This document shows, one piece after another, positions 1 through 64,000 of a stretch of 64,000 nt of DNA. Below the pieces are notes generated by a model. It had not been told where the DNA came from. It saw only the letters and a list, made by a program, of their open reading frames with translations, and did no database searches. A program made the position numbers and the translations under genes. The stretch is from Muribaculaceae bacterium. GTDB lineage: Bacteria > Bacteroidota > Bacteroidia > Bacteroidales > Muribaculaceae. Location of the stretch: the NCBI GenBank assembly GCA_017619935.1, contig JAFZRJ010000019.1:113719-177718 (forward strand). The letters are read 5' to 3'. Position 1 is the stretch's first letter. Every line of letters begins with the position of its first letter.

Positions 1-505
1 CAATGATGTAGTAGGTGAGAATCTCATTGCCCGGGATGTCGGCATCTTCGATGTCGTATTTCGGATGCTTCTCATTGCTGCCCTTGGCTTCGGAATACAT
101 CACGTGGAAACGGTCGAGCATTTCGCCCACCTTGATTTTATATTCATCGGTGAACATCTCACGTCCGTCAAGGTATTCGTAGGCCGAGATTTGATCGTTG
201 GCCAGCAAGCGCATGATGATGAAAAACAGGCTTTGTCCGTCCTCGTTGGGCTCTTCGGGGTAGTAAAGCGCCGGATTTTTGCCCACGGTGAGGTCGAGCT
301 GGCGGTAGATGACTTTCATCCACTGGAGGTCGGCGTCGCTAGGAGTTTTTACCTCGTAGAAAGCCTGTTGGCGGTCGGTGATGGTCACGCCTCCGTCGTC
401 TTTCTTCTTGCGGTCGTTACCGTCTTTTTTCACCACTTGTGCGCTGGCGATGCCAGATGTGAATGCTATTAGCAGCAGCGTGGCTATGATTTTGAACGTC
501 TTCAT
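1..505 (-). CDS. gldN: GldN/PorN, T9SS ring component (3' end cut by window edge)
   Basis: The frame opens at an ATG at 505 and stays open to position 1, so about 168 N-terminal residues are present and the C-terminus is outside the window. The start is a signal peptide (MKTFKIIATLLLLIAFTSG, cleavage near ASAQ) followed by a lysine/aspartate-rich stretch and a region with VIYRQLDLTVGKNPALYYP and FFIIMRLL, which is GldN-like. In the known system GldN/PorN is a periplasmic partner of the lipoprotein GldK, together forming the ring under the outer membrane. It follows gldM by 30 bases and is the last visible gene of the block. Confidence rests on position plus recognisable sequence. Confidence 0.93.
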   Translation of the reverse strand, partial: MKTFKIIATLLLIAFTSGIASAQVVKKDGNDRKKKDDGGVTITDRQQAFYEVKTPSDADLQWMKVIYRQLDLTVGKNPALYYPEEPNEDGQSLFFIIMRLLANDQISAYEYLDGREMFTDEYKIKVGEMLDRFHVMYSEAKGSNEKHPKYDIEDADIPGNEILTYYII

Positions 506-535
506 AAGCTAGTTATGTCGTTTATATCATTAATA

Positions 536-2116
536 TCAATTTATAATCACCTCCATGGGTGAGATGTCGCGGGTGATTCCGTCGGGACCTGTCGCCTTCA
601 CCTTGCTGATGTAGAAGCGCTTGCCATGTTGCAGTCGCTTGATGGCATTCTTCTGGCGCTCGCTGAAGTTGCTGCCGGCCGACACCTCGGGAATGGCGTT
701 ACCCATCTGGTCGAACATCACAGTTTCGAAACTGACCACCTTGTAGTCGATGTTAAGGATGTCGTCGTCGATGGCGGCGTCAAGTCCTTTGGCAGCGAGT
801 AGCTGAGCCTTGGGGAAGGGTTTCCCGCCTTTGTATCGGCTGGGATTACCTTTGGCATCGGTCGTGGAGATGAATGGTGCCGGATCGGGCAGTTTACGCA
901 CACGGAAGGTTGTTGTGCCCACGTTGGTGCGTTGTCCGTCCATTTCGGCTGTCACAGTGATCACACATTCTGCGCCTACCTGTGTGGGATGTGCCACCCA
1001 GCCGTTGGCACCCTTGACAAGGGAGCCATTGGTCATCGTGGCCGCGATGGAACTTTCGGGAACACCGGGCACGGCAATTGACACGGGGTTGTTGATACCT
1101 GCATAGAACACATTCATCATGGTGGCGCTCACGGTGGCTAACGGATCGATGACGGTGTAGTCCGACTTGAAGTCACGCCGTGTGACGCTGCCGTCGCGTC
1201 CCACCACTTCGATATAACCCGAATATTCATGTTTGCCCGCCGAGGTGGCTCCCACTTCGTAAAGGCCCTTGTCGTTGCCCAGGCGCACACCGTTTACATA
1301 TACGATGGGTCGCTGGGTGGTATCGACGGCTGCCAGCACGATGTTGGCGCTGTACTTGGTGCCGCGCATCACGATGCGTGACTGTGGTACCACGAAGGCG
1401 TTGACAAGGTTCACACGCAGGTCTCCCAAGTCCACGTTGGTGATAAGTTGGTTAAGCACCTCACCCTCAGCATAGCGCACATCGTTCTGCAACTTCGACA
1501 GCAATGTGATGGCGGCAATGGTGGGCATGTTTTCAAACATGGTCTCTTCCCACGACTTGTGGTTGCCTTCGCCACCAGCTTTGGTTTTGGGTGGGGTGGT
1601 CGATAGGGCTTGCTTTAGGTTGGTAATTTTCTGCTCATCGTCGAGAAACGAGGTGACGTATTCGCGATACTGGTCGATGAGGAGGCGCAGTTGCTTGCCC
1701 TTGTTGCCGGTGGGTGGCAACATGATTTGTGAAGCGGCATCAAGATTGTCGTTGTTTCGGATGTTTCTGACATCGGCTTCCTCACCGTCGGCAACACGCA
1801 CGATTTCATATTTAATGGAATCAATATAGCTATATAACTTGTCGGTGGCCGCACGCACTTCGGTGGCCTTGTCGAGCCACACCTTACCCTTTCCGGGATT
1901 CTTTTGGTTAAACTCCTGTAACTGGGCGTATAGTGCTTGGTTACGGGCAGTAATGGTGCGGTTTGAACGCGACAAGCCATCCTCCACCTGACTGAATCCG
2001 TTGAGCACATCACTCGATACGTTCAACGCCAGCATGGCGGTGAGGACGATGTACATCAGGTTGATCATCTTCTGTCGCGGAGACATGCGACTGACCGATT
2101 GGTTTCTTCCTGCCAC
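536..2116 (-). CDS. gldM: GldM/PorM, T9SS motor shaft protein
   Basis: A 526-residue protein with a single N-terminal membrane helix (about residues 18-38, INLMYIVLTAMLALNVSSD) preceded by the basic RMSPRQKM segment, then a long periplasmic part. This is the family architecture: the helix sits in the GldL bundle and four periplasmic domains reach toward the GldK/GldN ring, passing proton-motive energy to the secretion machine. The length is normal for the family (about 510-530). It lies 21 bases after gldL and 30 bases before gldN in one minus-strand operon. No frameshift or truncation is seen. Confidence 0.97.
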   Translation of the reverse strand: MAGRNQSVSRMSPRQKMINLMYIVLTAMLALNVSSDVLNGFSQVEDGLSRSNRTITARNQALYAQLQEFNQKNPGKGKVWLDKATEVRAATDKLYSYIDSIKYEIVRVADGEEADVRNIRNNDNLDAASQIMLPPTGNKGKQLRLLIDQYREYVTSFLDDEQKITNLKQALSTTPPKTKAGGEGNHKSWEETMFENMPTIAAITLLSKLQNDVRYAEGEVLNQLITNVDLGDLRVNLVNAFVVPQSRIVMRGTKYSANIVLAAVDTTQRPIVYVNGVRLGNDKGLYEVGATSAGKHEYSGYIEVVGRDGSVTRRDFKSDYTVIDPLATVSATMMNVFYAGINNPVSIAVPGVPESSIAATMTNGSLVKGANGWVAHPTQVGAECVITVTAEMDGQRTNVGTTTFRVRKLPDPAPFISTTDAKGNPSRYKGGKPFPKAQLLAAKGLDAAIDDDILNIDYKVVSFETVMFDQMGNAIPEVSAGSNFSERQKNAIKRLQHGKRFYISKVKATGPDGITRDISPMEVIIN

Positions 2117-2137
2117 GTTGTTGTCGTATTATAGGGG

Positions 2138-3130
2138 TTAGTCTTCTGGGTTTTCTTCAAGGCCTTGCATGCCTGCCATGGGGCGATACATGTTCACTGT
2201 CATGGCCTTGATCATTTTCTCGTAAACACTGTTGAGCTGTTTCATGTAGCGAGCCATCTTCTCGGTCTCGTCGCAGTAGTGAGCGCTTTCGGCAGCCGAT
2301 TTCTCGTACATGTCTCTGATGTCCTTCATGCTGCGGTTCACGCGGTCGATGCTGTCGAGCTGCGAACTGATGCTCTTGAGCTGGATTTCATAGATAGTGT
2401 TCAAGCCGCTGATATTGCGGTTGAGGGCGTCCATCTGCTGCACATAGCCGGTGGAACTTTCCGAGATGCCGCCACTGTTGTCGGTGATGGCTTTGTAGCT
2501 GGCGAGCAGTGTTTCGCTCACTTGGTTGAGGGCTGTGGTGGTCGAAGCCAGTCGTTCCATTTGCTCGCTGATGCCGGCCATCTGGCTCAGATATTGCTGA
2601 GTGGCGTCGGTGAGTTCGGCCATGCGGCTAAGTTGGTCGCTGGCTGCGGCCATCTTGGCGATGCTTTCGCTCAACGAGAGGGTGTCCTCGGGGCTGAGGT
2701 CAACGGCCGAACCGATGCCCACAGCGCCTTTGGCCTGAGCGCCAGTAACGGTGATGCCACCGGCAGTGAACCCGTCGGGAAGGACCTCGCCGTTTTCACC
2801 AGTGACGGCTCCACCACCACCGATGACGACAGTGCCACCACCGCCGATGCCGCCCGACATGTCGACTTGGTCTTCAGGGTCGTGAGTGGCAAGCACGGGG
2901 AACACTTCTTCCCACTTGTATTGTTTTTCGGGTCGGTCGAAAGCCGTGAGCAAGAACATGAGCACCTCGGTACCCATACCGATACTCAGCAGCGTGTTAC
3001 CACCGGGCAAGTGAAGAATTTTGAACAGAGCACCCCAGATAACCACTGCAGCACCTATACTATAAGCAAAGTTGAAGAAACGCTGTCCGGTGTCACCGGA
3101 GAGAAATTTCGTGATTTGATTTCTACTCAT
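2138..3130 (-). CDS. gldL: GldL/PorL, T9SS inner-membrane motor protein
   Basis: A 330-residue protein with two N-terminal membrane helices (about residues 18-38 and 46-64) separated by the loop KILHLPGG, then a long cytoplasmic part. The second helix carries an acidic residue (GMGTEVLMF), matching the conserved glutamate that the GldL motor uses with the proton gradient. Residues about 95-145 are a glycine-rich, low-complexity insert with runs such as GGIGGGGTVVIGGGG, and the C-terminal half is rich in heptad-like coiled-coil sequence. The insert makes the protein longer than many GldL proteins. It sits between gldK and gldM. Confidence 0.96.
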   Translation of the reverse strand: MSRNQITKFLSGDTGQRFFNFAYSIGAAVVIWGALFKILHLPGGNTLLSIGMGTEVLMFLLTAFDRPEKQYKWEEVFPVLATHDPEDQVDMSGGIGGGGTVVIGGGGAVTGENGEVLPDGFTAGGITVTGAQAKGAVGIGSAVDLSPEDTLSLSESIAKMAAASDQLSRMAELTDATQQYLSQMAGISEQMERLASTTTALNQVSETLLASYKAITDNSGGISESSTGYVQQMDALNRNISGLNTIYEIQLKSISSQLDSIDRVNRSMKDIRDMYEKSAAESAHYCDETEKMARYMKQLNSVYEKMIKAMTVNMYRPMAGMQGLEENPED

Positions 3131-3213
3131 TGTGTTGAATATTTGATTTGAGATTCAAGCTGGCTGGATGCCGTCGTTGAGCGGCGTGCATCGGTGTTGG
3201 CTATGTGTCTCAA

Positions 3214-4644
3214 TTATTTTTTGCGTTTTGATTTGCCAAATCCCACTTTGGAGCGCACACATCTGAAGCCGATGTAGCTGCGTTGCTCATTCTGATATTC
3301 CCACATGCGGATGTCGCTCCGTATGTTGTGCGCCACATCTTTCCACGAACCGCCACGCACGATTTTGCGCGACATCTTGTAGGGGTCTTCCTGCGCCACA
3401 TAGTAGCGATACTCAGGATTAAGGTCGCTGGTCATCTTGTCGATGCTTTCGGTGTAGGCGGTGCTGGTCCATTCGCTCACGTTACCGGCCATGTCGTAGA
3501 GGCCGAAGTCGTTAGGCTCATAGGTCTGCACCGGCGCCGTGATGATGTTGCCGTCCTTCACATAGTTTCCTTCCATGGGTTTGAAGTTGGCATAGAAGCA
3601 GCCGTCATCCTCGGTGATGGGCAACTCGCCCTCCCACGGATACTTGTTCTGGTCATATCCAGCGCGGGCGGCAAACTCCCATTCGGCTTCGGTGGGCAGG
3701 CGGAACGGTTCCACATAGACCCCCTCCTTGCCCAACGATTTCTTCAGGAACTCAGTGCGCCACATGCAGAAAGCGTTGGCCTGTTCCCAGCTCACACCCA
3801 CCACGGGATGGTTGTTGTAGTTGCCGTTGGCGAAGTACATACGCACATAAGGCTCGTTGTAGGCGTTGTCGAAGTCGTTGACCCAGCAGGTGGTGTCGGG
3901 GTAGATGTTCACGATGTAGGTGTTCACAAAGTCGAACTCGCTCTGCAACGGACGGGTGATGGTCTGGCGGATGATGCGCCCGTCATCATCAATGAAAGCA
4001 GTGTCCTTGCTGATGGTGGGAGCCACGTTGATAACCTCATGGTCGGTGTTGTAGTCGCGGCGGCTTGCGTCGAAACGATGTTTGCGTTTTGCAGCCTCGG
4101 TGAGGTTGTAAATTTCGTAACGATAGTTCATTTGTGTGGCGTCAAGCTCCTTTTGGCCCGTGATGGGGTTGATGCGATACACGCTTTCGATGGCGCGTTC
4201 TTCATCCTCACTGGGGTTCTTCCAAGGGATGTTTTTGCTCCAGTTCAGGTGGGGAGTGACGGGGTTGCCGTCCTTGTCTTCCTCAATCTTGAAATCCTCG
4301 TTGCCACCATAGTTGGGGTCGGCAAGACGTTCGCGGATAATGGAGTCACGCACCCAGTAAACAAACTGTTTGTACTTGGAGTTGGTGATTTCGGTCTCAT
4401 CCATCCAGAAAGCGTCGACCGAGATGCCATGAGCCGTGGAGTCCACACCCCACACCGAGTCGCGTTGTGATGGGCCTTCGCGCATGGAGCCAACGTCCAC
4501 CAGCACCATGCCGTAAGGCACGGGCTCGCTGAAAGAAGTGGCGCCAACGCCAGTCACTTCACCACCGGCTGTATTGGCTCGCCTGGCGGCTCCGCATGAT
4601 ACCATCACAATTGCGATTGCAATTATCAACAAAATCTTTTTCAT
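3214..4644 (-). CDS. gldK: GldK/PorK, T9SS ring lipoprotein
   Basis: Translation from the ATG at 4644 gives 476 residues starting MKKILLIIAIAIVMVSCG, a lipoprotein signal with the lipobox cysteine at about residue 17. The frame extends further upstream, but the lipobox and the 46-base gap from porP favour this start. The body is a formylglycine-generating-enzyme-like (sulfatase-modifying factor) fold, with NNHPVVGVSWEQANAFC, RLPTEAEWEFAARAG, DMAGNVSEWT and IVRGGSW; the C-terminal GFRCVR is also typical. In GldK this fold is structural. The protein forms the outer-membrane-linked periplasmic ring with GldN. Confidence 0.97.
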   Translation of the reverse strand: MKKILLIIAIAIVMVSCGAARRANTAGGEVTGVGATSFSEPVPYGMVLVDVGSMREGPSQRDSVWGVDSTAHGISVDAFWMDETEITNSKYKQFVYWVRDSIIRERLADPNYGGNEDFKIEEDKDGNPVTPHLNWSKNIPWKNPSEDEERAIESVYRINPITGQKELDATQMNYRYEIYNLTEAAKRKHRFDASRRDYNTDHEVINVAPTISKDTAFIDDDGRIIRQTITRPLQSEFDFVNTYIVNIYPDTTCWVNDFDNAYNEPYVRMYFANGNYNNHPVVGVSWEQANAFCMWRTEFLKKSLGKEGVYVEPFRLPTEAEWEFAARAGYDQNKYPWEGELPITEDDGCFYANFKPMEGNYVKDGNIITAPVQTYEPNDFGLYDMAGNVSEWTSTAYTESIDKMTSDLNPEYRYYVAQEDPYKMSRKIVRGGSWKDVAHNIRSDIRMWEYQNEQRSYIGFRCVRSKVGFGKSKRKK

Positions 4645-4690
4645 ATTCTTTATTTGTTGGTTCTCTGTGCGCGCCAGAGAACTTGTTGTT

Positions 4691-5662
4691 TTACATAATT
4701 CTGATGCTCTTGTGGCTGTTCCGGTTTTTCTCACCCATGTCCAGCTTCACATTATACTGCAAGAACACCTCGTGGCTGCCCCCGCTGGTGCGGATGGCGC
4801 TGGTGGTGTAGTCGTAACTGTAACCCAAGAAGAAATTCTTGTAATCGGCTCCCACCATGAATGATACGGCATCTTGGTAACGGTATCCCACGCCCAGGCT
4901 CAGGAATTTGTTGTAGCGCACTCGGGCTGTGGCCTCGGCCTGCCAGAATTGGAAGTCGCTTTTCACCATTACTGATGGTATCACTTCAAATAACGTATTT
5001 TTAATGGGAATATTGCTACCAGCCATAAAATAATATATGCGGCCGGCATCAAATTCATATTGTTTTTCTTCGTCATTTTCCACTTTCATGGTGATGGTGG
5101 GTGCGGTGATGTGTGCTACCGACGCGCTGGCCCAGAACCACTTGTGGGTGAACATTACGCCACCCGAAATGTCGAAGGCCGTGCCACTCACCGTATTCAG
5201 GGGGATGGCATCGTCGGTGGCCTGGTGGGCCTCATCTCCTTCGGGCAAGATGACCAAGGAACCGTCAAAGGTCTGGTTGATCATGCCGGGCTGGATGCCT
5301 ATGCTGAGGGTTCCTCCCAACATTTTCTTTTTCCATGACAGTTGAGCGTGTGCGTGAACACTCTTGTAAAGACCCATGCTTTCCTGTTGCAGCACCACAC
5401 CGGTACCCCAGCGGCGGTTGAAGAACTTGAAGGGCATGTCGCCCAATGCCATGAAAGTCATGGGAGCGTGGCGTACGCCCACCCATTGCAGGCGTGCTCC
5501 AGCCGAAATGTGGATGAAGTCGGTGAGTCCTGTCGCAGCAGGGTTGTAGTAGGCTGGGACAGCCCAGTACTGCGTGAGCTGGGCGTCCACTTGGCCGTGG
5601 GCCGTGAAGCAAGCCATGGCTGTCATGACAACCGCTGCGAATATCTGTTTGCCGACTCTCAT
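4691..5662 (-). CDS. porP: PorP/SprF family outer-membrane protein
   Basis: A 323-residue protein with a signal peptide (MRVGKQIFAAVVMTAMACFTAHGQ) and the PorP/SprF opening QLTQYWAVPAYYNPAATG, followed by alternating beta strands of an outer-membrane barrel. Members of this family are T9SS-associated barrels; some anchor partner proteins at the surface. The start overlaps the end of porT by four bases, indicating translational coupling, and gldK follows 46 bases later. The neighbourhood identifies it as the copy belonging to the core T9SS operon rather than one of the scattered SprF paralogues. Confidence 0.95.
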   Translation of the reverse strand: MRVGKQIFAAVVMTAMACFTAHGQVDAQLTQYWAVPAYYNPAATGLTDFIHISAGARLQWVGVRHAPMTFMALGDMPFKFFNRRWGTGVVLQQESMGLYKSVHAHAQLSWKKKMLGGTLSIGIQPGMINQTFDGSLVILPEGDEAHQATDDAIPLNTVSGTAFDISGGVMFTHKWFWASASVAHITAPTITMKVENDEEKQYEFDAGRIYYFMAGSNIPIKNTLFEVIPSVMVKSDFQFWQAEATARVRYNKFLSLGVGYRYQDAVSFMVGADYKNFFLGYSYDYTTSAIRTSGGSHEVFLQYNVKLDMGEKNRNSHKSIRIM

Positions 5663-6405
5663 TCGAAGTAGAAGGTGAGCACCACCATATTGTTAGTAAT
5701 TTTGTTCACACTCTCAGTGAAGCGTAGCATCCCGGGATCATCCTGCAGGTCGGGCCTGTTCTTTTCAAGCACATTTCTCAGTCCAAAGCAGAATTTCACT
5801 TCAGGGCAAAGTTTGAAAAATGGCAGGTAAAAGTCGCAACCTAGACCAATGGTGAGCATGGTGTCGAAGTTCTTGATGCGATACTGCTCGCTGCGGTCTT
5901 TGCTCACATCGCAAATGGGCATCACACCGCCGGTGAAGTAGGGGCGCATGTTGTGATAACGTCGTGCCGAGAACTTGAGGTCGATGGGCATGACGATGTA
6001 GGTGGATTTCACATTTTGCTGCTGCATGTAGTGCGAGGGCTCCAGAGCGTTGGGGTCACCGAAGCTGTTGCGGAATTTCACCACCTTGTTACCGAAGTAC
6101 ATACCTGGCGCAACACGCAGGTTGAAGTGGGTGCCCAGCCGCAGGTCGGCCAGCACATTCACGCAGAATCCTGGTGAGTGGTTGGGGACATCGGCCCACC
6201 ACTGCTCACCGTCGGGGGTAATCATCCCGTTATTAATAATGTGTAAATCCTGGAAGTTGACACCGACCGAGAAGCCAAAGTGAATCAGCTTCAAGTCGGC
6301 ATACTGTCGATTGAGTATCATGTCGTTGTCCTGAGCCATCACCGACAAGTTTCCGACGATGGCCAGCACGACAAGCATCATATTTTTCACTATAAATCGA
6401 AGCAT
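5659..6405 (-). CDS. porT: PorT family T9SS outer-membrane beta-barrel protein
   Basis: A 248-residue protein with a signal peptide ending near VMAQ, then beta-barrel sequence typical of PorT: the repeated paired strands FGFSVGVNFQDLHI, NLRVAPGMYFGNKVVKF, YIVMPIDLKFSARR, RPYFTGGVMP, TMLTIGLGCDFYLPFFKLCPEVKF and a terminal phenylalanine-rich strand ending FYFE. PorT is required for T9SS function in Porphyromonas gingivalis. It is the first gene of the minus-strand T9SS block and overlaps porP by four bases. I found no clear TAnnTTTG promoter directly upstream. Confidence 0.88.
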   Translation of the reverse strand: MLRFIVKNMMLVVLAIVGNLSVMAQDNDMILNRQYADLKLIHFGFSVGVNFQDLHIINNGMITPDGEQWWADVPNHSPGFCVNVLADLRLGTHFNLRVAPGMYFGNKVVKFRNSFGDPNALEPSHYMQQQNVKSTYIVMPIDLKFSARRYHNMRPYFTGGVMPICDVSKDRSEQYRIKNFDTMLTIGLGCDFYLPFFKLCPEVKFCFGLRNVLEKNRPDLQDDPGMLRFTESVNKITNNMVVLTFYFE

Positions 6406-6499
6406 TGTAACAACTATAACGCAAATTCGCGGGCATTATTGCAAATGGTGGAAGTTTTTTGTCAATAAAGCCGGTGAAACGAGCAACGGGCCCCGGTAT

Positions 6500-6566
6500 T
6501 CTCCGAGATTTCCGAGCTATCTGTGTTCTCCTCCGAGTTCTCTGAGACCTCCGAGTTCTCCGAGAG
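6500..6566. repeat. Irregular CTCCGAG/CCGAGTTCTC repeats in the porT-LRR intergenic gap
   Basis: The divergent gap 6406-6655 contains at least five spaced copies of TCCGAG or CCGAGTTCTC within 67 bases. A short related stretch lies at 8573-8610, after the next gene. No coding frame or hairpin explains it. Confidence 0.6.
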
Positions 6567-6596
6567 ATGCCTCTCTCAGAAAAAACCACCACAATT

Positions 6597-6626
6597 TTGA
6601 GGTTTTAAAAATAATAACTAATTTTA
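6597..6626 (+). promoter_or_regulatory. Possible promoter of the LRR gene at 6656
   Basis: TTTG at 6597-6600 and TAATTTTA at 6619-6626 are 18 bases apart. This resembles the Bacteroidetes TTTG-N19/20-TAnnTTTG pattern with one mismatch in the -7 box and slightly short spacing, and leaves about 24 bases to the start codon. Confidence 0.45.
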
Positions 6627-6655
6627 CGGCCTAATTATAACCATAACATTGACCT

Positions 6656-8566
6656 ATGAAGAAAACTGTTACATTGATGATGCTCATGCTGGCTTTTATC
6701 ACCGCTTGGACGCAAGAACAATTACCTTCTTTCACTTCAGGAAAATTCAAGTATGAAATCGTTGACGCCACCAACAAGTGGGTGCAAATCGCTCCGAAAA
6801 GTTCCGATGCTGGCGGTTATGGCTCATTGCAGACCAGCGATTTCAAGAGCGAGGTAACCTATAATGGCGAGACCTATAAGGTCATGGGTATAGGGGCTTA
6901 TGCTTTTTACAATTGTACGTTAAGCACCGGGCGCATCATGCTGCCTGAGGGCATGGTCTATATTGACGACTTCGCTTTCGAGGGTACCGAGGTGGGTACG
7001 CTGCGACTGCCGTCCACCATCCAGTATATTTCTGATTACGCTTTCAACGGTAACAAGTTTTCCGACATCAGCGTGGTAGCCAACAACCCCTATTTCGCTC
7101 ACCTCAACTCCGACCAGGAAAGCCGAAACTTTACCGTGCTCACCAATAAGGAGCAGACAAAACTGCTGGTGTGTCCGGGAGCTAAGGCTCGCGAATACAA
7201 TTCCGATGGTTCAACCACCTACATCACCACATACACAGTTCCGGAGCAAATCACCGAGATTGGTGACTATGCCTTCTGTGATAATAAAAACCTTACCCGT
7301 GTCACGTTCCACAACGGTATCACGCGCATTGGCGATGGGGCATTTTCGGGTGCTGCGCTTACGGGCGTGAACATTCCCAATCCCGATTGTGTGTTAGGAA
7401 ACGCCTGTTTTCAGAAATGCACCTCAATGACTAGTGTACGTCTGCCGCAAGGCATGAAACGGTTGGGACGACACGTGTTTTTCTATTGCACTGGCCTGAC
7501 GAGCCTCACACTGCCTGAGGGCATGGAAGAAATCGGGATGATGTGCTTTGGCAGTTGCAACCTCAGCACCGTGAACTTGCCCAGTACCATGGTCAAGCTC
7601 GACACTTGCTCCATGCAGGACAATCCGTTCACCAGCTTTGACCTGAAAAATGTGAAATGGGTGGGCTACCAGTGCTTCAGCATGTGCAACAACCTTACTT
7701 CGCTCACTGGCAACGGCAAAGTAGAACGCATCGACGGCCTCGCCTTTGCGCGCTGTAACGGTATCACCAATCCCACGTTCCTCCCCGAAGGTGTGAAAAC
7801 GATGGAGATGAACGTCTTTTTCCGTACGCCCAATTTTGAGTCGCTCACCATTCCCAGCAGTGTAGAGTGCATGGAGGGAAGTCCCGCCTATTTGGACAAC
7901 AAATGCAAGGAATATCGTGTGGCGGAGGGCAACACCCATTTTGTGGCGCTTGACAGCTGCATCTATGCCACCAATGGCTACACCACGCTGCCCGATGGCA
8001 CGGTATGGCCCGCACTGAGCGATGCCGGCACCACCCCCACCGCGCTGGTGGGCGTGCCCACTGCTCGCGACAACAAAGTGCTCACCATCCCCGAGGGTGT
8101 GACCGTGGTCTGCAACCAGGCGGCTCGCGCCGTGCCTCTCACCGAAATTTATATGCCCAGCACCATGACCGAATTGCGCAAAATGTGCTTCACTGGCATT
8201 TCCACTGTCACCAAGGTTACTTGCATGGCTGTAAACCCGCCCGCAGTGGGCGAGAGTGCCTTCTCAGGAGATACCTATGGCAACGCCACCCTCTACGTGC
8301 CCATGCGCTCCCTTGAGGCTTACCAGAATGCCGATGGCTGGCGTCAGTTCCAGCACATCGAGGGCATTGACACAGGCGATGAACCAAGTGTGCCCGGCGA
8401 CCTCAACGGCGATGGCGCTGTGGATGTGGCCGACGTGAACATCTGCATCAACATCATTTTGGAGATTGACAATGACCCCGAAGTCAAGGCGCTTGCCGAC
8501 CTGAATGGTGACGGCACGGTGGATGTGGCCGATGTGAACGCTATCATCAACATCATTTTGCAGTAA
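6656..8566 (+). CDS. Secreted BspA-type leucine-rich-repeat protein with dockerin-like C-terminus
   Basis: A 636-residue protein with signal peptide MKKTVTLMMLMLAFITAWTQ. Residues about 70-560 are LRR_5 (BspA-like) repeats with recurring units such as IGAYAFYNC, LPSTIQYISDYAF, ITEIGDYAFCDN and RIGDGAFSG, ending in the common TLYVPMRSLEAYQ cap. The last 57 residues are a paired calcium-loop module (GDLNGDGAVDVADVN and ADLNGDGTVDVADVN, each followed by INIIL). BspA-type proteins are surface adhesins; which ligand this one binds is unknown. It is followed 93 bases later by another LRR-containing gene that ends in a T9SS tail instead. Confidence 0.9.
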   Translation: MKKTVTLMMLMLAFITAWTQEQLPSFTSGKFKYEIVDATNKWVQIAPKSSDAGGYGSLQTSDFKSEVTYNGETYKVMGIGAYAFYNCTLSTGRIMLPEGMVYIDDFAFEGTEVGTLRLPSTIQYISDYAFNGNKFSDISVVANNPYFAHLNSDQESRNFTVLTNKEQTKLLVCPGAKAREYNSDGSTTYITTYTVPEQITEIGDYAFCDNKNLTRVTFHNGITRIGDGAFSGAALTGVNIPNPDCVLGNACFQKCTSMTSVRLPQGMKRLGRHVFFYCTGLTSLTLPEGMEEIGMMCFGSCNLSTVNLPSTMVKLDTCSMQDNPFTSFDLKNVKWVGYQCFSMCNNLTSLTGNGKVERIDGLAFARCNGITNPTFLPEGVKTMEMNVFFRTPNFESLTIPSSVECMEGSPAYLDNKCKEYRVAEGNTHFVALDSCIYATNGYTTLPDGTVWPALSDAGTTPTALVGVPTARDNKVLTIPEGVTVVCNQAARAVPLTEIYMPSTMTELRKMCFTGISTVTKVTCMAVNPPAVGESAFSGDTYGNATLYVPMRSLEAYQNADGWRQFQHIEGIDTGDEPSVPGDLNGDGAVDVADVNICINIILEIDNDPEVKALADLNGDGTVDVADVNAIINIILQ

Positions 8567-8659
8567 AAGATAAACTCCGATACCTCCGAGTTCTCCGATT
8601 TTCCCGAGACAAACAAGAACAAAATAAACCCTATTATTTATTAACCAAATTCAATTTCT

Positions 8660-11092
8660 ATGAAAAAATTAACTTTACTTTTTAGTGTGCTGATGGCTTG
8701 GATTGCCTTCAGTGCGCAGGGCGATCCCGTAAAGGTGGGCAACCTCTATTACGAGATTCTTGACGCAGATGCCAAGACAGCCGAGATTGTCGCACCACCA
8801 AGTGGCACTCCTTATTCTGGCGTGCAGAATGGATGGTTTGCAAAGTCCGTGACCATTGATGGTGAAACCTATACCGTTGAAACCGTGGGCGAAGGTGCCT
8901 TTGAGGGTGCAACATTTAGCCCTTATGCCAACTCATCAGGTGTAGCCACTTTTTATATGATTGCCGTCCCGATGAAAGTGATTAAGAAAGATGCTTTCAA
9001 GGACATAACAGGACGTTCAGATGGCAATATGGGCATTCGTTTCACGACCAATGTGTGTACGGGTAACGTCACGGGGGCATCGATGTTGACCGAAGTGGAA
9101 CCCGGTGCGTTCCGTGGTGCCCACATCCGTGGTTTTGTGGCTACTGGCGGCAGTGGAGGATACAGTCACACTACAGCTTTCTCTAATGGTCCCACTGGAC
9201 TTTATAACACCAACACCAATACCATTATTAGCGCACCGGCCGATATGCGCGCCGATGCCAGCATGGGAAGCAATGGTGGCTATGGCGGCTATGCCACCTC
9301 TGTGACGTTCAACAGTGCTGCTCTGGAAGTGGCCGACTATGCTTTCTGGGGCAACACCCACATTAAGACCATGACCATGAACGAAGGCTTGACCAACATC
9401 GGCAAGCAAGCGTTCTATGGTATGACTGCATTGCAGACTCTCAACATCCCTAGCACGGTGACAACACTGGCTACCGATGCTTTCGAGGGTTGCACGGCTA
9501 TTGCAAATCTCACTTGTAACGTGGCTACTCCTCCTGCAGGCGTGGTCTTTGAGGACGCTGTTTACGAACGCATCCGCGAGAGCGGTAACATCACCGTTCC
9601 TGCTGAGAGCCTCGATGATTATCAGGCCGACCCCAACTGGGGTAAGTTCTGGGCTGTGCCCCCCACCCCCACGAAGTATGCCATCACCATCGATGAGAAT
9701 ATCCAGAACGGCACCTTGGCAGCCGACAAGACCGAGGCCGAGGAAGGCGAGACCGTGACCCTGACCGCCACCCCCTCCGAGGGCTACCAGCTCAAGACCA
9801 TCACCGTCAATGGTGTGAACACCAATGTCGTGGCACCTGTGGACGAGAACAACCAGTTCACCATGCCAGCCGACGATGTAATCGTGACCGCCGAGTTCGA
9901 GGAGATTCCTCCCACGGCGTACTCCGTCACCATTGACGACGGCATCCAAAATGGCAACGTGGAAGCCGACCTGGCTGTGGCCTATGAAGGTCAGACCGTG
10001 ACCCTGACTGCCACTCCCGCTGAGGGATATCAGCTCAAGAGCATCACCGTCACTCCCGAAACTCTTGAACTTTTGGTGGAAGTCAATGACAACTCGTTCA
10101 TCATGCCCGCCGACAACGTAATCGTGACCGCCGAGTTCGAGGAGATTCCTCCCACGAAGTATGCCATCACCATCGATGAGAATATCCAGAACGGAACCGT
10201 GACAGCCGACAAGGAAGAGGCCGAGGAAGGCGAGATTGTGACCCTGACCGTCACTCCAGCCGAGGGATACCAGCTCGAGAACATCACCGTCACTCCCGAG
10301 ACGCTCGACCTCGAAGTGATTGTGGATGAGAACTACCAGTTCACCATGCCGGCCGACAACGTGACCGTGAGCGCTACCTTCTCGTTGATTCCTCCCACGA
10401 TGTACACCATCACCATCGATGAGAATATTGAGAACGGTACCGTCACAGCCGACAAGGCCGAGGCTGAGGAAGGCGAGATTGTGACCCTGACCGTCACTCC
10501 AGCCGAGGGATACCAGCTCGAGAACATCACCGTCACTCCTGAGACGCTCGACCTCGAAGTGATTGTGGATGAGAACTACCAGTTCACCATGCCGGCCGAC
10601 AACGTGACCGTAAGCGCAACCTTCAGCGAGATTCCTCCCGTCATTGTGGAGAACGCCATCACTTTCGAAGCCGAGATTGAGCACGCCACCATCGAAGTGA
10701 GCGTGGAAGGCGAAGCCATCGAGAGCGGCGAACTCGTAGCCGAAGGAACCGAGGTGATCGTTACCGTCACACCTGAGAACGGATACAAGGTGGCCAGCGT
10801 GACCGTTGAGACCGTGGACACCGCCGAGCCCGACGGACCCGCCGGAATGCCCCGCCGTGCCGATGTGAACGTGAATGGCGAAAACAATGTCTACACCTTC
10901 GACATGCCCGGTGAGCCCATCAACATCAACGTGACCATGGAACAGGAAGTCACCACCGGCATTTATGATTTGAACGTCAATGGCAACAAGGGCGTGAAAT
11001 ATGTCAACGTCATGGGTCAGGTAAGCGACCGTCCGTTCAACGGCGTGAACATCGTCATCGACGGCGACAAGACCTACAAGGTGATCAAATAA
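8660..11092 (+). CDS. Secreted LRR / InlB-B-type repeat protein with T9SS sorting tail
   Basis: An 810-residue protein. After the signal peptide (MKKLTLLFSVLMAWIAFSAQG) residues about 25-330 are LRR_5-like (VADYAFWGN, LTNIGKQAFYGM, LNIPSTVTTLATDAFEGC). Residues about 340-730 hold five tandem repeats of about 81 residues of the divergent InlB B-repeat type, each with the pattern ITIDENIQNG, EGETVTLTATP, EGYQLK and FTMPADNV. The last 45 residues (GVKYVNVMGQVSDRPFNGVN, then VIK) form a T9SS type A sorting tail. Expected role: surface adhesin exported by T9SS. Repeats 3 and 4 are nearly identical in DNA. No dockerin is present. Confidence 0.9.
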   Translation: MKKLTLLFSVLMAWIAFSAQGDPVKVGNLYYEILDADAKTAEIVAPPSGTPYSGVQNGWFAKSVTIDGETYTVETVGEGAFEGATFSPYANSSGVATFYMIAVPMKVIKKDAFKDITGRSDGNMGIRFTTNVCTGNVTGASMLTEVEPGAFRGAHIRGFVATGGSGGYSHTTAFSNGPTGLYNTNTNTIISAPADMRADASMGSNGGYGGYATSVTFNSAALEVADYAFWGNTHIKTMTMNEGLTNIGKQAFYGMTALQTLNIPSTVTTLATDAFEGCTAIANLTCNVATPPAGVVFEDAVYERIRESGNITVPAESLDDYQADPNWGKFWAVPPTPTKYAITIDENIQNGTLAADKTEAEEGETVTLTATPSEGYQLKTITVNGVNTNVVAPVDENNQFTMPADDVIVTAEFEEIPPTAYSVTIDDGIQNGNVEADLAVAYEGQTVTLTATPAEGYQLKSITVTPETLELLVEVNDNSFIMPADNVIVTAEFEEIPPTKYAITIDENIQNGTVTADKEEAEEGEIVTLTVTPAEGYQLENITVTPETLDLEVIVDENYQFTMPADNVTVSATFSLIPPTMYTITIDENIENGTVTADKAEAEEGEIVTLTVTPAEGYQLENITVTPETLDLEVIVDENYQFTMPADNVTVSATFSEIPPVIVENAITFEAEIEHATIEVSVEGEAIESGELVAEGTEVIVTVTPENGYKVASVTVETVDTAEPDGPAGMPRRADVNVNGENNVYTFDMPGEPININVTMEQEVTTGIYDLNVNGNKGVKYVNVMGQVSDRPFNGVNIVIDGDKTYKVIK

Positions 11093-11136
11093 GCCTCTGA
11101 CTGAAAACCACAATCAAGGCTGAGCCTTAAACCACA

Positions 11137-11170
11137 AGTGGCGCGACCCTCGCATGAGAGCCGCGCCACT
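11137..11170 (+). terminator. Hairpin after the InlB-repeat gene
   Basis: AGTGGCGCG (11137-11145) pairs perfectly with CGCGCCACT (11162-11170) around a 16-base interior that itself can pair CTC with GAG. It lies 45 bases after the stop codon. There is no T-run after it, so it may end transcripts or simply be a repeat. A closely related palindrome occurs at 24544-24575. Confidence 0.5.
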
Positions 11171-11190
11171 GCTGTAATAGTGCTGAAAGC

Positions 11191-11280
11191 ACTTATTCTC
11201 ACCTCTTTTTTGCGTCTCAACTCCGGCGATGAAAGGCATTGAAGATGCCCAGCGGGTCGAAGACCCTGCATCGTGTTAAA
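11191..11280. repeat. 90-base direct repeat, left copy flanking RAYT gene 1
   Basis: The stretch starting ACTTATTCTCACCTC and ending CATCGTGTTAAA recurs almost unchanged at 12239-12327, on the other side of the transposase gene. The copies differ by a handful of substitutions and one single-base gap. A shorter related copy (GCGGGTCGAAGGCCCAGCAT) lies around 12002-12021. Confidence 0.85.
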
Positions 11281-11368
11281 GACCATGCGAGAGGGCCGAA
11301 GGTCCTCGCTGCTTGGTCCATAGCGACGACACTGGACGGTGCGTCGAAGACGAACTTCATGTAACTTC

Positions 11369-11400
11369 CTTGCTTCTTTCGTTTATTATGTGTAATTTTG
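11369..11400 (+). promoter_or_regulatory. Probable promoter of RAYT gene 1
   Basis: CTTG (11369-11372), 20 bases, then TAATTTTG (11393-11400), a full match to the -7 consensus TAnnTTTG. The start codon is 24 bases beyond the box. Confidence 0.6.
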
Positions 11401-11423
11401 CGTAAACAATTCCATTAAGCATT

Positions 11424-11867
11424 ATGAGTGTCACCATTTCATTGTTTCACATCGTTATCAACACTCTTGGACGCAAAATGACCATCCCTGACGAGACCAG
11501 CGAGCACATGTATAAATACATTGCTTCGATTGTCAAAAATAAAGGGTGCAAACTCTTCCGTATAAACGGAATAGGAAATCATATTCACATTCTTGTGGGA
11601 TTGTCTTCAAATATTGCATTGAGCGATATTGTACGCGACATCAAACAAGGGAGCAGTAAATGGGCGAAACAACAGACATATTTCCCAAACTTTAGAGGTT
11701 GGGGCAAGGAGTATGGCGCGTTTTCATGCAGTGTGCGTGACATAGAGTCCATTATTAATTACATCAACAATCAGCGCATTCATCACAGGCAGAATTCTTT
11801 CGAGCAGGAATATCAAGACATGGTTGAGCGTTCTGGGCTTGAATGGAACGACTTACGGCTCACATGA
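11424..11867 (+). CDS. REP-associated IS200-like (Y1) transposase, RAYT 1
   Basis: A 147-residue Y1-type transposase. It shows the HUH metal motif as HIHILVGL (about residue 50), the region VRDIKQGSSKWAKQQ, a WGKEYGAFSCS segment, and the catalytic-tyrosine helix IINYINNQRIHH near residue 115. Such enzymes nick single-stranded hairpin DNA. There is no tnpB next to it and no clean IS200 ends; instead it is surrounded by palindromic repeats, which is the layout of RAYT genes that act on REP sequences. It is more A+T-rich than its neighbours. Whether it moves itself is unknown. Confidence 0.88.
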   Translation: MSVTISLFHIVINTLGRKMTIPDETSEHMYKYIASIVKNKGCKLFRINGIGNHIHILVGLSSNIALSDIVRDIKQGSSKWAKQQTYFPNFRGWGKEYGAFSCSVRDIESIINYINNQRIHHRQNSFEQEYQDMVERSGLEWNDLRLT

Positions 11868-12648
11868 TGAAGTTCCTCTCCGAGGCACCCCCCATACCAA
11901 CGACCAGAGACCAAGCGGCGCACATCTTCGATGTTGCTTGCATGGTCCTTAACATGATAGGCCTCAACGAGGCCATACACGTCTCAACTTCGACGCTGAT
12001 AGCGGGTCGAAGGCCCAGCATCGTGTAATAGTGCTGAAAGCACGACACACCATAGCCCGGGGTGAGCCGTATGGCGTAACCCCGGAGATAAGGATACACA
12101 CTCCATACACGCAAGCCCAGAATGAGGCGGCACAACTTGTGTCGCTCTTTCAGAGCTTCGATTTCTTTGGGTGATATTCTTCCACACTGGGGTTTCGCTA
12201 TCGCTCCACCCCAGACTAAATTGTTCCGTGCTTTCAGCACTTATTCTCACCTCTTTTTTGCGTCTCAACTCCGGCGATGAAAGGCATTGAAAATGCCGGC
12301 GGGTCGAAGACCCGGCATCGTATTAAACGTGAGTTCGATGAAAGCCAGAGGCTGGTTGGCAGTTGGTCCCCCAACTTGGGGAGGGTGGTTGCTAACGTGG
12401 TGATTATCAATAAATAATTTCGCCGGTGGCGATAGTGTGACGGAGGGTTGTTTCTTCACTGTCAAGTCTCCGACTTGTCACTTTGCACACTTATTCTCTT
12501 TCTCAATATGTTGTCTTGTTGGCTGTCACCCTACCTTTTTGCGACTGTTCCCTGAAAGGAATCAATCGACTTCGTGGTTGTTTCCAAACACTTTTACCGG
12601 ATAATACTATTTTTTGGGGGGCCAAAAAAATGAAATTTTGGAGTTATA
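11868..12648. other. Gene-free interval downstream of RAYT 1 packed with palindromes
   Basis: The interval holds hairpins GTGCTGAAAGCAC (12031-12043), GCTCTTTCAGAGC (12144-12156) and GTGCTTTCAGCAC (12228-12240), the pair AGTTGG/CCAACT (12361-12376), and TCGCCGGTGGCGA near 12419-12432. The stretch from about 12052, TAGCCCGGGGTGAGCCGT followed by GGCGTAACCCCGG, recurs after the second RAYT gene. The block TTTCAGAGCTT through GGGGTTTCGCT, about 12149-12200, recurs before that gene. Short open frames in the interval have no recognisable product. Confidence 0.75.
12239..12327. repeat. 90-base direct repeat, right copy flanking RAYT gene 1
   Basis: Partner of 11191-11280. The copy begins inside the palindrome at 12228-12240, just as the left copy begins inside the palindrome at 11180-11192, so each copy is joined to a REP-like hairpin. 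Confidence 0.85.
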
Positions 12649-12680
12649 TTTGCAATATTCAAAAAATATGACTAGTTTTG
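12649..12680 (+). promoter_or_regulatory. Promoter of the starch-binding-like gene at 12763
   Basis: TTTG (12649-12652), exactly 20 bases, then TAGTTTTG (12673-12680), a full match to the Bacteroidetes promoter pattern. The leader to the ATG would be about 75 bases. Confidence 0.75.
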
Positions 12681-12762
12681 TGGCAAAATAGTTTTTTAAT
12701 TCACGTTATTTGGGGTGCTAGCCCCTGATAACAATTGTTTAATTTAATATACTTTATTCATT

Positions 12763-14589
12763 ATGAGAAAGTTATTACTTAGCGTTTTTGCTTTGGCTGT
12801 CGCCATAACAGCGGCAGCAGCTCCTCAGATGTTTGACCGCAAGGCCAGCATCAAGGCGCATGCTTTTGATGGACAGATTGAAAAATCTGCAACAGCTCGT
12901 CCATTCAAGGCTCCCGCCAAGAAAATCAGTACTTATGCTGATATTCCTGGAACGTATGTGTGCTACTATGCTAGTTACTTTGATGATTACAAATCCACTT
13001 ACTGCACGGTAACCATCGAGCAAGGTGAGACCGCCACCGACCTTATCATCAAGGGTTTGTGGGGCTCATGGACAAAGGACTTGAATGCCACGCTTGACAC
13101 TGAAAACGGAACCATTACCATTCCTCGTCAGTCACTTTATGAGTATACAGGTGATGATCCCGCTGACTTCGTTAACGTTAATGATACGGATGCAGCTGTT
13201 ACTGCCACTGTCTATTCTGATGGTATTGTCTTTGACAATCCCTGGGGTGCTTTGATTACTAGTGGCGATAGCGAAGGATACTATTATGTGATTGGCGTAG
13301 GAACCATGTTCTTGGAGCCCAATGCTAAGATGGTTGATACCAAAAATAACGAGACTTTGCTGTATATTGAACAATCTAATGACACAGTTACGATTGGTAA
13401 TTTTGGTGGCATAGGCGTTGATATTTATGCTATTTTGATGGCAGACTCCACATTTACGATTCCATCACAATTTGTGGACTCTTCAACGAATGGTGATTTC
13501 TATACCACAGATATTTCCACCTGGTACTTTGGAGAACCACAATTTGGTAATTTTGGCAGCATTGATGGAGTAGGAACAGAAACCACTCTAACATCTGATC
13601 TTGATGGCTATGGCTGGACAGCTGGAGCAACCACCGGTTATTGGTATGGCCAAATGTCCAATTTTATGATCACACGCCTTGATGAGGATGTGTTTGTTTA
13701 TCCTGTAGCTCCCGCCTTGTATCTGGCTGGCTCAATGACCAACTGGGCAACTGGCAAAGAGGCCATGACCCTGGGTGAGGATGGCAAGTTCTCCATCACT
13801 AAGGAAATGGAAGCCAACGCTGAGTTCAAGTTCATCAACGAGAACGATGAATGGATTGGCGGTGACGCAGAAGGTAATTTCATCGTTCAGAAAGAGCAAG
13901 TGGAGAACGGCACCGAGCTGACTCTGTTGGTTAACGCTGGCAACAACTTCCAGATTCCTGTGGCTGGCACTTGGACGCTCACTGTTGATCCCGAGACCAT
14001 GAAGTTGGTCATCAGCGGTGAATGGAACGAACCCGCTCCCGAACCGGTAGATGTCTATATCCTGGGTGAAGTCAACGATAATGGCTGGGGTCCCAACGTG
14101 GGTCTGCAGATGACCAAGGCTGAAGATGCCAACATCTATACCGCCGATGTCACTATCGACGGCCGCAACGATGGTTACAACTACTTCAGCTTCACCACCA
14201 AGTTGGCCGAAAACGCTGACGACTGGGGAGGCATCGCTTCTTATCGCTATGGTGCTGAGACCAACAACTTCGAGGTAACCGAGGCATTGCTGGGTACTGA
14301 CCTGACAGTGCAAGCCGGTGAAAACGCCTTCAAGATTGCTAAGGGTGACTATAGCCTGAGCCTGAACCTTGATGAGTTGAAGCTCGTTGTTACCAAGAAG
14401 GCCGCTTACAAAGAAGGCGACGTGAATGGTGACGGCAAGGTGGATGTGGCCGACGTGAACTGCGCCATCAACATTATCCTTGAAATCAAGACTCCAGAGG
14501 ATTATGTTGGCAATGCTGACCTTAATGGCGATGGCAAGGTGGATGTGTCCGACGTGAACTTGATCATCAACATCATCTTGGCAAACTAA
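12763..14589 (+). CDS. Secreted protein with SusE/F-like starch-binding modules and dockerin-like C-terminus
   Basis: A 608-residue protein with signal peptide MRKLLLSVFALAVAITAAAA. Residues about 50-305 are an unrecognised beta-rich domain (IPGTYVCYYASYFDDYKST, FLEPNAKMVDT). Residues about 313-425 (YLAGSMTNWATG) and about 428-545 (VYILGEVNDNGWGPNVG, GIASYRYGAE) resemble the repeated outer-membrane starch-binding modules of SusE/SusF. The final 57 residues are a paired calcium-loop dockerin-like module (GDVNGDGKVDVADVN, ADLNGDGKVDVSDVN). It has no lipobox, unlike true SusE/F. It stands alone with its own promoter and terminator. Glycan binding is inferred from module similarity only. Confidence 0.82.
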   Translation: MRKLLLSVFALAVAITAAAAPQMFDRKASIKAHAFDGQIEKSATARPFKAPAKKISTYADIPGTYVCYYASYFDDYKSTYCTVTIEQGETATDLIIKGLWGSWTKDLNATLDTENGTITIPRQSLYEYTGDDPADFVNVNDTDAAVTATVYSDGIVFDNPWGALITSGDSEGYYYVIGVGTMFLEPNAKMVDTKNNETLLYIEQSNDTVTIGNFGGIGVDIYAILMADSTFTIPSQFVDSSTNGDFYTTDISTWYFGEPQFGNFGSIDGVGTETTLTSDLDGYGWTAGATTGYWYGQMSNFMITRLDEDVFVYPVAPALYLAGSMTNWATGKEAMTLGEDGKFSITKEMEANAEFKFINENDEWIGGDAEGNFIVQKEQVENGTELTLLVNAGNNFQIPVAGTWTLTVDPETMKLVISGEWNEPAPEPVDVYILGEVNDNGWGPNVGLQMTKAEDANIYTADVTIDGRNDGYNYFSFTTKLAENADDWGGIASYRYGAETNNFEVTEALLGTDLTVQAGENAFKIAKGDYSLSLNLDELKLVVTKKAAYKEGDVNGDGKVDVADVNCAINIILEIKTPEDYVGNADLNGDGKVDVSDVNLIINIILAN

Positions 14590-14620
14590 TCCACATTTTT
14601 AGAGAATAATAGTCCGTAAG

Positions 14621-14654
14621 AGAGGGATGGGTGACAACACCCACCCCTCTTTTT
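14621..14654 (+). terminator. Rho-independent terminator of the gene at 12763
   Basis: AGAGGGATGGGTG and CACCCACCCCTCT pair with one mismatch across a 4-base loop and run straight into TTTTT at 14650-14654, 32 bases after the stop codon. Confidence 0.85.
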
Positions 14655-14735
14655 ATGAAAATGGTGTGATGTTGTGCCGCTCTTTCAGAGCTTGTTTTTT
14701 ATCTGATGTTTTTTACACCGGGGTTTCGCTGTCGC

Positions 14736-14975
14736 TTCACCCCGGGCTAGTTTGTATCGTGCTTTCAGCACTCCATTCCCGCCTTTGTTTCACCCCGGGC
14801 TAGTTTGTATCGTGCTTTCAGCACTCCATTCCCGCCTTTGTTTCACCCCGGCCTAATTTGTGTCGTGCTTTCAGCACTTCATTTTCGCTGTCGCTTCACC
14901 CTGGGCTAATTTGTATCGTGCTTTCAGCACTCCATTCCCGCTGTCGCTTCACCCAAAGCTGGATTGTGCCGTGCT
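14736..14975. repeat. Tandem array of 53-base REP-like units
   Basis: The anchor TTCACCC recurs at 14736, 14789, 14842, 14895 and 14948, an exact 53-base period. Each of the four full units carries the hairpin GTGCTTTCAGCAC (14759, 14812, 14865, 14918) and most carry CACCCCGG followed by CTAGTTTGT or CTAATTTGT. The fifth unit is degenerate. The array ends about 65 bases before the RAYT 2 start codon. Confidence 0.92.
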
Positions 14976-15039
14976 CTTGCATTGCATAACGTCAATTATT
15001 GGCATTCCAAATTTTTTGATTACTTTTGCAAAAAAACTT

Positions 15040-15495
15040 ATGGCAAGCAGTCTGACAAAGAACTATATTCACATAATTTTTCACAAGCATTCTCATAGTT
15101 CGGATATTCAATCTGGAGATTTAGACCAAGTGTTTGCATATATCAGTGGAATCATTTGGAATCTTAAAGGTACACCAGTTATTGTGGGTGGTGTGCATGA
15201 CCATATACACATTCTTACTACTTTGCCGAAAAACGTCAGTTTGGCTGATTTCGTAAGAACCATTAAGGCAGAGTCAAGCAAATGGATAAAAAGTCAAAGT
15301 TCATTTTATAAAGAGTTCGCTTGGCAGAATGGTTATGGAGCGTTTTCGGTAAGTGCATCTCAGTTAGACATCACCAAACAATATATCAAGACTCAAGCTG
15401 AGCATCATAGGGGGAAAACATTTATAGATGAATACAAAGCATTTCTTGAAGCGTATGATGTTGATTACGATGAAAGATATGCATTTGGCGATTAG
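15040..15495 (+). CDS. REP-associated IS200-like (Y1) transposase, RAYT 2
   Basis: The 151-residue product is read from the ATG at 15040 (MASSLTKNYIHIIFHKHSH). An in-frame upstream extension lies inside the tandem repeats and before the likely promoter, so it is rejected. The HUH motif is HDHIHILTTL (about residue 50), then VRTIKAESSKWIKSQ, WQNGYGAFSVS, and the tyrosine helix ITKQYIKTQAEHH. It shares this order with RAYT 1 but is only distantly similar to it. It is A+T-rich relative to its neighbours and has no tnpB partner. Repeats lie on both sides in opposite orientations. Confidence 0.87.
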   Translation: MASSLTKNYIHIIFHKHSHSSDIQSGDLDQVFAYISGIIWNLKGTPVIVGGVHDHIHILTTLPKNVSLADFVRTIKAESSKWIKSQSSFYKEFAWQNGYGAFSVSASQLDITKQYIKTQAEHHRGKTFIDEYKAFLEAYDVDYDERYAFGD

Positions 15496-15499
15496 CAGT

Positions 15500-15660
15500 G
15501 CGCTGAAAGCGCTATACAAAATAGCCCAGGGTGAGCCGTGAGGCGTAACCCTGGGGGAAAAGTCGACCCCATAAGAAGCAAGCCCTGAAAGGGCGGCACA
15601 ATGTTGGTGTGTGATGTTTTTTCGCCGGTGGGGCTGTTTGGTTATCGCTGGTGGCGATAA
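15500..15660. repeat. REP-like palindromes downstream of RAYT 2
   Basis: Hairpins GCGCTGAAAGCGC (15500-15512) and GCCCTGAAAGGGC (15582-15594) flank a copy of the block TAGCCCAGGGTGAGCCGT followed by GGCGTAACCCTGG, also present downstream of RAYT 1. Further palindromes TTCGCCGGTGGGG and ATCGCTGGTGGCGAT follow. The hairpin orientation is opposite to that of the upstream array. Confidence 0.85.
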
Positions 15661-15672
15661 TGGACGGTGGGG

Positions 15673-17193
15673 TTAGTTCAATAGGATGGCGTTGATGACG
15701 GCGTTGACGTCTTCCACGTCGACTTTGCCATTGAGGTCCACGTCGCATGCGGTGGCGTTGGCGCCCGCATAGCTCAAGTTCAGAATCTGATTCACCAGAA
15801 TGTTGACGTCTTCCACGTCGGTCTTTCCGTCATAATTGACATCGGTGTTTATGACGTCCTCCTGAATCTTGGTGAAGACCGACCATTTAGGGTGTTTGCG
15901 GTAGGCTTGTACACATCCCTTGGGTACATAGAGGACGCAAGTGCTGGTTTCCACACGGCTGAAATGGCTTGACCCCACAAACTCGATCTGGTTGGGGTCC
16001 TTGATGCGGCTGTGAATGGCGGCAAGGCTCACGCATCCGCTGAAGACGGCGCCTTCCATTCTTTTCAGCTCAGAATTCAAGGTAATTTCTTCCAGCTTGT
16101 TGCAACTATAAAAAGCTGAATTCAGCGTTCTGGTGGTTTTGGGCAGGACGACGTTGCGAAAACCACAATATCGGAACGCGTTATAGTCCATACTCTCCAC
16201 ACCCTCGTAGATGATGATGGTGCTCACCTTGTAACAGAAATCAAAAGCATGGTTGGGAATGGTCTTGATGCCATTGCCAATGATGATCTTAGTGGCGTCG
16301 GGGAAGGGTGGGTATCCGTCCAAATTATCGGAAATGAGCTCGGTGACCGTGTTGGGGATGAGGGCGGTTTTAATGCGTGAACATCCTCTGAAGGCCGATA
16401 AATCAATGGTCTTGACGCTGGCAGGGATGACTAGTTCGCTGGCCGTGCAAGCTGCAAAAATAAAAGGCTTGATGGTGGTGATGCCATCGGGGATGTTGAT
16501 GGTGGTGAGCAACTTGTCGTTCAAATACAGGTTTTTGGCCTGCGACAGCGGATTCATGTTGAAGTTGTCAAAATCGCGCATACACCAGAACGCCAAGTCG
16601 TCGATGTAAATTCGTTTCAACGAAACGCAATCGTCGAAAGCGAAGTCCTCGATGGTTTTGACATTCTTGAAGATGTTGATTTGCTCTATGCCGGAGTGGG
16701 CGAAAGCCAAAGCCCTGATGGCCGTCACGCTATTGGGGAGGGTGATTTCTTTGAGATTGGCGCAGTGGAAGAAAACGCCCGATTCTATCGACGTGAGATT
16801 GTTGCCCAGAGTGACTTTTGACAACTTTGGACAGTTGGCAAAAGCTCTTGCGCCGATATAGTTCACGCTGTTGGGTATCGTTATCGTGGTGAGCAAAACG
16901 CAACCTTCGAAGGCGTTGGTGCCAATGGTGAGAAGCGAGGCGGGCAAGGAAACACTTTCAAGAAACTCGGCATCAAGAAAACATTGATTGTCGATCTCGT
17001 TGACAGTATAGGAAACACCCGAATAAGTCACTATTCTCGGAATGGTGACCGTGCCGCTGTAGTTGGGCCATTTTGCCACAACCTTGACCGTCTTGGCTCC
17101 TGTAGCCTCGTAGCTGATACCGTTCACCGTGAAAGCGTTGGCCTGCAGCGCAAACAGGGCGAACAGAATGAAAAGTGAGTAAAAATGTTTCAT
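15673..17193 (-). CDS. Secreted BspA-type leucine-rich-repeat protein with dockerin-like C-terminus
   Basis: A 506-residue protein with signal peptide MKHFYSLFILFALFALQANA. Nearly the whole body (about residues 25-430) is LRR_5 sequence: LTIGTNAFEGCVLLTTITIP, NYIGARAFANCPKL, TIEDFAFDDCVSLKRIYI and a TCVLYVPKGCVQAYRKHPKW cap. The last 57 residues are a dockerin-like pair; its second loop (CDVDLNGKVDVEDVN) has departed from the DxNxDG pattern, so calcium binding there may be weaker. It converges on RAYT 2. No promoter was recognised in the 240-base gap it shares with the malQ operon. Confidence 0.88.
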   Translation of the reverse strand: MKHFYSLFILFALFALQANAFTVNGISYEATGAKTVKVVAKWPNYSGTVTIPRIVTYSGVSYTVNEIDNQCFLDAEFLESVSLPASLLTIGTNAFEGCVLLTTITIPNSVNYIGARAFANCPKLSKVTLGNNLTSIESGVFFHCANLKEITLPNSVTAIRALAFAHSGIEQINIFKNVKTIEDFAFDDCVSLKRIYIDDLAFWCMRDFDNFNMNPLSQAKNLYLNDKLLTTINIPDGITTIKPFIFAACTASELVIPASVKTIDLSAFRGCSRIKTALIPNTVTELISDNLDGYPPFPDATKIIIGNGIKTIPNHAFDFCYKVSTIIIYEGVESMDYNAFRYCGFRNVVLPKTTRTLNSAFYSCNKLEEITLNSELKRMEGAVFSGCVSLAAIHSRIKDPNQIEFVGSSHFSRVETSTCVLYVPKGCVQAYRKHPKWSVFTKIQEDVINTDVNYDGKTDVEDVNILVNQILNLSYAGANATACDVDLNGKVDVEDVNAVINAILLN

Positions 17194-17347
17194 AAAACCA
17201 CTTTACTATATCACTATTAACGTAAAAAAACGTCGTTTATTATAAGCTGGCTCAATTAATTCACCTGATGGTTCTTGAAACGTGGTGCGATGGGAAGTGG
17301 GAAAAACTGTGTAGGTACCCATAAGACAGATGGAAATCGGGAGTCTC

Positions 17348-17359
17348 GCAATCGTTTGC
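17348..17359. promoter_or_regulatory. LacI-family operator upstream of malQ
   Basis: GCAATCGTTTGC is a near-perfect 12-base palindrome with the central CG typical of LacI/GalR operators. The 14-mer GCAATCGTTTGCAT recurs exactly at 41314-41327 next to the lacI-family gene. Its centre lies 62.5 bases upstream of the first base of the malQ -7 box. Confidence 0.78.
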
Positions 17360-17391
17360 ATTTATAATTTTATGGAATGATGGCGGTCGCG

Positions 17392-17423
17392 GTTGTTATA
17401 GCCGAGTAAATGCACTAATTTTA
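17392..17423 (+). promoter_or_regulatory. Promoter of the malQ operon
   Basis: GTTG (17392-17395), 20 bases, TAATTTTA (17416-17423): one mismatch in each box relative to TTTG-N20-TAnnTTTG. The weak boxes fit a promoter that needs an activator. Transcription would begin near 17430, which makes the ATG at 17434 an unlikely start. Confidence 0.6.
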
Positions 17424-17460
17424 CAAGCAAACTATGAAAAATCAACCAAACCAACATATT

Positions 17461-20142
17461 ATGAGATTAAAATTTAATATTGACTATCGTGCCGCATACG
17501 GTGAGAACCTGGTGCTCAATGTCTTGACCGGCAGCGGTGATGAAGTGAAGAAGCACGCCATGCTCACGCACGATGGGCAGGTGTGGGTCTGCGAGATAGA
17601 AGCGCCTGTGGGAAGGCAGCACATGGACTATTACTACAGCGTGGAGCGCGATGGCGCACCCGTGCGCCATGAATGGCTAGTGGTACCGCATCGCCTCGAC
17701 TTGGCGATGAGCGGAATGCGCTGTGTGGCCTATGACCACTGGAACGACATCCCCGACGACAGTTATCTTTACAGTTCGGCCTTTACCGATTGCGTGTCAT
17801 CGCGCACTCGTGCCGAAGTTCCCGCCGTGGAGTGCGACTCCGCCGTGCGCATCAAGGTGCGTGCCCCGCAGTTGCGCAGCAATGAGCGCCTGGTGATGGT
17901 GGGCCGTGGCAAGGCTTTGGGCGACTGGAATCCCGTCAAGTCGCTGGACATGGTAGAACATACCTACAATGAGTGGGTGGCCACCATCAACACCGATGCG
18001 CTGGACTCTCAGTTGCTGGAATTCAAGTTTGCCATCGCCGACCGTGAGCGCGACGCCTCGCCTGTGTGGGAGAACAGTGACAACCGCACTATCGTACTGC
18101 CGTCGATCAGTAAGGGCGATGTGGTGGTTTATGAACTGGCACAAGCCCATTTCCCGCTTTATCCCGTGAAACTGGCAGGAACCGTGATTCCCATTTTCTC
18201 GTTGCGTAGCGAGAAGAGTTTCGGTGTGGGCGACTTCGGTGACCTCAAGCGTATGATTGACTGGGTGGCCAGAACAGGCCAACGCGCCTTGCAGGTGCTG
18301 CCCATCAACGACACGACCATCACTGGCACTTGGCAAGACTCCTATCCCTACAACAGCATCAGCATCTATGCGCTGCATCCGCAATACTTGGACCTCAATC
18401 AGTTGCCGCAGTTGCAAGACGCACTGAAAGTCACCCAGTTTGAGGAACTGCGCAAGGAACTCAACGCGCTGCCGCAGATTGACTATGAACGTGTCAACAA
18501 CGCCAAGCGAGAGTACATGCAACTGCTCTATGAGCAGGAAGGTGCTAACGTGCTCAAGAGCGAGGAATACAAGACATTCTTTAATGCCAACAAGGACTGG
18601 CTGGTGCCCTATGCCGCCTTCTGCCACTATCGTGACCTGTACGGAACGGCCACGTTCAGCCAGTGGCCTGACCACCGCACCTTTGAGGACGGTGAGCGCG
18701 CCGCCATGAGCAATCCGCGTGCCAAGTTGTATAAGGAAGTGGCCTATTGGTACTTTGTCCAATTCTTCCTCGACCAGCAGATGCGCAGCGCCCATGACTA
18801 CGCGTTGAGCAAGCATGTGGTGCTCAAGGGTGATATCCCCATCGGCATCAGCCGCGACGGTGTGGAAGCATGGGTTGAGCCTAAATACTTCAACCTCAAT
18901 GGTCAAGCAGGTGCGCCACCCGATGCTTTCTCGGCCAATGGCCAGAACTGGGGATTCCCCACCTACAACTGGGATGCCATGCTGGCCGATGGTTGCACAT
19001 GGTGGGTAAAGCGCTTCCGCAAGATGTCGCAATACTTCGATGCCTATCGCATTGACCATGTGTTGGGATTCTTCCGCATTTGGGAAATTCCTATCGATGC
19101 CGTGCATGGGCTGTTGGGGCAATTCTCGCCGTCACAGGGCATGAGCGCCGATGAGATTCGTGGTTACGGCTTGAATTTCCAGGAACAGCTCATGACCGAG
19201 CCGTTTATTGCCGATTGGGTACTTGACCGCGTGTTTGGTCCACATGCCGATTTGGTGCGTGAAAAATATGTCGAGCGTGTCCACGACGACATCTATCGCA
19301 TGAAACCCGAGTATGATACCCAGCGCAAGGTGGAAGCCGCCTTCTGCGGTAAAGACACCGACGATGACATCTGGGTGCGTGACGGTCTCTATTCGCTCAT
19401 CAGCGATGTGCTCTTCGTGCGTGACCGCAAGAATCCGGGACTCTATCATCCACGCATCTCGGTGCAGCACGACTTCATCTATGAAGCACTCTACGGCAAC
19501 GACAAGGAGGCGTTCAACCGCCTGTATAACGACTACTACTATCACCGCAACAACGATTTCTGGTATCATGAGGCGATGAAGAAGTTGCCCAAACTGGTGC
19601 AGGCTACGCGTATGCTTGTATGCGCCGAAGACTTGGGTATGGTGCCCGACTGTGTGGCGTGGGTGATGAACGAATTGCGTATCCTGAGCCTGGAAATCCA
19701 GTCGATGCCGAAGGATGAAAAACTCAAGTTCGGCAACTTGAACAACAATCCTTATCGCAGTGTGGCCACCATTTCCACCCATGACATGAGCACTCTGCGC
19801 CAGTGGTGGGATGAGGACTGGGAACAGACCCAACAGTACTACAGCAGCGTGATGTGGCGTGGCGATGCCGCCCCGCATCCTCTGCCGGGCTGGTTGGCTA
19901 GCGACATCGTTCGCAACCACCTCACCTGTCCCTCAATTCTGTGTCTGCTCTCGTTCCAGGACTGGATGGCTATTGACGAGCACCTGCGTCTGGCCGATGC
20001 CGATGCCGAGCGCATCAATATCCCGGCCAATCCGCGTCACTACTGGCGTTACCGCATGCACCTCACGATAGAGGAACTGATGGGTTCGACCAGTTTCAAT
20101 GCTAAAGTTAAAGACATGATTACTCAAAGTGGACGAAAATGA
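17461..20142 (+). CDS. malQ: 4-alpha-glucanotransferase (GH77, DPE2-like with CBM20 domains)
   Basis: From the ATG at 17461 the protein has 893 residues starting MRLKFNIDYRAAYGENL, the usual family opening; an ATG at 17434 would add nine residues but leaves almost no leader. Two N-terminal CBM20-type starch-binding domains (about 1-85 and 120-225) precede the GH77 catalytic domain. Visible catalytic residues are the nucleophile Asp about 532 (YRIDHVLGFFR), the acid/base Glu about 723 (CAEDLGMVPDC) and Asp about 775 (STHDMSTLRQWW). It is cytoplasmic, with no signal peptide, and transfers glucan segments between maltodextrins. Its end overlaps pulA by four bases. Confidence 0.96.
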   Translation: MRLKFNIDYRAAYGENLVLNVLTGSGDEVKKHAMLTHDGQVWVCEIEAPVGRQHMDYYYSVERDGAPVRHEWLVVPHRLDLAMSGMRCVAYDHWNDIPDDSYLYSSAFTDCVSSRTRAEVPAVECDSAVRIKVRAPQLRSNERLVMVGRGKALGDWNPVKSLDMVEHTYNEWVATINTDALDSQLLEFKFAIADRERDASPVWENSDNRTIVLPSISKGDVVVYELAQAHFPLYPVKLAGTVIPIFSLRSEKSFGVGDFGDLKRMIDWVARTGQRALQVLPINDTTITGTWQDSYPYNSISIYALHPQYLDLNQLPQLQDALKVTQFEELRKELNALPQIDYERVNNAKREYMQLLYEQEGANVLKSEEYKTFFNANKDWLVPYAAFCHYRDLYGTATFSQWPDHRTFEDGERAAMSNPRAKLYKEVAYWYFVQFFLDQQMRSAHDYALSKHVVLKGDIPIGISRDGVEAWVEPKYFNLNGQAGAPPDAFSANGQNWGFPTYNWDAMLADGCTWWVKRFRKMSQYFDAYRIDHVLGFFRIWEIPIDAVHGLLGQFSPSQGMSADEIRGYGLNFQEQLMTEPFIADWVLDRVFGPHADLVREKYVERVHDDIYRMKPEYDTQRKVEAAFCGKDTDDDIWVRDGLYSLISDVLFVRDRKNPGLYHPRISVQHDFIYEALYGNDKEAFNRLYNDYYYHRNNDFWYHEAMKKLPKLVQATRMLVCAEDLGMVPDCVAWVMNELRILSLEIQSMPKDEKLKFGNLNNNPYRSVATISTHDMSTLRQWWDEDWEQTQQYYSSVMWRGDAAPHPLPGWLASDIVRNHLTCPSILCLLSFQDWMAIDEHLRLADADAERINIPANPRHYWRYRMHLTIEELMGSTSFNAKVKDMITQSGRK

Positions 20143-22061
20143 AAAAAATAGCTATTTTGGCATTACTCGCTGTAGTGCTTTTACCCTTTAATGTCAAGGC
20201 TGTGGATGAAATCGTCTATACTCCCGACAACACCACTTTCACGCTGATTACTCTGGCTGATGCCAAGGGCGTGACCCTGCGCCTTTACAACACCGGTACG
20301 GGTGGAGAACCCGTGCAGACCCTGGCGATGAAGTCAAGGTTGCTCGAAACCGGTTACCTCCAGTGGACCCTGAAAGTGAAAGGCGACATCAAGGGACGTT
20401 TCTACACCTTCGACGTGCAAAACGGTAATGGGCAATTCCAGGGCGAAACTCCGGGTATTGCCGCAAAGGCTGTGGGAGTGAACGGCCGTCGTGCCGCCGT
20501 GGTTGATTTGCGCGACACCGACCCGCTGGGCTGGAGCTACGATGTGCGCCCTGCCATCGACGCGCGTGACCTTGTCATTTATGAGATGCATCACCGCGAT
20601 TTCTCCATTGACGAGTCGAGCGGTCTGAGGGCGAAGGGCAAATATCTGGCGCTCACCGAGCCCAAGGCCATTGAGCACCTCAAGGCGTTGGGTGTGAACG
20701 CCGTGCACATCCTTCCGTCGTTTGACTTTGCTTCAATCGACGAGACGCGCCTGAATGTGCCACAATATAACTGGGGCTATGATCCGGTGAACTACAACGT
20801 GCCCGAGGGCAGTTACAGTACCGACCCGTTCCGTCCCGATGTGCGTATACGCGAATTCAAGTTGATGGTGCAGGCCCTTCACAAGGCCGGCATTAAGGTC
20901 ATTCTTGACGTGGTTTATAACCACACGTTCAACATCGACGGCAGTAACTTCCACCTGACCATGCCCGGCTATTACTACCGCAAGAATCGTGACGGTTCTT
21001 ATAGCAACGGCAGTGGTTGTGGCAACGAGACGGCCAGTGAGAGGACTTATATGTACAGGTTCATGATGGAGAGCGTGAAATACTGGGTTGATGAATATCA
21101 CATCGACGGATTCCGCTTCGACTTGATGGGCGTACACGACATTCAGACGATGAACCTCATCCGCTTCGTTTTGCCCGATGACGTCTTCATTTACGGCGAG
21201 GGTTGGTCGGCAGGCGATTGCGCCTATCCGAATGAGTTGCTGGCGATGAAGAACCATGTGGCGCAGATGCCGGGCATTGCCGCTTTCAGCGATGACATCC
21301 GCGACGCTCTGCGCGGCCCCTGGAACAGCGATGAAAAGTCGGCCTTCTTGGGCTGTGTGACAGGCAACGAGGAGAGCATCAAGTTCGGTATTGTGGGCGG
21401 CGTGCAGCATCCGCAGGTTGACTTGAAGAAAGTGAACTACAGTGATGTGAACTGGGCCGTACAACCCACGCAGATGATTGCTTATGTGAGTTGCCACGAC
21501 GACATGTGTCTGGTGGACCGCCTGAAAGCCAGCATCCCCGGCATTACGACCGATGAGTTGATTCGCCTTGACTTGTTGGCGCAGACGGTGGTCATGACAT
21601 CGCAAGGCGTACCTTTCATGCTGAGTGGTGAGGAAATGCTGCGCACCAAGAAGGGTGTTCACAACAGTTACAACAGCCCCGACAGCATCAATCATCTGGA
21701 CTGGAACAACCTGCAGCGTTATCCGCAGGTGATGAACTACTATAGCCGCCTTATTGCCATGCGCAAGCATCATCAGGCGTTCCACATGGGCGATGCCGAC
21801 CAAGTGCGTGAGCACCTGGAGTTCTTGCCGGGTGGTGATTGCCTGGTCGCTTTTGTGCTGAAGAACCATGCCGGCAATGACGAGTGGAACGACATCTACG
21901 TGGCTTTCAACGCCAATCGTGAGCCTCGCACCATCGATGTGCCTGCAGGACAATATACGGTGGTGTGCAGCGGTGGTATGATTGATGAAAACGGAATGGG
22001 TGAGGTGAAAGGCGGCAAGGTCGTCGTGCCGGCCCAGAGCGCATTGATTATTCATAATTGA
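20139..22061 (+). CDS. pulA: Type I pullulanase (GH13), secreted
   Basis: A 640-residue protein with signal peptide MKKIAILALLAVVLLPFNVKA and no lipobox, so probably periplasmic. A short N-terminal beta domain leads into GH13 with the type I pullulanase signature YNWGYDP (about residue 208). Catalytic residues: Asp about 328 (GFRFDLMG), Glu about 354 (YGEGWSAGD), Asp about 454 (SCHDDMCLVDR). It hydrolyses alpha-1,6 branches of pullulan or amylopectin fragments. The ATGA overlap with malQ shows coupled translation, even though the two proteins work in different compartments. Confidence 0.94.
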   Translation: MKKIAILALLAVVLLPFNVKAVDEIVYTPDNTTFTLITLADAKGVTLRLYNTGTGGEPVQTLAMKSRLLETGYLQWTLKVKGDIKGRFYTFDVQNGNGQFQGETPGIAAKAVGVNGRRAAVVDLRDTDPLGWSYDVRPAIDARDLVIYEMHHRDFSIDESSGLRAKGKYLALTEPKAIEHLKALGVNAVHILPSFDFASIDETRLNVPQYNWGYDPVNYNVPEGSYSTDPFRPDVRIREFKLMVQALHKAGIKVILDVVYNHTFNIDGSNFHLTMPGYYYRKNRDGSYSNGSGCGNETASERTYMYRFMMESVKYWVDEYHIDGFRFDLMGVHDIQTMNLIRFVLPDDVFIYGEGWSAGDCAYPNELLAMKNHVAQMPGIAAFSDDIRDALRGPWNSDEKSAFLGCVTGNEESIKFGIVGGVQHPQVDLKKVNYSDVNWAVQPTQMIAYVSCHDDMCLVDRLKASIPGITTDELIRLDLLAQTVVMTSQGVPFMLSGEEMLRTKKGVHNSYNSPDSINHLDWNNLQRYPQVMNYYSRLIAMRKHHQAFHMGDADQVREHLEFLPGGDCLVAFVLKNHAGNDEWNDIYVAFNANREPRTIDVPAGQYTVVCSGGMIDENGMGEVKGGKVVVPAQSALIIHN

Positions 22062-22078
22062 GCTGACTGATTAGAGAA

Positions 22079-22627
22079 ATGGACAAGCAGTTGTTGGATC
22101 AGGCCCGCCAAGAGTGTGCCTATGGGCAGAAGCGCGGACTTCATTTCATCGTGGCTTCGGTTGTGATTTGGGCGCTGGTGGCCATCGTCCACTTGACCCA
22201 TCTCCCGATTGAGACCAAGAATCTGATCACTTTCTGCTGCACGTGTCCGCTCATGCCGCTGGCATGGATGTTCTCCAAGTGGCTGGGTATCACTTTCAGT
22301 GACAAGGATAATCCGTTGTCATCATTGGGTATCGTTCTTTCGGTGGCGCAAATCCCTTATTTGCTCATTGTGATGTGGGCGTTTGCCGCTGTTCCCGACA
22401 AGATGGTCATGACCCTGGCCATGGTGTTCGGCGCCCATTTGTTACCCTTTGGTTGGCTTTACAAGTCGCGCATCTATTACATCATGTCATGCGTGGTGCC
22501 GATTATGGCACTTCTGGTGGGGTTATACTGCTCGCCTTTTGTTCTGGCGGTGGTAATGGTGGTGACCGAAGTGGTCTTTACCCTTCTTCTGCTAACTGAA
22601 AACAGGAATCTGAAATCGACAAACTGA
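22079..22627 (+). CDS. Small multi-pass membrane protein of unknown function in the mal operon
   Basis: A 182-residue protein with about five hydrophobic helices (near residues 25-45, 52-68, 80-105, 112-128 and 140-172) and no signal peptide. The segment MVFGAHLLPFGWLYKSR is reminiscent of the DUF7010 family, a tentative assignment made from memory. It lies 17 bases after pulA and 19 before susA, all on one strand, so it is cotranscribed with starch-processing enzymes. I do not recognise a function; nothing in it resembles a sugar permease signature. Confidence 0.75.
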   Translation: MDKQLLDQARQECAYGQKRGLHFIVASVVIWALVAIVHLTHLPIETKNLITFCCTCPLMPLAWMFSKWLGITFSDKDNPLSSLGIVLSVAQIPYLLIVMWAFAAVPDKMVMTLAMVFGAHLLPFGWLYKSRIYYIMSCVVPIMALLVGLYCSPFVLAVVMVVTEVVFTLLLLTENRNLKSTN

Positions 22628-22646
22628 ACCTAAATATTTATCAAAT

Positions 22647-24512
22647 ATGAAAAAGTCATTTTTAATATTGGCGCTGGTTGCAGCAGCCACCATGCATGCC
22701 GCCACGCTGAAGGTGGACCGCATTGAGCCTACCGACTGGTATGTGGGACTGAATAACGCTGTTCCTTCGGTTCAACTCATGGTCTATGGCCAGGGCATTC
22801 GTGACGCCGAGGTGACAACGTCCTATCCAGGAGTGGTGATTGACAGTCTTGTGCGTCTGGATTCCCCGAATTACTTGCTCATTTATATGAACATGGGCGG
22901 TGCCCAACCCGGGGTGATGGACTTGAACTTCAAGTTAGGCAAGGCGAAGGCGACGGTCAAATACACGCTCAAGCAGCGTGAAATGCCGGGTAGCCGCCGC
23001 ATCGGATTTTCCAACGCTGATGTGCTCTACATGCTTATGCCCGACCGCTTTGCCGACGGCAACACAGCCAACAATCAAATCAAGGGTATGCAGCCCTATA
23101 CCAACGACCGCACCAAACCCAGTCTGCGTCATGGTGGTGATATCGAAGGCATTCGCCAGCATTTGGACTATTTCACGCAATTGGGCGTGACGGCGTTGTG
23201 GTTCACGCCAGTGCTGGAAAACAACTCGCCCGACGAGATGGGCCGTCAAAGCACCTATCACGGCTATGCAACCACCAATTATTATCGAGTTGACCCTCGA
23301 TTTGGCAGCAATGAAGATTATCGCAGGCTCATTGATGAGGCGCACAGTCGCGGGCTGAAGGTGGTCATGGACATGATTTTCAATCACTGCGGTGACTATC
23401 ATCCCTGGCTTAAAGATATGCCTTCAAAAGACTGGTTCAACCAACCCGATTACAAGGATAACTACTTACAGACGAGTTACAAACTCACGCCGGTAATGGA
23501 CCCGTATGCCAGCGAGGTGGATTTGCGGGAAACGGTCGAGGGTTGGTTCGTGCCCTCGATGCCCGACTTGAACCACCACAACGTGCATGTGATGAACTAC
23601 TTGATTCAGAACAGTATCTGGTGGATTGAGACGGTGGGCATCGATGGTATTCGCATGGATACCTATCCCTATGCCTACGCCGATGCCATGGCACGGTGGA
23701 TGAAGATCCTTGACAAGGAATATCCCAACTTCAATGTGGTGGGCGAGACCTGGGTGGAGCGTCCGGCCTATACCGCCGCATGGCAGAAAAACAGCAAAAT
23801 CGCCAAGGAAAACAGCTACTTGAAGACGGTGATGGATTTCTCGTTCTATGAAAAAGTGGACTCGGCCAAACATGAGCAGACCGATGGCTGGTGGCGCGGC
23901 TACAACCGTGTGTATAACAGCCTTGTCTTCGATTATCTTTACGAGAATCCGAGCAGTGTGATGGCTTTTATCGAAAATCACGACACCAATCGTTTCTTGG
24001 CCAATGGCAAGGATGTCAAAGCGTTGAAACAAGCGCTGGCTCTGCTGCTGACCATTAACCGTATCCCGCAGTTGTATTATGGCACCGAAGTGCTGATGAA
24101 CGGCACTAAAGAGATAACCGACGGTTATGTGCGCAAGGACTTCATAGGCGGTTTCCCAGGCGATGAACGCAATGCCTTCACGGCGGAAGGCCGCACCGCC
24201 GAGGAGAACGATATGTTCAACTGGCTCTGTACTGTGCTGCACTGGCGGCAGGGTAATAACTGCATTATCCGCGGCAAGCAAACGCAGTTCATTCCTTATA
24301 ACGGCATCTATGTGGTTGCTCGTCGCTACGGCGACCGCACGGTGATGACCATCATCAATGGTACCACAGAGACGCGCGAAATGCCAGTGGCGAGATATGT
24401 CGAGGTCATTGGCGACCATACCATGGCACGCGATGTCCCCACTGGCCGTCAGGTCAACCTCACGTCCAACCTCACAATGGGGCCTCGCGACGTGCTCATT
24501 TTGGACTTCTAA
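22647..24512 (+). CDS. susA: SusA-type neopullulanase / cyclomaltodextrinase (GH13)
   Basis: A 621-residue protein with signal peptide MKKSFLILALVAAATMHA, then an N-terminal immunoglobulin-like domain (about 20-115; IEPTDWYVGL, LLIYMNMG) as in SusA, then GH13 with MPDRFADG, VVMDMIFNHCGD, nucleophile Asp about 338 (GIRMDTYPYA), acid/base Glu about 367 (VVGETWVE) and Asp about 446 (FIENHDTNRF). In Bacteroides thetaiotaomicron the homologue is periplasmic and degrades imported maltooligosaccharides. It is the last gene of the malQ operon; the next gene has its own -7 box. Confidence 0.94.
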   Translation: MKKSFLILALVAAATMHAATLKVDRIEPTDWYVGLNNAVPSVQLMVYGQGIRDAEVTTSYPGVVIDSLVRLDSPNYLLIYMNMGGAQPGVMDLNFKLGKAKATVKYTLKQREMPGSRRIGFSNADVLYMLMPDRFADGNTANNQIKGMQPYTNDRTKPSLRHGGDIEGIRQHLDYFTQLGVTALWFTPVLENNSPDEMGRQSTYHGYATTNYYRVDPRFGSNEDYRRLIDEAHSRGLKVVMDMIFNHCGDYHPWLKDMPSKDWFNQPDYKDNYLQTSYKLTPVMDPYASEVDLRETVEGWFVPSMPDLNHHNVHVMNYLIQNSIWWIETVGIDGIRMDTYPYAYADAMARWMKILDKEYPNFNVVGETWVERPAYTAAWQKNSKIAKENSYLKTVMDFSFYEKVDSAKHEQTDGWWRGYNRVYNSLVFDYLYENPSSVMAFIENHDTNRFLANGKDVKALKQALALLLTINRIPQLYYGTEVLMNGTKEITDGYVRKDFIGGFPGDERNAFTAEGRTAEENDMFNWLCTVLHWRQGNNCIIRGKQTQFIPYNGIYVVARRYGDRTVMTIINGTTETREMPVARYVEVIGDHTMARDVPTGRQVNLTSNLTMGPRDVLILDF

Positions 24513-24543
24513 CTAGAGATTCTAGATTCTAGAAAGAATAAAG

Positions 24544-24575
24544 GTAGCGCAACTCTCGTATGAGGGCTGCGCTAC
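24544..24575 (+). terminator. Hairpin after the susA gene
   Basis: GTAGCGCA and TGCGCTAC form an 8-bp stem around an interior that can pair CTC with GAG. The whole closely matches the hairpin at 11137-11170. No T-run follows, so its role as terminator is not certain. Confidence 0.5.
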
Positions 24576-24644
24576 TGCACTATTATATTCGGGTAATTTT
24601 TTCCTGTTTTCTGGCAATATGGTGGACGAATGGCAAATTTTCCT

Positions 24645-24652
24645 TATTTTTG
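24645..24652 (+). promoter_or_regulatory. -7 box of the cassette gene at 24711
   Basis: TATTTTTG is a full match to TAnnTTTG. The expected -33 position (24621-24624) reads GGTG, a poor match. The leader would be about 50 bases. Confidence 0.5.
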
Positions 24653-24710
24653 CAAAGTCATTTAGTATTGCTATGAAATATATCACGATTAACCATAAAA
24701 GCTATTTCTT

Positions 24711-25754
24711 ATGAAAAAATTATTTCTCTTATTTGTGGCTCTTGTCGCCATTGCGGCAACTGCCTACTCGCAGAACGAACAGCAATGCGCCACGCTGCAG
24801 CATGGTGACGAGGTTTCCGTGTTTATCGGAACGGGGGGCTTTACCAATGCCTATAATGCTGCCGAGGATGGTGATGTAATTACTCTCACTGCCGGCACGT
24901 TCTCATTCAATAATGGTTATATTCAAAAGTCCATTTCGGTCTATGGGGCCGGATTTGAAAATGACGAAGAAACTGGAACCGCAGTCACCACCCTAGATGG
25001 AAAAGTATATATTTTTGTTAATGAAGGAGGGACAAAAGCGGGCATTCATCTTGAGGGTCTCTACTTCAATAATGACTTTACATTACGTAGTGGCAGTTTA
25101 GCAGAAACCTTGAAGGATTGTACTTTCAAGAAATGCTATTTCCAGAATACGGTTTATAACGGCATGGACACGCTCGATAACGTGGTTTTTAATCAATGCG
25201 TACTGATGGGAGGAATGAACGCAGGAAGTACATGGGGCGATGCGGCAAATGTGATAAAGAATGGTTATTTCACGCACTGCTTCCTTAATGGTCCAATTTT
25301 TGGCTATAATCCTGATTTAAGTTTTATTCTGCTGGATCATTGCATCAGTAATACGGTAGAATACATCGTTTATGGCCGCGGGAAAAAATTGGTTTGGACC
25401 AATAGCATTTTCACCGTTCGTAATGGCGGTAATACTCGTGGATTGACCGGCGACATGTCGGTGATAAAGAATTGCCTTGCACGGCCGTCTAATTATATAG
25501 ATCCTACTGTGACTGTTGAAAATCTCTATGAGGATAGTGATATCTTCACCGATGAAGTGTCGGGAGACTATTCCTCGACCCGCACCTTCGAGTTGCTGCA
25601 GCCGAATACCTGGGTAGGAACCGACGGCACCGAGGTAGGGCTGCATGGCGGCACGGGTTGGAACAAGATACCCGGCATTCCCGTGGTGAAGAACCTGAAA
25701 CTTAAGGTCAATGGCACGAAGTTGAACGTGACCTATGATGCCGAAGCGCGATGA
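24711..25754 (+). CDS. Secreted protein of unknown function, probable beta-helix (cassette gene A, copy 1)
   Basis: A 347-residue protein with signal peptide MKKLFLLFVALVAIAATAYSQ. Residues about 25-100 (LQHGDEVSVFIGTGGF, NAAEDGDVITLTAGTFSFN, ISVYGAGF) look like the start of a right-handed parallel beta-helix, and short strand-turn repeats continue to about 250. The C-terminal part (TWVGTDGTEVGLHGGTGWNK, then VVKNLKLKVNGTKLNVTYDA) is shared with the paralogue at 45545-46534. It has neither a dockerin-like module nor a T9SS tail. The next gene starts 28 bases later, as in the paralogous cassette. I do not recognise a known family and assign no activity. Confidence 0.78.
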   Translation: MKKLFLLFVALVAIAATAYSQNEQQCATLQHGDEVSVFIGTGGFTNAYNAAEDGDVITLTAGTFSFNNGYIQKSISVYGAGFENDEETGTAVTTLDGKVYIFVNEGGTKAGIHLEGLYFNNDFTLRSGSLAETLKDCTFKKCYFQNTVYNGMDTLDNVVFNQCVLMGGMNAGSTWGDAANVIKNGYFTHCFLNGPIFGYNPDLSFILLDHCISNTVEYIVYGRGKKLVWTNSIFTVRNGGNTRGLTGDMSVIKNCLARPSNYIDPTVTVENLYEDSDIFTDEVSGDYSSTRTFELLQPNTWVGTDGTEVGLHGGTGWNKIPGIPVVKNLKLKVNGTKLNVTYDAEAR

Positions 25755-25782
25755 GATGTGTAACCGACAAAAGCAAACGACC

Positions 25783-26628
25783 ATGAACAGAATCAGGAAC
25801 ATACTGCTTGCTGCCGCCAGTGTCGTCTGCCTGGCGACATCGGCGCAGAAGAGCATCACGACCAAACTTTGTTGGATTGATGGTGACATCAGTTCGGCGC
25901 AGTCTGCGACTACGTCCTTCGACATCTCGGGGTTGCATCCCGGCGTACATTCTTACCATGTCCGTGTGCAGGACAATGAAGGAATGTGGAGCCCGGTAAT
26001 GACCAAGTTTTTCATCATTTCACACGCCAGAGATGAAGATCCAGCGTCTTCAATCACCACTCGCGAGTACTGGCTTGACGGAAGATTTTCGAATCGCGTC
26101 ACAATCAACCAGTCACAGGCGGTTATTGACATCGGTGCACTATCTGCTGGAGTACATTCGTTTACCATGCGTGTGCGCGATGATTTAGGCAAGTGGAGTC
26201 CATTAGTGACACAGTATTTCATCATTCCCCACGAGCCCGACAGTGAGGAGGTGATAGACCAGTGCAGATATTGGTTTGATGACAAGGAGCAGAACGCAAA
26301 TGTGGTGGCTCTGGAAGAGGTGACTGGTGTTATTCAACTGAATATCGTCAACTTGTCACAGGGCGAGCATACCCTCAACTGGCAGGTGCGCGACAGCAAG
26401 AGAGTGTGGAGCAAGGTTTATACCGAGACCTTCAACATTTCTGAATATTTCCCGGGTGACGTGAATTGCGACGGCAAGTTTGATGTGGAAGACGTGAACG
26501 CCATTATTAACATTATCCTGGAGTTGAAGTCGCCTTCTGACTATCCTGGTATTCCCGACATCACCGGCGATGGCAAGGTGGACGTGGAAGACGTGAACGC
26601 CGTGATCAATGTTATTCTGATGGATTAA
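25783..26628 (+). CDS. Secreted three-repeat protein with dockerin-like C-terminus (cassette gene B, copy 1)
   Basis: A 281-residue protein from the ATG at 25783 (MNRIRNILLAAASVVCLATS, signal peptide); an upstream in-frame extension overlaps gene A and lacks signal character. It holds three units of about 65-75 residues, each with the pattern YWLDG, then IDI or FDI, then GVHS or GEHT, then VRD or VQD, then W(S/P) and an FII or FNI strand. The last 57 residues are a dockerin-like pair (GDVNCDGKFDVEDVN, PDITGDGKVDVEDVN). The paralogue at 44853-45518 has two repeats. The function is unknown; the repeats look like small beta-sandwich modules. Confidence 0.78.
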   Translation: MNRIRNILLAAASVVCLATSAQKSITTKLCWIDGDISSAQSATTSFDISGLHPGVHSYHVRVQDNEGMWSPVMTKFFIISHARDEDPASSITTREYWLDGRFSNRVTINQSQAVIDIGALSAGVHSFTMRVRDDLGKWSPLVTQYFIIPHEPDSEEVIDQCRYWFDDKEQNANVVALEEVTGVIQLNIVNLSQGEHTLNWQVRDSKRVWSKVYTETFNISEYFPGDVNCDGKFDVEDVNAIINIILELKSPSDYPGIPDITGDGKVDVEDVNAVINVILMD

Positions 26629-26655
26629 GTTTTCAGCCGTCAGACAAGTACATAA

Positions 26656-26693
26656 AAACGAGTAAGCAAGCGAAAGGACTTGCTTACTCGTTT
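26656..26693. terminator. Bidirectional terminator between convergent genes
   Basis: A 15-bp perfect stem (26656-26670 with 26679-26693, core ACGAGTAAGCAAG) and an 8-base loop, with A-rich sequence on the left and T-rich on the right. It sits between the stop codons of the cassette gene and the GH53 gene. Confidence 0.9.
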
Positions 26694-26716
26694 ACTTTTA
26701 CCTATCTTTCGGACTG

Positions 26717-28042
26717 TTAGGACAGTATGATGTTGATAATGGCGTTGACGTCGCTGATGTCCACTTTGCCGTCGCTCACGAGGTCGGCATCACCAGGATA
26801 GTCGGCGGCGACTTTGAGTTCGAGGATGATGTTGATGGCTGCATTCACATCACTCACATCCACTTTCCCGTCACCGTCCACATCACCTTCGACGGGCTCT
26901 TCGGCCGGGGCAAAGGCGGCCAACTCATAGAATGCGGGAAAAACGCGACCATTGTTGTTGTTCCAGAGTCCAGCATTATACCACCCGGACGAAGTGACCG
27001 GATTATGCCAGTCCACGCCATATTCGTTGGCCTCGGGCCACCACCAGAAAAGACCGGTGACAACGGGGTGTTCCAACAACTTGGCGACTAATGCCGCAGT
27101 GAAAGCGCGTTGGCCTTCGGGCGTGATGGCATAGGTGTTGCCATAGGAATCGGCAGTAGTGGAATAATCATAATTGATGTTGGAGGGTTGCCAGTTGTTG
27201 TAGAATCCTGTTTCCACAATCATCACCTCTTTGGAGGGGAAATTGGTCTCTATTTGTAGTAGAGCGGTGTCCAACTGCTTCAAGCTATAGTGGTAGTAGG
27301 GATAATAGCTGAGTCCGATGATGTCGTAGTCAATACCTGCAATGGCACGGTAATAATTGTTCATAATCGTGATGTTTCGGACCAGTTCGGTGTGGACAAT
27401 GATTTTTGCGTTGGGACACACTTCGCGGCAAGCCTTGTTGGCTTGCCGAAGCAACTGGAGGAAACGGTTGTCGTTATTGCTGTTGCCGGTATTGAACTTT
27501 TTCAGCTGACTGGTCGCCGTGCCGCGCGCTCCCCACAACATGCCGTAGCTGATTTCGTTGCCCGTCTGGATGTAGTCGGGGGCGGCTCCGGCATCAACCA
27601 ATGTCTGCAAGCAGTCGCACGTGTATTGGTAGATGGTGTCGTAGAGTTGCTCGTCGGTGAGGTCTTTCCATGCATCAGGCGTATATTGCTTGGCTGGATC
27701 GGCCCAACTGTCGCTGTAATGGAAATCCAGCAAGAACTTGAATCCGGCTGACTTGATGCGCGCTCCGAGCAATTTCACGTAGTCCAAGTCTTGGCACACA
27801 CCTTCGCCTATTTCGGTCGAGGGAGCTTTGGACGGGTCCACGAAGAGGCGCACACGAATTGCCGTCCAGCCTTGTTCTTTGAGCCAGGGCAGCATGTCGG
27901 GGATACTCTTGCCATTGATGTCGTAGTACTTGGCTTTTTTGGCTTCGTAACTGGGCAACAACGAGATGTCGCCGCCCACGATATTGGCTTGCGACAGCAA
28001 CCATCCTGCCACGATACATATTGTCAATATGATTCTATTCAT
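26717..28042 (-). CDS. GH53 endo-beta-1,4-galactanase with dockerin-like C-terminus
   Basis: A 441-residue protein with a signal peptide (MNRIILTICIVAGWLLSQA). The GH53 signatures are plain: GGDISLLPSYEAKKAKYYD, WTAIRVRLFVDP, FLLDFHYSDSWADPAKQ, the acid/base Glu about 163 (QTGNEISYGMLWG) and the nucleophile Glu about 277 (MIVETGFY). The family cuts beta-1,4-galactan side chains of pectin, not starch. The last 57 residues are a dockerin-like pair (GDVDGDGKVDVSDVN, ADLVSDGKVDISDVN); the second loop has lost one acidic position. It follows the amylase gene by 18 bases in the same operon, an odd pairing of substrates. Confidence 0.9.
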   Translation of the reverse strand: MNRIILTICIVAGWLLSQANIVGGDISLLPSYEAKKAKYYDINGKSIPDMLPWLKEQGWTAIRVRLFVDPSKAPSTEIGEGVCQDLDYVKLLGARIKSAGFKFLLDFHYSDSWADPAKQYTPDAWKDLTDEQLYDTIYQYTCDCLQTLVDAGAAPDYIQTGNEISYGMLWGARGTATSQLKKFNTGNSNNDNRFLQLLRQANKACREVCPNAKIIVHTELVRNITIMNNYYRAIAGIDYDIIGLSYYPYYHYSLKQLDTALLQIETNFPSKEVMIVETGFYNNWQPSNINYDYSTTADSYGNTYAITPEGQRAFTAALVAKLLEHPVVTGLFWWWPEANEYGVDWHNPVTSSGWYNAGLWNNNNGRVFPAFYELAAFAPAEEPVEGDVDGDGKVDVSDVNAAINIILELKVAADYPGDADLVSDGKVDISDVNAIINIILS

Positions 28043-28060
28043 TTTGGGTCGCGAGTGAAA

Positions 28061-30160
28061 TTAATGAATGATTTTAGTGGTTGATTGCGTGCCGTCGGAG
28101 TAACGGGTGACCACCAAGTTCACTCCGTCGAACGGGCGTGAGCTGACCTGTCCGGCAATGTTGACGTACTTCACGCTCGTCACTTCTTGCTGGCGGTTCA
28201 AGTCATTCACCGCATTGGTGTATTTTTTTGTCACATCGTTTACCAACAGGTTGCCACCGGGCTGATCCTCGGCGAGTTCCAGATAGACATCCTTGTCAAA
28301 CGGGCCTAGATTCACCGTTTGTGGAGAACCGGCGTTACTGAAGATAAACATAATATCATAGTCGTAATCCTTGACGGTGTACTCCTTGTAGTAGAACGTG
28401 TCACCCATCACCTCCGTGCGTTTACCGGCACTTTGCAGAATTTTGTCCTTCAGAATGGCGTCGCCAGGCCATTGCTTGTTCTCGGTACACAGGTTATCGC
28501 TGCCTTCCACCCAGCACCAGAAGTTCAAGTTGTCCCATCCGGGATCTTTGACATGAATCTTAATGGTGTAAGGCGTGAAGGGTGGGCGAGGAGTGCCGCC
28601 TTCAAAGGTAAACTCACGTTTTACAACACCTTTGACCGCGTCCCCAATCAACATACCCACGGTGAGGACCATGTCTTTGTCGATGTTGAGTGTGGTGCCG
28701 CTTTCCACTTTGGTGCTTTTTGCCGTGGGGGTTGTGCCGTCGGTGGTATAGACGAGCTGGGCGTCTTTGGTCATGGACACGGCGGTGAGTTTGGCTGTGA
28801 AGCCTTCTTTATACTCGCCCGAAGCGCGGTCGACCCAAGCCGTTTCCATGTTGCGATGCATGTAGTACTTGTAGTGGTAGCCGTCCAGCACCTCTTTCCA
28901 GTTGTCATCGTTGGGCTTGTAGGCATTGGTGTTGCCCAAAATGACGAACAGACGGCCATTTTTGCCAGTCGTGTTTGCTGTGAAGTAAGTGGCGTCGTAA
29001 CGTCCTGCGCTATAGTTGCTGGTATTGGTGATGCCTACAGCCTTACGCACGGCAATCATTGCTGCAATGTCGTTCTTGTGCGCCATCCAGTGCTTGAAAA
29101 ATACGCAAGGAGTGCCAGGCAGGGCGAGCATATAGGCATTGGCGGCCAATGTGTCGGTCCTGAGTGGGTCTTGATCAGCGGTTGAACGCTTTTCAGTGTC
29201 ATGATTCTCAACGAATGTGACGGCATAACGGCGATAAATGCCATTTTCCACCACGTCACTGTTGCTGATGAGCGGCCAGTTGGTGGCATTCTCATTATAA
29301 GAGGCCAACATGCTCCAATCTTTACCGTTGCAAGCGTTTCTAACAGTATAACGGAACTGGAAGTCAAAAGCGGCGCTCTGGATTTGGTTGTTGGCACCTT
29401 CGCCAGCAGCTGTGCCCTTAATCCAGTTGAGGATGGTAGGGGTTCCGTCCCAGCATTCGCCTACTGAGAATTGCGGTTTTGCGATGGCGTTGTAGTAACC
29501 CGTGTACTTGGGATGGTAGCCTTTCACCATGTCATAACGGAATCCGGTGTAACCGAGGTCGTTGAGCAACATGTTGAGATAGGCATTGACATTCTTCTGC
29601 ACATTCTCGCTCTTGTGGTCCAGATCGCGCATTCCTCCCCAGTCTTCACCGGTGTCGCCATTTACGCTAAGTTCATAACCATTCTTTTGTGCCCATTCCA
29701 AAGTCTTTCCCTCGTCATCGCCCTTGCAGATGTCGGTTGGGAGCAATTTATAAGTAACACCCTTGTAGGTCTCAGCCGGGAAATCGACCCAGTTCGACAT
29801 GGTCTTGCGGTGATTGATGACCACATCGGCAATGGTGCCCAGCCCTTTGCTCTTGAAGGTCTGTATCATAGAGCGCAGTTGGGCCTCGGTACCGAAAGAA
29901 CTGTTGTAATTGGTGAACCAGTAGAGGTCGTCATAACCCATTGACTGGCCGCCACAATAAGCGCTTTGTGGAATCCAAATCAAGTCGAAAGAGCGGGCCA
30001 ATTCATCGGCCTGTTTTTCCAAGACGCTCCATTTCGTGTCTTTGAATGAATCCCAGTAAAAGCCCTGCAGCATCACACCGCCGTAGTCGGCTGGCCATCC
30101 TTGTGCCAGCATGACGGCAGGCAATGCCAAGCCTATGATAGAGGAAAAGAACTTTTTCAT
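28061..30160 (-). CDS. Secreted alpha-amylase (GH13) with CBM26-like domain and T9SS sorting tail
   Basis: From the ATG at 30160 (MKKFFSSIIGLALPAVMLAQ) the protein has 699 residues; an upstream extension would overlap the preceding gene. GH13 residues: GVMLQGFYWDSF, nucleophile Asp about 210 (FRYDMVKGY), acid/base Glu about 235 (FSVGECWDG), Asp about 321 (VENHDTEKR). A chitobiase-C-like module (about 430-510, LVYTTDGTTPTAK) and a CBM26-like starch-binding module (about 525-640) follow. The last 45 residues (SVKYVNIAGQVSSRPFDGVN, then TKIIH) are a T9SS type A tail. It is the tandem paralogue of the amylase at 30174, which ends in a dockerin instead. Confidence 0.93.
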   Translation of the reverse strand: MKKFFSSIIGLALPAVMLAQGWPADYGGVMLQGFYWDSFKDTKWSVLEKQADELARSFDLIWIPQSAYCGGQSMGYDDLYWFTNYNSSFGTEAQLRSMIQTFKSKGLGTIADVVINHRKTMSNWVDFPAETYKGVTYKLLPTDICKGDDEGKTLEWAQKNGYELSVNGDTGEDWGGMRDLDHKSENVQKNVNAYLNMLLNDLGYTGFRYDMVKGYHPKYTGYYNAIAKPQFSVGECWDGTPTILNWIKGTAAGEGANNQIQSAAFDFQFRYTVRNACNGKDWSMLASYNENATNWPLISNSDVVENGIYRRYAVTFVENHDTEKRSTADQDPLRTDTLAANAYMLALPGTPCVFFKHWMAHKNDIAAMIAVRKAVGITNTSNYSAGRYDATYFTANTTGKNGRLFVILGNTNAYKPNDDNWKEVLDGYHYKYYMHRNMETAWVDRASGEYKEGFTAKLTAVSMTKDAQLVYTTDGTTPTAKSTKVESGTTLNIDKDMVLTVGMLIGDAVKGVVKREFTFEGGTPRPPFTPYTIKIHVKDPGWDNLNFWCWVEGSDNLCTENKQWPGDAILKDKILQSAGKRTEVMGDTFYYKEYTVKDYDYDIMFIFSNAGSPQTVNLGPFDKDVYLELAEDQPGGNLLVNDVTKKYTNAVNDLNRQQEVTSVKYVNIAGQVSSRPFDGVNLVVTRYSDGTQSTTKIIH

Positions 30161-30173
30161 TGTCGTTAAGGGG

Positions 30174-32297
30174 TTATTGGGTGAGAATAATGTTGATGTC
30201 AGCATTCACGTCTTCGATATCCACCTTGCCATCCTTGTTCAAGTCGGCGTTGCCTTTGTAATAGCTGGCCGGCTTGATTTCCAAGATGATGTTGATGATG
30301 GCATTCACGTCGCTTACATCCACTTTTCCGTCGCCATCTACATCTCCTGGGATTTGGTTAAGTGGATTGCTCTTCTCATAGATGCGAGTGACATTGGTCA
30401 AGTTGTATTTGCCTACGCCGTTCAGTGTGCCAAGTTGCACATAGATATCTTTATTGACATTGATGTAATCAATAGTTTGTGGCGTGCCTTTGGAATTGGT
30501 CAGCACAAAACTGAAGGTGTAGTCCTCATCATTGACCTCGTAGGTGGAATAGTAGAATTTCACATTCTTAATGGTTACAGTGTCGGTCATTTCTTTGCCG
30601 GGCCAACTTGAATACATATTTCCATTGCCGTCGTATGCCCAAATGTAAGCATCGGTCCATGTGGCTACGGTCTTGCTGGGATCGGCGAAATAGACAGTGG
30701 CGGTGTGAGGCTCAAAGTCAGGAATGTTGGGCAAATCATAAACGCGGGTCTGTATGCCCTTGACTGTGTTGTTGATCAGCAAGCCCACTTTCAATGTCAT
30801 GGGCTCACGCAAGCGCAGCACATATCCGCTGGCCACCTTAGTTCCGTTGGTGGCTGTGGGGGTTGAACCATCGGTGGTATAAACAAGTTGAGCGTTGTTG
30901 CTCTGGCTCACAGCGGTGAGTCGCACGTTTTGAGCCTTTGCGTAGTAGCCCGAGGCTTTGTCAATCCAAGCCGTTTCCATGTTTCGGCTCATGAAGTAGC
31001 GGTAGTGGTAACCATCCACGATTAGCGTGTATTGTGATGCGTCGGGGGTGTAATTACTGGGTTTACCGCCCACGACGGTCACCAGTTTCTTGTTGTCTGA
31101 GCCATAAGTCTCAATGGCGTATGCATTGTATGCCTGGTTAATGATGCTGTAGTTGCTGGTGTTGGTGATGCCCACTGCCTTACGCACGTCAATGAGTCCC
31201 TTGATGTCCTGCTTGCAGTCTTTCCAGTGGGTGAGGAACACGCATGGGGTGCCAGGCATGGCCATCATGTAGGCATTGGCGGCCACGGTGTCGCGTTTGA
31301 GGGGATCGGCATTGTAGTTTTCCACATTACCGCGATCTTGCAAATCGTGGTTTTCCAAGAAGGTGACTGCGTAACGACGATAGAAACCTCCCAACAAATA
31401 GCCTTGGTTGGCATTGCTCACAAGCGGCCAATTGTTGTCGTTACCGTTGTGTTGGTTAAGGTTGGTCATTATGCCACTGTTGAAGGCGTTGCGGCATGTG
31501 TAGCGGAAGTCGAAGTCGAACACGCCACTCATGATATTGCCGTTTACTGACGTGCCATTCATCCAGTCAATTTCCTGCGTGGAGTTGGTCCAGTGTTCAC
31601 CTACTGAGAAGGTGGGATTGGCGTAGGCATTATATTGTCCGAAGAAGCTGGGCGAGAAGCCACGTGCCATATCGTAACGGAATCCCATATAGCCGAGGTC
31701 GTTGAGTAGGAACTTAAGATAGGCTTTGACAATTTTTTGCACATTGCTGCTCTTGTGATCCAGGTCACGGCAACCGCTCCAGTCTTCGCCAGTATCGTAG
31801 TTGTTACTCAGTGTGAAGCCATTAGTGTTGGCCCATGTGAGTGTTTCTCCTCCATCGTCATTTTTACAAATGTCGGTGGAGAGCAACTGGTATTCAGTGC
31901 CGTTGTAAGTTTCTTTGGGGAACGTGAGCCATCCTGTGACGGCTTTGTGGTGGTTGAGAACGACATCGGCAATGCAGCCGGTGCCTTTGCTCTTGAGGGT
32001 GCTAATGAGCGTACGCAATTGAGCTTCGGTGCCGAACGCACTGCTTTGATTGAAGAAATAGAGTGGGTCATAACCCATCGAAGATCCACCGCAACTACCG
32101 CTTTGTGGCAACCAAATGAGGTCGAAGTATTGTGATAATTCATCGGCTTGATTGGTGAGGTTGGTCCAACGGGTGTCGTTAAACGACTCCCAGTAAAAAC
32201 CTTGCAGCATCACGCCGCCATAGTTGGCTGGCCACCCTTGTGCCCAAGTGATGACGGGCATGGCCAAAGTCAGGATTGTGAAGATAAACTTTTTCAT
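30174..32297 (-). CDS. Secreted alpha-amylase (GH13) with CBM26-like domain and dockerin-like C-terminus
   Basis: From the ATG at 32297 (MKKFIFTILTLAMPVITWAQ) the protein has 707 residues; the upstream frame extension lies beyond the promoter. GH13 residues: GVMLQGFYWESF, Asp about 209 (FRYDMARGF), Glu about 234 (FSVGEHW), Asp about 318 (LENHDLQDR). A chitobiase-C-like module (LVYTTDGSTPTATNG) and a CBM26-like module (ATVYFADPSKTVATWTDAYI) follow. The last 57 residues are a dockerin-like pair (GDVDGDGKVDVSDVN, ADLNKDGKVDIEDVN). It is the first gene of a three-gene operon with the second amylase and GH53, and has a consensus promoter. Confidence 0.93.
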   Translation of the reverse strand: MKKFIFTILTLAMPVITWAQGWPANYGGVMLQGFYWESFNDTRWTNLTNQADELSQYFDLIWLPQSGSCGGSSMGYDPLYFFNQSSAFGTEAQLRTLISTLKSKGTGCIADVVLNHHKAVTGWLTFPKETYNGTEYQLLSTDICKNDDGGETLTWANTNGFTLSNNYDTGEDWSGCRDLDHKSSNVQKIVKAYLKFLLNDLGYMGFRYDMARGFSPSFFGQYNAYANPTFSVGEHWTNSTQEIDWMNGTSVNGNIMSGVFDFDFRYTCRNAFNSGIMTNLNQHNGNDNNWPLVSNANQGYLLGGFYRRYAVTFLENHDLQDRGNVENYNADPLKRDTVAANAYMMAMPGTPCVFLTHWKDCKQDIKGLIDVRKAVGITNTSNYSIINQAYNAYAIETYGSDNKKLVTVVGGKPSNYTPDASQYTLIVDGYHYRYFMSRNMETAWIDKASGYYAKAQNVRLTAVSQSNNAQLVYTTDGSTPTATNGTKVASGYVLRLREPMTLKVGLLINNTVKGIQTRVYDLPNIPDFEPHTATVYFADPSKTVATWTDAYIWAYDGNGNMYSSWPGKEMTDTVTIKNVKFYYSTYEVNDEDYTFSFVLTNSKGTPQTIDYINVNKDIYVQLGTLNGVGKYNLTNVTRIYEKSNPLNQIPGDVDGDGKVDVSDVNAIINIILEIKPASYYKGNADLNKDGKVDIEDVNADINIILTQ

Positions 32298-32355
32298 TTT
32301 AGATATGTTTTTAGTTGTTATATTCTCAAAATTGCATACTAAGGCATTGAACAAG

Positions 32356-32387
32356 CAAATTTACAGATTAATTGTTATCTTCGCAAA
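32356..32387 (-). promoter_or_regulatory. Promoter of the amylase-amylase-GH53 operon
   Basis: Read on the minus strand: TTTG (32387-32384), exactly 20 bases, then TAAATTTG (32363-32356), a full consensus match. The leader is about 50 bases. A different palindrome, CCTTCGGAAGG, lies upstream at 32416-32426; it is not the LacI-type operator. Confidence 0.78.
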
Positions 32388-32479
32388 TGATTTGTGTTTT
32401 TTTTGTTTTTCAGCTCCTTCGGAAGGCGAAAATCGACCGCAAAATGGGGCGGAATCCAACTAAAATGTGGGGATGAATT

Positions 32480-32514
32480 GAAAAAATAGAGGGCTGCGTT
32501 GTCGCAACCCTCTA
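32480..32514 (-). terminator. Terminator of the SusF-like gene at 32601
   Basis: On the minus strand TAGAGGGTTGCG pairs with CGCAGCCCTCTA (one G-U) over a 4-base loop, followed by ATTTTTT. This separates the Sus operon from the amylase operon. Confidence 0.85.
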
Positions 32515-32600
32515 CTTGTAAGGTGTATGTTGTGCTCGTCGGTGAGCGTCAATAATTACGGACTACAAGATGACGGCTCATCGGTTTTGCACGACATTAA

Positions 32601-33935
32601 TTAGTTCGAAAGGATGATGTTGATGATCAGGTTCACGTCAGAGATATCAACCTTGCCGTCACCATCGAGGTCGGCGTTGCCAGGATAATCGTCTGGAGTC
32701 TTGAGTTCGAGGATGAGGTTAATGGCTGCGTTCACGTCACCTATGTCAACCTTCTTGTCACCGTCAACGTCACCAACAGGCAGGTCTTCACCACCCTTAG
32801 CAACAAACTTGAAAGTAAGATTTGCTTTGTCGAAGGTGATAGCGTATTCACCAGCGCCAATCTTGTAAGAAGCGTTGCCATTGCCGGAAATCTGAGTGAC
32901 GTGGTCTTCACCAGCCACTACTTCTTCGTTTTCTTCAAGTGGACCATAGCGGTGGCCACCATTTACGATGTCCCAGCTGCCTTCAGCATCGGCAAAGATG
33001 AAGTAGGTCTCACCTTCGAGGGTTGCTTCGTAAGTGTAGATGTCACCATTCTTAGTCATCTTCACACCATTGGCGGGATCCCAGTTACCGAAGGGGTTGC
33101 CACCGATGATGTACATGGCATCTTCAAGTTCAGAAGCCTCCACTGTGAGGGTGCGAGCGTTGAGGTCAAGAGTTAATTTGTAAACGCCTGCATCGTCAAG
33201 CTTGAAGGAAGCATCGTTTCCATCCTCGCCCAGAGGCATAGCCTCGTCAAGGACAACCTCAGTGCCGTTTTCAGCCGAACCGAAGCGGTAAGGAGCAATA
33301 CCTGCCCAGTTGTTGGCGGTCTTCGAAAGTGCCTTGGTGAAGGCGAAAGTGCAACTATCGGCGGTAGTGGTGATGATGGCTGAGTACAGGTTGTCGGTCT
33401 CATCAGTCATTTTCACGCCCACGTTGGTTGCCCATGCGTTGCCGTTCACTTCGCCCATGATGTAGATGTTACCATCGGGTTCAACAATTTCTTCCTGAAT
33501 GTCACCAAGTGGAGTGAAGATGACGAGGAGTTCATCGGTGTAAACCTCGATTTTGTAGTCAGCTTCGCCTGTGATCAAGAACGCGTTGTTCACGTTCACA
33601 CCCCAGTCGTTCAGAGCGATGGGCATTTCGAAGTTACCCTTGTTGATTTCATAGTTGTTGCTGGGAGCAGCCAGACGATAAGGTGCGATAGCATCCCAGT
33701 CACCAGATGTCGGAGCCAGTTCGGCGGTGAAGCTCAAATAAGTACTTGCGGGAATGTGGGCTTCAAGTTCAAAGCAATAGGCATCGGTCTTAGTCATTTC
33801 GACACCTGCGCTAGGATCCCAGTTGCCGAATGGGTCGTTGCCAAGGATGTACATGTGGTCAGGATCGATGGCATCCTGTGCGTTCATGCAAACTACAGCA
33901 GCCAGCATGAAGAGGGTTGTAAAGAATTTCTTCAT
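32601..33935 (-). CDS. Secreted SusF-like three-module starch-binding protein with dockerin-like C-terminus
   Basis: A 444-residue protein with signal peptide MKKFFTTLFMLAAVVCMNAQ and no lipobox. Three homologous modules follow (about 27-150, 153-265, 268-385), each opening with MYILGNDPFGNWDP, IYIMGEVNGNAWATNVG or MYIIGGNPFGNWDPANG and carrying a strand such as PYRFG or HRYGP; these resemble the tandem starch-binding modules of SusE/F. The last 57 residues are a dockerin-like pair (GDVDGDKKVDIGDVN, ADLDGDGKVDISDVN). It follows the SusE/F-like lipoprotein genes after a hairpin at 33993-34029, so it may be expressed by read-through. Starch binding is inferred from position and modules. Confidence 0.85.
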   Translation of the reverse strand: MKKFFTTLFMLAAVVCMNAQDAIDPDHMYILGNDPFGNWDPSAGVEMTKTDAYCFELEAHIPASTYLSFTAELAPTSGDWDAIAPYRLAAPSNNYEINKGNFEMPIALNDWGVNVNNAFLITGEADYKIEVYTDELLVIFTPLGDIQEEIVEPDGNIYIMGEVNGNAWATNVGVKMTDETDNLYSAIITTTADSCTFAFTKALSKTANNWAGIAPYRFGSAENGTEVVLDEAMPLGEDGNDASFKLDDAGVYKLTLDLNARTLTVEASELEDAMYIIGGNPFGNWDPANGVKMTKNGDIYTYEATLEGETYFIFADAEGSWDIVNGGHRYGPLEENEEVVAGEDHVTQISGNGNASYKIGAGEYAITFDKANLTFKFVAKGGEDLPVGDVDGDKKVDIGDVNAAINLILELKTPDDYPGNADLDGDGKVDISDVNLIINIILSN

Positions 33936-33992
33936 AATGTAAATAAATTAATTAATGATTAATAAAAAGGGTTAGTTGTTTCGTTTTTCTAA

Positions 33993-34029
33993 ATCGCAGG
34001 GGCGACAAGCCATTCGTCGCCCCTACGAT
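33993..34029 (-). terminator. Hairpin between the SusE/F-like lipoprotein gene and the dockerin SusF-like gene
   Basis: A 14-bp stem with one G-U (33993-34006 with 34016-34029, core AGGGGCGAC/GTCGCCCCT) and a 9-base loop. It is followed on the minus strand by TTAGAAAAAC, only a weak T-run, so it may attenuate rather than stop transcription. Confidence 0.6.
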
Positions 34030-34038
34030 TAGGATAGT

Positions 34039-35163
34039 TTACTCTTTTTCAATGAAGCGGTACACGCCCAGCAGGTCGTTGAAAATGAGGACGTAGTTTC
34101 CGGCTTGAGCGGGAACTCCGGCTACATTTTTCGCAGCTTTACCAGCAGGGAAGGCCTTGCCGCCCCAGATGGTAGTGCCGTTTTCGGTGGTTCCTGTAAA
34201 TCCGACAACTTGTCCATCATCGGTGACGTTGAAACCATCAAAGTACCAGTCATGGTTTATACCATTCTGGGCACGGGTGACAATTTTCATGTCGGTGGCG
34301 ACTCCTGTTGTTGCCATGGCACTGTAAACAGGGTATTCACCGGCAAGGAGTTCCATGCGCATGGTGGGGTTGTTGGGATCTGCCAGATTGACGGTAATCT
34401 TGTAGTTGCCAGCGGTTTTTACAACCACGTTGCCAAGGGGATTACCTTCGGCGGGCTTTTGGGCCTGGAAACTCTGGCCGCCATTCTCGTCACCTCCTCC
34501 GATGTACATATCCTTGTTGCCAACTTCGGGGTGAATGCGGAATTCACTACCAGCAGGGAAGTAAGAAGCATAGATAAGTTCATCGTAGTTGTAGGGGTTA
34601 ACGTACATGGCCACAAGGCTGGTGTAAACAGCTCGTTTACTGTTGACCCATGTTCCGATACCTACATCAACACCCAAAATGTACCACACTGGTGGCAGGT
34701 CTTGATACTTCGGAGTAGCAGTGAGCTTGAGACCCTCAACATCCTTGAGGACAATGGTTCCATCAACATTGATGTAAGCGACAACGTTCATGGGCGCTTC
34801 GCGCTGAACCTCATCAACACCGAAGAGTGCCATGACTGCACCACGCACATCGCCTGTGCTGGCTTTGCCTTCGGCGTCAGCCTTGACGATGACCGAGTCG
34901 GTTTTCGTGTCATTGTAGATGATGGCATCATAAGTGGCTGTTACCTCCTTATTGGCGGTGACGGTAGGAGTAAAGATCTGGATGTTGTCGTCGGTGACAG
35001 TGCGCAGATCGATGGCTCCCACACTAGCTGCCTGGAAATCCACGCTGAGCATCTCGGGCTGAGGCTGGCTCTGTGGTTCATTCCAGTCCTTATAGTCGTC
35101 GTTGCAGGCCGTGAACATCATACCAGCCACGGCGAGCATTGAATATAAAACGATTTTTTTCAT
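34039..35163 (-). CDS. SusE/SusF-like outer-membrane lipoprotein
   Basis: A 374-residue protein with a lipoprotein signal (MKKIVLYSMLAVAGMMFTAC, lipobox cysteine about residue 20) and acidic residues after it (NDDYKDW), the usual surface-export type in Bacteroidetes. The N-terminal part is an immunoglobulin-like domain; the rest (about 175-374) contains starch-binding-like segments (VWYILGVDVGIGTW, EFRIHPEVGNKDMYIGG, TTIWGGKAFPAG). It lies 21 bases after the SusE-like gene at 35185. By position it takes the SusF role, holding starch near SusCD, but the sequence is far from Bacteroides SusF, so I give no symbol. Confidence 0.83.
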   Translation of the reverse strand: MKKIVLYSMLAVAGMMFTACNDDYKDWNEPQSQPQPEMLSVDFQAASVGAIDLRTVTDDNIQIFTPTVTANKEVTATYDAIIYNDTKTDSVIVKADAEGKASTGDVRGAVMALFGVDEVQREAPMNVVAYINVDGTIVLKDVEGLKLTATPKYQDLPPVWYILGVDVGIGTWVNSKRAVYTSLVAMYVNPYNYDELIYASYFPAGSEFRIHPEVGNKDMYIGGGDENGGQSFQAQKPAEGNPLGNVVVKTAGNYKITVNLADPNNPTMRMELLAGEYPVYSAMATTGVATDMKIVTRAQNGINHDWYFDGFNVTDDGQVVGFTGTTENGTTIWGGKAFPAGKAAKNVAGVPAQAGNYVLIFNDLLGVYRFIEKE

Positions 35164-35184
35164 GTCGTTATGATTTTAAGAGGG

Positions 35185-36354
35185 TTACTCAATTTTACCA
35201 GTTTCCTTGGTGAAGTTCAAATACAGTTTCTGGCCAGGAGCTACATCCATGATGCGCTCTTGGTCGTCGCCAGCAGCACGATAAATAATCTTTCCGTCAA
35301 AGACCATGAACTCCGACTTCCACCATTCGATGGCAGCGCCCACTTTTACATAGGCACGCAGACCACCGTCGCCAGTAGGAGCTGCTGCAAATTCGGGTGA
35401 AACGAAGTCGCCGTTGGCATCTTCGGGAACGGTGAACAAGCAGTAGTCACGTTCTTCCTTCCATTGATCGTCTGTAATGTCAGTGGTCACGGTACCCATC
35501 AACCAAACATTAGGTTTGTTGAATTTGACTTTGTAGATCACCTTGCGGTTAACCACGCTGGATTGTACCACCATCATGTACCAACCGGGGTTGCTAGATG
35601 CAATCCAACCGTCTTTGTTGACGATTTCAGAGCCTAATTCGCTGGCTTCGTCAATGGTAATGCCGTCATATCCGACCACTTCATCGGTTTCGGCCTGAGT
35701 GTTGTTGAACTTAATACCTTTGTCATCGATATAAACCATGTGCCACAACAGGTCGGGGTTGCTGTGAACAGCCACCATCGAGAGGGCGTTGTCCCACTTG
35801 TTGTCGCAGAAGCTACCGATGATATAAAGATGCTCGGGAGGAAGCACTGGCGGCAACAGATAAGACAGGCGCACATTGTTCAGCTTAACGATGTTGGACA
35901 AGATTTCGCTGCCTTCCATGGCATCGCCATTGGCCTTGGCCATGGTTGCTCTGGCTTGGATGTAGAGTGGCAGCGTCATGGGGAAGTCTGCCTCGGTTTT
36001 GCCTTGATTCACAAAGAACTCAGTCAGCAATCCAGCAATGTTGACGGGATCGACAGAGATAATTGTGCTGGTGTAAACCTGTTTCAGTTCGATGGCGTCG
36101 CTCATGTCGGGGTTAACCGAGAGGCGAATCTTGTACTGCGTGTAGGCAGGGAACCCGTAGTCGGGCTGCGAGCAAGTCAGTTCCAGCGCACTGGAATTGT
36201 TCAAGTCGATGAGTCCGTCAGCCACGGCGGGAGTGTTGAGCACAAACTGCGTAGGCTTCTGGAACGTAGGATTGGAGTCGTTGTCGTCGTCACAAGCAGT
36301 GAAAACCAATAACCCCATCATCAACAGCAGAGTCGTCTTAAATATATGTTTCAT
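35185..36354 (-). CDS. SusE-like outer-membrane lipoprotein
   Basis: A 389-residue protein with a lipoprotein signal (MKHIFKTTLLLMMGLLVFTAC, cysteine about residue 21). Residues about 30-165 are a SusE N-terminal domain (FVLNTPAVADGLIDLNNSSA, ELTCSQPDYGF, YKIRLSVNPDMSDA); two starch-binding-like modules follow (about 175-285, HLYIIGSFCDNKWDNA; about 288-389, VWLMGTVTTDITDDQW). It lies 29 bases after susD. In Sus systems SusE sits on the cell surface beside SusCD and binds starch. The assignment is by domain plus position. Confidence 0.87.
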   Translation of the reverse strand: MKHIFKTTLLLMMGLLVFTACDDDNDSNPTFQKPTQFVLNTPAVADGLIDLNNSSALELTCSQPDYGFPAYTQYKIRLSVNPDMSDAIELKQVYTSTIISVDPVNIAGLLTEFFVNQGKTEADFPMTLPLYIQARATMAKANGDAMEGSEILSNIVKLNNVRLSYLLPPVLPPEHLYIIGSFCDNKWDNALSMVAVHSNPDLLWHMVYIDDKGIKFNNTQAETDEVVGYDGITIDEASELGSEIVNKDGWIASSNPGWYMMVVQSSVVNRKVIYKVKFNKPNVWLMGTVTTDITDDQWKEERDYCLFTVPEDANGDFVSPEFAAAPTGDGGLRAYVKVGAAIEWWKSEFMVFDGKIIYRAAGDDQERIMDVAPGQKLYLNFTKETGKIE

Positions 36355-36383
36355 AATATCTTACTCTTAAATGGGTTCGTAGA

Positions 36384-38069
36384 TCATTTATAACCATCGT
36401 TCTGATGGAGGTTCTTGTTGGCTGTGAGTTCCTTGGCTGGAATGGCGTAAATGTTGCGATACTCGTCGAAGTTACGGCCTTCATAGACACCGCCTTTCCA
36501 TTCCCAGTTGTAGTTGTTGTTGCCACCGAACTTGCCAAAGCGAATCAAGTCAACGCGACGGCGACCTTCGAAGTAGAATTCGCGGCTCCACTCGTCGAGG
36601 ATGTCGTTGAGCGAATAGTTGGCATTGGTGCGTTGCGACGCATTGGCACGCTTACGCAACGTGTTGATGGCGTTGGTACCTTCGGAAGTCGTGGTGCCGC
36701 CGTGCAGACGGGCGTCACACTCGGCAAGAGCAAGGTAGGCCTCGGCCACACGGAAGAAGAAGAAGTCGGTGTCGGGGAACTTGGCGTCGTGACCCTTGGT
36801 TCCGTCGGTCTTGAAGTTGGTGTATTTGCATACGCCGAAACCAGAAGTGAACTCGCCGGGGTTGGTAGCCTTGATGGTGGCATCCTGTCCCCAGAAGATT
36901 GCGCGGTCATCCTTGGCGGCCTTGGTCATGTTGTAAGAGGCCACGTTGGGAGCGTCGCCCTGCGGGAAGAATTTCTTCACGAGGTCGGCACGGGCACGGT
37001 TACCGGCCCAACCCTCAGTTGTTCCGTTGTTGCTCGTCTTGTCGTAAGGATTGCACTTCATGGCGTCGTTGTAGGTGGAAGCCACGAGGAAGCAAGAAGC
37101 GCCATACTGCTGTGTGGAAATACCATCGGCCATGACAGGGAAGATGGCTTCGTAGGCAGCGGCGGTTTCACCGTTGTCACCCATAAACAGCGACTGGTAA
37201 GCCGAGAATTGATATTCGGTGGTGATAGGATTGCCATCTTCATCCACCATTGGATTGCCGTTGGCGTCTTTCTGAGGCACCAGGGTGATGATGGGATCCA
37301 TGTTCAGATGATAGTCTGATTCCATGATTTTGCGAGCATACTTAGCTGCATTTTCCCATTCTTCTTTGCCGGTATAGACTTTGGCGTTGAGGTAGAGGCG
37401 CATGAGCAGCATCCAGGCTCCAGCTTTGTCGAGGCGGCCATAACCGATATCGCTCGACTTCTTTGCCTTGGGCTCGTTCAGGTCGGGTTCCAACTCGTTT
37501 ACCTCGTTCACCAACCAAGCATACATTTCAGCGCGAGGCAACTGGCTAGGCTTGGTCAGTGTAGTGGCAAAGGGCACATTTCCGAAAGCGTCCATGAGCA
37601 GGTAATACTCAATGGCGCGCAGCAGACGGATTTCGGCCGTCATGGTCTTGTTGTAACCGCTTTGCTCGTTGATGTAATGGTTGCAATAGTCAATACCCAC
37701 CGTAAGGCGGTTGTAATACATATTCACCATGGGGTGTGTGGCATCGAAAGTGTTGTAGATAAACTCAGAGATACCTGTATCGCCCCATCCACAGATGGCC
37801 TCATCGGTGGGAAGTTCGTTGGTGTTCCACATTTGTCGAATAAGACCAGTGAAACCAGCATCTTCGGCCACAATGTCGGTCGAGCCGCCGCCGTTATTGC
37901 CTTCGAGGGCAAAGCCGGCATAGCACTTGTTGAACAAGCCTTCGGCATCATATTCGGTGCTGATGTTCGGGTCGCGAGGAGTAACGTCAAGGTCATCCAC
38001 GCACGAACTCAAGCCAGCCGAGAGCAGCAATGCAGCTGCTGGAATGATATATTTTAATGCTTTTTTCAT
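36384..38069 (-). CDS. susD: SusD/RagB family surface glycan-binding lipoprotein
   Basis: A 561-residue protein with a lipoprotein signal (MKKALKYIIPAAALLLSAGL, then SSC) followed by acidic residues. Typical SusD sequence is seen: LDVTPRDPNISTEYDAEGLFNKCY, ICNHY-type helices (GIDYCNHYIN), AEIRLLRAIEYYLLMDAFGNVPF, RLYLNAKVYTGKEEWENAAKYA, and the C-terminal EWSREFYFEGRRRVDLIRFG. It acts as the lid of the SusC transporter and starts 21 bases after susC. The surroundings (amylases, SusE/F-like genes) point to starch as substrate. Confidence 0.96.
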   Translation of the reverse strand: MKKALKYIIPAAALLLSAGLSSCVDDLDVTPRDPNISTEYDAEGLFNKCYAGFALEGNNGGGSTDIVAEDAGFTGLIRQMWNTNELPTDEAICGWGDTGISEFIYNTFDATHPMVNMYYNRLTVGIDYCNHYINEQSGYNKTMTAEIRLLRAIEYYLLMDAFGNVPFATTLTKPSQLPRAEMYAWLVNEVNELEPDLNEPKAKKSSDIGYGRLDKAGAWMLLMRLYLNAKVYTGKEEWENAAKYARKIMESDYHLNMDPIITLVPQKDANGNPMVDEDGNPITTEYQFSAYQSLFMGDNGETAAAYEAIFPVMADGISTQQYGASCFLVASTYNDAMKCNPYDKTSNNGTTEGWAGNRARADLVKKFFPQGDAPNVASYNMTKAAKDDRAIFWGQDATIKATNPGEFTSGFGVCKYTNFKTDGTKGHDAKFPDTDFFFFRVAEAYLALAECDARLHGGTTTSEGTNAINTLRKRANASQRTNANYSLNDILDEWSREFYFEGRRRVDLIRFGKFGGNNNYNWEWKGGVYEGRNFDEYRNIYAIPAKELTANKNLHQNDGYK

Positions 38070-38090
38070 TGTTGTAGTCGTTAATGAGAA

Positions 38091-41000
38091 TTAAAAGTTA
38101 AGATTCAATCCCAGTACGAATGAGATGGGACGAGGATAGAGGTTGTCATCGTTACCGCTGGAAATCTCGGGATCGATGCCGTCATACTTGGTGATGCAGA
38201 ACACATTGTTCACAGTACCGTAGATACGGCCTCCAAGTCCTTTGTAACTACCCGTCTTAAACAACTCGCTGAAGGTATAACCCAGAGTGATGTTGTCCAT
38301 CTTGAAGAAGGAACCATTCTGTACCCAGTGATCGCTGAGTTTGGCCTCCATTTGGTCGGTTTGCCATCCATAGGCCAGTGTGGCGGTAGGACGGTTTCCT
38401 AAGTAAGCGCTTTGAGCCCAGATGGCGTTGGGGCTGTGGTTCACGCCACCACGCACGACATTGTTGTAAACGTAGTTGCCGATGTGGGCGTGTGTGTTGA
38501 AACCGAAGTCCCAGTTCTTCCATTCGAGGCGTGAAGAGAAGCCCATGATAACAGGAGGCGTGGGACTCTTGTAGAGGTAACGGTCATCACCGCTGATGAC
38601 ACCGTCGCCGTTGCGGTCAACAACGAGATTTTCAATGGGTCGTCCATTCTCGTCATAGACTTGCTGATATACATAGTATGACCATGCGGGGAAGCCCACT
38701 TGGTTAGCCTGTGCAGTTGTACCGGTACCACCCACACCAAATCCTGTGGGAACGGGAGCTCCGTTGTCACTCACACCGCTCAAGTCGGTGATTTCGTTCT
38801 TGTTGTAAGTGAAGTTGTAGGTCAATTGCCAAGTCCAATCGTTGTTCTGGATAGCCTTCCAGTCGATTGACAACTCAATACCAGTGTTCTTCATAGAACC
38901 GATGTTCTGCATAGCTTCATTGATAAAGCCAGACAATGCAGGAGTGGGAGCGGTGTTCAGCAGGTCGGTGGTCTTGCGGTAGTACCAGTCGATGCTACCA
39001 GTGAGTCGCTGGTTCATCACACCCCAGTCAATACCGATGTTGGTGGTGGTTGTGGTCTCCCACTTCAAGTCACGACGGAAGTCGTCGGGACGATAGAGGT
39101 GGCCGTCGCCGGTAAGTCCTTCACCCGTCAAGGGATAGAAGCTGTTCACACCAGTATTTTTGGAGTAACGAGGAATCCACAGGTAATCACCGATACCGTC
39201 TTGCTGACCGGTCTTACCCCAACCCAAGCGCAGCTTGAGGTCGCTGAGTGCATCCACGCCTTTGAGGAAGTTTTCTTCCTTGATTTTCCATGCGAAAGCA
39301 AACGAGGGGAAGAATGCCCAGTGCTCACGGAAACGCGAAGAACCGTCCTCGCGGAATGTGGCGGTGAGCATATAGCGGTTCATGAGCGTGTAGTTGGCAC
39401 GACCGAAGAACGAAACCAGATAGTGGTCGTTGTCATAGCTGTTGGGGACGTGCTCGGTTTCTTTGCCGGCGAGAGACTTGTCGTTGTTGGTCTCAGCATA
39501 ATATCCCCAATAGTCGTAAGTACCCCACTTGCGATAATGTGCCCATTCGTAACCGGCCATCACATCGAAGTGGTTGTTCTCGTTGAAATCTTTGAAATAT
39601 TGAGCATAAGTACTCAACTGCAAGTTGCGACGGGTAACATCCTCACCACCGTGAGAGCCGTAGTACATGGCACCAGGTGATGCGGGCTCCACGTCGTTGC
39701 GGCGGAACGACTTGATGATGTCGGCGCCAAGCGTCATGTGCAGGCGGATGTCTTCCAAGCCATGAATCTTGTAGTCGATGTCGGCACTGCCGATGAACTG
39801 GCGTGACCAGCCGCGGTTGTTGGCCAACTCAATGCCGGCAACGGGGTTGCTGGTGGCGTTAGAGTGCTTAGTGTAGGGCCAAGTGCTGTCGCCGAGTGCA
39901 CCACCTGCGGTGGGCCACTCAAAGTATCCGCCGAAGTTACGCAGCGTGCCGTTCTCGTTCAGGCCCATTTCAGTATGAATGGGTGAAGTGAACTTGTAGG
40001 GATCTTGTGTTGGGTCGAACCACACAGCGCTGCCTATTCCGTCGTTGGGGTCGGTACGCTTGGTCCACATGCCCTTTCCGTTGAGCACCAGGTTCAGGTG
40101 GTCGTTAAACAGTGAGGGGCTCAGTGTGATAGCACCTGTAGCACGCTTGTAATCGTTCTTGATGATGATACCCTCTTGGTCGGTATAACCAAGTGACACA
40201 CGGTAGGGGAGCACAGTGCCGAATGCACCACTCACGGTCACGTTGTGGTCGTGGCTCACAGCCGTACGCAGGATGAGGTCTTGCCAGTTGGTGTTGGCTG
40301 TACCCAGTAACTGGTAGGGAGTGCTGTCCTCACCGAAGATGTTCTTGATGAATGCACGGTATTCGTTACCGTCCATCACTTCAATGTTTTTCTTTTTCTT
40401 GCTAATGGTCACGTTGCCCGAGTAGGACACTTGAGGAGCACCATGACGGCTGCCCTTCTTGGTGGTAATGATGATGACACCATTAGAACCACGGCTACCA
40501 TAGATGGCGGTTGCGCTAGCGTCCTTGAGCACGTTGAAGCTCTCAATGTCGGCGGGGTTGATTGAAGAAATAATGTTGTTCATACCGGCCACACCGTCGT
40601 TGTCCAGTGCGATACCGTCGAGCACGATAAGGGGGTCGTTGCTGGCGTTCAGTGACGATCCACCACGGATGCGGAGGGTTGCGCCACCACCTACGTTACC
40701 GTCACCTGCCGTGACGTTCAGACCAGCCACTTTACCAGTAAGCATGTCCTGTGCACTCACGGTGACACCTTTGTTCTTGGCGTCGGGCTTGAGGGCTGTT
40801 ACACTACCGGTGAGGTCGCTCTTGCGTGCCACACCGTAACCAATCACCACCAACTCGTTGAGCGTCGTGGTGTTGTCTTGCATAATAATCTCAAGGTGTT
40901 CAGCGGCCAGCACTTCCTGGTCTTGATAACCGATAGAGGTGATTAGGAGCTTTGCTCCCTTGGGCACATTGCTCAGAGTGAAGTTGCCGTCAAAGTCGGT

Positions 41001-41177
41001 AACGGTACCTTGTGTGGTACCCACAATACGTACCGAAGCACCGATGACGCCTTCGCCCGTTGCATCTTTCACGAGTCCGTTGACAGTAATCTGTGCAACG
41101 GCACCGAGTGACAGGAACAATCCCATCACAAGGGCAAGAATTCGCGAGGGAATTCTGAGGTTTAGCTGCTTCATCAT
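38091..41177 (-). CDS. susC: SusC/RagA family TonB-dependent glycan transporter
   Basis: A 1028-residue outer-membrane protein. After a signal peptide (to about residue 29, GAVAQ) comes a carboxypeptidase-regulatory-like domain (about 30-110), then the SusC marker LNELVVIGYG, a plug with IYGSRGSNGVIIITTKKG, and a beta barrel ending in FVLGLNLNF with a terminal phenylalanine. It imports oligosaccharides bound by SusD, powered by TonB. It is the first gene of the Sus operon; a LacI-type operator and -7 box lie in the divergent gap to the regulator. There is no anti-sigma (STN) domain. Confidence 0.97.
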   Translation of the reverse strand: MMKQLNLRIPSRILALVMGLFLSLGAVAQITVNGLVKDATGEGVIGASVRIVGTTQGTVTDFDGNFTLSNVPKGAKLLITSIGYQDQEVLAAEHLEIIMQDNTTTLNELVVIGYGVARKSDLTGSVTALKPDAKNKGVTVSAQDMLTGKVAGLNVTAGDGNVGGGATLRIRGGSSLNASNDPLIVLDGIALDNDGVAGMNNIISSINPADIESFNVLKDASATAIYGSRGSNGVIIITTKKGSRHGAPQVSYSGNVTISKKKKNIEVMDGNEYRAFIKNIFGEDSTPYQLLGTANTNWQDLILRTAVSHDHNVTVSGAFGTVLPYRVSLGYTDQEGIIIKNDYKRATGAITLSPSLFNDHLNLVLNGKGMWTKRTDPNDGIGSAVWFDPTQDPYKFTSPIHTEMGLNENGTLRNFGGYFEWPTAGGALGDSTWPYTKHSNATSNPVAGIELANNRGWSRQFIGSADIDYKIHGLEDIRLHMTLGADIIKSFRRNDVEPASPGAMYYGSHGGEDVTRRNLQLSTYAQYFKDFNENNHFDVMAGYEWAHYRKWGTYDYWGYYAETNNDKSLAGKETEHVPNSYDNDHYLVSFFGRANYTLMNRYMLTATFREDGSSRFREHWAFFPSFAFAWKIKEENFLKGVDALSDLKLRLGWGKTGQQDGIGDYLWIPRYSKNTGVNSFYPLTGEGLTGDGHLYRPDDFRRDLKWETTTTTNIGIDWGVMNQRLTGSIDWYYRKTTDLLNTAPTPALSGFINEAMQNIGSMKNTGIELSIDWKAIQNNDWTWQLTYNFTYNKNEITDLSGVSDNGAPVPTGFGVGGTGTTAQANQVGFPAWSYYVYQQVYDENGRPIENLVVDRNGDGVISGDDRYLYKSPTPPVIMGFSSRLEWKNWDFGFNTHAHIGNYVYNNVVRGGVNHSPNAIWAQSAYLGNRPTATLAYGWQTDQMEAKLSDHWVQNGSFFKMDNITLGYTFSELFKTGSYKGLGGRIYGTVNNVFCITKYDGIDPEISSGNDDNLYPRPISFVLGLNLNF

Positions 41178-41249
41178 TACATTTTTAAGTTAAAGTTATG
41201 TTAGTTATATATAGTCTTAAGGCGCATTTTGGCACATTAATGAACGATA

Positions 41250-41281
41250 CAAAATTAACCCATACCACATTATAGAATAAA
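41250..41281 (-). promoter_or_regulatory. Promoter of the susC operon
   Basis: On the minus strand: TTTA (41281-41278), 20 bases, TAATTTTG (41257-41250). The -7 box is a full match and the -33 box has one mismatch. The leader to the susC ATG is about 70 bases. Confidence 0.62.
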
Positions 41282-41313
41282 TATTTCAATGTTAAATTCT
41301 ATATTAAATATGT

Positions 41314-41325
41314 GCAATCGTTTGC
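41314..41325. promoter_or_regulatory. LacI-family operator in the susC-lacI divergent region
   Basis: GCAATCGTTTGC, identical to the malQ site. Its centre lies 62.5 bases from the first base of the susC -7 box, the same as at malQ, and it covers the TTTG -33 element of the lacI promoter. The geometry suggests activation of susC and repression of lacI from one site. Confidence 0.82.
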
Positions 41326-41352
41326 ATCTTATGGTTTTCTTTTATAATTTTG
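41321..41352 (+). promoter_or_regulatory. Promoter of the lacI-family gene, overlapped by the operator
   Basis: TTTG (41321-41324) lies inside the operator; after exactly 20 bases comes TAATTTTG (41345-41352). Both boxes match the consensus. The start codon at 41371 is 18 bases beyond the -7 box. Confidence 0.78.
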
Positions 41353-41370
41353 CGAGAAATTGTAGTAGTT

Positions 41371-42396
41371 ATGGCTGTGAACGATGAAATGACGATGAAA
41401 GACATCGCACGAGAGTTGGGGGTGTCGGTGGCTACCGTGTCGCGTGCGTTGAAAGATAGCCCGAGCATCAGCAAGGAGCGCAGGGAGAAAATACAGGCTT
41501 TCGCCCGTGAACACAACTATGTGCCTAACGCCATTGCTGAGCAGTTGCGCAACAGCCGCAAGCAGCCGCCCAAGGTGATTGGGGTCATTCTGCCGGAATT
41601 CATTCATTACTATTTCGCGACAGTGTTGGCCGGTATCGAAGATGAAGCCAGCAAGCACGGCTACCGGCTTCTGGTGGCCGCCAGCCATGAGAACGAGGAG
41701 CGCGAGAAACGCATTTGCGAGTCGTTCTACAAGAACAAGGTGTGCGGCATCATCACTTCGCAAGCCAAGGAAACAGTCGATTTCAGCCACTATGTCAAGC
41801 TCGATGAATTGCGGCTTCCGCTGGTGTTCTACGATCGCATTTGTCCGGCCATCAATGCCAACCGTGTAGTGGTTGACGACTATGTGGGGACGCTCAAGGC
41901 GGTTTCGCATTTGATTGACAGCGGTTGCAAGCGCATCGCGTTCTATGGCACCACACCCAATCTGGAAATTGGGAAAAACCGCTTCAACGGCTATAAAGAT
42001 GCCCTCTATCAGCATGGCTTGACGTTGGATGAATCGCTTGTTCGCCAGTGCGATACACGCCAAGATGCCGAACGGATTACCCCCGAAATGTTGAAGATGA
42101 AAAACCGTCCCGACGCTTTCTTCACCGTGAACGACGAAACCGCCATAGGCGTGCTCTATACCGTCAAACAACGGGGATTCAAGATTCCTGAAGAAATATC
42201 CATCTGCGGATTCACCAACAGCACTTATGCCGTTACCTGCGACCCTCAGCTCACCAGCGTGGAGCAGAACGGCTACGAGGTGGGGCGTGAAGCCGCCGAG
42301 AGCCTGATTGGGCTTGTCGAGGGCACCTTGTCGAGTGATCATGTCGTAAAACGAATAGTGAAGACACGCCTTGTCGTGCGTGCTACGACCAAATAA
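41371..42396 (+). CDS. LacI-family transcriptional regulator of the starch genes
   Basis: The protein has 341 residues from the ATG at 41371 (MAVNDEMTMKDIARELGV). A TTG start at 41350 is possible in frame but lies within the -7 box and is rejected; ATGs at 41389 and 41395 are also possible. The helix-turn-helix is MKDIARELGVSVATVSRALK, with the hinge region NYVPNAIAEQLRNS; a periplasmic-binding-like sensor domain follows (IGVILPEFIHYYFATVLAGI, FTVNDETAIGVLY, ICGFTNSTYA). It has no membrane segment, so it is unlike the SusR of Bacteroides thetaiotaomicron. Two identical operators link it to susC and malQ. The phosphatase gene follows after 10 bases. Confidence 0.93.
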   Translation: MAVNDEMTMKDIARELGVSVATVSRALKDSPSISKERREKIQAFAREHNYVPNAIAEQLRNSRKQPPKVIGVILPEFIHYYFATVLAGIEDEASKHGYRLLVAASHENEEREKRICESFYKNKVCGIITSQAKETVDFSHYVKLDELRLPLVFYDRICPAINANRVVVDDYVGTLKAVSHLIDSGCKRIAFYGTTPNLEIGKNRFNGYKDALYQHGLTLDESLVRQCDTRQDAERITPEMLKMKNRPDAFFTVNDETAIGVLYTVKQRGFKIPEEISICGFTNSTYAVTCDPQLTSVEQNGYEVGREAAESLIGLVEGTLSSDHVVKRIVKTRLVVRATTK

Positions 42397-42406
42397 AAAT
42401 TTTGTA

Positions 42407-43894
42407 ATGCCAATGAATATGAAACGTATTTTTTTGCCTTTGTTGACACTGCTTGTTGCAGGTGTCTTCTGTGCTCATGCTCAGGTGGCGAGGCCGCGAT
42501 TGGTAGTGGGCATCGTTGTGGACCAGATGCGCTGGGACTATCTCTATCAGTACGAAAACAAATGGGGTGCCGACGGCTTCAAACGGTTGTTGGGCGAGGG
42601 CTACAGTTGTGCCAACACCATGATTGATTATGTACCCACCATCACCGCTTGTGGCCATGCCTCGATTTTCACGGGCACCACTCCGGCTATTCACGGCATT
42701 GCCGGAAACAGCTATGTGCTGAATGGCCATTCCACTTCGAGTGTCAAAGATACTACCGTGGTAGGCGTTGGCACACAGAGCAGCAAGGGCCAGCGTTCGC
42801 CACGAAACTTGCTGGTGACCACGATAGGCGACCAAATGAAACTCGCCACGTATAACAAGACCAAAGTGATAGGTGTCTCACTCAAGGATAGGGCCGCCAT
42901 TCTCCCAGCCGGTCACGGGGCTGACGGTGCCTATTGGTATGATGATGACACCCATCAGTTCATTACCAGTACTTATTATCGCAAGGATTTGCCCAAATGG
43001 GTAAAGGATTTCAACAAGAGTAATAAGAAGAATTTGGCCAAGAATGTGTGGAACGACCGTGTGGGAGTGACCATGACTTTCGGCCTGGCCGAGGCCGCTT
43101 TGAAGACCGAGAAACTGGGTGCCGATGACGTGCCTGACTTCCTCACTATCAGTATCTCAACAACCGATGCCGCCGCCCACACCTATGGGGCGATGGCTGA
43201 TGAGATGCTGCCCATTTATGTCCAGCTCGACGCTGAGTTGGCTTCACTGTTCAAGATGCTTGACAAGGAAGTGGGACGTGGACAATATCTGTTGTTCCTT
43301 ACTGCCGACCATGGTGGCACTTATAGCGAGCCCCACATGCGGGCGCGACACATGCCTTCGGGCCGAATCTACACCCAGGACATTTGTGTAGAGACCAATC
43401 GGCGGCTGCGTCAGCAATTTGGGGTGGACAGTTTGCTCAAGAGGCAGATGGGTTACACGTTCTACCTCAATAATGAAGTTATCGAAAAATCGGGGGTGGA
43501 CCGAGAGGCCGTGAAAGCCGCCGCGGTGAAAATCATGGGCGACCGTCCCGAGGTGATGTGGGCCGTTGATGTCGAGCGTGTGAATGAGGCTTCAGTTCCT
43601 CAGGAGATACGTGAGCGCATCATCAAGGGGTATCACCGCAAACGCAGTGGCGAGATATTTGTGCTACCCGTCACTGGGACTTATTCTAGCGGGAGTGTTG
43701 ATGACCGTGGGTCCAATCACGGAACGTGGAACCAGAGCGATTCACACATCCCCTTGCTGTTTTACGGCTGGAATGTGCCCCATGGCGAAACTGTCGCACT
43801 CACTCACATGACCGATATTGCCGCCACGGTGTGCGCCATGATGCATGTGCAAGCCCCCGACGGGTGTCTGGGACAACCCATCCTGTTCAAGTAA
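42407..43894 (+). CDS. PafA-like alkaline phosphatase / type I phosphodiesterase family protein
   Basis: A 495-residue protein from the ATG at 42407; ATGs at 42413 and 42419 are equally plausible, and the signal peptide begins at the last (MKRIFLPLLTLLVAGVFCAH). Alkaline phosphatase superfamily features are the metal ligand Asp in VVGIVVDQMRWDYLYQYENK, the nucleophile Thr near residue 80 (PTITACGHASIFTGTTPAIH), LTADHGGTYSEPHM and the C-terminal SNHGTWNQSDSHIPLLFYGW. PafA enzymes are periplasmic phosphate monoesterases. It starts 10 bases after the regulator and may share its transcript; the link to starch is not obvious. Confidence 0.9.
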   Translation: MPMNMKRIFLPLLTLLVAGVFCAHAQVARPRLVVGIVVDQMRWDYLYQYENKWGADGFKRLLGEGYSCANTMIDYVPTITACGHASIFTGTTPAIHGIAGNSYVLNGHSTSSVKDTTVVGVGTQSSKGQRSPRNLLVTTIGDQMKLATYNKTKVIGVSLKDRAAILPAGHGADGAYWYDDDTHQFITSTYYRKDLPKWVKDFNKSNKKNLAKNVWNDRVGVTMTFGLAEAALKTEKLGADDVPDFLTISISTTDAAAHTYGAMADEMLPIYVQLDAELASLFKMLDKEVGRGQYLLFLTADHGGTYSEPHMRARHMPSGRIYTQDICVETNRRLRQQFGVDSLLKRQMGYTFYLNNEVIEKSGVDREAVKAAAVKIMGDRPEVMWAVDVERVNEASVPQEIRERIIKGYHRKRSGEIFVLPVTGTYSSGSVDDRGSNHGTWNQSDSHIPLLFYGWNVPHGETVALTHMTDIAATVCAMMHVQAPDGCLGQPILFK

Positions 43895-43923
43895 AGAGAG
43901 GACTGGCGGTTAGGGTAGCGGTG

Positions 43924-44439
43924 TTACTCCTCGTACCAGGTGGAGTACATGAGGTAGTTGCGCGCGATTTTTACGTTGATTTCGCTTGCCTGTGACGGAT
44001 CAACCATTTTCTTGAATTTGGCAGGACTGCCGGCCCACAACTCGTGAGGCCCAATCTTGGTGCCGCCCAGCACCACGCTGCCGGCCGCCACGATGGCGCC
44101 TTCGCCCACTTCGGCATGGTCAAGGATGATGCTGCCCATGCCGATGAGCGCCATGTTGCCAATCTTGGCGCCATGCACCACCACGTTGTGACCGATTGAC
44201 ACGTCGTCGCCAATTTCGGTGACCGATTTCTCATACAGCGTGTGAATCACTGCATTGTCTTGGATATTCACACGGTTGCCAATGGTGATGGTGTTCACGT
44301 CGCCGCGCAGCACGGCGCCAAACCAGATGCTGCAACCTTCACCCATGGTCACGTCGCCAACTACTACGGCATTGTCGGCGAGGAAGCAACCATCGCCTAT
44401 TTTTGGGACAAAACCCCTGACTTTTTTGATGATAGCCAT
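43924..44439 (-). CDS. Gamma carbonic anhydrase family protein
   Basis: The 171-residue product is read from the ATG at 44439 (MAIIKKVRGFVPKIGDGCFL); longer in-frame starts lie upstream of the promoter. The body is a left-handed beta-helix of hexapeptide repeats (VVVGDVTMGEGCSIWFGAVL, GAIVAAGSVVLGGTKIGPHE). The three histidines expected for metal binding are visible in AVIHTLYEKS and IGHNVVVHG. The end (LWAGSPAKFKKMV) is typical. It is likely a cytoplasmic trimer interconverting CO2 and bicarbonate, though some family members have other roles. It is convergent with the phosphatase gene, with a 29-base gap. Confidence 0.9.
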   Translation of the reverse strand: MAIIKKVRGFVPKIGDGCFLADNAVVVGDVTMGEGCSIWFGAVLRGDVNTITIGNRVNIQDNAVIHTLYEKSVTEIGDDVSIGHNVVVHGAKIGNMALIGMGSIILDHAEVGEGAIVAAGSVVLGGTKIGPHELWAGSPAKFKKMVDPSQASEINVKIARNYLMYSTWYEE

Positions 44440-44471
44440 TGTTATAATGATAGTATAATGTGTTGATGCAG

Positions 44472-44502
44472 CAAAATTATAGTTTTTGCATGACATTGCA
44501 AA
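44472..44502 (-). promoter_or_regulatory. Promoter of the gamma carbonic anhydrase gene
   Basis: On the minus strand: TTTG (44502-44499), 19 bases, TAATTTTG (44479-44472). Both boxes match the consensus. Confidence 0.75.
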
Positions 44503-44597
44503 ATTCTGAATGATGATTCGGCGTCCACCGCACCGAAACGTTGCCGCCTTGTGAGGGGGGGCAAAAATGATTTTTTTTAAAAAAATGACATCAGTCC

Positions 44598-44628
44598 ATT
44601 GCCAATTCAAGAAAAAGCACTAACTTTG
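44598..44628 (+). promoter_or_regulatory. Promoter of the tRNA-Lys gene
   Basis: ATTG (44598-44601), 19 bases, TAACTTTG (44621-44628), 17 bases before the mature tRNA 5' end. Confidence 0.68.
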
Positions 44629-44645
44629 CAGCCGCAAAACACGGA

Positions 44646-44721
44646 GATTCGTTAGCTCAGCAGGTAGAGCAACGCCCTTTTAAGGCGTGGGCCCTGGGTT
44701 CGAGTCCCAGACGGATCACCA
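44646..44721 (+). tRNA. tRNA-Lys (anticodon TTT), CCA encoded
   Basis: A 76-base cloverleaf. The acceptor arm GATTCGT pairs with ACGGATC (one G-U), the D-loop is TAGCTCAGCAGGTAGAGCA, the anticodon stem ACGCC/GGCGT closes the loop CTTTTAA with anticodon TTT, and the T-arm CTGGG TTCGAGT CCCAG is intact. CCA is present in the DNA. Confidence 0.97.
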
Positions 44722-44724
44722 ACG

Positions 44725-44771
44725 AGGCGAGATAACAGGCTGAATTTCAGCCGTAAGTTATCTCGCCTTTG
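44725..44771. terminator. Terminator after tRNA-Lys, possibly shared with the convergent cassette gene
   Basis: AGGCGAGATAAC (44725-44736) pairs perfectly with GTTATCTCGCCT (44757-44768), with an inner stem GGCTGA/TCAGCC, then TTTGTT. It starts four bases after the tRNA and lies about 80 bases beyond the stop of the minus-strand gene at 44853. Confidence 0.9.
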
Positions 44772-44852
44772 TTATTGGTTTCAAGCCGCTTTCAGTAGCG
44801 GCGTTGATTCTCGGCTTTTCTAATGATATTCCGATTGATGTGAAGGGGAACT

Positions 44853-45518
44853 TTACAAGGCTAGGATGATGTTGATAGCGGCGTTCACATCCTCAACATC
44901 AACTTTGCCGTCGCCTGTGATGTCGGCATTACCGGGGTAGTCTGATTTAGATTTCAATTCAAGGATGATGTTAATGATAGCATTTACGTCCTCAACATCC
45001 ACCTTGTTGTCGCCGGTTACGTCGCCAACGAGGTACTCGATGGTGGTGAACGTATCAGTGTAAACGTCACTCCACACCCCTCGGCTGTCGCGCACTTGCC
45101 AGTTAATGGTGTGCTCACCCTTGGTGAGGTCGCCCACATCCACCTCCACGAGACCTGTTTGAGTGGAACCGGCTCCGCTGGGGCTTATTTCCTTCACTAC
45201 GGCAGTGTACGGGACGCCATCAAACCAGTAGGAGCAACAATCGATGGTGACATCATCGGAACTCTCAGGCACAATAAAGAAACGAGAGACCGGAGAACTC
45301 CAAACGCCTTCACTGTCCTGAACATGCAGGGCCAAAGAGTGTACGACACGCGGATTCAGCGATGATATGTCGACTGAAAACGACGCGTCGGCAATGGCTT
45401 GTCGCTCTGAAATTTTTCCATCAAGCCAATATTGTCGCTGGATGATGCTCTTCTGTGCCGTTGCAGCAAGTGTTGTCGCCGCAATGGCCATTAATAAAAG
45501 GCTTCGTAAAATATTCAT
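44853..45518 (-). CDS. Secreted two-repeat protein with dockerin-like C-terminus (cassette gene B, copy 2)
   Basis: A 221-residue protein with signal peptide MNILRSLLLMAIAATTLAAT. It holds two units of the repeat seen in the paralogue at 25783-26628 (QYWLDGKISERQAI, FSVDISSLNP, HVQDSEGVWSSPVSRFFIVP; then YWFDG, GEHTINWQVRDSRGVWSDVY). The last 57 residues are a dockerin-like pair (GDVTGDNKVDVEDVN, ADITGDGKVDVEDVN). It follows gene A copy 2 by 26 bases. Compared with copy 1, one repeat is missing. The function is unknown. Confidence 0.78.
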   Translation of the reverse strand: MNILRSLLLMAIAATTLAATAQKSIIQRQYWLDGKISERQAIADASFSVDISSLNPRVVHSLALHVQDSEGVWSSPVSRFFIVPESSDDVTIDCCSYWFDGVPYTAVVKEISPSGAGSTQTGLVEVDVGDLTKGEHTINWQVRDSRGVWSDVYTDTFTTIEYLVGDVTGDNKVDVEDVNAIINIILELKSKSDYPGNADITGDGKVDVEDVNAAINIILAL

Positions 45519-45544
45519 AGTCGTCGGGTTTTAGCGATGAATAT

Positions 45545-46534
45545 TTATCTTATTTCGGCCTCATAGTTGACATTAAGCGTTCGGCCCACGACATTCAGTT
45601 GCAGGTTCTTCACTACGGGTGTGGTCGGTACCTTGTTCCATCCCATCCCGCCCGACGGGCCGATGGGAGTGCCGTCGGTGCCCACCCATACGTCGGGCTG
45701 TTTCAATTCATAGGTACGCTCGGGGGAATAGGTCCCATCCTCGCCGTCTATGAAAATGTCGGCCAGTGCCACCAGGTAGCAGTTGGTGAGTATGGCTTCT
45801 GGATTCACTTTGGCTTCACTCACGTAGATGCAGTTCGTCATCTGCGCGTTTCTGCCCGTGTACCTGTAGTCACCATCTTTTGAATAAGTGAAAATGCAGT
45901 TGGTGTAAGTGAAAGTGTTTGAATAAGTGTCATACCCTTCTTTCCAACCTCCTGCCACCAGACAATGGTCAACATAAAGCGTGCTAGCCATTCCGAATCG
46001 GGCAACCCATCTCACGAGACAATTTGTGATATGAAAGTCGGTGGCTATTGTGCCATCAATTATAGCTTCGATACCACTATTAAATACACACTGATATATC
46101 CATGAGTTGCTGATGGCTCGTGACCTGAACTTTTCTATCATGCACTTGCGGATGGTGATATTCTCCATGTCACATTGTGCTTCAATGTTGCCATTCACAG
46201 ATATGCCTTCTAGTAAGAGATCGGAGGCCACATTCAAATATATTACGCCATTGATAACCGTCACGTCGGTTCCGGTTGTCTCGTTCTGTTCAAATCCCGT
46301 ACCAAAGACCGAGATAGCCTTTGTAATGGTGGTAGGAGTGAAAACTCCAGCCGAGAGGTTGATGACATCACCATTTTCGGCTGCGTCATGGGCTTGGACA
46401 AATGCACTCGAACCAGTGAATACACTCATTTGGTCGCCATGATGCAGCACTGCCGTCGGCTCATCGTTCTGTGCCCATATTGTCGTTGAAAGAGCAATAC
46501 AGGCTATCAAAAGACAAATTTTTTTCATACGCAT
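45545..46534 (-). CDS. Secreted protein of unknown function, probable beta-helix (cassette gene A, copy 2)
   Basis: A 329-residue protein (start at 46534 or two codons later, MKKICLLIACIALSTTIWAQ as signal peptide). It is paralogous to 24711-25754 along its length: LHHGDQMSVFTGSSAF, AAENGDVINLSAGVFTP, ISVFGTGFEQNETTGTDVTV, PDVWVGTDGTPIGPSGGMGW and the C-terminal VVKNLQLNVVGRTLNVNYEA. The middle (about 100-250) has short strand-turn units with many isoleucine and cysteine residues, as in a beta-helix. It has no dockerin-like module or T9SS tail; its partner gene B follows. No enzymatic motif was recognised. Confidence 0.78.
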   Translation of the reverse strand: MRMKKICLLIACIALSTTIWAQNDEPTAVLHHGDQMSVFTGSSAFVQAHDAAENGDVINLSAGVFTPTTITKAISVFGTGFEQNETTGTDVTVINGVIYLNVASDLLLEGISVNGNIEAQCDMENITIRKCMIEKFRSRAISNSWIYQCVFNSGIEAIIDGTIATDFHITNCLVRWVARFGMASTLYVDHCLVAGGWKEGYDTYSNTFTYTNCIFTYSKDGDYRYTGRNAQMTNCIYVSEAKVNPEAILTNCYLVALADIFIDGEDGTYSPERTYELKQPDVWVGTDGTPIGPSGGMGWNKVPTTPVVKNLQLNVVGRTLNVNYEAEIR

Positions 46535-46611
46535 AATTTTTATAGTTATTAATAAGGTTTATATATACAAAATAAAAAAATATATTTACTCACAGGTCCC
46601 GTGAACTTCAA

Positions 46612-47751
46612 CTAGCGTGTTATGAAACGGTAGATGCAGTGGCTGGTGTATTGTTGCCCGGGCCTAAGCACGGTGCTGGGGTAAGCGGGTTGGTTGGGCG
46701 AGTTGGGGTAATGCTGGGTTTCCATGCAGATGGCACCACGATAGGGGTAGGCCACACCGTGTTTGCCCTTGACGGTGCCGTCGAGGAAATTACCTACATA
46801 GAATTGCAATCCTGGCTCGTCGGTGAGCACTTCCATGAGAATGCCTGTTGCCGGGCTATAGATGCTTGCCGACACCTTACTGATGTCGCCTTGGGTCGAT
46901 AGCACGAAGTTGTGGTCGTAACCGCGTCCGTTGCGCAGTTGAGGGTTGTCGGCATTGATGTCACGTCCTACCGCTTTTGGTGTGCGGAAGTCGAAGGGAG
47001 TGCCTTCGACGGCCATCATGGTGCCGTGTGTCATGAATGTGCTGTCGATGGGCGTAATGCTGTCGGCGGCAATCATCACTTCGTGGTCAAGGATGTCTTT
47101 TTGATGGTCGGCACCCAGGTTGAAATAGCTGTGGTTGGTGAGGTTCACTACGGTGGGTGCGTCGGTGACGGCTTCGTAGGTGATGTCAAGAGCATTGTCG
47201 GGGGTGAGGGTGTAGGTGACCGTTACGTCCAGGTTGCCTGGATATCCGGCGTCTCCATCGGGTGAATGTAACGTGAGTTTGAGGGTATGCTCGTCAATCT
47301 GTTCGGCCTCCCACATCTTGGTGTAGTAGCCGTTGGGACCGCCATGCAAGCTGTGGCCGAAATTGTTTTGCGGCAGTGAATATTGCTTGCCGTCGAGGGT
47401 GAACTGTCCGTTCTCAATGCGGTTGCCGTATCTACCGATGAGTGCTCCGAAGTTGTTGCCTTCAACATTCACATAGGATGAGATGGAATCAAACCCCAGC
47501 ACCACGTCGCACATGTTTCCGTCACGGTCGGGAACCATCAGGCTCACGACACGTCCACCAAAGTTGGTGATACATGCTTCCATGCCATTGTCGTTGGTGA
47601 GTACGAAGAGATGTGTGGCTTTTCCGTCAACGGTCGATTGGAACGCCTCGGGCTGCAAACCAGAGATAGTGGCTTTCCCCTCGTGTTGGGGGGCACAACT
47701 CCACATGAATGCAACTAGCAATGCGGCCATGATTAAAGAAAGATGTTTCAT
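46612..47751 (-). CDS. galM: Aldose 1-epimerase, lipoprotein type
   Basis: A 379-residue protein with a lipoprotein-like signal (MKHLSLIMAALLVAFMWSC). Family motifs are visible: IGRYGNRIENGQFTLDGKQY, the catalytic histidines in FGHSLHGGPNGYYTKMW and NLTNHSYFNLG, RGYDHNFVL and the catalytic Glu in CMETQHYPNSPNQPAYPST. It interconverts alpha and beta anomers of hexoses; the signal places it outside the cytoplasm. It lies between a GT9 gene (58-base gap) and the unknown cassette (77-base gap), all on the minus strand. Confidence 0.95.
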   Translation of the reverse strand: MKHLSLIMAALLVAFMWSCAPQHEGKATISGLQPEAFQSTVDGKATHLFVLTNDNGMEACITNFGGRVVSLMVPDRDGNMCDVVLGFDSISSYVNVEGNNFGALIGRYGNRIENGQFTLDGKQYSLPQNNFGHSLHGGPNGYYTKMWEAEQIDEHTLKLTLHSPDGDAGYPGNLDVTVTYTLTPDNALDITYEAVTDAPTVVNLTNHSYFNLGADHQKDILDHEVMIAADSITPIDSTFMTHGTMMAVEGTPFDFRTPKAVGRDINADNPQLRNGRGYDHNFVLSTQGDISKVSASIYSPATGILMEVLTDEPGLQFYVGNFLDGTVKGKHGVAYPYRGAICMETQHYPNSPNQPAYPSTVLRPGQQYTSHCIYRFITR

Positions 47752-47809
47752 GTTGGTTATGATTGATGGTTAGAATGCAAAAGATATGATATAAACATGT
47801 TTATGATGA

Positions 47810-48871
47810 CTATGTTGATTGAGACGATCCTGTTTGGAGGGCTTGCTCAATTTTTTCCACAATCATTTGTGGGGTGATGCCAGTGAGGCATCGGTAATCG
47901 CCATGTCGGCACGAACGTTCGCCAAAAACCGAACACGGACGGCAGTCCATGTCGAGTTGGACAGTGTGGCTTTCGTCTTGACCATAGCCCATGAACCCGC
48001 ACCACGGATGGGTGGCTCCCCATACCGAAACCACAGGTAGGTTGACCAGCGAGGCGAGGTGCATATTGGCCGAGTCCATGCTCACCATCACATCGCAGTG
48101 CACTAGCAGGGCCAGCTCATCGGCAAAGGTGTGCTCAATGCCTGCCACCGATGTGACATTCTCGTACGCTTGTTCCCATGGTGCCAAAGCGTTTTTCTCC
48201 TTGTTGCCTCCACCCATGAGGAAGATGTGTGTATGTGGTCGTGCAGCCAGCAAGTCAAGCACTTCACGCATTTTGTCGAAAGGATAGATTTTCCCTTTGT
48301 GTTGCGAGAACGGCGACAGCGCTATCCATTGTTGGTCAGGTTGTTTCTCTGGCACGATGCGGCACGGAGGGGTTTCGTTGCCAAAAACCGAGGTGAATTG
48401 TGGCTTGGTGGGGAATCCAAGGGTGTCAAGCACCTTGCGGTAGCGCTGGTGCGTGAGGGTGAGTTGTTGCCGACTTTTCCCGGATACTAGCGCACGTTTC
48501 TCGCGCCGCCCTTTGTCAATACGTTTCACGGTGATGCCGTGTAGCCGCATGGAAATGCCTATCAGCCAGGTGCGCAAAACGCTGTGCAAGTCAGCCATGG
48601 CATCAATGTCGTAGTCACGCCGCAAGTGTCGTGCCAACTTTAGAATCCCCAAAAATCCGTGATAGTCCGTATTGAGGTTGACGGGCACCACGGTAAGGTT
48701 GGCGGGGGGATTCACCATGATTCCGGCCATCCAAGCGCGTGTGGCCATCACGAACCGCGTGTCGGGATAGGCACGGCAAACGTCATCAATCACAGGCACG
48801 GTGAGCGCCACATCGCCCAGTGCCGAAAATCGGGTGATGAGCACACATTGTGGCTGTTTATTTTTTGCCAT
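47810..48871 (-). CDS. Glycosyltransferase family 9 (LPS heptosyltransferase-like)
   Basis: A 353-residue cytoplasmic protein. GT9 features: N-terminal VLITRFSALGDVALTVPVID, FVMATRAWMAG, KIYPFDKMREVLD, HIFLMGGGNKEK and the sugar-nucleotide motif SMDSANMHLASLVNLPVVSVWGATHP (residues about 265-290). A cysteine cluster near the end (DCRPCSVFGERSCRHGDYRC) is common in this subgroup. It likely adds a heptose or related sugar to the lipopolysaccharide core. Its start overlaps the end of the DUF4254 gene by 14 bases. Confidence 0.92.
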   Translation of the reverse strand: MAKNKQPQCVLITRFSALGDVALTVPVIDDVCRAYPDTRFVMATRAWMAGIMVNPPANLTVVPVNLNTDYHGFLGILKLARHLRRDYDIDAMADLHSVLRTWLIGISMRLHGITVKRIDKGRREKRALVSGKSRQQLTLTHQRYRKVLDTLGFPTKPQFTSVFGNETPPCRIVPEKQPDQQWIALSPFSQHKGKIYPFDKMREVLDLLAARPHTHIFLMGGGNKEKNALAPWEQAYENVTSVAGIEHTFADELALLVHCDVMVSMDSANMHLASLVNLPVVSVWGATHPWCGFMGYGQDESHTVQLDMDCRPCSVFGERSCRHGDYRCLTGITPQMIVEKIEQALQTGSSQST

Positions 48872-49463
48872 AGAGTATGGGGTTGGTCGATGGGTCGTTA
48901 TACATCTTCATTTGTCGGTAAACTTTCATGTATTTGCGCCCCCTTTCAATGTCGTCAAGCAATTGGTCAATCGCTAGCGACAGGTCGCGGCGTTGTTCCA
49001 GCAGCACGTCAAGTTTTGCTTTGCATCGTGCGATGTGGTCAGGTGTGGCGTCGGTGCGATTCACTTGTTCCCGCATGTGGTAGATTTTCAGGGCAAGAAT
49101 CGACAGGCGGTCGACGGCCCACGCTGGACTTTCGGTGTTGATGGTAGCATCGGGCAGAATACTGACCTGCGCATATTTGTTGCGGAAATAGGAGTCGATT
49201 TCCTCTACCAGGTCGGTGCGCTCCTGGTTGCTATGGTCGATGCGACGTTTCAGCGCCAACGCTTCCACTGGGTCAATGTTTGGGTCACGGATAATGTCTT
49301 CCAGATGCCATTGAACGGTGTCAATCCAGTTCTTGGTGAACAAGTTGGCTTCAATGGTTCCGGCAGGATAGGGATTCGACATGGGGGCATCCACATCGTT
49401 GATGACGTGGTAACGCACGATGGTGTCGTCAAATAGTTGGTTGCAGCTGTTGGCAAAACTCAT
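48858..49463 (-). CDS. DUF4254 family protein
   Basis: A 201-residue, mostly helical cytoplasmic protein without signal peptide (NPYPAGTIEANLFTKNWIDT, QWHLEDIIRDPNIDP, LKRRIDHSNQERTDLVEEID, DRLSILALKIYHMREQ). It matches DUF4254, a family found in Bacteroidetes next to GT9 heptosyltransferase genes, as here. The biochemical role is not known; coupling with the glycosyltransferase by a 14-base overlap suggests a role in lipopolysaccharide assembly. It has a consensus promoter. Confidence 0.88.
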   Translation of the reverse strand: MSFANSCNQLFDDTIVRYHVINDVDAPMSNPYPAGTIEANLFTKNWIDTVQWHLEDIIRDPNIDPVEALALKRRIDHSNQERTDLVEEIDSYFRNKYAQVSILPDATINTESPAWAVDRLSILALKIYHMREQVNRTDATPDHIARCKAKLDVLLEQRRDLSLAIDQLLDDIERGRKYMKVYRQMKMYNDPSTNPILYGKK

Positions 49464-49500
49464 AAACTCTTCAAATTAGAACAGTAAAATAATACACCGA

Positions 49501-49532
49501 CAAAGATAAGCATAATTTTTTGATATTTCAAA
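49501..49532 (-). promoter_or_regulatory. Promoter of the DUF4254-GT9 operon
   Basis: On the minus strand: TTTG (49532-49529), exactly 20 bases, TATCTTTG (49508-49501). Both boxes match. The leader is about 30 bases. Confidence 0.78.
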
Positions 49533-49552
49533 TGATATGCTCGGCCATACAC

Positions 49553-49589
49553 AAAAAAACTGGCGCACAGCCCGAAGCCATGCGCCAGT
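49553..49589 (-). terminator. Terminator of the first tandem 1094-residue gene
   Basis: ACTGGCGCA and TGCGCCAGT form a 9-bp perfect stem (49559-49567 with 49581-49589), followed on the minus strand by a run of seven T. Confidence 0.9.
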
Positions 49590-49611
49590 AATATGAGGTC
49601 AATACTATTGA

Positions 49612-52600
49612 TTAATTGCTGAGGATGATGTTGATGATGGCGTTCACATCAGTCACATCCACCTTGCCATCACCATCGAGGTCGGCGAGTCCTTGATAAT
49701 CATCTTGTGTCTTGAGTTCAAGGATGATGTTGATGACGGCGTTCACGTCGGTCACATCCACCTTGCCATCACCGTCGATATCTCCCACGATGCCAGTGGG
49801 CGTGCTTGTAATCTGGATGTTGTCCATGAGCACTGCGGCGTGTGAAATGACTGTACCGGTGATTTCAATTTGAATAACCTTGTCGGCGTATGCGCTGAGG
49901 TCATACTCAACGTTCTTCCATACGTAGCCACTAGTGCTGCCGGTGCAGGTGTTGGTACCCAGAGTTGTGGTTACACCATCACAGATGACCTTCACAGCCA
50001 GGGTGTTGGTGTTGTTTTGCATTACAGCATAGTCCAACGATAGCTTGGGATCATCACCGCTGATGTGAATCTTGGCCGAGGTTATTGTACCCGTCTGGTT
50101 CGCTTCGGAGCCCATCATGTAGTAGAAGGTGCCGTCACCATCTGCCGCTTGTAAGTCGCCGTCTTCGCCACTCACATCCCAAGCAACATCGCCCGAGTAC
50201 AACCAAGCATAGCGCATCAATCCAGTGGTTGTGGTCTCATGGAACGGCAGCTCATAGGGCTTACCAATCAGCAGATAGGGTGTGAAAGCTGCCTGAGCGC
50301 TGAAGAAGCTGCTGAAGTGCGAGTTCACATAGAAGCGCAAGAATTGCTGCGGGTCGGTATCGTAGTTCATGGCCTGGAACGTGTAGCTGGTTTCGGTCAT
50401 GTCGCTCATCAGCGGGGTCTCCCAAGCGTTATAGACGTTGTAGGTGACCATATTGGAGTCGATGGTCGTACCGTCGATGTTGGTAGTTACAGGCGACCAA
50501 GACATGGTCACTTCGCCCGGATTGCTGGTCTCGACGAGGGTGACATTAGTCACATTGCTCGGTGGACGCACACCCACGTAAGCAGTCACCTTGCGTGGAA
50601 TACCAGCGACGCCGTCGGTGCCATAAGGCACAGCGACAAACTCATAATCACCATCAAGCGGTAATGTCACCGTAGCAGTTACAGTGCCGCCAGGGGTAGG
50701 ATTATCCCAAGTATGTACCAACTTGTCATTGGCGAGCAGTTCCACGCGGTCAAGTGCACTGATGCTTTGCTTGAGCGTATTCTGGCTCGATACGCCCACG
50801 CTCACGGCTGCGGTCAGTGAGCCGTCGGCAGCGGGGGTGACCGTCATGCTCTTAGGCATATTGGGTGCCGAACTGGGTACACCTTCGCTCACGTCGATAC
50901 CCAAGCAACCGAACCAGAAGCCCGGATTGCTGATACCGTGCAGACCGATGTAATAGGTGCCAGTGCCCGGAGCGGTGAAGATGATGGTGTGAGTGAGCGG
51001 ATGGACGTTGTCGTTGCTCAAAATCATCGCCGACTGGATGGTGGTGGTCATGCCAGCCACTGTGGGCGAGGTACCCATCTTCACTTCGAAGCGCTCACGA
51101 TAGTCTTCCATATCGGCGTATGTACCGAAGAGGATATAAGTGATGGTGTAGGTCTTACCTGATTCGAGAGGCAGTCCAGGAGTGATGGCCCAGTCATCAC
51201 TGGGTGGTTGAGATGCACTCCAACCAGAACCTACTCTGTCGGGCTTCGGCAGGTAAATTCCGTGGTGGCTGCGCAAGTCGCAGTTCACAGCATATGTCCA
51301 AACTTTGTTGTCGTTATTGGCGTTAATGAAGGTCAACTCGTTGGCACGGTCCTGAGTCTCAAAGTGGTTGCTGTAAGGCAGGCCGAACGAGCCGGTAGCG
51401 ATGTAGTTGGAGCGTGTGCTGGGGCTTTGAGCGTTGCCCAGACAAGCAGTGACGGTGTAGAAATAATTGGTGTGAACGCCACCAGGAATGGGTTCGGTAT
51501 AACTAGTGGTGGTCAAGCCAGTAGCCACATCTATGCCTTCGGGATAACGTGTCACGGTATAGGTCACTCCACCCACGTCGACGGCATCCCAGGTCACCTG
51601 GAAGTTGTTGCCGCTCTTGGCCAGTGTGACGGTAGCGGGAGCGGGCACTGCGGCATCGCCTACGGTGACGGTCTTGCGCACGATTTCGCTCTCACCTTGG
51701 CTATTGATTAACACCACGGCTACGATGGCCTCGCCGCCGTGCTCCATGTTGAGGTCCACATTCACCTTTTTGCCATACGCGGCTTGGCCTGTGACAGTTG
51801 GCACACCGTTAACATAGACCTTATAGGTGGCATTGCCCATTTCCACTTGACCATTGGCCAGTGTGCTTGGCATAGTGAAACTCACAAAGCCCTCCAGACC
51901 GTCGAAGACGACTTGGACATTCTTCGGTGCGGCGGGAACGCCATCGCTCAGTTGAGGCAGCATCCACATCGACGACCACTCGTCGTTGGTGGGGAAGGTA
52001 TACACCAGTGTGGCAGTGCAGTTTTCGGTGTCGATGGCATAGAGCGATGACTCATAGAGGTTACAGGTGTTGTAGTAATAAACGCCCGTGATGGGGTCGA
52101 TGCAACCACTGTTCATGTAAGCCGAGAGCACGCCCAATTTGCCCACCTTGCGTAGGGTGCCGTTGGTCATGTCAATCTCATAGAGGGTACCTGATTTGCG
52201 CTCGACACCCCACATGCGGTGGTTGTTGTCGATGACCACACCGGTGAGCTGGAATTCGAGCTCGGCAATGGGGGTACGGATACCGGTTTCCGGGTCAAGC
52301 GTACCGAAGATGTTGCCGTTGAGGGTGTTGTTGCTGAAGCAACCATAGATGGTGCCCGTGAAACGGTCATAGGCCAAGCCTGGTCCTGTCGATCCGGGAT
52401 AACCAGGATTGATATACTTTTCAATCTGGCCTGTGAAGAAGTTGAACACATAGTGCGTCACGCGGTTGTTGGTCTGCACGGTGTTGTCGTCACCGATGCT
52501 GAAGCCGCGCTCCACATGTGATATCCACAACTTGCCTTCGTAGTAGACGATACCACGAGAGGTGTTGAACAAATCACCTTCGTAGATAGAAGCCGAGAGA

Positions 52601-52896
52601 GGCTGGTCGGGGCTGAGGACATACAGACCCACACGCGAGTAGTCGCTCCAGATGTTGGAGTAGATGCGTGTTCCGTAGATGTAGCCCGAAGGCCTGTACT
52701 GCGATACGCGAGTAGCACTGCGCATGCCAGTGACTGAAGGCATGGGGACTCCTTCGATGACGCGACGCTCGCTGGCCGTTTCTATGGCAGCGGTGCCTTC
52801 GATCGTAGGCGCGACGACCTTGCTATTCAGCAGTTGCGCTTGCATGGCGGTCGCCGAGATGCTCAACAGGGTGAGCAAGAGCATTAGTTTTTTCAT
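49612..52896 (-). CDS. Secreted multidomain surface protein with dockerin-like C-terminus (tandem paralogue 1)
   Basis: A 1094-residue protein with signal peptide MKKLMLLLTLLSISATAMQA. Residues about 65-315 look like a beta-propeller (LAYDRFTGTIYGCF, VIDNNHRMWGVERKSGTLYE, CIDPITGVYYYNTCNLYESS). Fibronectin type III-like domains follow (about 320-500; VPAPATVTLAKSGNNFQVTW), then a choice-of-anchor-J/cleaved-adhesin jelly-roll (about 505-685; LPYSNHFET, DDWAITPGLPLESGKTYTI), more Fn3 (to about 880), a second jelly-roll (about 885-1030) and a dockerin-like pair (GDIDGDGKVDVTDVN, ADLDGDGKVDVTDVN). It is likely an exported binding protein; the ligand is unknown. It is closest to the paralogue at 52961. 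Confidence 0.85.
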   Translation of the reverse strand: MKKLMLLLTLLSISATAMQAQLLNSKVVAPTIEGTAAIETASERRVIEGVPMPSVTGMRSATRVSQYRPSGYIYGTRIYSNIWSDYSRVGLYVLSPDQPLSASIYEGDLFNTSRGIVYYEGKLWISHVERGFSIGDDNTVQTNNRVTHYVFNFFTGQIEKYINPGYPGSTGPGLAYDRFTGTIYGCFSNNTLNGNIFGTLDPETGIRTPIAELEFQLTGVVIDNNHRMWGVERKSGTLYEIDMTNGTLRKVGKLGVLSAYMNSGCIDPITGVYYYNTCNLYESSLYAIDTENCTATLVYTFPTNDEWSSMWMLPQLSDGVPAAPKNVQVVFDGLEGFVSFTMPSTLANGQVEMGNATYKVYVNGVPTVTGQAAYGKKVNVDLNMEHGGEAIVAVVLINSQGESEIVRKTVTVGDAAVPAPATVTLAKSGNNFQVTWDAVDVGGVTYTVTRYPEGIDVATGLTTTSYTEPIPGGVHTNYFYTVTACLGNAQSPSTRSNYIATGSFGLPYSNHFETQDRANELTFINANNDNKVWTYAVNCDLRSHHGIYLPKPDRVGSGWSASQPPSDDWAITPGLPLESGKTYTITYILFGTYADMEDYRERFEVKMGTSPTVAGMTTTIQSAMILSNDNVHPLTHTIIFTAPGTGTYYIGLHGISNPGFWFGCLGIDVSEGVPSSAPNMPKSMTVTPAADGSLTAAVSVGVSSQNTLKQSISALDRVELLANDKLVHTWDNPTPGGTVTATVTLPLDGDYEFVAVPYGTDGVAGIPRKVTAYVGVRPPSNVTNVTLVETSNPGEVTMSWSPVTTNIDGTTIDSNMVTYNVYNAWETPLMSDMTETSYTFQAMNYDTDPQQFLRFYVNSHFSSFFSAQAAFTPYLLIGKPYELPFHETTTTGLMRYAWLYSGDVAWDVSGEDGDLQAADGDGTFYYMMGSEANQTGTITSAKIHISGDDPKLSLDYAVMQNNTNTLAVKVICDGVTTTLGTNTCTGSTSGYVWKNVEYDLSAYADKVIQIEITGTVISHAAVLMDNIQITSTPTGIVGDIDGDGKVDVTDVNAVINIILELKTQDDYQGLADLDGDGKVDVTDVNAIINIILSN

Positions 52897-52913
52897 TTTG
52901 TTTTGTTTTAGAT

Positions 52914-52945
52914 GGGCGAATGATAACTTGAGGACTCATTCGCCC
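52914..52945 (-). terminator. Terminator of the second tandem 1094-residue gene
   Basis: GGGCGAATGA (52914-52923) pairs perfectly with TCATTCGCCC (52936-52945), with a 12-base loop. Only short T-rich sequence follows on the minus strand (ATCTAAAAC). Confidence 0.65.
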
Positions 52946-52960
52946 GAAGTGATTAAAAAA

Positions 52961-55900
52961 TTATTGTGTTAGTATAATGTTTATGATTTGGTTCACATCA
53001 CTCACGTCCACCTTGCCGTCGCCGTCAAGGTCGGCGTTACCCTGATAATCATCTTGCGTTTTGAGTTCAAGGATGATGTTGATAGCGGCGTTTACATCAG
53101 TCACGTCCACCTTGCCGTCGCCGTCCACGTCACCAACGATGCCCGTTGGCGTGCTTGTAACCTTGATGTTGTCGATGGCTACAGCGACATGGGTGACTAC
53201 AGTTCCAGTGAATTCAAGCTGGATATCCTTGCCTGCATATGCACTCAGGTCATATTCCACAGAATTCCATACATAATCACTTGAAGAGCCGTTCATTGAG
53301 TGGGAGCCCAATGTGGTGGTCACACCGTCGCAAATCACTTTCGCCACGAGGGTGTTGTTGCATCCTTGCAGCACGGCGTAGTCAAACGTCAGTTTGGGAT
53401 TATCACCACTGATGTGGATTTTGCCAGAAGTGTAAGTGCCGCTCTGATCAGCTTCAGAGCCAATCATGACGAGGAATGTTCCGTCGTTGTCACTAGAAGC
53501 AAGATCCTCACTGCTGGCAGCCAAATCCCAAGACACGGTGCCGGAATTTAGCCATGCATAGCGTGTATCGCCGGTGGTCGTAGTTTCGTAGAACGGCAGT
53601 TGGTAGGGCTTACCCATGAGCAGATAAGGTGTGTATCCCGCCCACGCACTGTAGAATGTGTTGAAGTGCGAGGTGACGTAGAAGCGCAAGAACTGTTGCG
53701 GGTCATGGTCATAGTCCATCGCCTGGAACGTGTGCTGTGTAGCGGTAAGTTCTTCGCCCATCAACTGCTCATCAGCATTATAGACGTTGTAAGTGACTTT
53801 GCTGCCGTCAATGGTGGCACCATCGATATTGGTCGTGACAGGGTTCCATGTCATGGTCACCTCACCGGGGGTGTTGGTGGGGTCGATGGTCACGCCTGTG
53901 ACATCGGCAGGGGGCCGCACACCGATGTAAGCGGTGGTCTTGAGGGGGATGCCACGCCCACCGGTCAAACCATAAGGTACAGCTTCAATTGTGTAACTGC
54001 CATCGCGAGGCAACTCAATTGTCGCCGTGCAGGTTTCACGCAAAGGGGGATTCTGCCAGGTGTACACGAGTTGGTCATTGGCCAGCAACTCGATGCGGTC
54101 GTAGCCGTCAAGAGCCTTGCGCTGCGTGTTCCATCCCGATGTCCTCAAAACCACTGAGGCTTGCAGTTCGCCATCGGGGTCGGGGTTCACTGTCAGTTCC
54201 ATGGGGAAGTAGGGAGCGTTGGGGTTGTATCCTTCACTCACATCGATGCCCAGACAGCCGAACCAGAATCCGCCTTGGCTGATGCCGTGCAGACCGATGT
54301 AATAAACACCGTCGGCAGGAGCTGTGAACACGGTACAATCTTCACGTGGAGCGTAGTTGCCGGTCAGCACGATGGTGGGACCCTTAATTTGAGTGGTCAT
54401 AGCTGCCACAGTGGGGCTGGTGCCCATCTTCACTTCATAGCGCTCAGTGTAGTTGCTGTATTCGTACATACTGAACACCCGATAGGTCACCGTGTAAGAC
54501 TTTCCGCCTTCTAGCATTAAGCCAGGTGTGATGGCCCAGTCGTCGGTCTCGGGAACCACACCTTGCATCTGCTCCCAGAAAGTGAGTTCGCGATTGTTCT
54601 TAGGTACATAGATGCCATGTTCACCGCGCAGATTGCAGTTCACCGCATAGGTCCACTCATAGGTGTCGTTGTTGGCGTTGATATAGGTGAGTTCTTTGGC
54701 ACGGTCTTCGGTCTCGAAGTGGTTGCTATAAGGCAGTGTAAACTGTCCGGCTGCCAAGTAGTTGGAGCGTGTCGGCTTACTTTGGGCATTGCCCAGATAG
54801 GCAGTGACAGAATAGAAGTAGTTAGTGCGTCCGCCATTAGGAATCGGCTCGGTGAAGGTGGTGGTGGTCAACCCGGTGGCCACATCCACAGCATCGGGAT
54901 AACGCGTCACTGAATAGGTCACGCCACTCACATCCACTGCGTCCCAGGTTACCCGGAAGTTGTTGCCGCTCTTTGCAAGTGTTACGGTGGCGGGAGCGGG
55001 CACGGCGGCGTCACCCACGGTTGCGGTCTGACGCACAACGTCGCTCTCGCCTTGGTCATTGCTTAATGCCACAGCGACGACAACCTGGCCGCCGTGCTCC
55101 ATGGTGAGGTCCACATTCACTTTGCTGCCATACATGGCTTCGCCAGTGGCGGTGGCCACGCCGTCGACATAAACGGTATAGGTGGCCTTGCCCATCTCCA
55201 TTTGGCCGTTAGCCAGTGTGTTTGGCATGGTGAAACTCACAAATCCCTCCAGACCGTCGAAAGTGGCCTGAACGTTCTTTGGCGCCGCAGGTACGGCGTC
55301 GCTCAAACGTGGGAGCATCCACATTGCGCCCCATTCATCGTTGTTGGGGAAAGTGTATATATGTGTGGCGGTTGCGGTCTCGGTGTCGATGGCATAGAGC
55401 GACGACTCGTACATATTACAAGTGTTGTAGTAGTACACGCCCGTGATGGGGTCGAGGCAGCCGCTGTTGGCATATGCCGAAGTCACACCGGTGTTGCCCA
55501 CCTCGCGGAGCGTGCCATCGGTCATGTTCACCTCGTAGAGGATGCCCGTCTTGCGGTTGATGCCCCACATGTGGTGCTGCTTGTCAATAACCATTCCAGT
55601 CAACGACACGTCCATTTCAGCAATGCCAGTGGTGCGACCTGTGGTCAGATCCAGCGTACCGAAGATGTCCTTGTTGAGATTGTTGTTGCTGAAATTGCCG
55701 TAAATAATGCCCGTGTACCGGTCATAAACCATCGACCATCCCGAAGAACTCGGGTAACCAGGGTTGATGTACATCTCCAACTCACCTGTCATGATATTGA
55801 ACAGGTAGTGCTGTACGCGCGGAGAGGAGACGATGCTGTTGTCGTCACCGAAACTCAGACCGCGCTCCACATGCGAAAGCCATAAGCGGCCATCGATGTA

Positions 55901-56245
55901 GCACACACCACGAGTGGTGTTGAACATCTCGCCCAAATAGATGGGGAAGAATTCTGGAATGCTGGTGTTCAACACATAGATGCCGGCATGGTAATAGTCG
56001 CTCCACACATTGGAGTAGGTGCGAGTGCCATAAATCAGGCCTGAAGGTGTCACTGAAGACACACGTCGGGCACTGAGTTTGCCGGTAGGCAACGACACCC
56101 CGTCAATCGTGCGTCGGTCCATATCCACAGCTACCGACGATGCCATGCCTGGCTTGTCGGGAGCTGTCACGGTGCCCTTGAGCATTTGTGCTTGCAACAC
56201 TGTCGTGACGCATAGCAAAGTAATAAGCATCAATTCTTTTTTCAT
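52961..56245 (-). CDS. Secreted multidomain surface protein with dockerin-like C-terminus (tandem paralogue 2)
   Basis: The ATG at 56245 (MKKELMLITLLCVTTVLQAQ) gives 1094 residues; the 15-residue upstream extension runs through a terminator hairpin and is rejected. The domain order is that of the paralogue at 49612: propeller-like region (YDRYTGIIYGNF, MVIDKQHHMWGINRKTG), Fn3 pair, jelly-roll (LPYSNHFETEDRAKELTYIN, WEQMQGVVPETDDW), Fn3 region, second jelly-roll (MGKPYQLPFYETTTTG, KIHISGDNPKLTFDYAVLQG), and dockerin-like pair (GDVDGDGKVDVTDVN, ADLDGDGKVDVSDVN). Over long stretches it is close to identical to paralogue 1 (VPAPATVTLAKSGNNFRVTW), suggesting recent duplication or gene conversion. 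Confidence 0.85.
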   Translation of the reverse strand: MKKELMLITLLCVTTVLQAQMLKGTVTAPDKPGMASSVAVDMDRRTIDGVSLPTGKLSARRVSSVTPSGLIYGTRTYSNVWSDYYHAGIYVLNTSIPEFFPIYLGEMFNTTRGVCYIDGRLWLSHVERGLSFGDDNSIVSSPRVQHYLFNIMTGELEMYINPGYPSSSGWSMVYDRYTGIIYGNFSNNNLNKDIFGTLDLTTGRTTGIAEMDVSLTGMVIDKQHHMWGINRKTGILYEVNMTDGTLREVGNTGVTSAYANSGCLDPITGVYYYNTCNMYESSLYAIDTETATATHIYTFPNNDEWGAMWMLPRLSDAVPAAPKNVQATFDGLEGFVSFTMPNTLANGQMEMGKATYTVYVDGVATATGEAMYGSKVNVDLTMEHGGQVVVAVALSNDQGESDVVRQTATVGDAAVPAPATVTLAKSGNNFRVTWDAVDVSGVTYSVTRYPDAVDVATGLTTTTFTEPIPNGGRTNYFYSVTAYLGNAQSKPTRSNYLAAGQFTLPYSNHFETEDRAKELTYINANNDTYEWTYAVNCNLRGEHGIYVPKNNRELTFWEQMQGVVPETDDWAITPGLMLEGGKSYTVTYRVFSMYEYSNYTERYEVKMGTSPTVAAMTTQIKGPTIVLTGNYAPREDCTVFTAPADGVYYIGLHGISQGGFWFGCLGIDVSEGYNPNAPYFPMELTVNPDPDGELQASVVLRTSGWNTQRKALDGYDRIELLANDQLVYTWQNPPLRETCTATIELPRDGSYTIEAVPYGLTGGRGIPLKTTAYIGVRPPADVTGVTIDPTNTPGEVTMTWNPVTTNIDGATIDGSKVTYNVYNADEQLMGEELTATQHTFQAMDYDHDPQQFLRFYVTSHFNTFYSAWAGYTPYLLMGKPYQLPFYETTTTGDTRYAWLNSGTVSWDLAASSEDLASSDNDGTFLVMIGSEADQSGTYTSGKIHISGDNPKLTFDYAVLQGCNNTLVAKVICDGVTTTLGSHSMNGSSSDYVWNSVEYDLSAYAGKDIQLEFTGTVVTHVAVAIDNIKVTSTPTGIVGDVDGDGKVDVTDVNAAINIILELKTQDDYQGNADLDGDGKVDVSDVNQIINIILTQ

Positions 56246-56261
56246 AAGAATGTCCCTGTTA

Positions 56262-56289
56262 TGCGAGGGGCGGGTAACCACCCCTCGCA
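56262..56289 (-). terminator. Terminator between tandem paralogues 3 and 2
   Basis: TGCGAGGGG (56262-56270) and CCCCTCGCA (56281-56289) form a 9-bp perfect stem around a 10-base interior. It lies 8 bases beyond the stop of paralogue 3. No T-run follows. Confidence 0.6.
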
Positions 56290-56297
56290 ATTATTAG

Positions 56298-59200
56298 TTA
56301 TTGAGTTAATATCAAGTTAATGATTTGATTCACATCGCTTACATCCACCTTCCCATCACCGCTAAGGTCGGCATTTCCTTGATAGTCATCTTGTGTCTTG
56401 AGTTCAAGGATGATGTTGATGGCGGCGTTCACGTCGGCCACATCCACGATGCCGTCGCCATTGATGTCGCCTGGCTTCAAGAGTTCGGGCGTACTGGTGA
56501 TTTTGACACCGTCAACAAAGATGCTGACATGGGTCCACAGCGTGCCCAACAACTGCACCTGGATGATTTTGTCCTTGTATTCGTCAAGATTGAACCGCAC
56601 GGTTTGCCATTTCCAGTCGCTAGTGCCGTTTTCAAACATCGGTATGGTGCGTAGCGTCTTGCCGATGCCGTCGCAAATCACGTTCACCGAGAGCAGGTTA
56701 CTGTCGTTCTGGAGTGACATATAACTCACTTCAAGTTCTATGTCTCGCCCCGAGAGTTGGATTTTTCCGGATGTCAAATATCCTTGGTCCTCTTGATACT
56801 CGCCTTTCATCCAGAAGAACGAGCCGTCGCCGTCCACCGATTTGATGTCCGAAGCATCGGGATAAAGTTGCCATAGCGCATCGCCACCGGTAATCCAGAA
56901 ATACTTGAGCGAACTGCCGTCGCTGGTCTCATAGAAGGGAAGTTCGTAGGGACATCCCACCATGATATAGGGCGTGTAGGCGGTGGCGTAGGTATATCGA
57001 GTGCCGTAACGTGCTCCCACATAGTAACGCACCATGGTTTGCGGAGCATTGGCATCGGTGACACGGAAAGTGTAGGTGGTGTCGCCGGGAACTTCATGGA
57101 GCATATTGCCATCCACATCATAAATCTGATAATAGACCTGAGACGGGTCAATCGGACTCTCGTCGGTGGCTGTGCGTACGGCGGACCAGGTGAGGGTCAC
57201 CTCTCCGGGACTGCTCTCCACGATGTTTGCCGAAGCCACATCACTCGGGGCCTTTGCGCCCACAAATGCCGAAACTTTGCCGGCAGTGCCGTGATCGGTG
57301 GCGGTGTGGTAGGCGACCGCTTCAAATTCATAGGTTCCCAGTCGCTCCACGGGAACCTGTGTCGTTAGCTTGGCGCCAAGAGACGGATTTTGCCAAGTGT
57401 GCAGTACCTTTTCGTCAACTACCAAGTCAATGTGGTCGATGGCGCTCAGTGTGCCGCCGTTCATCGTTTTGGTGGGGGCTGTGACTTCGACAGTAGCCTC
57501 CAATGCGCCACCCTCGTCAGGAGTGACAGCGATTTCGGGAGCCGCCGGGGCATTGGGGAAGTACCCCTCCGAAACATGGATTTCATAGACGCAAAGCCAG
57601 AAGCCACCCGCCGACATACAGTGCAAACCGATGTAGTAGGTGCCATCAGCATTGACGGTAAATGTCTGGGAGTAGTCTTGGCGATACACCGGAAGAACCG
57701 ATCCTGGGACGATACTGCGTGGGATGATGGTGGTGGTGAGCGCACCCACTGTGGGTGCGGTACCCATTTTCACCTCATAAACCTCATCGTTACCCTTGGT
57801 CGACATGTTGTAGGTGACGGTATAAATCTTTCCTTTTTCAAGTTGCAGCCCTGGAGTCACCGCCCAGTCGTCGGTTTCGGGTTCCACACCCTGCATTTGC
57901 TCCCAGAAGGTGAGTTCGCGGGCATTGTAGGGCATGTAGATGCCGTGGGTGCCACGGTAGTCAAGGCTGGTGGCAAAGAGCCACACATAGTCGTCGTTGT
58001 TGGCGTTGATATAGGTCAGTTCATCGACACGGTCGCGGTTCTCAAAACAGTTGTCATAGGGCACCGGTAATGTTGCCGAACCGATGGTTCCGGTGAAAGC
58101 CTCTTCGGTCAGGCGACCGTCGACATGAGCACGTACGCCATAATAATGCGACCCTGCAGGCGGTACCTCGCGATAATATCCGGTGGTGAGGCCTGTCGCC
58201 ACAACGGTGGCTTCGGGATAACGGGTCACGTCGTAAGTCACATTTTCACCGGGATAAGCATCCCAATAGATGCGCACGGCACCAGTGTCGGTGAACGTGC
58301 GTGTATAGATGCCGGTGGGTGCGGGCAGGTTCTCACCGCCCACCTGAATGGGGTCGGTGAGTGCCACGGCACTTTCACCTTGGTTATTGGTCAGCGCCAC
58401 AGCGAAGACGGTTTTGCCGTTTGACGGCACGGTGACCGTTTCGGTAATTGTGGCACCGTATGATACTTCTCGTTGCGAGACAGCCACGCCGTTCACATAG
58501 ACCGTAGCGGTGGCATGTCCAGAGCCCATCGTGCCATTGGCAAGAAGTGTCGGAACCTTATAGGAGATGGTTCCTTCCATCGCTTCGCCTTCGAAAGTGG
58601 CGGTGAGATTCTGCGGTCTGGAGGGCACTGCGTTGCTCAAGGCGGTGGGCATCCACATATAGACGTATTCATCGTTGCACGGGAACTCCTTCACCAGCGT
58701 GGCTTGCGCGGTGGCGAGGTCGATGGTGTAGAGTGCCGAATTATTGCGGTTGCACACCGTATAATAATAGGTGTCGGTCAGCGGGTCGATGCAACCACTG
58801 TTGATATAATCCGACTTCAGTCCGGTTTTTCCAATCATTGTAAGACCTCCAGTGGCCATGTTCACCTCATAGAGGATGCCAGTGCGGCTGTTGGTGGCCC
58901 ACATCCTGTGGTTGCTGTCAATAGCCATTCCAGTGAGGCCAAAAGGCAGATTGCCAAGTGCGGTACGAACACCGGTTACGGGGTCGACAGTTCCGAACAC
59001 GTAACCCATGTTGTCATCGCTTGTAAACGAGCCGTAGATGGTGCCGGAGTAGCGGTCATATACCATCGAGGAGGAAGTGGAAGTCATATAGCCAGGGTCA
59101 ATGCTGCGAATGAGTTGGCCGGTAGCGAAGTCAATGACATAGTGATAGATATGTTTGGGGGCCAAGATAGCGGCTTGATAGACATAGGAAATCCATAATT

Positions 59201-59582
59201 GTCCGTCAAAGTAGCACATTCCTCTTGAGCCGTTGAGGGCGTCGCCTAACAAGACAGGCTGACAAACCTCACCGTCGGTAGTCAAGGCATAGATGCCGTT
59301 GCGTGTGTAGTCGCTCCAGGTGCTCATATAGGTCTTGTTGGCAAAGATATAACCTGCCGAAGCCTGTTCGAGTAAGGGTGCGGCGTGGCGCTGCGACTTG
59401 GCGTTGCGGTCGATTCTGATGAGTGAAGAGCCGTCGACGGTACGGGTCCCTTCTACATTAAGTAACATTTCGGCCGATGGCAAGCCCGATGTGGCTTTCC
59501 CTTCGGTCGATAAGTATTGTGCCGTTGCTGCTGTGGTCGATAATGCGACCAATGTAGCCCACAATAGTAATCTTTGGTTCAT
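56298..59582 (-). CDS. Secreted multidomain surface protein with dockerin-like C-terminus (tandem paralogue 3)
   Basis: A 1094-residue protein with signal peptide MNQRLLLWATLVALSTTAATAQ. It has the same domain order as the two downstream genes but is clearly more diverged: propeller-like region (YDRYSGTIYGSFTSDDNMGY, MAIDSNHRMWATNSRTGILY), Fn3 domains (LPAPTGIYTRTFTDTGAVRI), jelly-roll (VPYDNCFENRDRVDELTYIN, WEQMQGVEPETDDW), Fn3, second jelly-roll (LPFYETSDGSSLKYFWITGG, KIQLSGRDIELEVSYMSLQN) and dockerin-like pair (GDINGDGIVDVADVN, ADLSGDGKVDVSDVN). The identical length despite divergence suggests strong constraint on the whole fold. Confidence 0.85.
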   Translation of the reverse strand: MNQRLLLWATLVALSTTAATAQYLSTEGKATSGLPSAEMLLNVEGTRTVDGSSLIRIDRNAKSQRHAAPLLEQASAGYIFANKTYMSTWSDYTRNGIYALTTDGEVCQPVLLGDALNGSRGMCYFDGQLWISYVYQAAILAPKHIYHYVIDFATGQLIRSIDPGYMTSTSSSMVYDRYSGTIYGSFTSDDNMGYVFGTVDPVTGVRTALGNLPFGLTGMAIDSNHRMWATNSRTGILYEVNMATGGLTMIGKTGLKSDYINSGCIDPLTDTYYYTVCNRNNSALYTIDLATAQATLVKEFPCNDEYVYMWMPTALSNAVPSRPQNLTATFEGEAMEGTISYKVPTLLANGTMGSGHATATVYVNGVAVSQREVSYGATITETVTVPSNGKTVFAVALTNNQGESAVALTDPIQVGGENLPAPTGIYTRTFTDTGAVRIYWDAYPGENVTYDVTRYPEATVVATGLTTGYYREVPPAGSHYYGVRAHVDGRLTEEAFTGTIGSATLPVPYDNCFENRDRVDELTYINANNDDYVWLFATSLDYRGTHGIYMPYNARELTFWEQMQGVEPETDDWAVTPGLQLEKGKIYTVTYNMSTKGNDEVYEVKMGTAPTVGALTTTIIPRSIVPGSVLPVYRQDYSQTFTVNADGTYYIGLHCMSAGGFWLCVYEIHVSEGYFPNAPAAPEIAVTPDEGGALEATVEVTAPTKTMNGGTLSAIDHIDLVVDEKVLHTWQNPSLGAKLTTQVPVERLGTYEFEAVAYHTATDHGTAGKVSAFVGAKAPSDVASANIVESSPGEVTLTWSAVRTATDESPIDPSQVYYQIYDVDGNMLHEVPGDTTYTFRVTDANAPQTMVRYYVGARYGTRYTYATAYTPYIMVGCPYELPFYETSDGSSLKYFWITGGDALWQLYPDASDIKSVDGDGSFFWMKGEYQEDQGYLTSGKIQLSGRDIELEVSYMSLQNDSNLLSVNVICDGIGKTLRTIPMFENGTSDWKWQTVRFNLDEYKDKIIQVQLLGTLWTHVSIFVDGVKITSTPELLKPGDINGDGIVDVADVNAAINIILELKTQDDYQGNADLSGDGKVDVSDVNQIINLILTQ

Positions 59583-59612
59583 AAAAGGAATTAGAAAGGA
59601 TAATTAAAATAT

Positions 59613-59649
59613 GAGAAAATCGAGAGGCCCAAGGCCCCTCGATTTTCTC
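59613..59649 (-). terminator. Terminator of the LRR-Big_2 surface protein gene
   Basis: A 17-base stem with one mismatch (59613-59629 with 59633-59649, core GAGAAAATCGAG) and a 3-base loop, 11 bases beyond the stop codon at 59661. Confidence 0.8.
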
Positions 59650-59660
59650 AATGAAGGATG

Positions 59661-62600
59661 TTATTTTACAATCTTAGTGGTGGTGACAGTGCCGTCGGCA
59701 TTGCGTGTGACAACGATGTTCACACCATTGAACGGACGGTTGCTCACTTGACCCATCACATTGATATACTTCACACCAGTAACACTGCCGGCAACATTGA
59801 TGTCGTTCACACCAGTGGTGATGTCGCCACTGCTGGTGATGTTGCTCAACGGCGTGATGGTGTAGTTAGTCGAACTGTTCATGTCGCTCTTCTTCACGCG
59901 GCGAGGAGCACCTGCAGGAGCCTCATCCTCAGCTTCCCAAGCCTCTTTGAGCTTGATGATACCATTGAATGAGATACTCATGTTGATGTAGTTGTCAAGA
60001 GCGCCTTCGCCCATAAAGGTGTTGTCGATGGCGATTCTCTGTCCGGGATCCTCCAGGTTGCTGAATGCACGCAGGTAACCGTCAGCACCATAGAAGCCAG
60101 CGATCTGTGCGAGGCAGTTGCCAGGCAGGTCAATGAACGTGGCGGTGTGCAGGTTGAGTGTTTCCAGAATGGGTTCGTCGGTGCTTTCTCCAGCTTCGGG
60201 AGTCTTGGTGAGAGCGATGACGGGGTTGGTGTCGAGATTGGTGATGGTACCTTGCAGGGTTCCGGCCTTGACACTATTGGCACCCACTCCGAGGGCTTCT
60301 TTCGCCTCGTTATCGAAGTTGGTAGCTACCCAGTTGCCGTTGTTGTCGGTAAGGATAGCGGTGCCGTCGGTCTCAACAGCGGCAATGAAGAGTTCGTCGC
60401 TGATGCGTACCTCAGTGCCTTCTTCGCTGGCAAGAGCCTCACTCAGCGTGCTGGCAGGAATAGGTTGTTCTCCTATCTCCTCGATGGTGCCGAAGCGCCA
60501 GTAGTAGATGTTATTACTTACCTTATTGTAATAAGTGTCTATGCAGCCTTCGGGCACATAGAGCTTAGCCGTGCTGATGAAACCAGCAAATGGTGCAAAG
60601 TTTGCAACAGAGCCATCCCAAACGGGAGGAGTGGTGGCATAGCAAGTAACATCCTCAACAGTGGTGACATCTTTGGTCATGTTGTTGCCAATTTCTCTTA
60701 CACCTTCGCCAAGAATCAGGTGCTTCAATGCGGTACAACCCGACAACAGCGACTGTTGTAACATAGCCACATTGGGGATGGTGATGGTCTCAGCGCTCAA
60801 ACGAGCCAAAGTGAAGGCTTCGAGAGTTGTCACGGTAGAAGGAATCGTCAACTCGCTGATGGCCGACATACCACGCACGCCATAAGGAGCGATGGACAGC
60901 AGACCCTCCTGGAGGGTGAGCTTGGTCACCTCGGTGTTCTCAGAGAATGCACGGTTACCGATTTGAACCACTTGATAGGTGCGATTCTTGTGGGTAACGG
61001 TCAATGGGATGGTGATTTCTCCGCTGTAGCATTCAGGCTCATTGCCAGTACCGCCGCCAGAGTTGGTCACCTCTACGGTGAGGTTGTCATGGCTGAGCAC
61101 GTTGTAGTAGAGACCATCCTCATAGAAGAATTCGTCACCCTTAATATTAGCGGTGACGGTGACATCTGCGCTAAGGTCATTAGGAGTGGTGGCGGTGATG
61201 ACCACGGTGAAAGGTTGCTCTTCATCGTTGGTGAGCGGTGCCACGCGGGTCACCAATCCGTTCTGGTCAACGGTAGCGATGGTTTCGTCGGCGCTGCTCC
61301 AGGTCACAGTGCGCTCGGTGGTGGTCTCCGGGTCGAAGACTACCGTCAATTGCACGGTGGCACCATTCTCAGCGGCCAGCACGGGATTTTCAGGACTGAT
61401 GCTGATGGCAGTGGGCAGCACGGTCTCGAGCACCTTAACGGTGACGGTGACTGTCTGCGATACGCCATTGGCAGCAGTAGCGGTGATGTCGACGGTGTAA
61501 GGAGCATCGTTTTCGTTGAAGAGACCAGCCACGCGGGTCACCAAACCATTGGCATCAACGGTGGCGATGGTCTCGTCGGCACTCGACCAAGTCACCGTCT
61601 TGATGGTGGCAGTCTCGGGCAGCACGGTGGCGGTCAGTTGCACGGTGGCACCTTCCTCAGCGGCAAGTTCAGGATTCTCTGGTTCAATCGTCACAGCGGT
61701 GGGTTGAACAGTTTCCAGCACTTGGGCTGTCACGGTGACGGTGTTGGTCAAGCCGTTGGCTGTGGTTGCAGTGATGTCAACCGTGTAAGGTTGGTCATCA
61801 CCACTGTAGAGTCCAGCCACGCGGGTCACCAAACCATTGGCATCAACGGTGGCGATGGTCTCGTCGGCACTCGACCAAGTCACGCTCTTGTCGGTAGCAC
61901 TTTCAGGCAATACGGTAGCGGTCAGTTGCACGGTAGCACCTTCGGTAGCTGTCAGCACAGGATTTGCCGGCTCGATGGTAACGCTTTCGGGTACCACGGT
62001 TTCCAGCACGTTAACGGTCACAGTGACAGTTGCGGAAACACCTCCTACAGCAGTGGCTGTGATATCAACGGTATAAGGCTGGTTGTCGCTACTATACAAG
62101 GTTGCAGTGCGGGTCACCAAACCATTGTCGTTAACAGTAGCGATGGTAGCATCGCTGGTGGTCCAGGCGACGGTCTGGTAAGTGGCGTCGGTAGGCAAAA
62201 TGGCCGCGGCGAGTTGCACAGTGGCCCCTTCCTCAGCTGCCAGCACGGGATTCTCGGGAGTGATGGTCACCGACTCTACTTCAATTTCATCGCCGCCACC
62301 TGCAGGCACTTCGACATAGGCCGAGAAGCGGTCATATAGTTTGGTGCTGCTTGCATTGTTGGCACCTTGAGCCGATTTGGCCTTGTAAGTGTCAACAGAC
62401 CCTTCTGGTACATAGAGCGTGGATGCGCTCTGAATGCCATTGGGGAATGGCTTACATTGATGTGCATAGGTGTTGATGGTACCTGTGTGGTTATAGCCTG
62501 GAGGTGTTGAGGTCTGAATCCTCACCGTCCGCAAAGCCGTACAACCGTTGGTCATCAACGCACCCAACCATTGAACACCTTCACCCAAAACGAGTTCGGT

Positions 62601-63008
62601 TAGTGAAGTGCAATTAGTCATTGCGTAATCCGGCAGAGTCGTCACATTGGGAATTTCCAGATAAGTGAGAGCCGTCATTCCCGACAGACATTCATTGTGC
62701 ACGAGCGTGGTCACCGTACTGGGCAGCGTGAGGCTGGTCACCTCGGTGTTGGCACGGAAGGCTCGGTTGGCCACCTGAACCACACTATAGGTCACACCGT
62801 CGTGGGCGACGGAGGATGGAATGACCACAACGCCTGAATAGCAGGTGGGGTCATTCGATGTACCACCGTTGGAGTTGGTTACCTCCACGGTACTCCCACT
62901 TAGGATGTTGTAGTAGATGCCATCTTCTTGAAAATCTTGCGCCCATCCAGCGAAGGCTCCAAGCAGACAGAACACTGCAGCAAGCATCAATTTGTAGGTT
63001 TTATTCAT
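59661..63008 (-). CDS. Large secreted LRR / Ig-like (Big_2) surface protein with T9SS sorting tail
   Basis: A 1115-residue protein with signal peptide MNKTYKLMLAAVFCLLGAFAGWAQ. An LRR_5 region (about 25-235; VANRAFRANTEVTSLTLP) is followed by four bacterial Ig-like group 2 repeats of about 95 residues (about 248-640; EEGATVQLTATVLPETAT, TWSSADETIATVDANGLVTR), then a second LRR_5 region that repeats the design of the first (about 645-880; IGNRAFSENTEVTKLTLQ). A further beta domain (about 890-1030) precedes the last 40-odd residues (GVKYINVMGQVSNRPFNGVN, then TKIVK), a T9SS type A tail. It is probably a long surface adhesin. It follows the partial gene at the right edge. Confidence 0.88.
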   Translation of the reverse strand: MNKTYKLMLAAVFCLLGAFAGWAQDFQEDGIYYNILSGSTVEVTNSNGGTSNDPTCYSGVVVIPSSVAHDGVTYSVVQVANRAFRANTEVTSLTLPSTVTTLVHNECLSGMTALTYLEIPNVTTLPDYAMTNCTSLTELVLGEGVQWLGALMTNGCTALRTVRIQTSTPPGYNHTGTINTYAHQCKPFPNGIQSASTLYVPEGSVDTYKAKSAQGANNASSTKLYDRFSAYVEVPAGGGDEIEVESVTITPENPVLAAEEGATVQLAAAILPTDATYQTVAWTTSDATIATVNDNGLVTRTATLYSSDNQPYTVDITATAVGGVSATVTVTVNVLETVVPESVTIEPANPVLTATEGATVQLTATVLPESATDKSVTWSSADETIATVDANGLVTRVAGLYSGDDQPYTVDITATTANGLTNTVTVTAQVLETVQPTAVTIEPENPELAAEEGATVQLTATVLPETATIKTVTWSSADETIATVDANGLVTRVAGLFNENDAPYTVDITATAANGVSQTVTVTVKVLETVLPTAISISPENPVLAAENGATVQLTVVFDPETTTERTVTWSSADETIATVDQNGLVTRVAPLTNDEEQPFTVVITATTPNDLSADVTVTANIKGDEFFYEDGLYYNVLSHDNLTVEVTNSGGGTGNEPECYSGEITIPLTVTHKNRTYQVVQIGNRAFSENTEVTKLTLQEGLLSIAPYGVRGMSAISELTIPSTVTTLEAFTLARLSAETITIPNVAMLQQSLLSGCTALKHLILGEGVREIGNNMTKDVTTVEDVTCYATTPPVWDGSVANFAPFAGFISTAKLYVPEGCIDTYYNKVSNNIYYWRFGTIEEIGEQPIPASTLSEALASEEGTEVRISDELFIAAVETDGTAILTDNNGNWVATNFDNEAKEALGVGANSVKAGTLQGTITNLDTNPVIALTKTPEAGESTDEPILETLNLHTATFIDLPGNCLAQIAGFYGADGYLRAFSNLEDPGQRIAIDNTFMGEGALDNYINMSISFNGIIKLKEAWEAEDEAPAGAPRRVKKSDMNSSTNYTITPLSNITSSGDITTGVNDINVAGSVTGVKYINVMGQVSNRPFNGVNIVVTRNADGTVTTTKIVK

Positions 63009-63137
63009 AATATAAACTTTTAGGTTTATGCTCCCGCCTTCTTGAGGAACTGTAATTTATTGTTACAAAAATAGCAAGAAGGCTCTTTTATTACCGCTAC
63101 TATCTCGTTGCGGCAACAAAGCACTATTTTTCTGTTG

Positions 63138-63169
63138 CAAAAATATGGTTTTTTATTGAAAATCACAAG
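63138..63169 (-). promoter_or_regulatory. Possible promoter of the LRR-Big_2 gene
   Basis: On the minus strand: CTTG (63169-63166), 20 bases, TATTTTTG (63145-63138). A second full -7 match (TATTTTTG, 63073-63066) lies closer to the gene but lacks a -33 box. Confidence 0.5.
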
Positions 63170-63230
63170 TAATTTTTCCAAAAAAAGAAAACTTTTTACC
63201 AATTGGTTTTTCTCGCCAAAACCACGTAAC

Positions 63231-63357
63231 ATCCCCCTCTAAACTAGAGGGGGTGCCGCGAAGCGGCGGGGGCGTGTGTCCAACAGGAGTCGTATTGACG
63301 GCGTCATCACACACTCCTCTGGTTCTGCGAACCACATCCCCTAACTAGGGGGAGGAT
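63231..63357. repeat. 127-base element of two inverted double-hairpin arms (REP/MITE-like)
   Basis: The left arm holds hairpins CCCCCTCTA-AAC-TAGAGGGGG (63233-63253) and GCCGC-GAA-GCGGC (63255-63267), then GTGTGT. The right arm, read in reverse complement, repeats the plan with different bases: CCCCTA-GT-TAGGGG (63351-63338), GGTTC-GCA-GAACC (63333-63321), then GTGTGT. Both ends read ATCC inward. Confidence 0.75.
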
Positions 63358-63400
63358 CTGATTGACAGTACTTTATTTTCATCGAACTGACGATTATTTA

Positions 63401-63429
63401 AGAAAGCCGAGGGATTCCCCCGGCTTTCT
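63401..63429 (-). terminator. Terminator of the right-edge gene
   Basis: AGAAAGCCGAGGG (63401-63413) and CCCCCGGCTTTCT (63417-63429) pair with one mismatch over a 3-base loop, 14 bases beyond the stop codon at 63443. Confidence 0.75.
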
Positions 63430-63442
63430 CAAAAAACCAATA

Positions 63443-64000
63443 TTATTTCACCATCTTGGTGACAGTTCCGTCGGCATTCACCACGATGTTGATACCGTTG
63501 AACGGACGGTCGCTGACACGGCCATTCATGTCGATGTAGCGGACGTTGCCATTGGCATCGCTGCGCACGTCAGTGATGGCGGTCACCACACCGTTGCCGC
63601 GTACAATGCTCAGTCGCATCGGCGCACCGGCGGGATTGGTCACGGGCAGATAACAGCGGTGGGCTGCCAAAGTGCCGGCCTTGATAAGTACGAAGGCATC
63701 GTTGTAGAGCACATATCCGTCGGTGATTTCCATGTCCTCCACACTGCCCTGCAGCATGCTGGTCACGGTGGCGGTCTCTCCGGTGTAAGGCACCGTGCTT
63801 ACGGCCTCGGCGCTAGTGGTGCTGTAGAGCAGCACACCCACGTTAGCGGGGATGTAGTCAACAGCCTCAATCTGTGTCTTGTCTCCGTTGACGGCGGTCA
63901 CCACGTATGCGGTCACGCCCTCGGGCAGAGCCAGGTCGGCGTTGCCGAACCAAGTGGCGTAAGCGTTTCCGTCGAAGACGACACCGTCAAGCACGACAGG
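63443..64000 (-). CDS. C-terminal part of a T9SS-sorted surface protein (5' end cut by window edge)
   Basis: About 185 C-terminal residues; the frame is open to position 64000, so the start is outside the window. The visible part has a beta-rich domain (AYATWFGNADLALPEGVTAY, VGVLLYSTTSAEA, GYVLYNDAFVLIKAGTLAAH, RCYLPV) of a kind often found near the end of BspA-type proteins, then a T9SS type A tail (NVRYIDMNGRVSDRPFNGIN, then TKMVK) nearly identical in plan to those of the genes at 8660, 28061 and 59661. What the N-terminal part is cannot be told. Confidence 0.8.
   Translation of the reverse strand, partial: PVVLDGVVFDGNAYATWFGNADLALPEGVTAYVVTAVNGDKTQIEAVDYIPANVGVLLYSTTSAEAVSTVPYTGETATVTSMLQGSVEDMEITDGYVLYNDAFVLIKAGTLAAHRCYLPVTNPAGAPMRLSIVRGNGVVTAITDVRSDANGNVRYIDMNGRVSDRPFNGINIVVNADGTVTKMVK

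Follow-up and report, generated by a model that had tools for sequence, protein, structure and literature searches.

Dockerin-tagged secreted proteins and a probable T9SS-anchored docking system in a rumen-type Muribaculaceae bacterium

Secreted proteins encoded in a stretch of 64,000 nucleotides from a Muribaculaceae bacterium (hereafter the window) carry either of two tags at their C-terminus, an EF-hand pair or a T9SS-like motif, which raises the question whether the former represents a second sorting signal or serves docking. The usual picture of Bacteroidota is that of PUL users lacking cellulosomes. The EF-hand pair is most likely a docking module rather than a second sorting signal, and sequence analysis of the genome and its relatives makes it probable that in this rumen-type gut bacterium the tag plugs enzymes into a cellulosome-like complex, bound to the surface and anchored via T9SS.

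The two C-terminal tags in the window

The original prediction of a C-terminal EF-hand pair in eleven window proteins was confirmed for all of them by PF00404 (24.8 to 42.3 bits, cut-off 22.9), above the cut-off of which the 57-residue module is a type I dockerin. The predicted gene coordinates coincide with ORFs, 25783 being an internal ATG of ORF 25735-26628.

6656..8566, + strand: LRR_5 protein, C-terminal dockerin pair (residues 580-635; PF00404 40.6 bits)
12763..14589, + strand: secreted protein, C-terminal dockerin pair (PF00404 42.3 bits)
15673..17193, - strand: LRR_5 protein, C-terminal dockerin pair (PF00404 24.8 bits)
25735..26628, + strand: Y_Y_Y-domain protein, C-terminal dockerin pair (PF07495 27.0 bits, cut-off 26.6; PF00404 33.3 bits)
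26717..28042, - strand: GH53 enzyme, C-terminal dockerin pair (PF07745 E 4.4e-73; PF00404 28.1 bits)
30174..32354, - strand: alpha-amylase (GH13), C-terminal dockerin pair (PF00128; PF00404 39.7 bits; CBM26 weak, below cut-off)
32601..33935, - strand: SusF/CBM20-like starch-binding protein, C-terminal dockerin pair (PF17142; PF00686; PF00404 36.6 bits)
44853..45518, - strand: small secreted protein, C-terminal dockerin pair (PF00404 33.9 bits)
49612..52896, - strand: large secreted protein, C-terminal dockerin pair (PF00404 35.6 bits)
52961..56290, - strand: large secreted protein, C-terminal dockerin pair (PF00404 35.9 bits; MAM below cut-off)
56298..59582, - strand: large secreted protein, C-terminal dockerin pair (PF00404 34.6 bits)

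T9SS core genes are likewise present, with TIGR03517, TIGR03513, TIGR03525, TIGR03519 and NF052311 all above cut-off and the gene cut by the window edge reaching 82.7 bits with TIGR03523 (cut-off 85.9). Four window proteins had been assigned T9SS type A tails; their common C-terminal motif is real, but the curated models (TIGR04183/PF18962) do not match it, neither in the four tails at E≤0.1 nor genome-wide at E≤1. In the genome-wide search, TIGR04183 matched 14 times at E≤1, in 7 cases above cut-off, with no window tail protein among them, and at this threshold 13 of 14 control genomes also match, one of them above cut-off. Profile A4, built from the four window tails and seven tails of relatives, finds 24 sites genome-wide, among them the four window tails. 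By profile-profile comparison, likeness of the window tails to a set of TIGR04183-type tails was neither established nor excluded, and nothing was found between these tails and the cohesin profile described below.

8660..11092, + strand: InlB-repeat/LRR protein, T9SS-like C-terminal motif (motif; A4 profile, built partly from this protein)
28061..30205, - strand: alpha-amylase (GH13), T9SS-like C-terminal motif (PF00128; paralogue of 30174-32354)
59661..63008, - strand: Big_2/LRR protein, T9SS-like C-terminal motif (A4 profile, built partly from this protein)
63443..64000, - strand: C-terminal part of a protein, T9SS-like motif (A4 profile; ORF cut by contig end)
2..6405, - strand: T9SS core genes porN, porM, porL, porK, porP and porT (TIGR/NF models)

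The tandem amylase paralogues carry one tag each, 28061-30205 the T9SS-like motif and 30174-32354 the dockerin, and share 50% identity over 670 columns, the alignment ending before the tags.

Dockerins across the genome and the genus

Genome-wide, at least 122 PF00404 matches in 118 frames were detected (E≤0.001, a threshold at which 2 of 14 control genomes match too), 11 of the 122 in the window. Of 107 distinct dockerin proteins, 101 were kept, the other 6 being truncated at the 3' end. In 91 of these 101 at most 5 residues separate the end of the dockerin from the C-terminus, and a crude Sec-type signal peptide is present in 96; in 8 the dockerin is internal or N-terminal. The internal dockerin of L007:5195-7285 was missed by a home-made profile and is found by PF00404. 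An assignment of the dockerin proteins to the lipoproteins was rejected, as a lipobox-like pattern occurs in 2 of the 101 only, both doubtful.

That no protein has both tags holds in the window and for all 24 A4-type tails genome-wide, but not for 2 of the 118 dockerin frames, which share their frame with a weak TIGR04183 match; exactly those two bear cohesin-like domains. In the remaining 116 frames no T9SS tail was detected, and the many doubly tagged proteins that the original prediction had named as evidence against itself were thus not found in this genome. In G039, a genome of another family, 21 listed dockerin frames were compared by eye with about 47 of 77 TIGR04183 matches, and no pair agreed in contig and frame length; one G039 frame, L048:1-4293, combines an internal dockerin with a tail. 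Near-exclusivity of the tags is expected if the T9SS tail serves anchors and independently exported proteins and the dockerin serves passengers.

These data could also be read as those of an outer-membrane export or sorting signal, recognised by T9SS or another machine, with any cohesin-like domains incidental. A Sec signal without a tail or a clear lipobox means that some export information is missing, and the position of the module at the extreme C-terminus as well as the exchange of tail for dockerin between the amylase paralogues would suit such a signal. We regard this reading as unlikely, since cohesin-like domains and dockerins occur together in all 37 genus genomes and co-occur in the order, since the dockerin is not always terminal, and since its signature varies between species of one genus, unlike a signal addressed to a conserved secretion core.

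Docking on a common partner agrees with the conservation of the module. N14 of the first loop is kept in 100 of the 101 dockerins and N18 in 98, the counts for the second loop being 97 and 98, respectively, and helix residues outside the calcium loop hardly vary even where the proteins are unrelated. A single common partner and a complex distributed over the surface, as in the original prediction, fit this near-invariant helix. The carriers have unrelated domains and include GH13, GH53 and GH16 as well as peptidases C10, M6 and S8; among the families listed for the 101 proteins (25 of 32 per half of the set), cellulases are absent and carbohydrate binding is represented by one Cthe_2159 match.

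Each of 37 genus genomes contains at least 29-89 PF00404 matches (up to 87 candidates scored). Dockerin identity amounts to 0.68 within versus 0.49 between 11 genus genomes, a difference matched in none of 500 label shuffles; a shared partner predicts that the dockerins of one genome resemble each other more than those of other species in the genus. Duplication alone could produce the same likeness, and the dockerin might then be a recently amplified C-terminal cassette without common partner. Codon diversity at the invariant residues (0.97 bits) is indeed below the genome level (1.32 bits), but the codons are diverse all the same (GAC 69 and GAT 31 in one Asp column, six codons for Leu), both loops keep the same residues, and the carriers are unrelated, which renders such a cassette highly improbable. 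As a test of old versus recent dockerin spread, codon diversity takes an intermediate value.

A divergent cohesin-like family and its carriers

The reported lack of a recognisable cohesin stands for the window, as judged from PF00963 and A1 searches, but cohesin-like domains are present elsewhere in the genome. PF00963 yielded one sub-threshold match genome-wide at E≤10 (19.1 bits, cut-off 24.1), a threshold at which E. coli and M. acetivorans also match. This weak match led to a divergent cohesin-like family, represented by profile A1, with four domains in this genome and matches in 37 of 37 genus genomes. The cohesin-bearing scaffoldins that had been named as speaking against a novel signal were thus found, as cohesin-like proteins in this genome and as tandem arrays in relatives, and neither an unidentified receptor nor a new sorting signal is needed. 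Few cohesin-like domains face the 118 dockerin frames in this genome, which is 66% complete, a point against docking.

In the order sample of 295 genomes, dockerins are present in 23 of the 25 A1-positive genomes and in 58 of the 270 remaining ones (Fisher p 1.8e-12, the genomes not being independent); against docking, A1 finds nothing in 8 of the sample's 17 dockerin-rich genomes. GldM is present in 269 of the 295 and, counted by hand, in every A1-positive genome except G307 (24 of 25), and T9SS presence is therefore uninformative as a test of anchoring.

Among relatives, a scaffoldin of six cohesin-like domains (four in one locus) and a C-terminal dockerin was found, whose neighbour in all 10 strong loci is a dockerin-cohesin-tail protein; judged from sequence, such tandem arrays with a dockerin at their end are laid out like scaffoldins. 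With A1, this six-domain scaffoldin was not found in the present genome at its 66% completeness. Tandem arrays of 8 and 5 cohesin-like domains occur in G039, the five-domain protein passing the cut-offs of PF00963 (58.8 bits), PF18962 and TIGR04183, and without A1 a single cohesin-like domain of the present genome retrieves this protein at E 1.1e-10 and the neighbouring eight-domain protein at E 2.1e-12. In G039, G307 and G084, representing three other families, TIGR04183 tails that pass the cut-off occur on cohesin frames (frames matched by eye). Within the genus the tails of cohesin proteins are weak against TIGR04183 (E 0.0027-0.065), and those of the two cohesin-like anchors in this genome (E 0.025 and 0.065) fall in the range where 13 of 14 control genomes match. 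An LRR-dockerin-cohesin-tail gene adjoins trmB in 23 of 27 relative loci and in this genome. Of 76 cohesin-bearing ORFs of relatives, 51 combine the cohesin with an internal dockerin and a tail in a single chain, a count in which the tail label is partly given by construction, as one of three profiles was built from largely the same ORFs (C-termini of 600-740-aa ORFs in L016-L041, loci chosen for cohesin-like domains). The internal dockerin of the anchors lacks a clear partner, an observation that counts against docking.

Such chains would also allow intramolecular pairing, and the cohesin-like domains could be generic Ig-like modules for adhesion or carbohydrate binding, the dockerins being calcium-stabilised C-terminal caps or binders of their own chain. 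Along this line, PF00963 stays sub-threshold in the genus, with no match at E≤0.01 in the six-domain scaffoldins and the two-domain L050 nor, in the other family, in the eight-domain G039 protein, Pfam assigns the divergent domain of L092 to pAdhesive_11 (26.6 bits, cut-off 24.3), and the same proteins contain InlB repeats, Big_2 and LRRs of adhesive appearance. Single cohesin-like domains found no cohesin in the PDB, which counts against docking. Against it, 13 of 35 A1 members scanned singly (E≤1) match PF00963 (best 2.5e-8) and other listed families at most 2 each, the three best of the weak PDB matches of profile A1 are cellulosomal scaffoldin fragments, the dockerin-ended arrays have scaffoldin layout, and the near-invariant helix residues lie outside the calcium loop. 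This reading thus appears quite improbable.

In such a docking system, the dockerin would tie more than 100 enzymes and binding proteins, exported by Sec, to cohesin-like domains. These domains reside on three kinds of proteins: T9SS-tailed anchors, small adaptors combining cohesin and dockerin and, in certain species, six-cohesin scaffoldins. The latter, themselves dockerin-ended, could plug into an anchor, resulting in a multi-enzyme complex of cellulosome or amylosome type presumably held on the outer membrane by T9SS. Hallmarks of cellulosomes are recognisable in the candidate proteins, i.e. a tandem-cohesin scaffoldin (in relatives), dockerin-bearing enzymes and an anchor on a cohesin protein. 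As no cellulase family is listed and no CBM was listed on the six-domain scaffoldins at E≤0.01, the predicted complex is termed cellulosome-like; a cellulosome in the strict sense would have cellulases, and a cellulose-binding module on its scaffoldin.

Related systems and implications

In Ca. Stygibacter (Cloacimonadota), C-terminal dockerins are described on signal-peptide enzymes (GH18, GH57, peptidases S8 and C25), together with a scaffoldin-like protein of 3,755 aa with tandem cohesins, CBM2/CBM3 and a conserved C-terminal domain for surface attachment, for which a T9SS review is cited (PMC8542988). The predicted system shares dockerin-ended signal-peptide enzymes, tandem cohesin-like domains and a putative C-terminal domain for surface attachment with this account, and differs from it by phylum, by at least 118 dockerin frames and divergent cohesin-like domains, and by dockerin-ended scaffoldins, separate tailed anchors and small adaptors in place of the one scaffoldin-like protein described there. 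A scaffoldin bearing a C-terminal domain for attachment to the surface is thus already described in Cloacimonadota, and the system proposed here varies that theme.

Ruminococcus cellulosomes and the R. bromii amylosome comprise many dockerin proteins, dockerin-bearing scaffoldins, adaptor scaffoldins and starch complexes, in Gram-positive hosts that anchor their complexes by other means. The predicted system would resemble them in all these components, LRR dockerin proteins included, and differ by its Gram-negative host, T9SS-type tails and an outer membrane to be crossed. An LRR_5-dockerin_I protein is known from Ruminococcus ERACg_42 (PMC7480376).

Camel rumen Bacteroidetes Bin136 harbours 5 dockerins and a cohesin gene, the range for six bins being 2-4 tandem cohesins per cohesin gene, whereas Bin49 and Bin58, also Bacteroidetes, harbour 11 dockerins each and 0 cohesins (PMC6071333). 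Bin136 likewise is a Bacteroidetes MAG with dockerins and tandem cohesins, its domains being counted in that account without architecture or link to T9SS. Ca. Paraporphyromonas polyenzymogenes also is a rumen Bacteroidetes member with T9SS-linked polysaccharide enzymes (PMC5831590).

The standard cohesin model PF00963 nearly misses the candidate receptors, so that dockerin-rich Bacteroidota MAGs looked like docking modules without a dock; a divergent cohesin-like family would explain them. The system also provides new candidate cohesin-dockerin pairs, the signatures of which depend on the species. The finding also raises the question how a Gram-negative cell moves more than 100 dockerin proteins across its outer membrane, as the passengers possess Sec signals, yet no recognised tail or clear lipobox for this route. 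The sequences themselves show the dockerins, the cohesin-like family, the domain architectures, the near-exclusivity of the tags in this genome and dockerin signatures that vary by species, whereas cohesin-dockerin binding, surface location and the mode of outer-membrane crossing are inferred. Tentatively, dockerin proteins may attach to the cohesin of a T9SS-tailed anchor while still periplasmic and cross T9SS together with it, a possibility we consider rather doubtful. If true, the cohesin-dockerin pair would encode both docking and export, and one T9SS cargo would carry many.

Dockerins and their passengers

The genome (1.86 Mb in 38 contigs, estimated completeness 66 %; window at C24 113719-177718) is rich in dockerins. 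The C-terminal calcium-loop pairs originally predicted for 11 window proteins all scored as Dockerin_1 above the Pfam cut-off, and at least 122 PF00404 (dockerin) matches were detected genome-wide at E ≤ 0.001 (a lower bound, 150 of 195 candidates having been scored), with 2 of 14 control genomes matching too. These matches fall in 118 distinct frames, keyed by contig, strand and frame length. Among 101 proteins (107 distinct ones read, minus six cut at the 3' end), the dockerin stops no more than 5 residues short of the C-terminus in 91 and no more than 15 in 93, eight harbour an internal or N-terminal dockerin, and 96 possess a signal peptide by a crude criterion. A secreted 202-aa ORF at the end of contig C22 (L009:13767-14375) is composed of repeated dockerin-like loops with four overlapping PF00404 matches.

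Domains identified in the 101 dockerin-tagged proteins (Pfam, E ≤ 1e-5, among the families listed) comprise LRR_5 (26), FGE-sulfatase (6), peptidase M6 (6), alpha-amylase (3) and CotH (3), next to the rarer peptidase C10 (2), GHL10 (2), GH53 (1), GH16 (1) and S8 (1). In six proteins of the loci L075, L076, L085, L092 and L014, the dockerin is followed by the FGE-sulfatase (SUMF1-like) domain. Tandem amylase paralogues in the window are 50 % identical up to their tags, one ending in a T9SS-like tail and the other in a dockerin; such an exchange suggests a single destination compartment for the two tags. A dockerin-tagged SusF-like protein is located beside the pair, and the window gives the impression of a locus for starch and adhesion. 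By eye, a gene pair for an untagged secreted protein and a small dockerin protein occurs twice, about 20 kb apart (24711-26628 and 44853-46534), and two small proteins (11424-11867 and 14860-15495) resemble, by motif, IS200-type transposases.

Several positions of the helix following each loop are nearly invariant, in line with the original observation: in the 101 dockerins, N14 is conserved in 100/97 (first/second loop) and N18 in 98/98, with I17, I20 and L21 similarly near-invariant in both loops. Dockerins sampled from ten other genomes of the genus retain the calcium residues, carry T or S for N14 and differ at positions 9-11 and 16-21, N18 being kept in most genomes (D in G006 and G017). 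One signature is common to G001, G010, G011 and G029 and another to G002 and G031, G024 being mixed. Mean identity amounts to 0.68 (0.54 to 0.87) within genomes versus 0.49 between them, which none of 500 label shuffles equalled (71 sequences, 12 of them from the 101 and those of relatives from the best-scoring list; kinship uncorrected). A shared, co-evolving receptor would predict this likeness, although within-genome duplication contributes to it.

A cohesin-like family and its architectures

No cohesin had been recognised in the window; a search of the whole genome, starting from its one PF00963 (Cohesin) match (19.1 bits, below the 24.1 cut-off), nevertheless led to a cohesin-like family. 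The sequence of this match (dockerin half, cohesin and tail), searched against 61 genomes, revealed tandem copies of the domain and matched all but one of the 37 genus genomes, along with 2 of 24 from other families. A profile of 35 such domains (A1) matched all 37 genus genomes with 1 to 16 copies each (four in the present genome) and, outside the genus, G039 (24 copies) and G057 (3), the other 22 genomes having none. Scanned singly (E ≤ 1), 13 of the 35 members match Pfam Cohesin (best 2.5e-8), and no other listed family matches more than two. The top three PDB matches of A1 are scaffoldin fragments (E 0.0023, 0.017 and 0.018), followed by NagJ (0.069), whose fragment is a cohesin, and by unrelated designed proteins. 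One G039 protein with five cohesin-like domains exceeds the Cohesin, Por_Secre_tail and TIGR04183 cut-offs at once. Against the assignment, no Cohesin match at E ≤ 0.01 was found in the six-domain scaffoldins, two-domain L050 or an eight-domain G039 protein, and a divergent domain of the present genome in L092 matches A1 (E 2e-6), yet is assigned to pAdhesive_11 by Pfam; it precedes dockerin and FGE-sulfatase domain.

A search with three scaffoldins, i.e. tandem cohesin-like arrays ending in a dockerin (L045-L047), retrieved named records for 12 loci; identity is 64-100 % in ten of them (three being the contigs of the queries) and 33 % in two. The records are titled uncultured Muribaculaceae, Prevotellaceae or Bacteroidales, some originating from red deer, water buffalo omasum and goat reticulum. 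At the ten strong loci, the scaffoldin has a C-terminal dockerin in addition to its tandem cohesin-like domains, which number six except in L072 with four, and is directly adjoined in all ten by a dockerin-cohesin-tail protein of 574-581 aa. The internal dockerin of one such anchor, i.e. a cohesin protein with a T9SS-type tail (L045:6427-8154), and of its kin has a signature unlike that of the dockerins sampled from those genomes, and may therefore find its partner within its own chain or in a different type of cohesin.

The relatives' loci (picked for cohesins, with tail labels partly by construction) contain 76 distinct cohesin-bearing ORFs, of which 18 end in a dockerin, 53 in a tail and five in neither, 51 of the 53 tailed ORFs also having an internal dockerin. 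Small cohesin-dockerin proteins (213-237 aa) resemble adaptor scaffoldins. The trmB gene adjoins the LRR-dockerin-cohesin-tail gene in 23 of 27 relatives' loci (26 of 30 before removal of three repeats), as it does in the present genome. In two genomes of other families, frames matched by eye combine both modules: cohesins and a TIGR04183 tail in a single 2681-aa frame (G307), and cohesin and tail together in two frames (G084).

T9SS-like tails and exclusivity of the tags

The four T9SS tails predicted in the window share a common motif but are not recognised by the curated tail models, so that their label rests on motif resemblance. The motif has 24 matches in the genome, in the four window proteins and 20 other places, and the T9SS genes porN to porT lie inside the window. 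Mutual exclusivity with dockerins extends genome-wide for this tail type (0 of 24 in a dockerin frame) but breaks down in 2 of 14 TIGR04183 matches (E ≤ 1), at C30:39141 (E 0.025) and C30:41157 (E 0.065), which are weak taken alone, as 13 of 14 control genomes match at E ≤ 1. Both are neighbouring genes of the order LRR, dockerin, cohesin-like domain and tail; the only exceptions found are therefore carriers of the receptor-like domain. Just upstream, a third gene encodes 166 aa with a signal peptide and a single cohesin-like domain.

One copy of PorU per genome is typical. A single stretch of C22 (L009:1582-13418) contains three PorU-type sortase genes (963, 728 and 703 bits; cut-off 420), with two other ORFs between the first and second. 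Two TIGR04183-tailed proteins on different contigs (L008:2127-3134 on C31; L012 on C18) are 99 % alike, perhaps by recent duplication.

Distribution, precedents and proposed docking

Across 295 genomes drawn evenly from the order, A1 was detected in 25, PF00404 (E ≤ 1e-4) in 81 and both in 23 (overlap counted by hand), G082 and G114, the two weakest A1 genomes, having no PF00404 match (Fisher p 1.8e-12, with genomes related and A1 built from some of them). Against this association, eight of the 17 genomes with at least five dockerin matches have no A1 match (G088, G130, G131, G143, G152, G155, G232 and G282); among the matches listed, most of their dockerins begin at profile position 8 or later and may thus represent another class.

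A camel study counted dockerins in Bacteroidetes bins; its Bin136 has five, together with a gene for tandem cohesins (PMC6071333). In later work on the camel rumen, cohesin proteins are reported from Firmicutes_A bins only (PMC9177762), and a cattle study describes nine MAGs with dockerins and no cohesin by PF00963 (PMC9763041). Ca. Stygibacter (Cloacimonadota) is described with dockerin enzymes and a tandem-cohesin scaffoldin-like protein with a C-terminal surface-attachment domain (PMC8542988). Given these precedents, the docking system of Bacteroidales proposed here is not new in kind; no description of it was found in the literature searched, most subscription papers and bioRxiv preprints lying outside it.

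The weak link of the mechanism proposed here is outer-membrane passage of the dockerin-tagged passengers, which possess a Sec-type signal and in which neither a recognised tail nor a clear lipobox was found; they may cross by piggyback export with an anchor, by direct recognition of the dockerin or by another route. Judged from sequence, the T9SS would place anchors with cohesin-like domains on the cell surface, and the passengers' dockerins quite probably plug into these domains, either directly or through a scaffoldin or adaptors.
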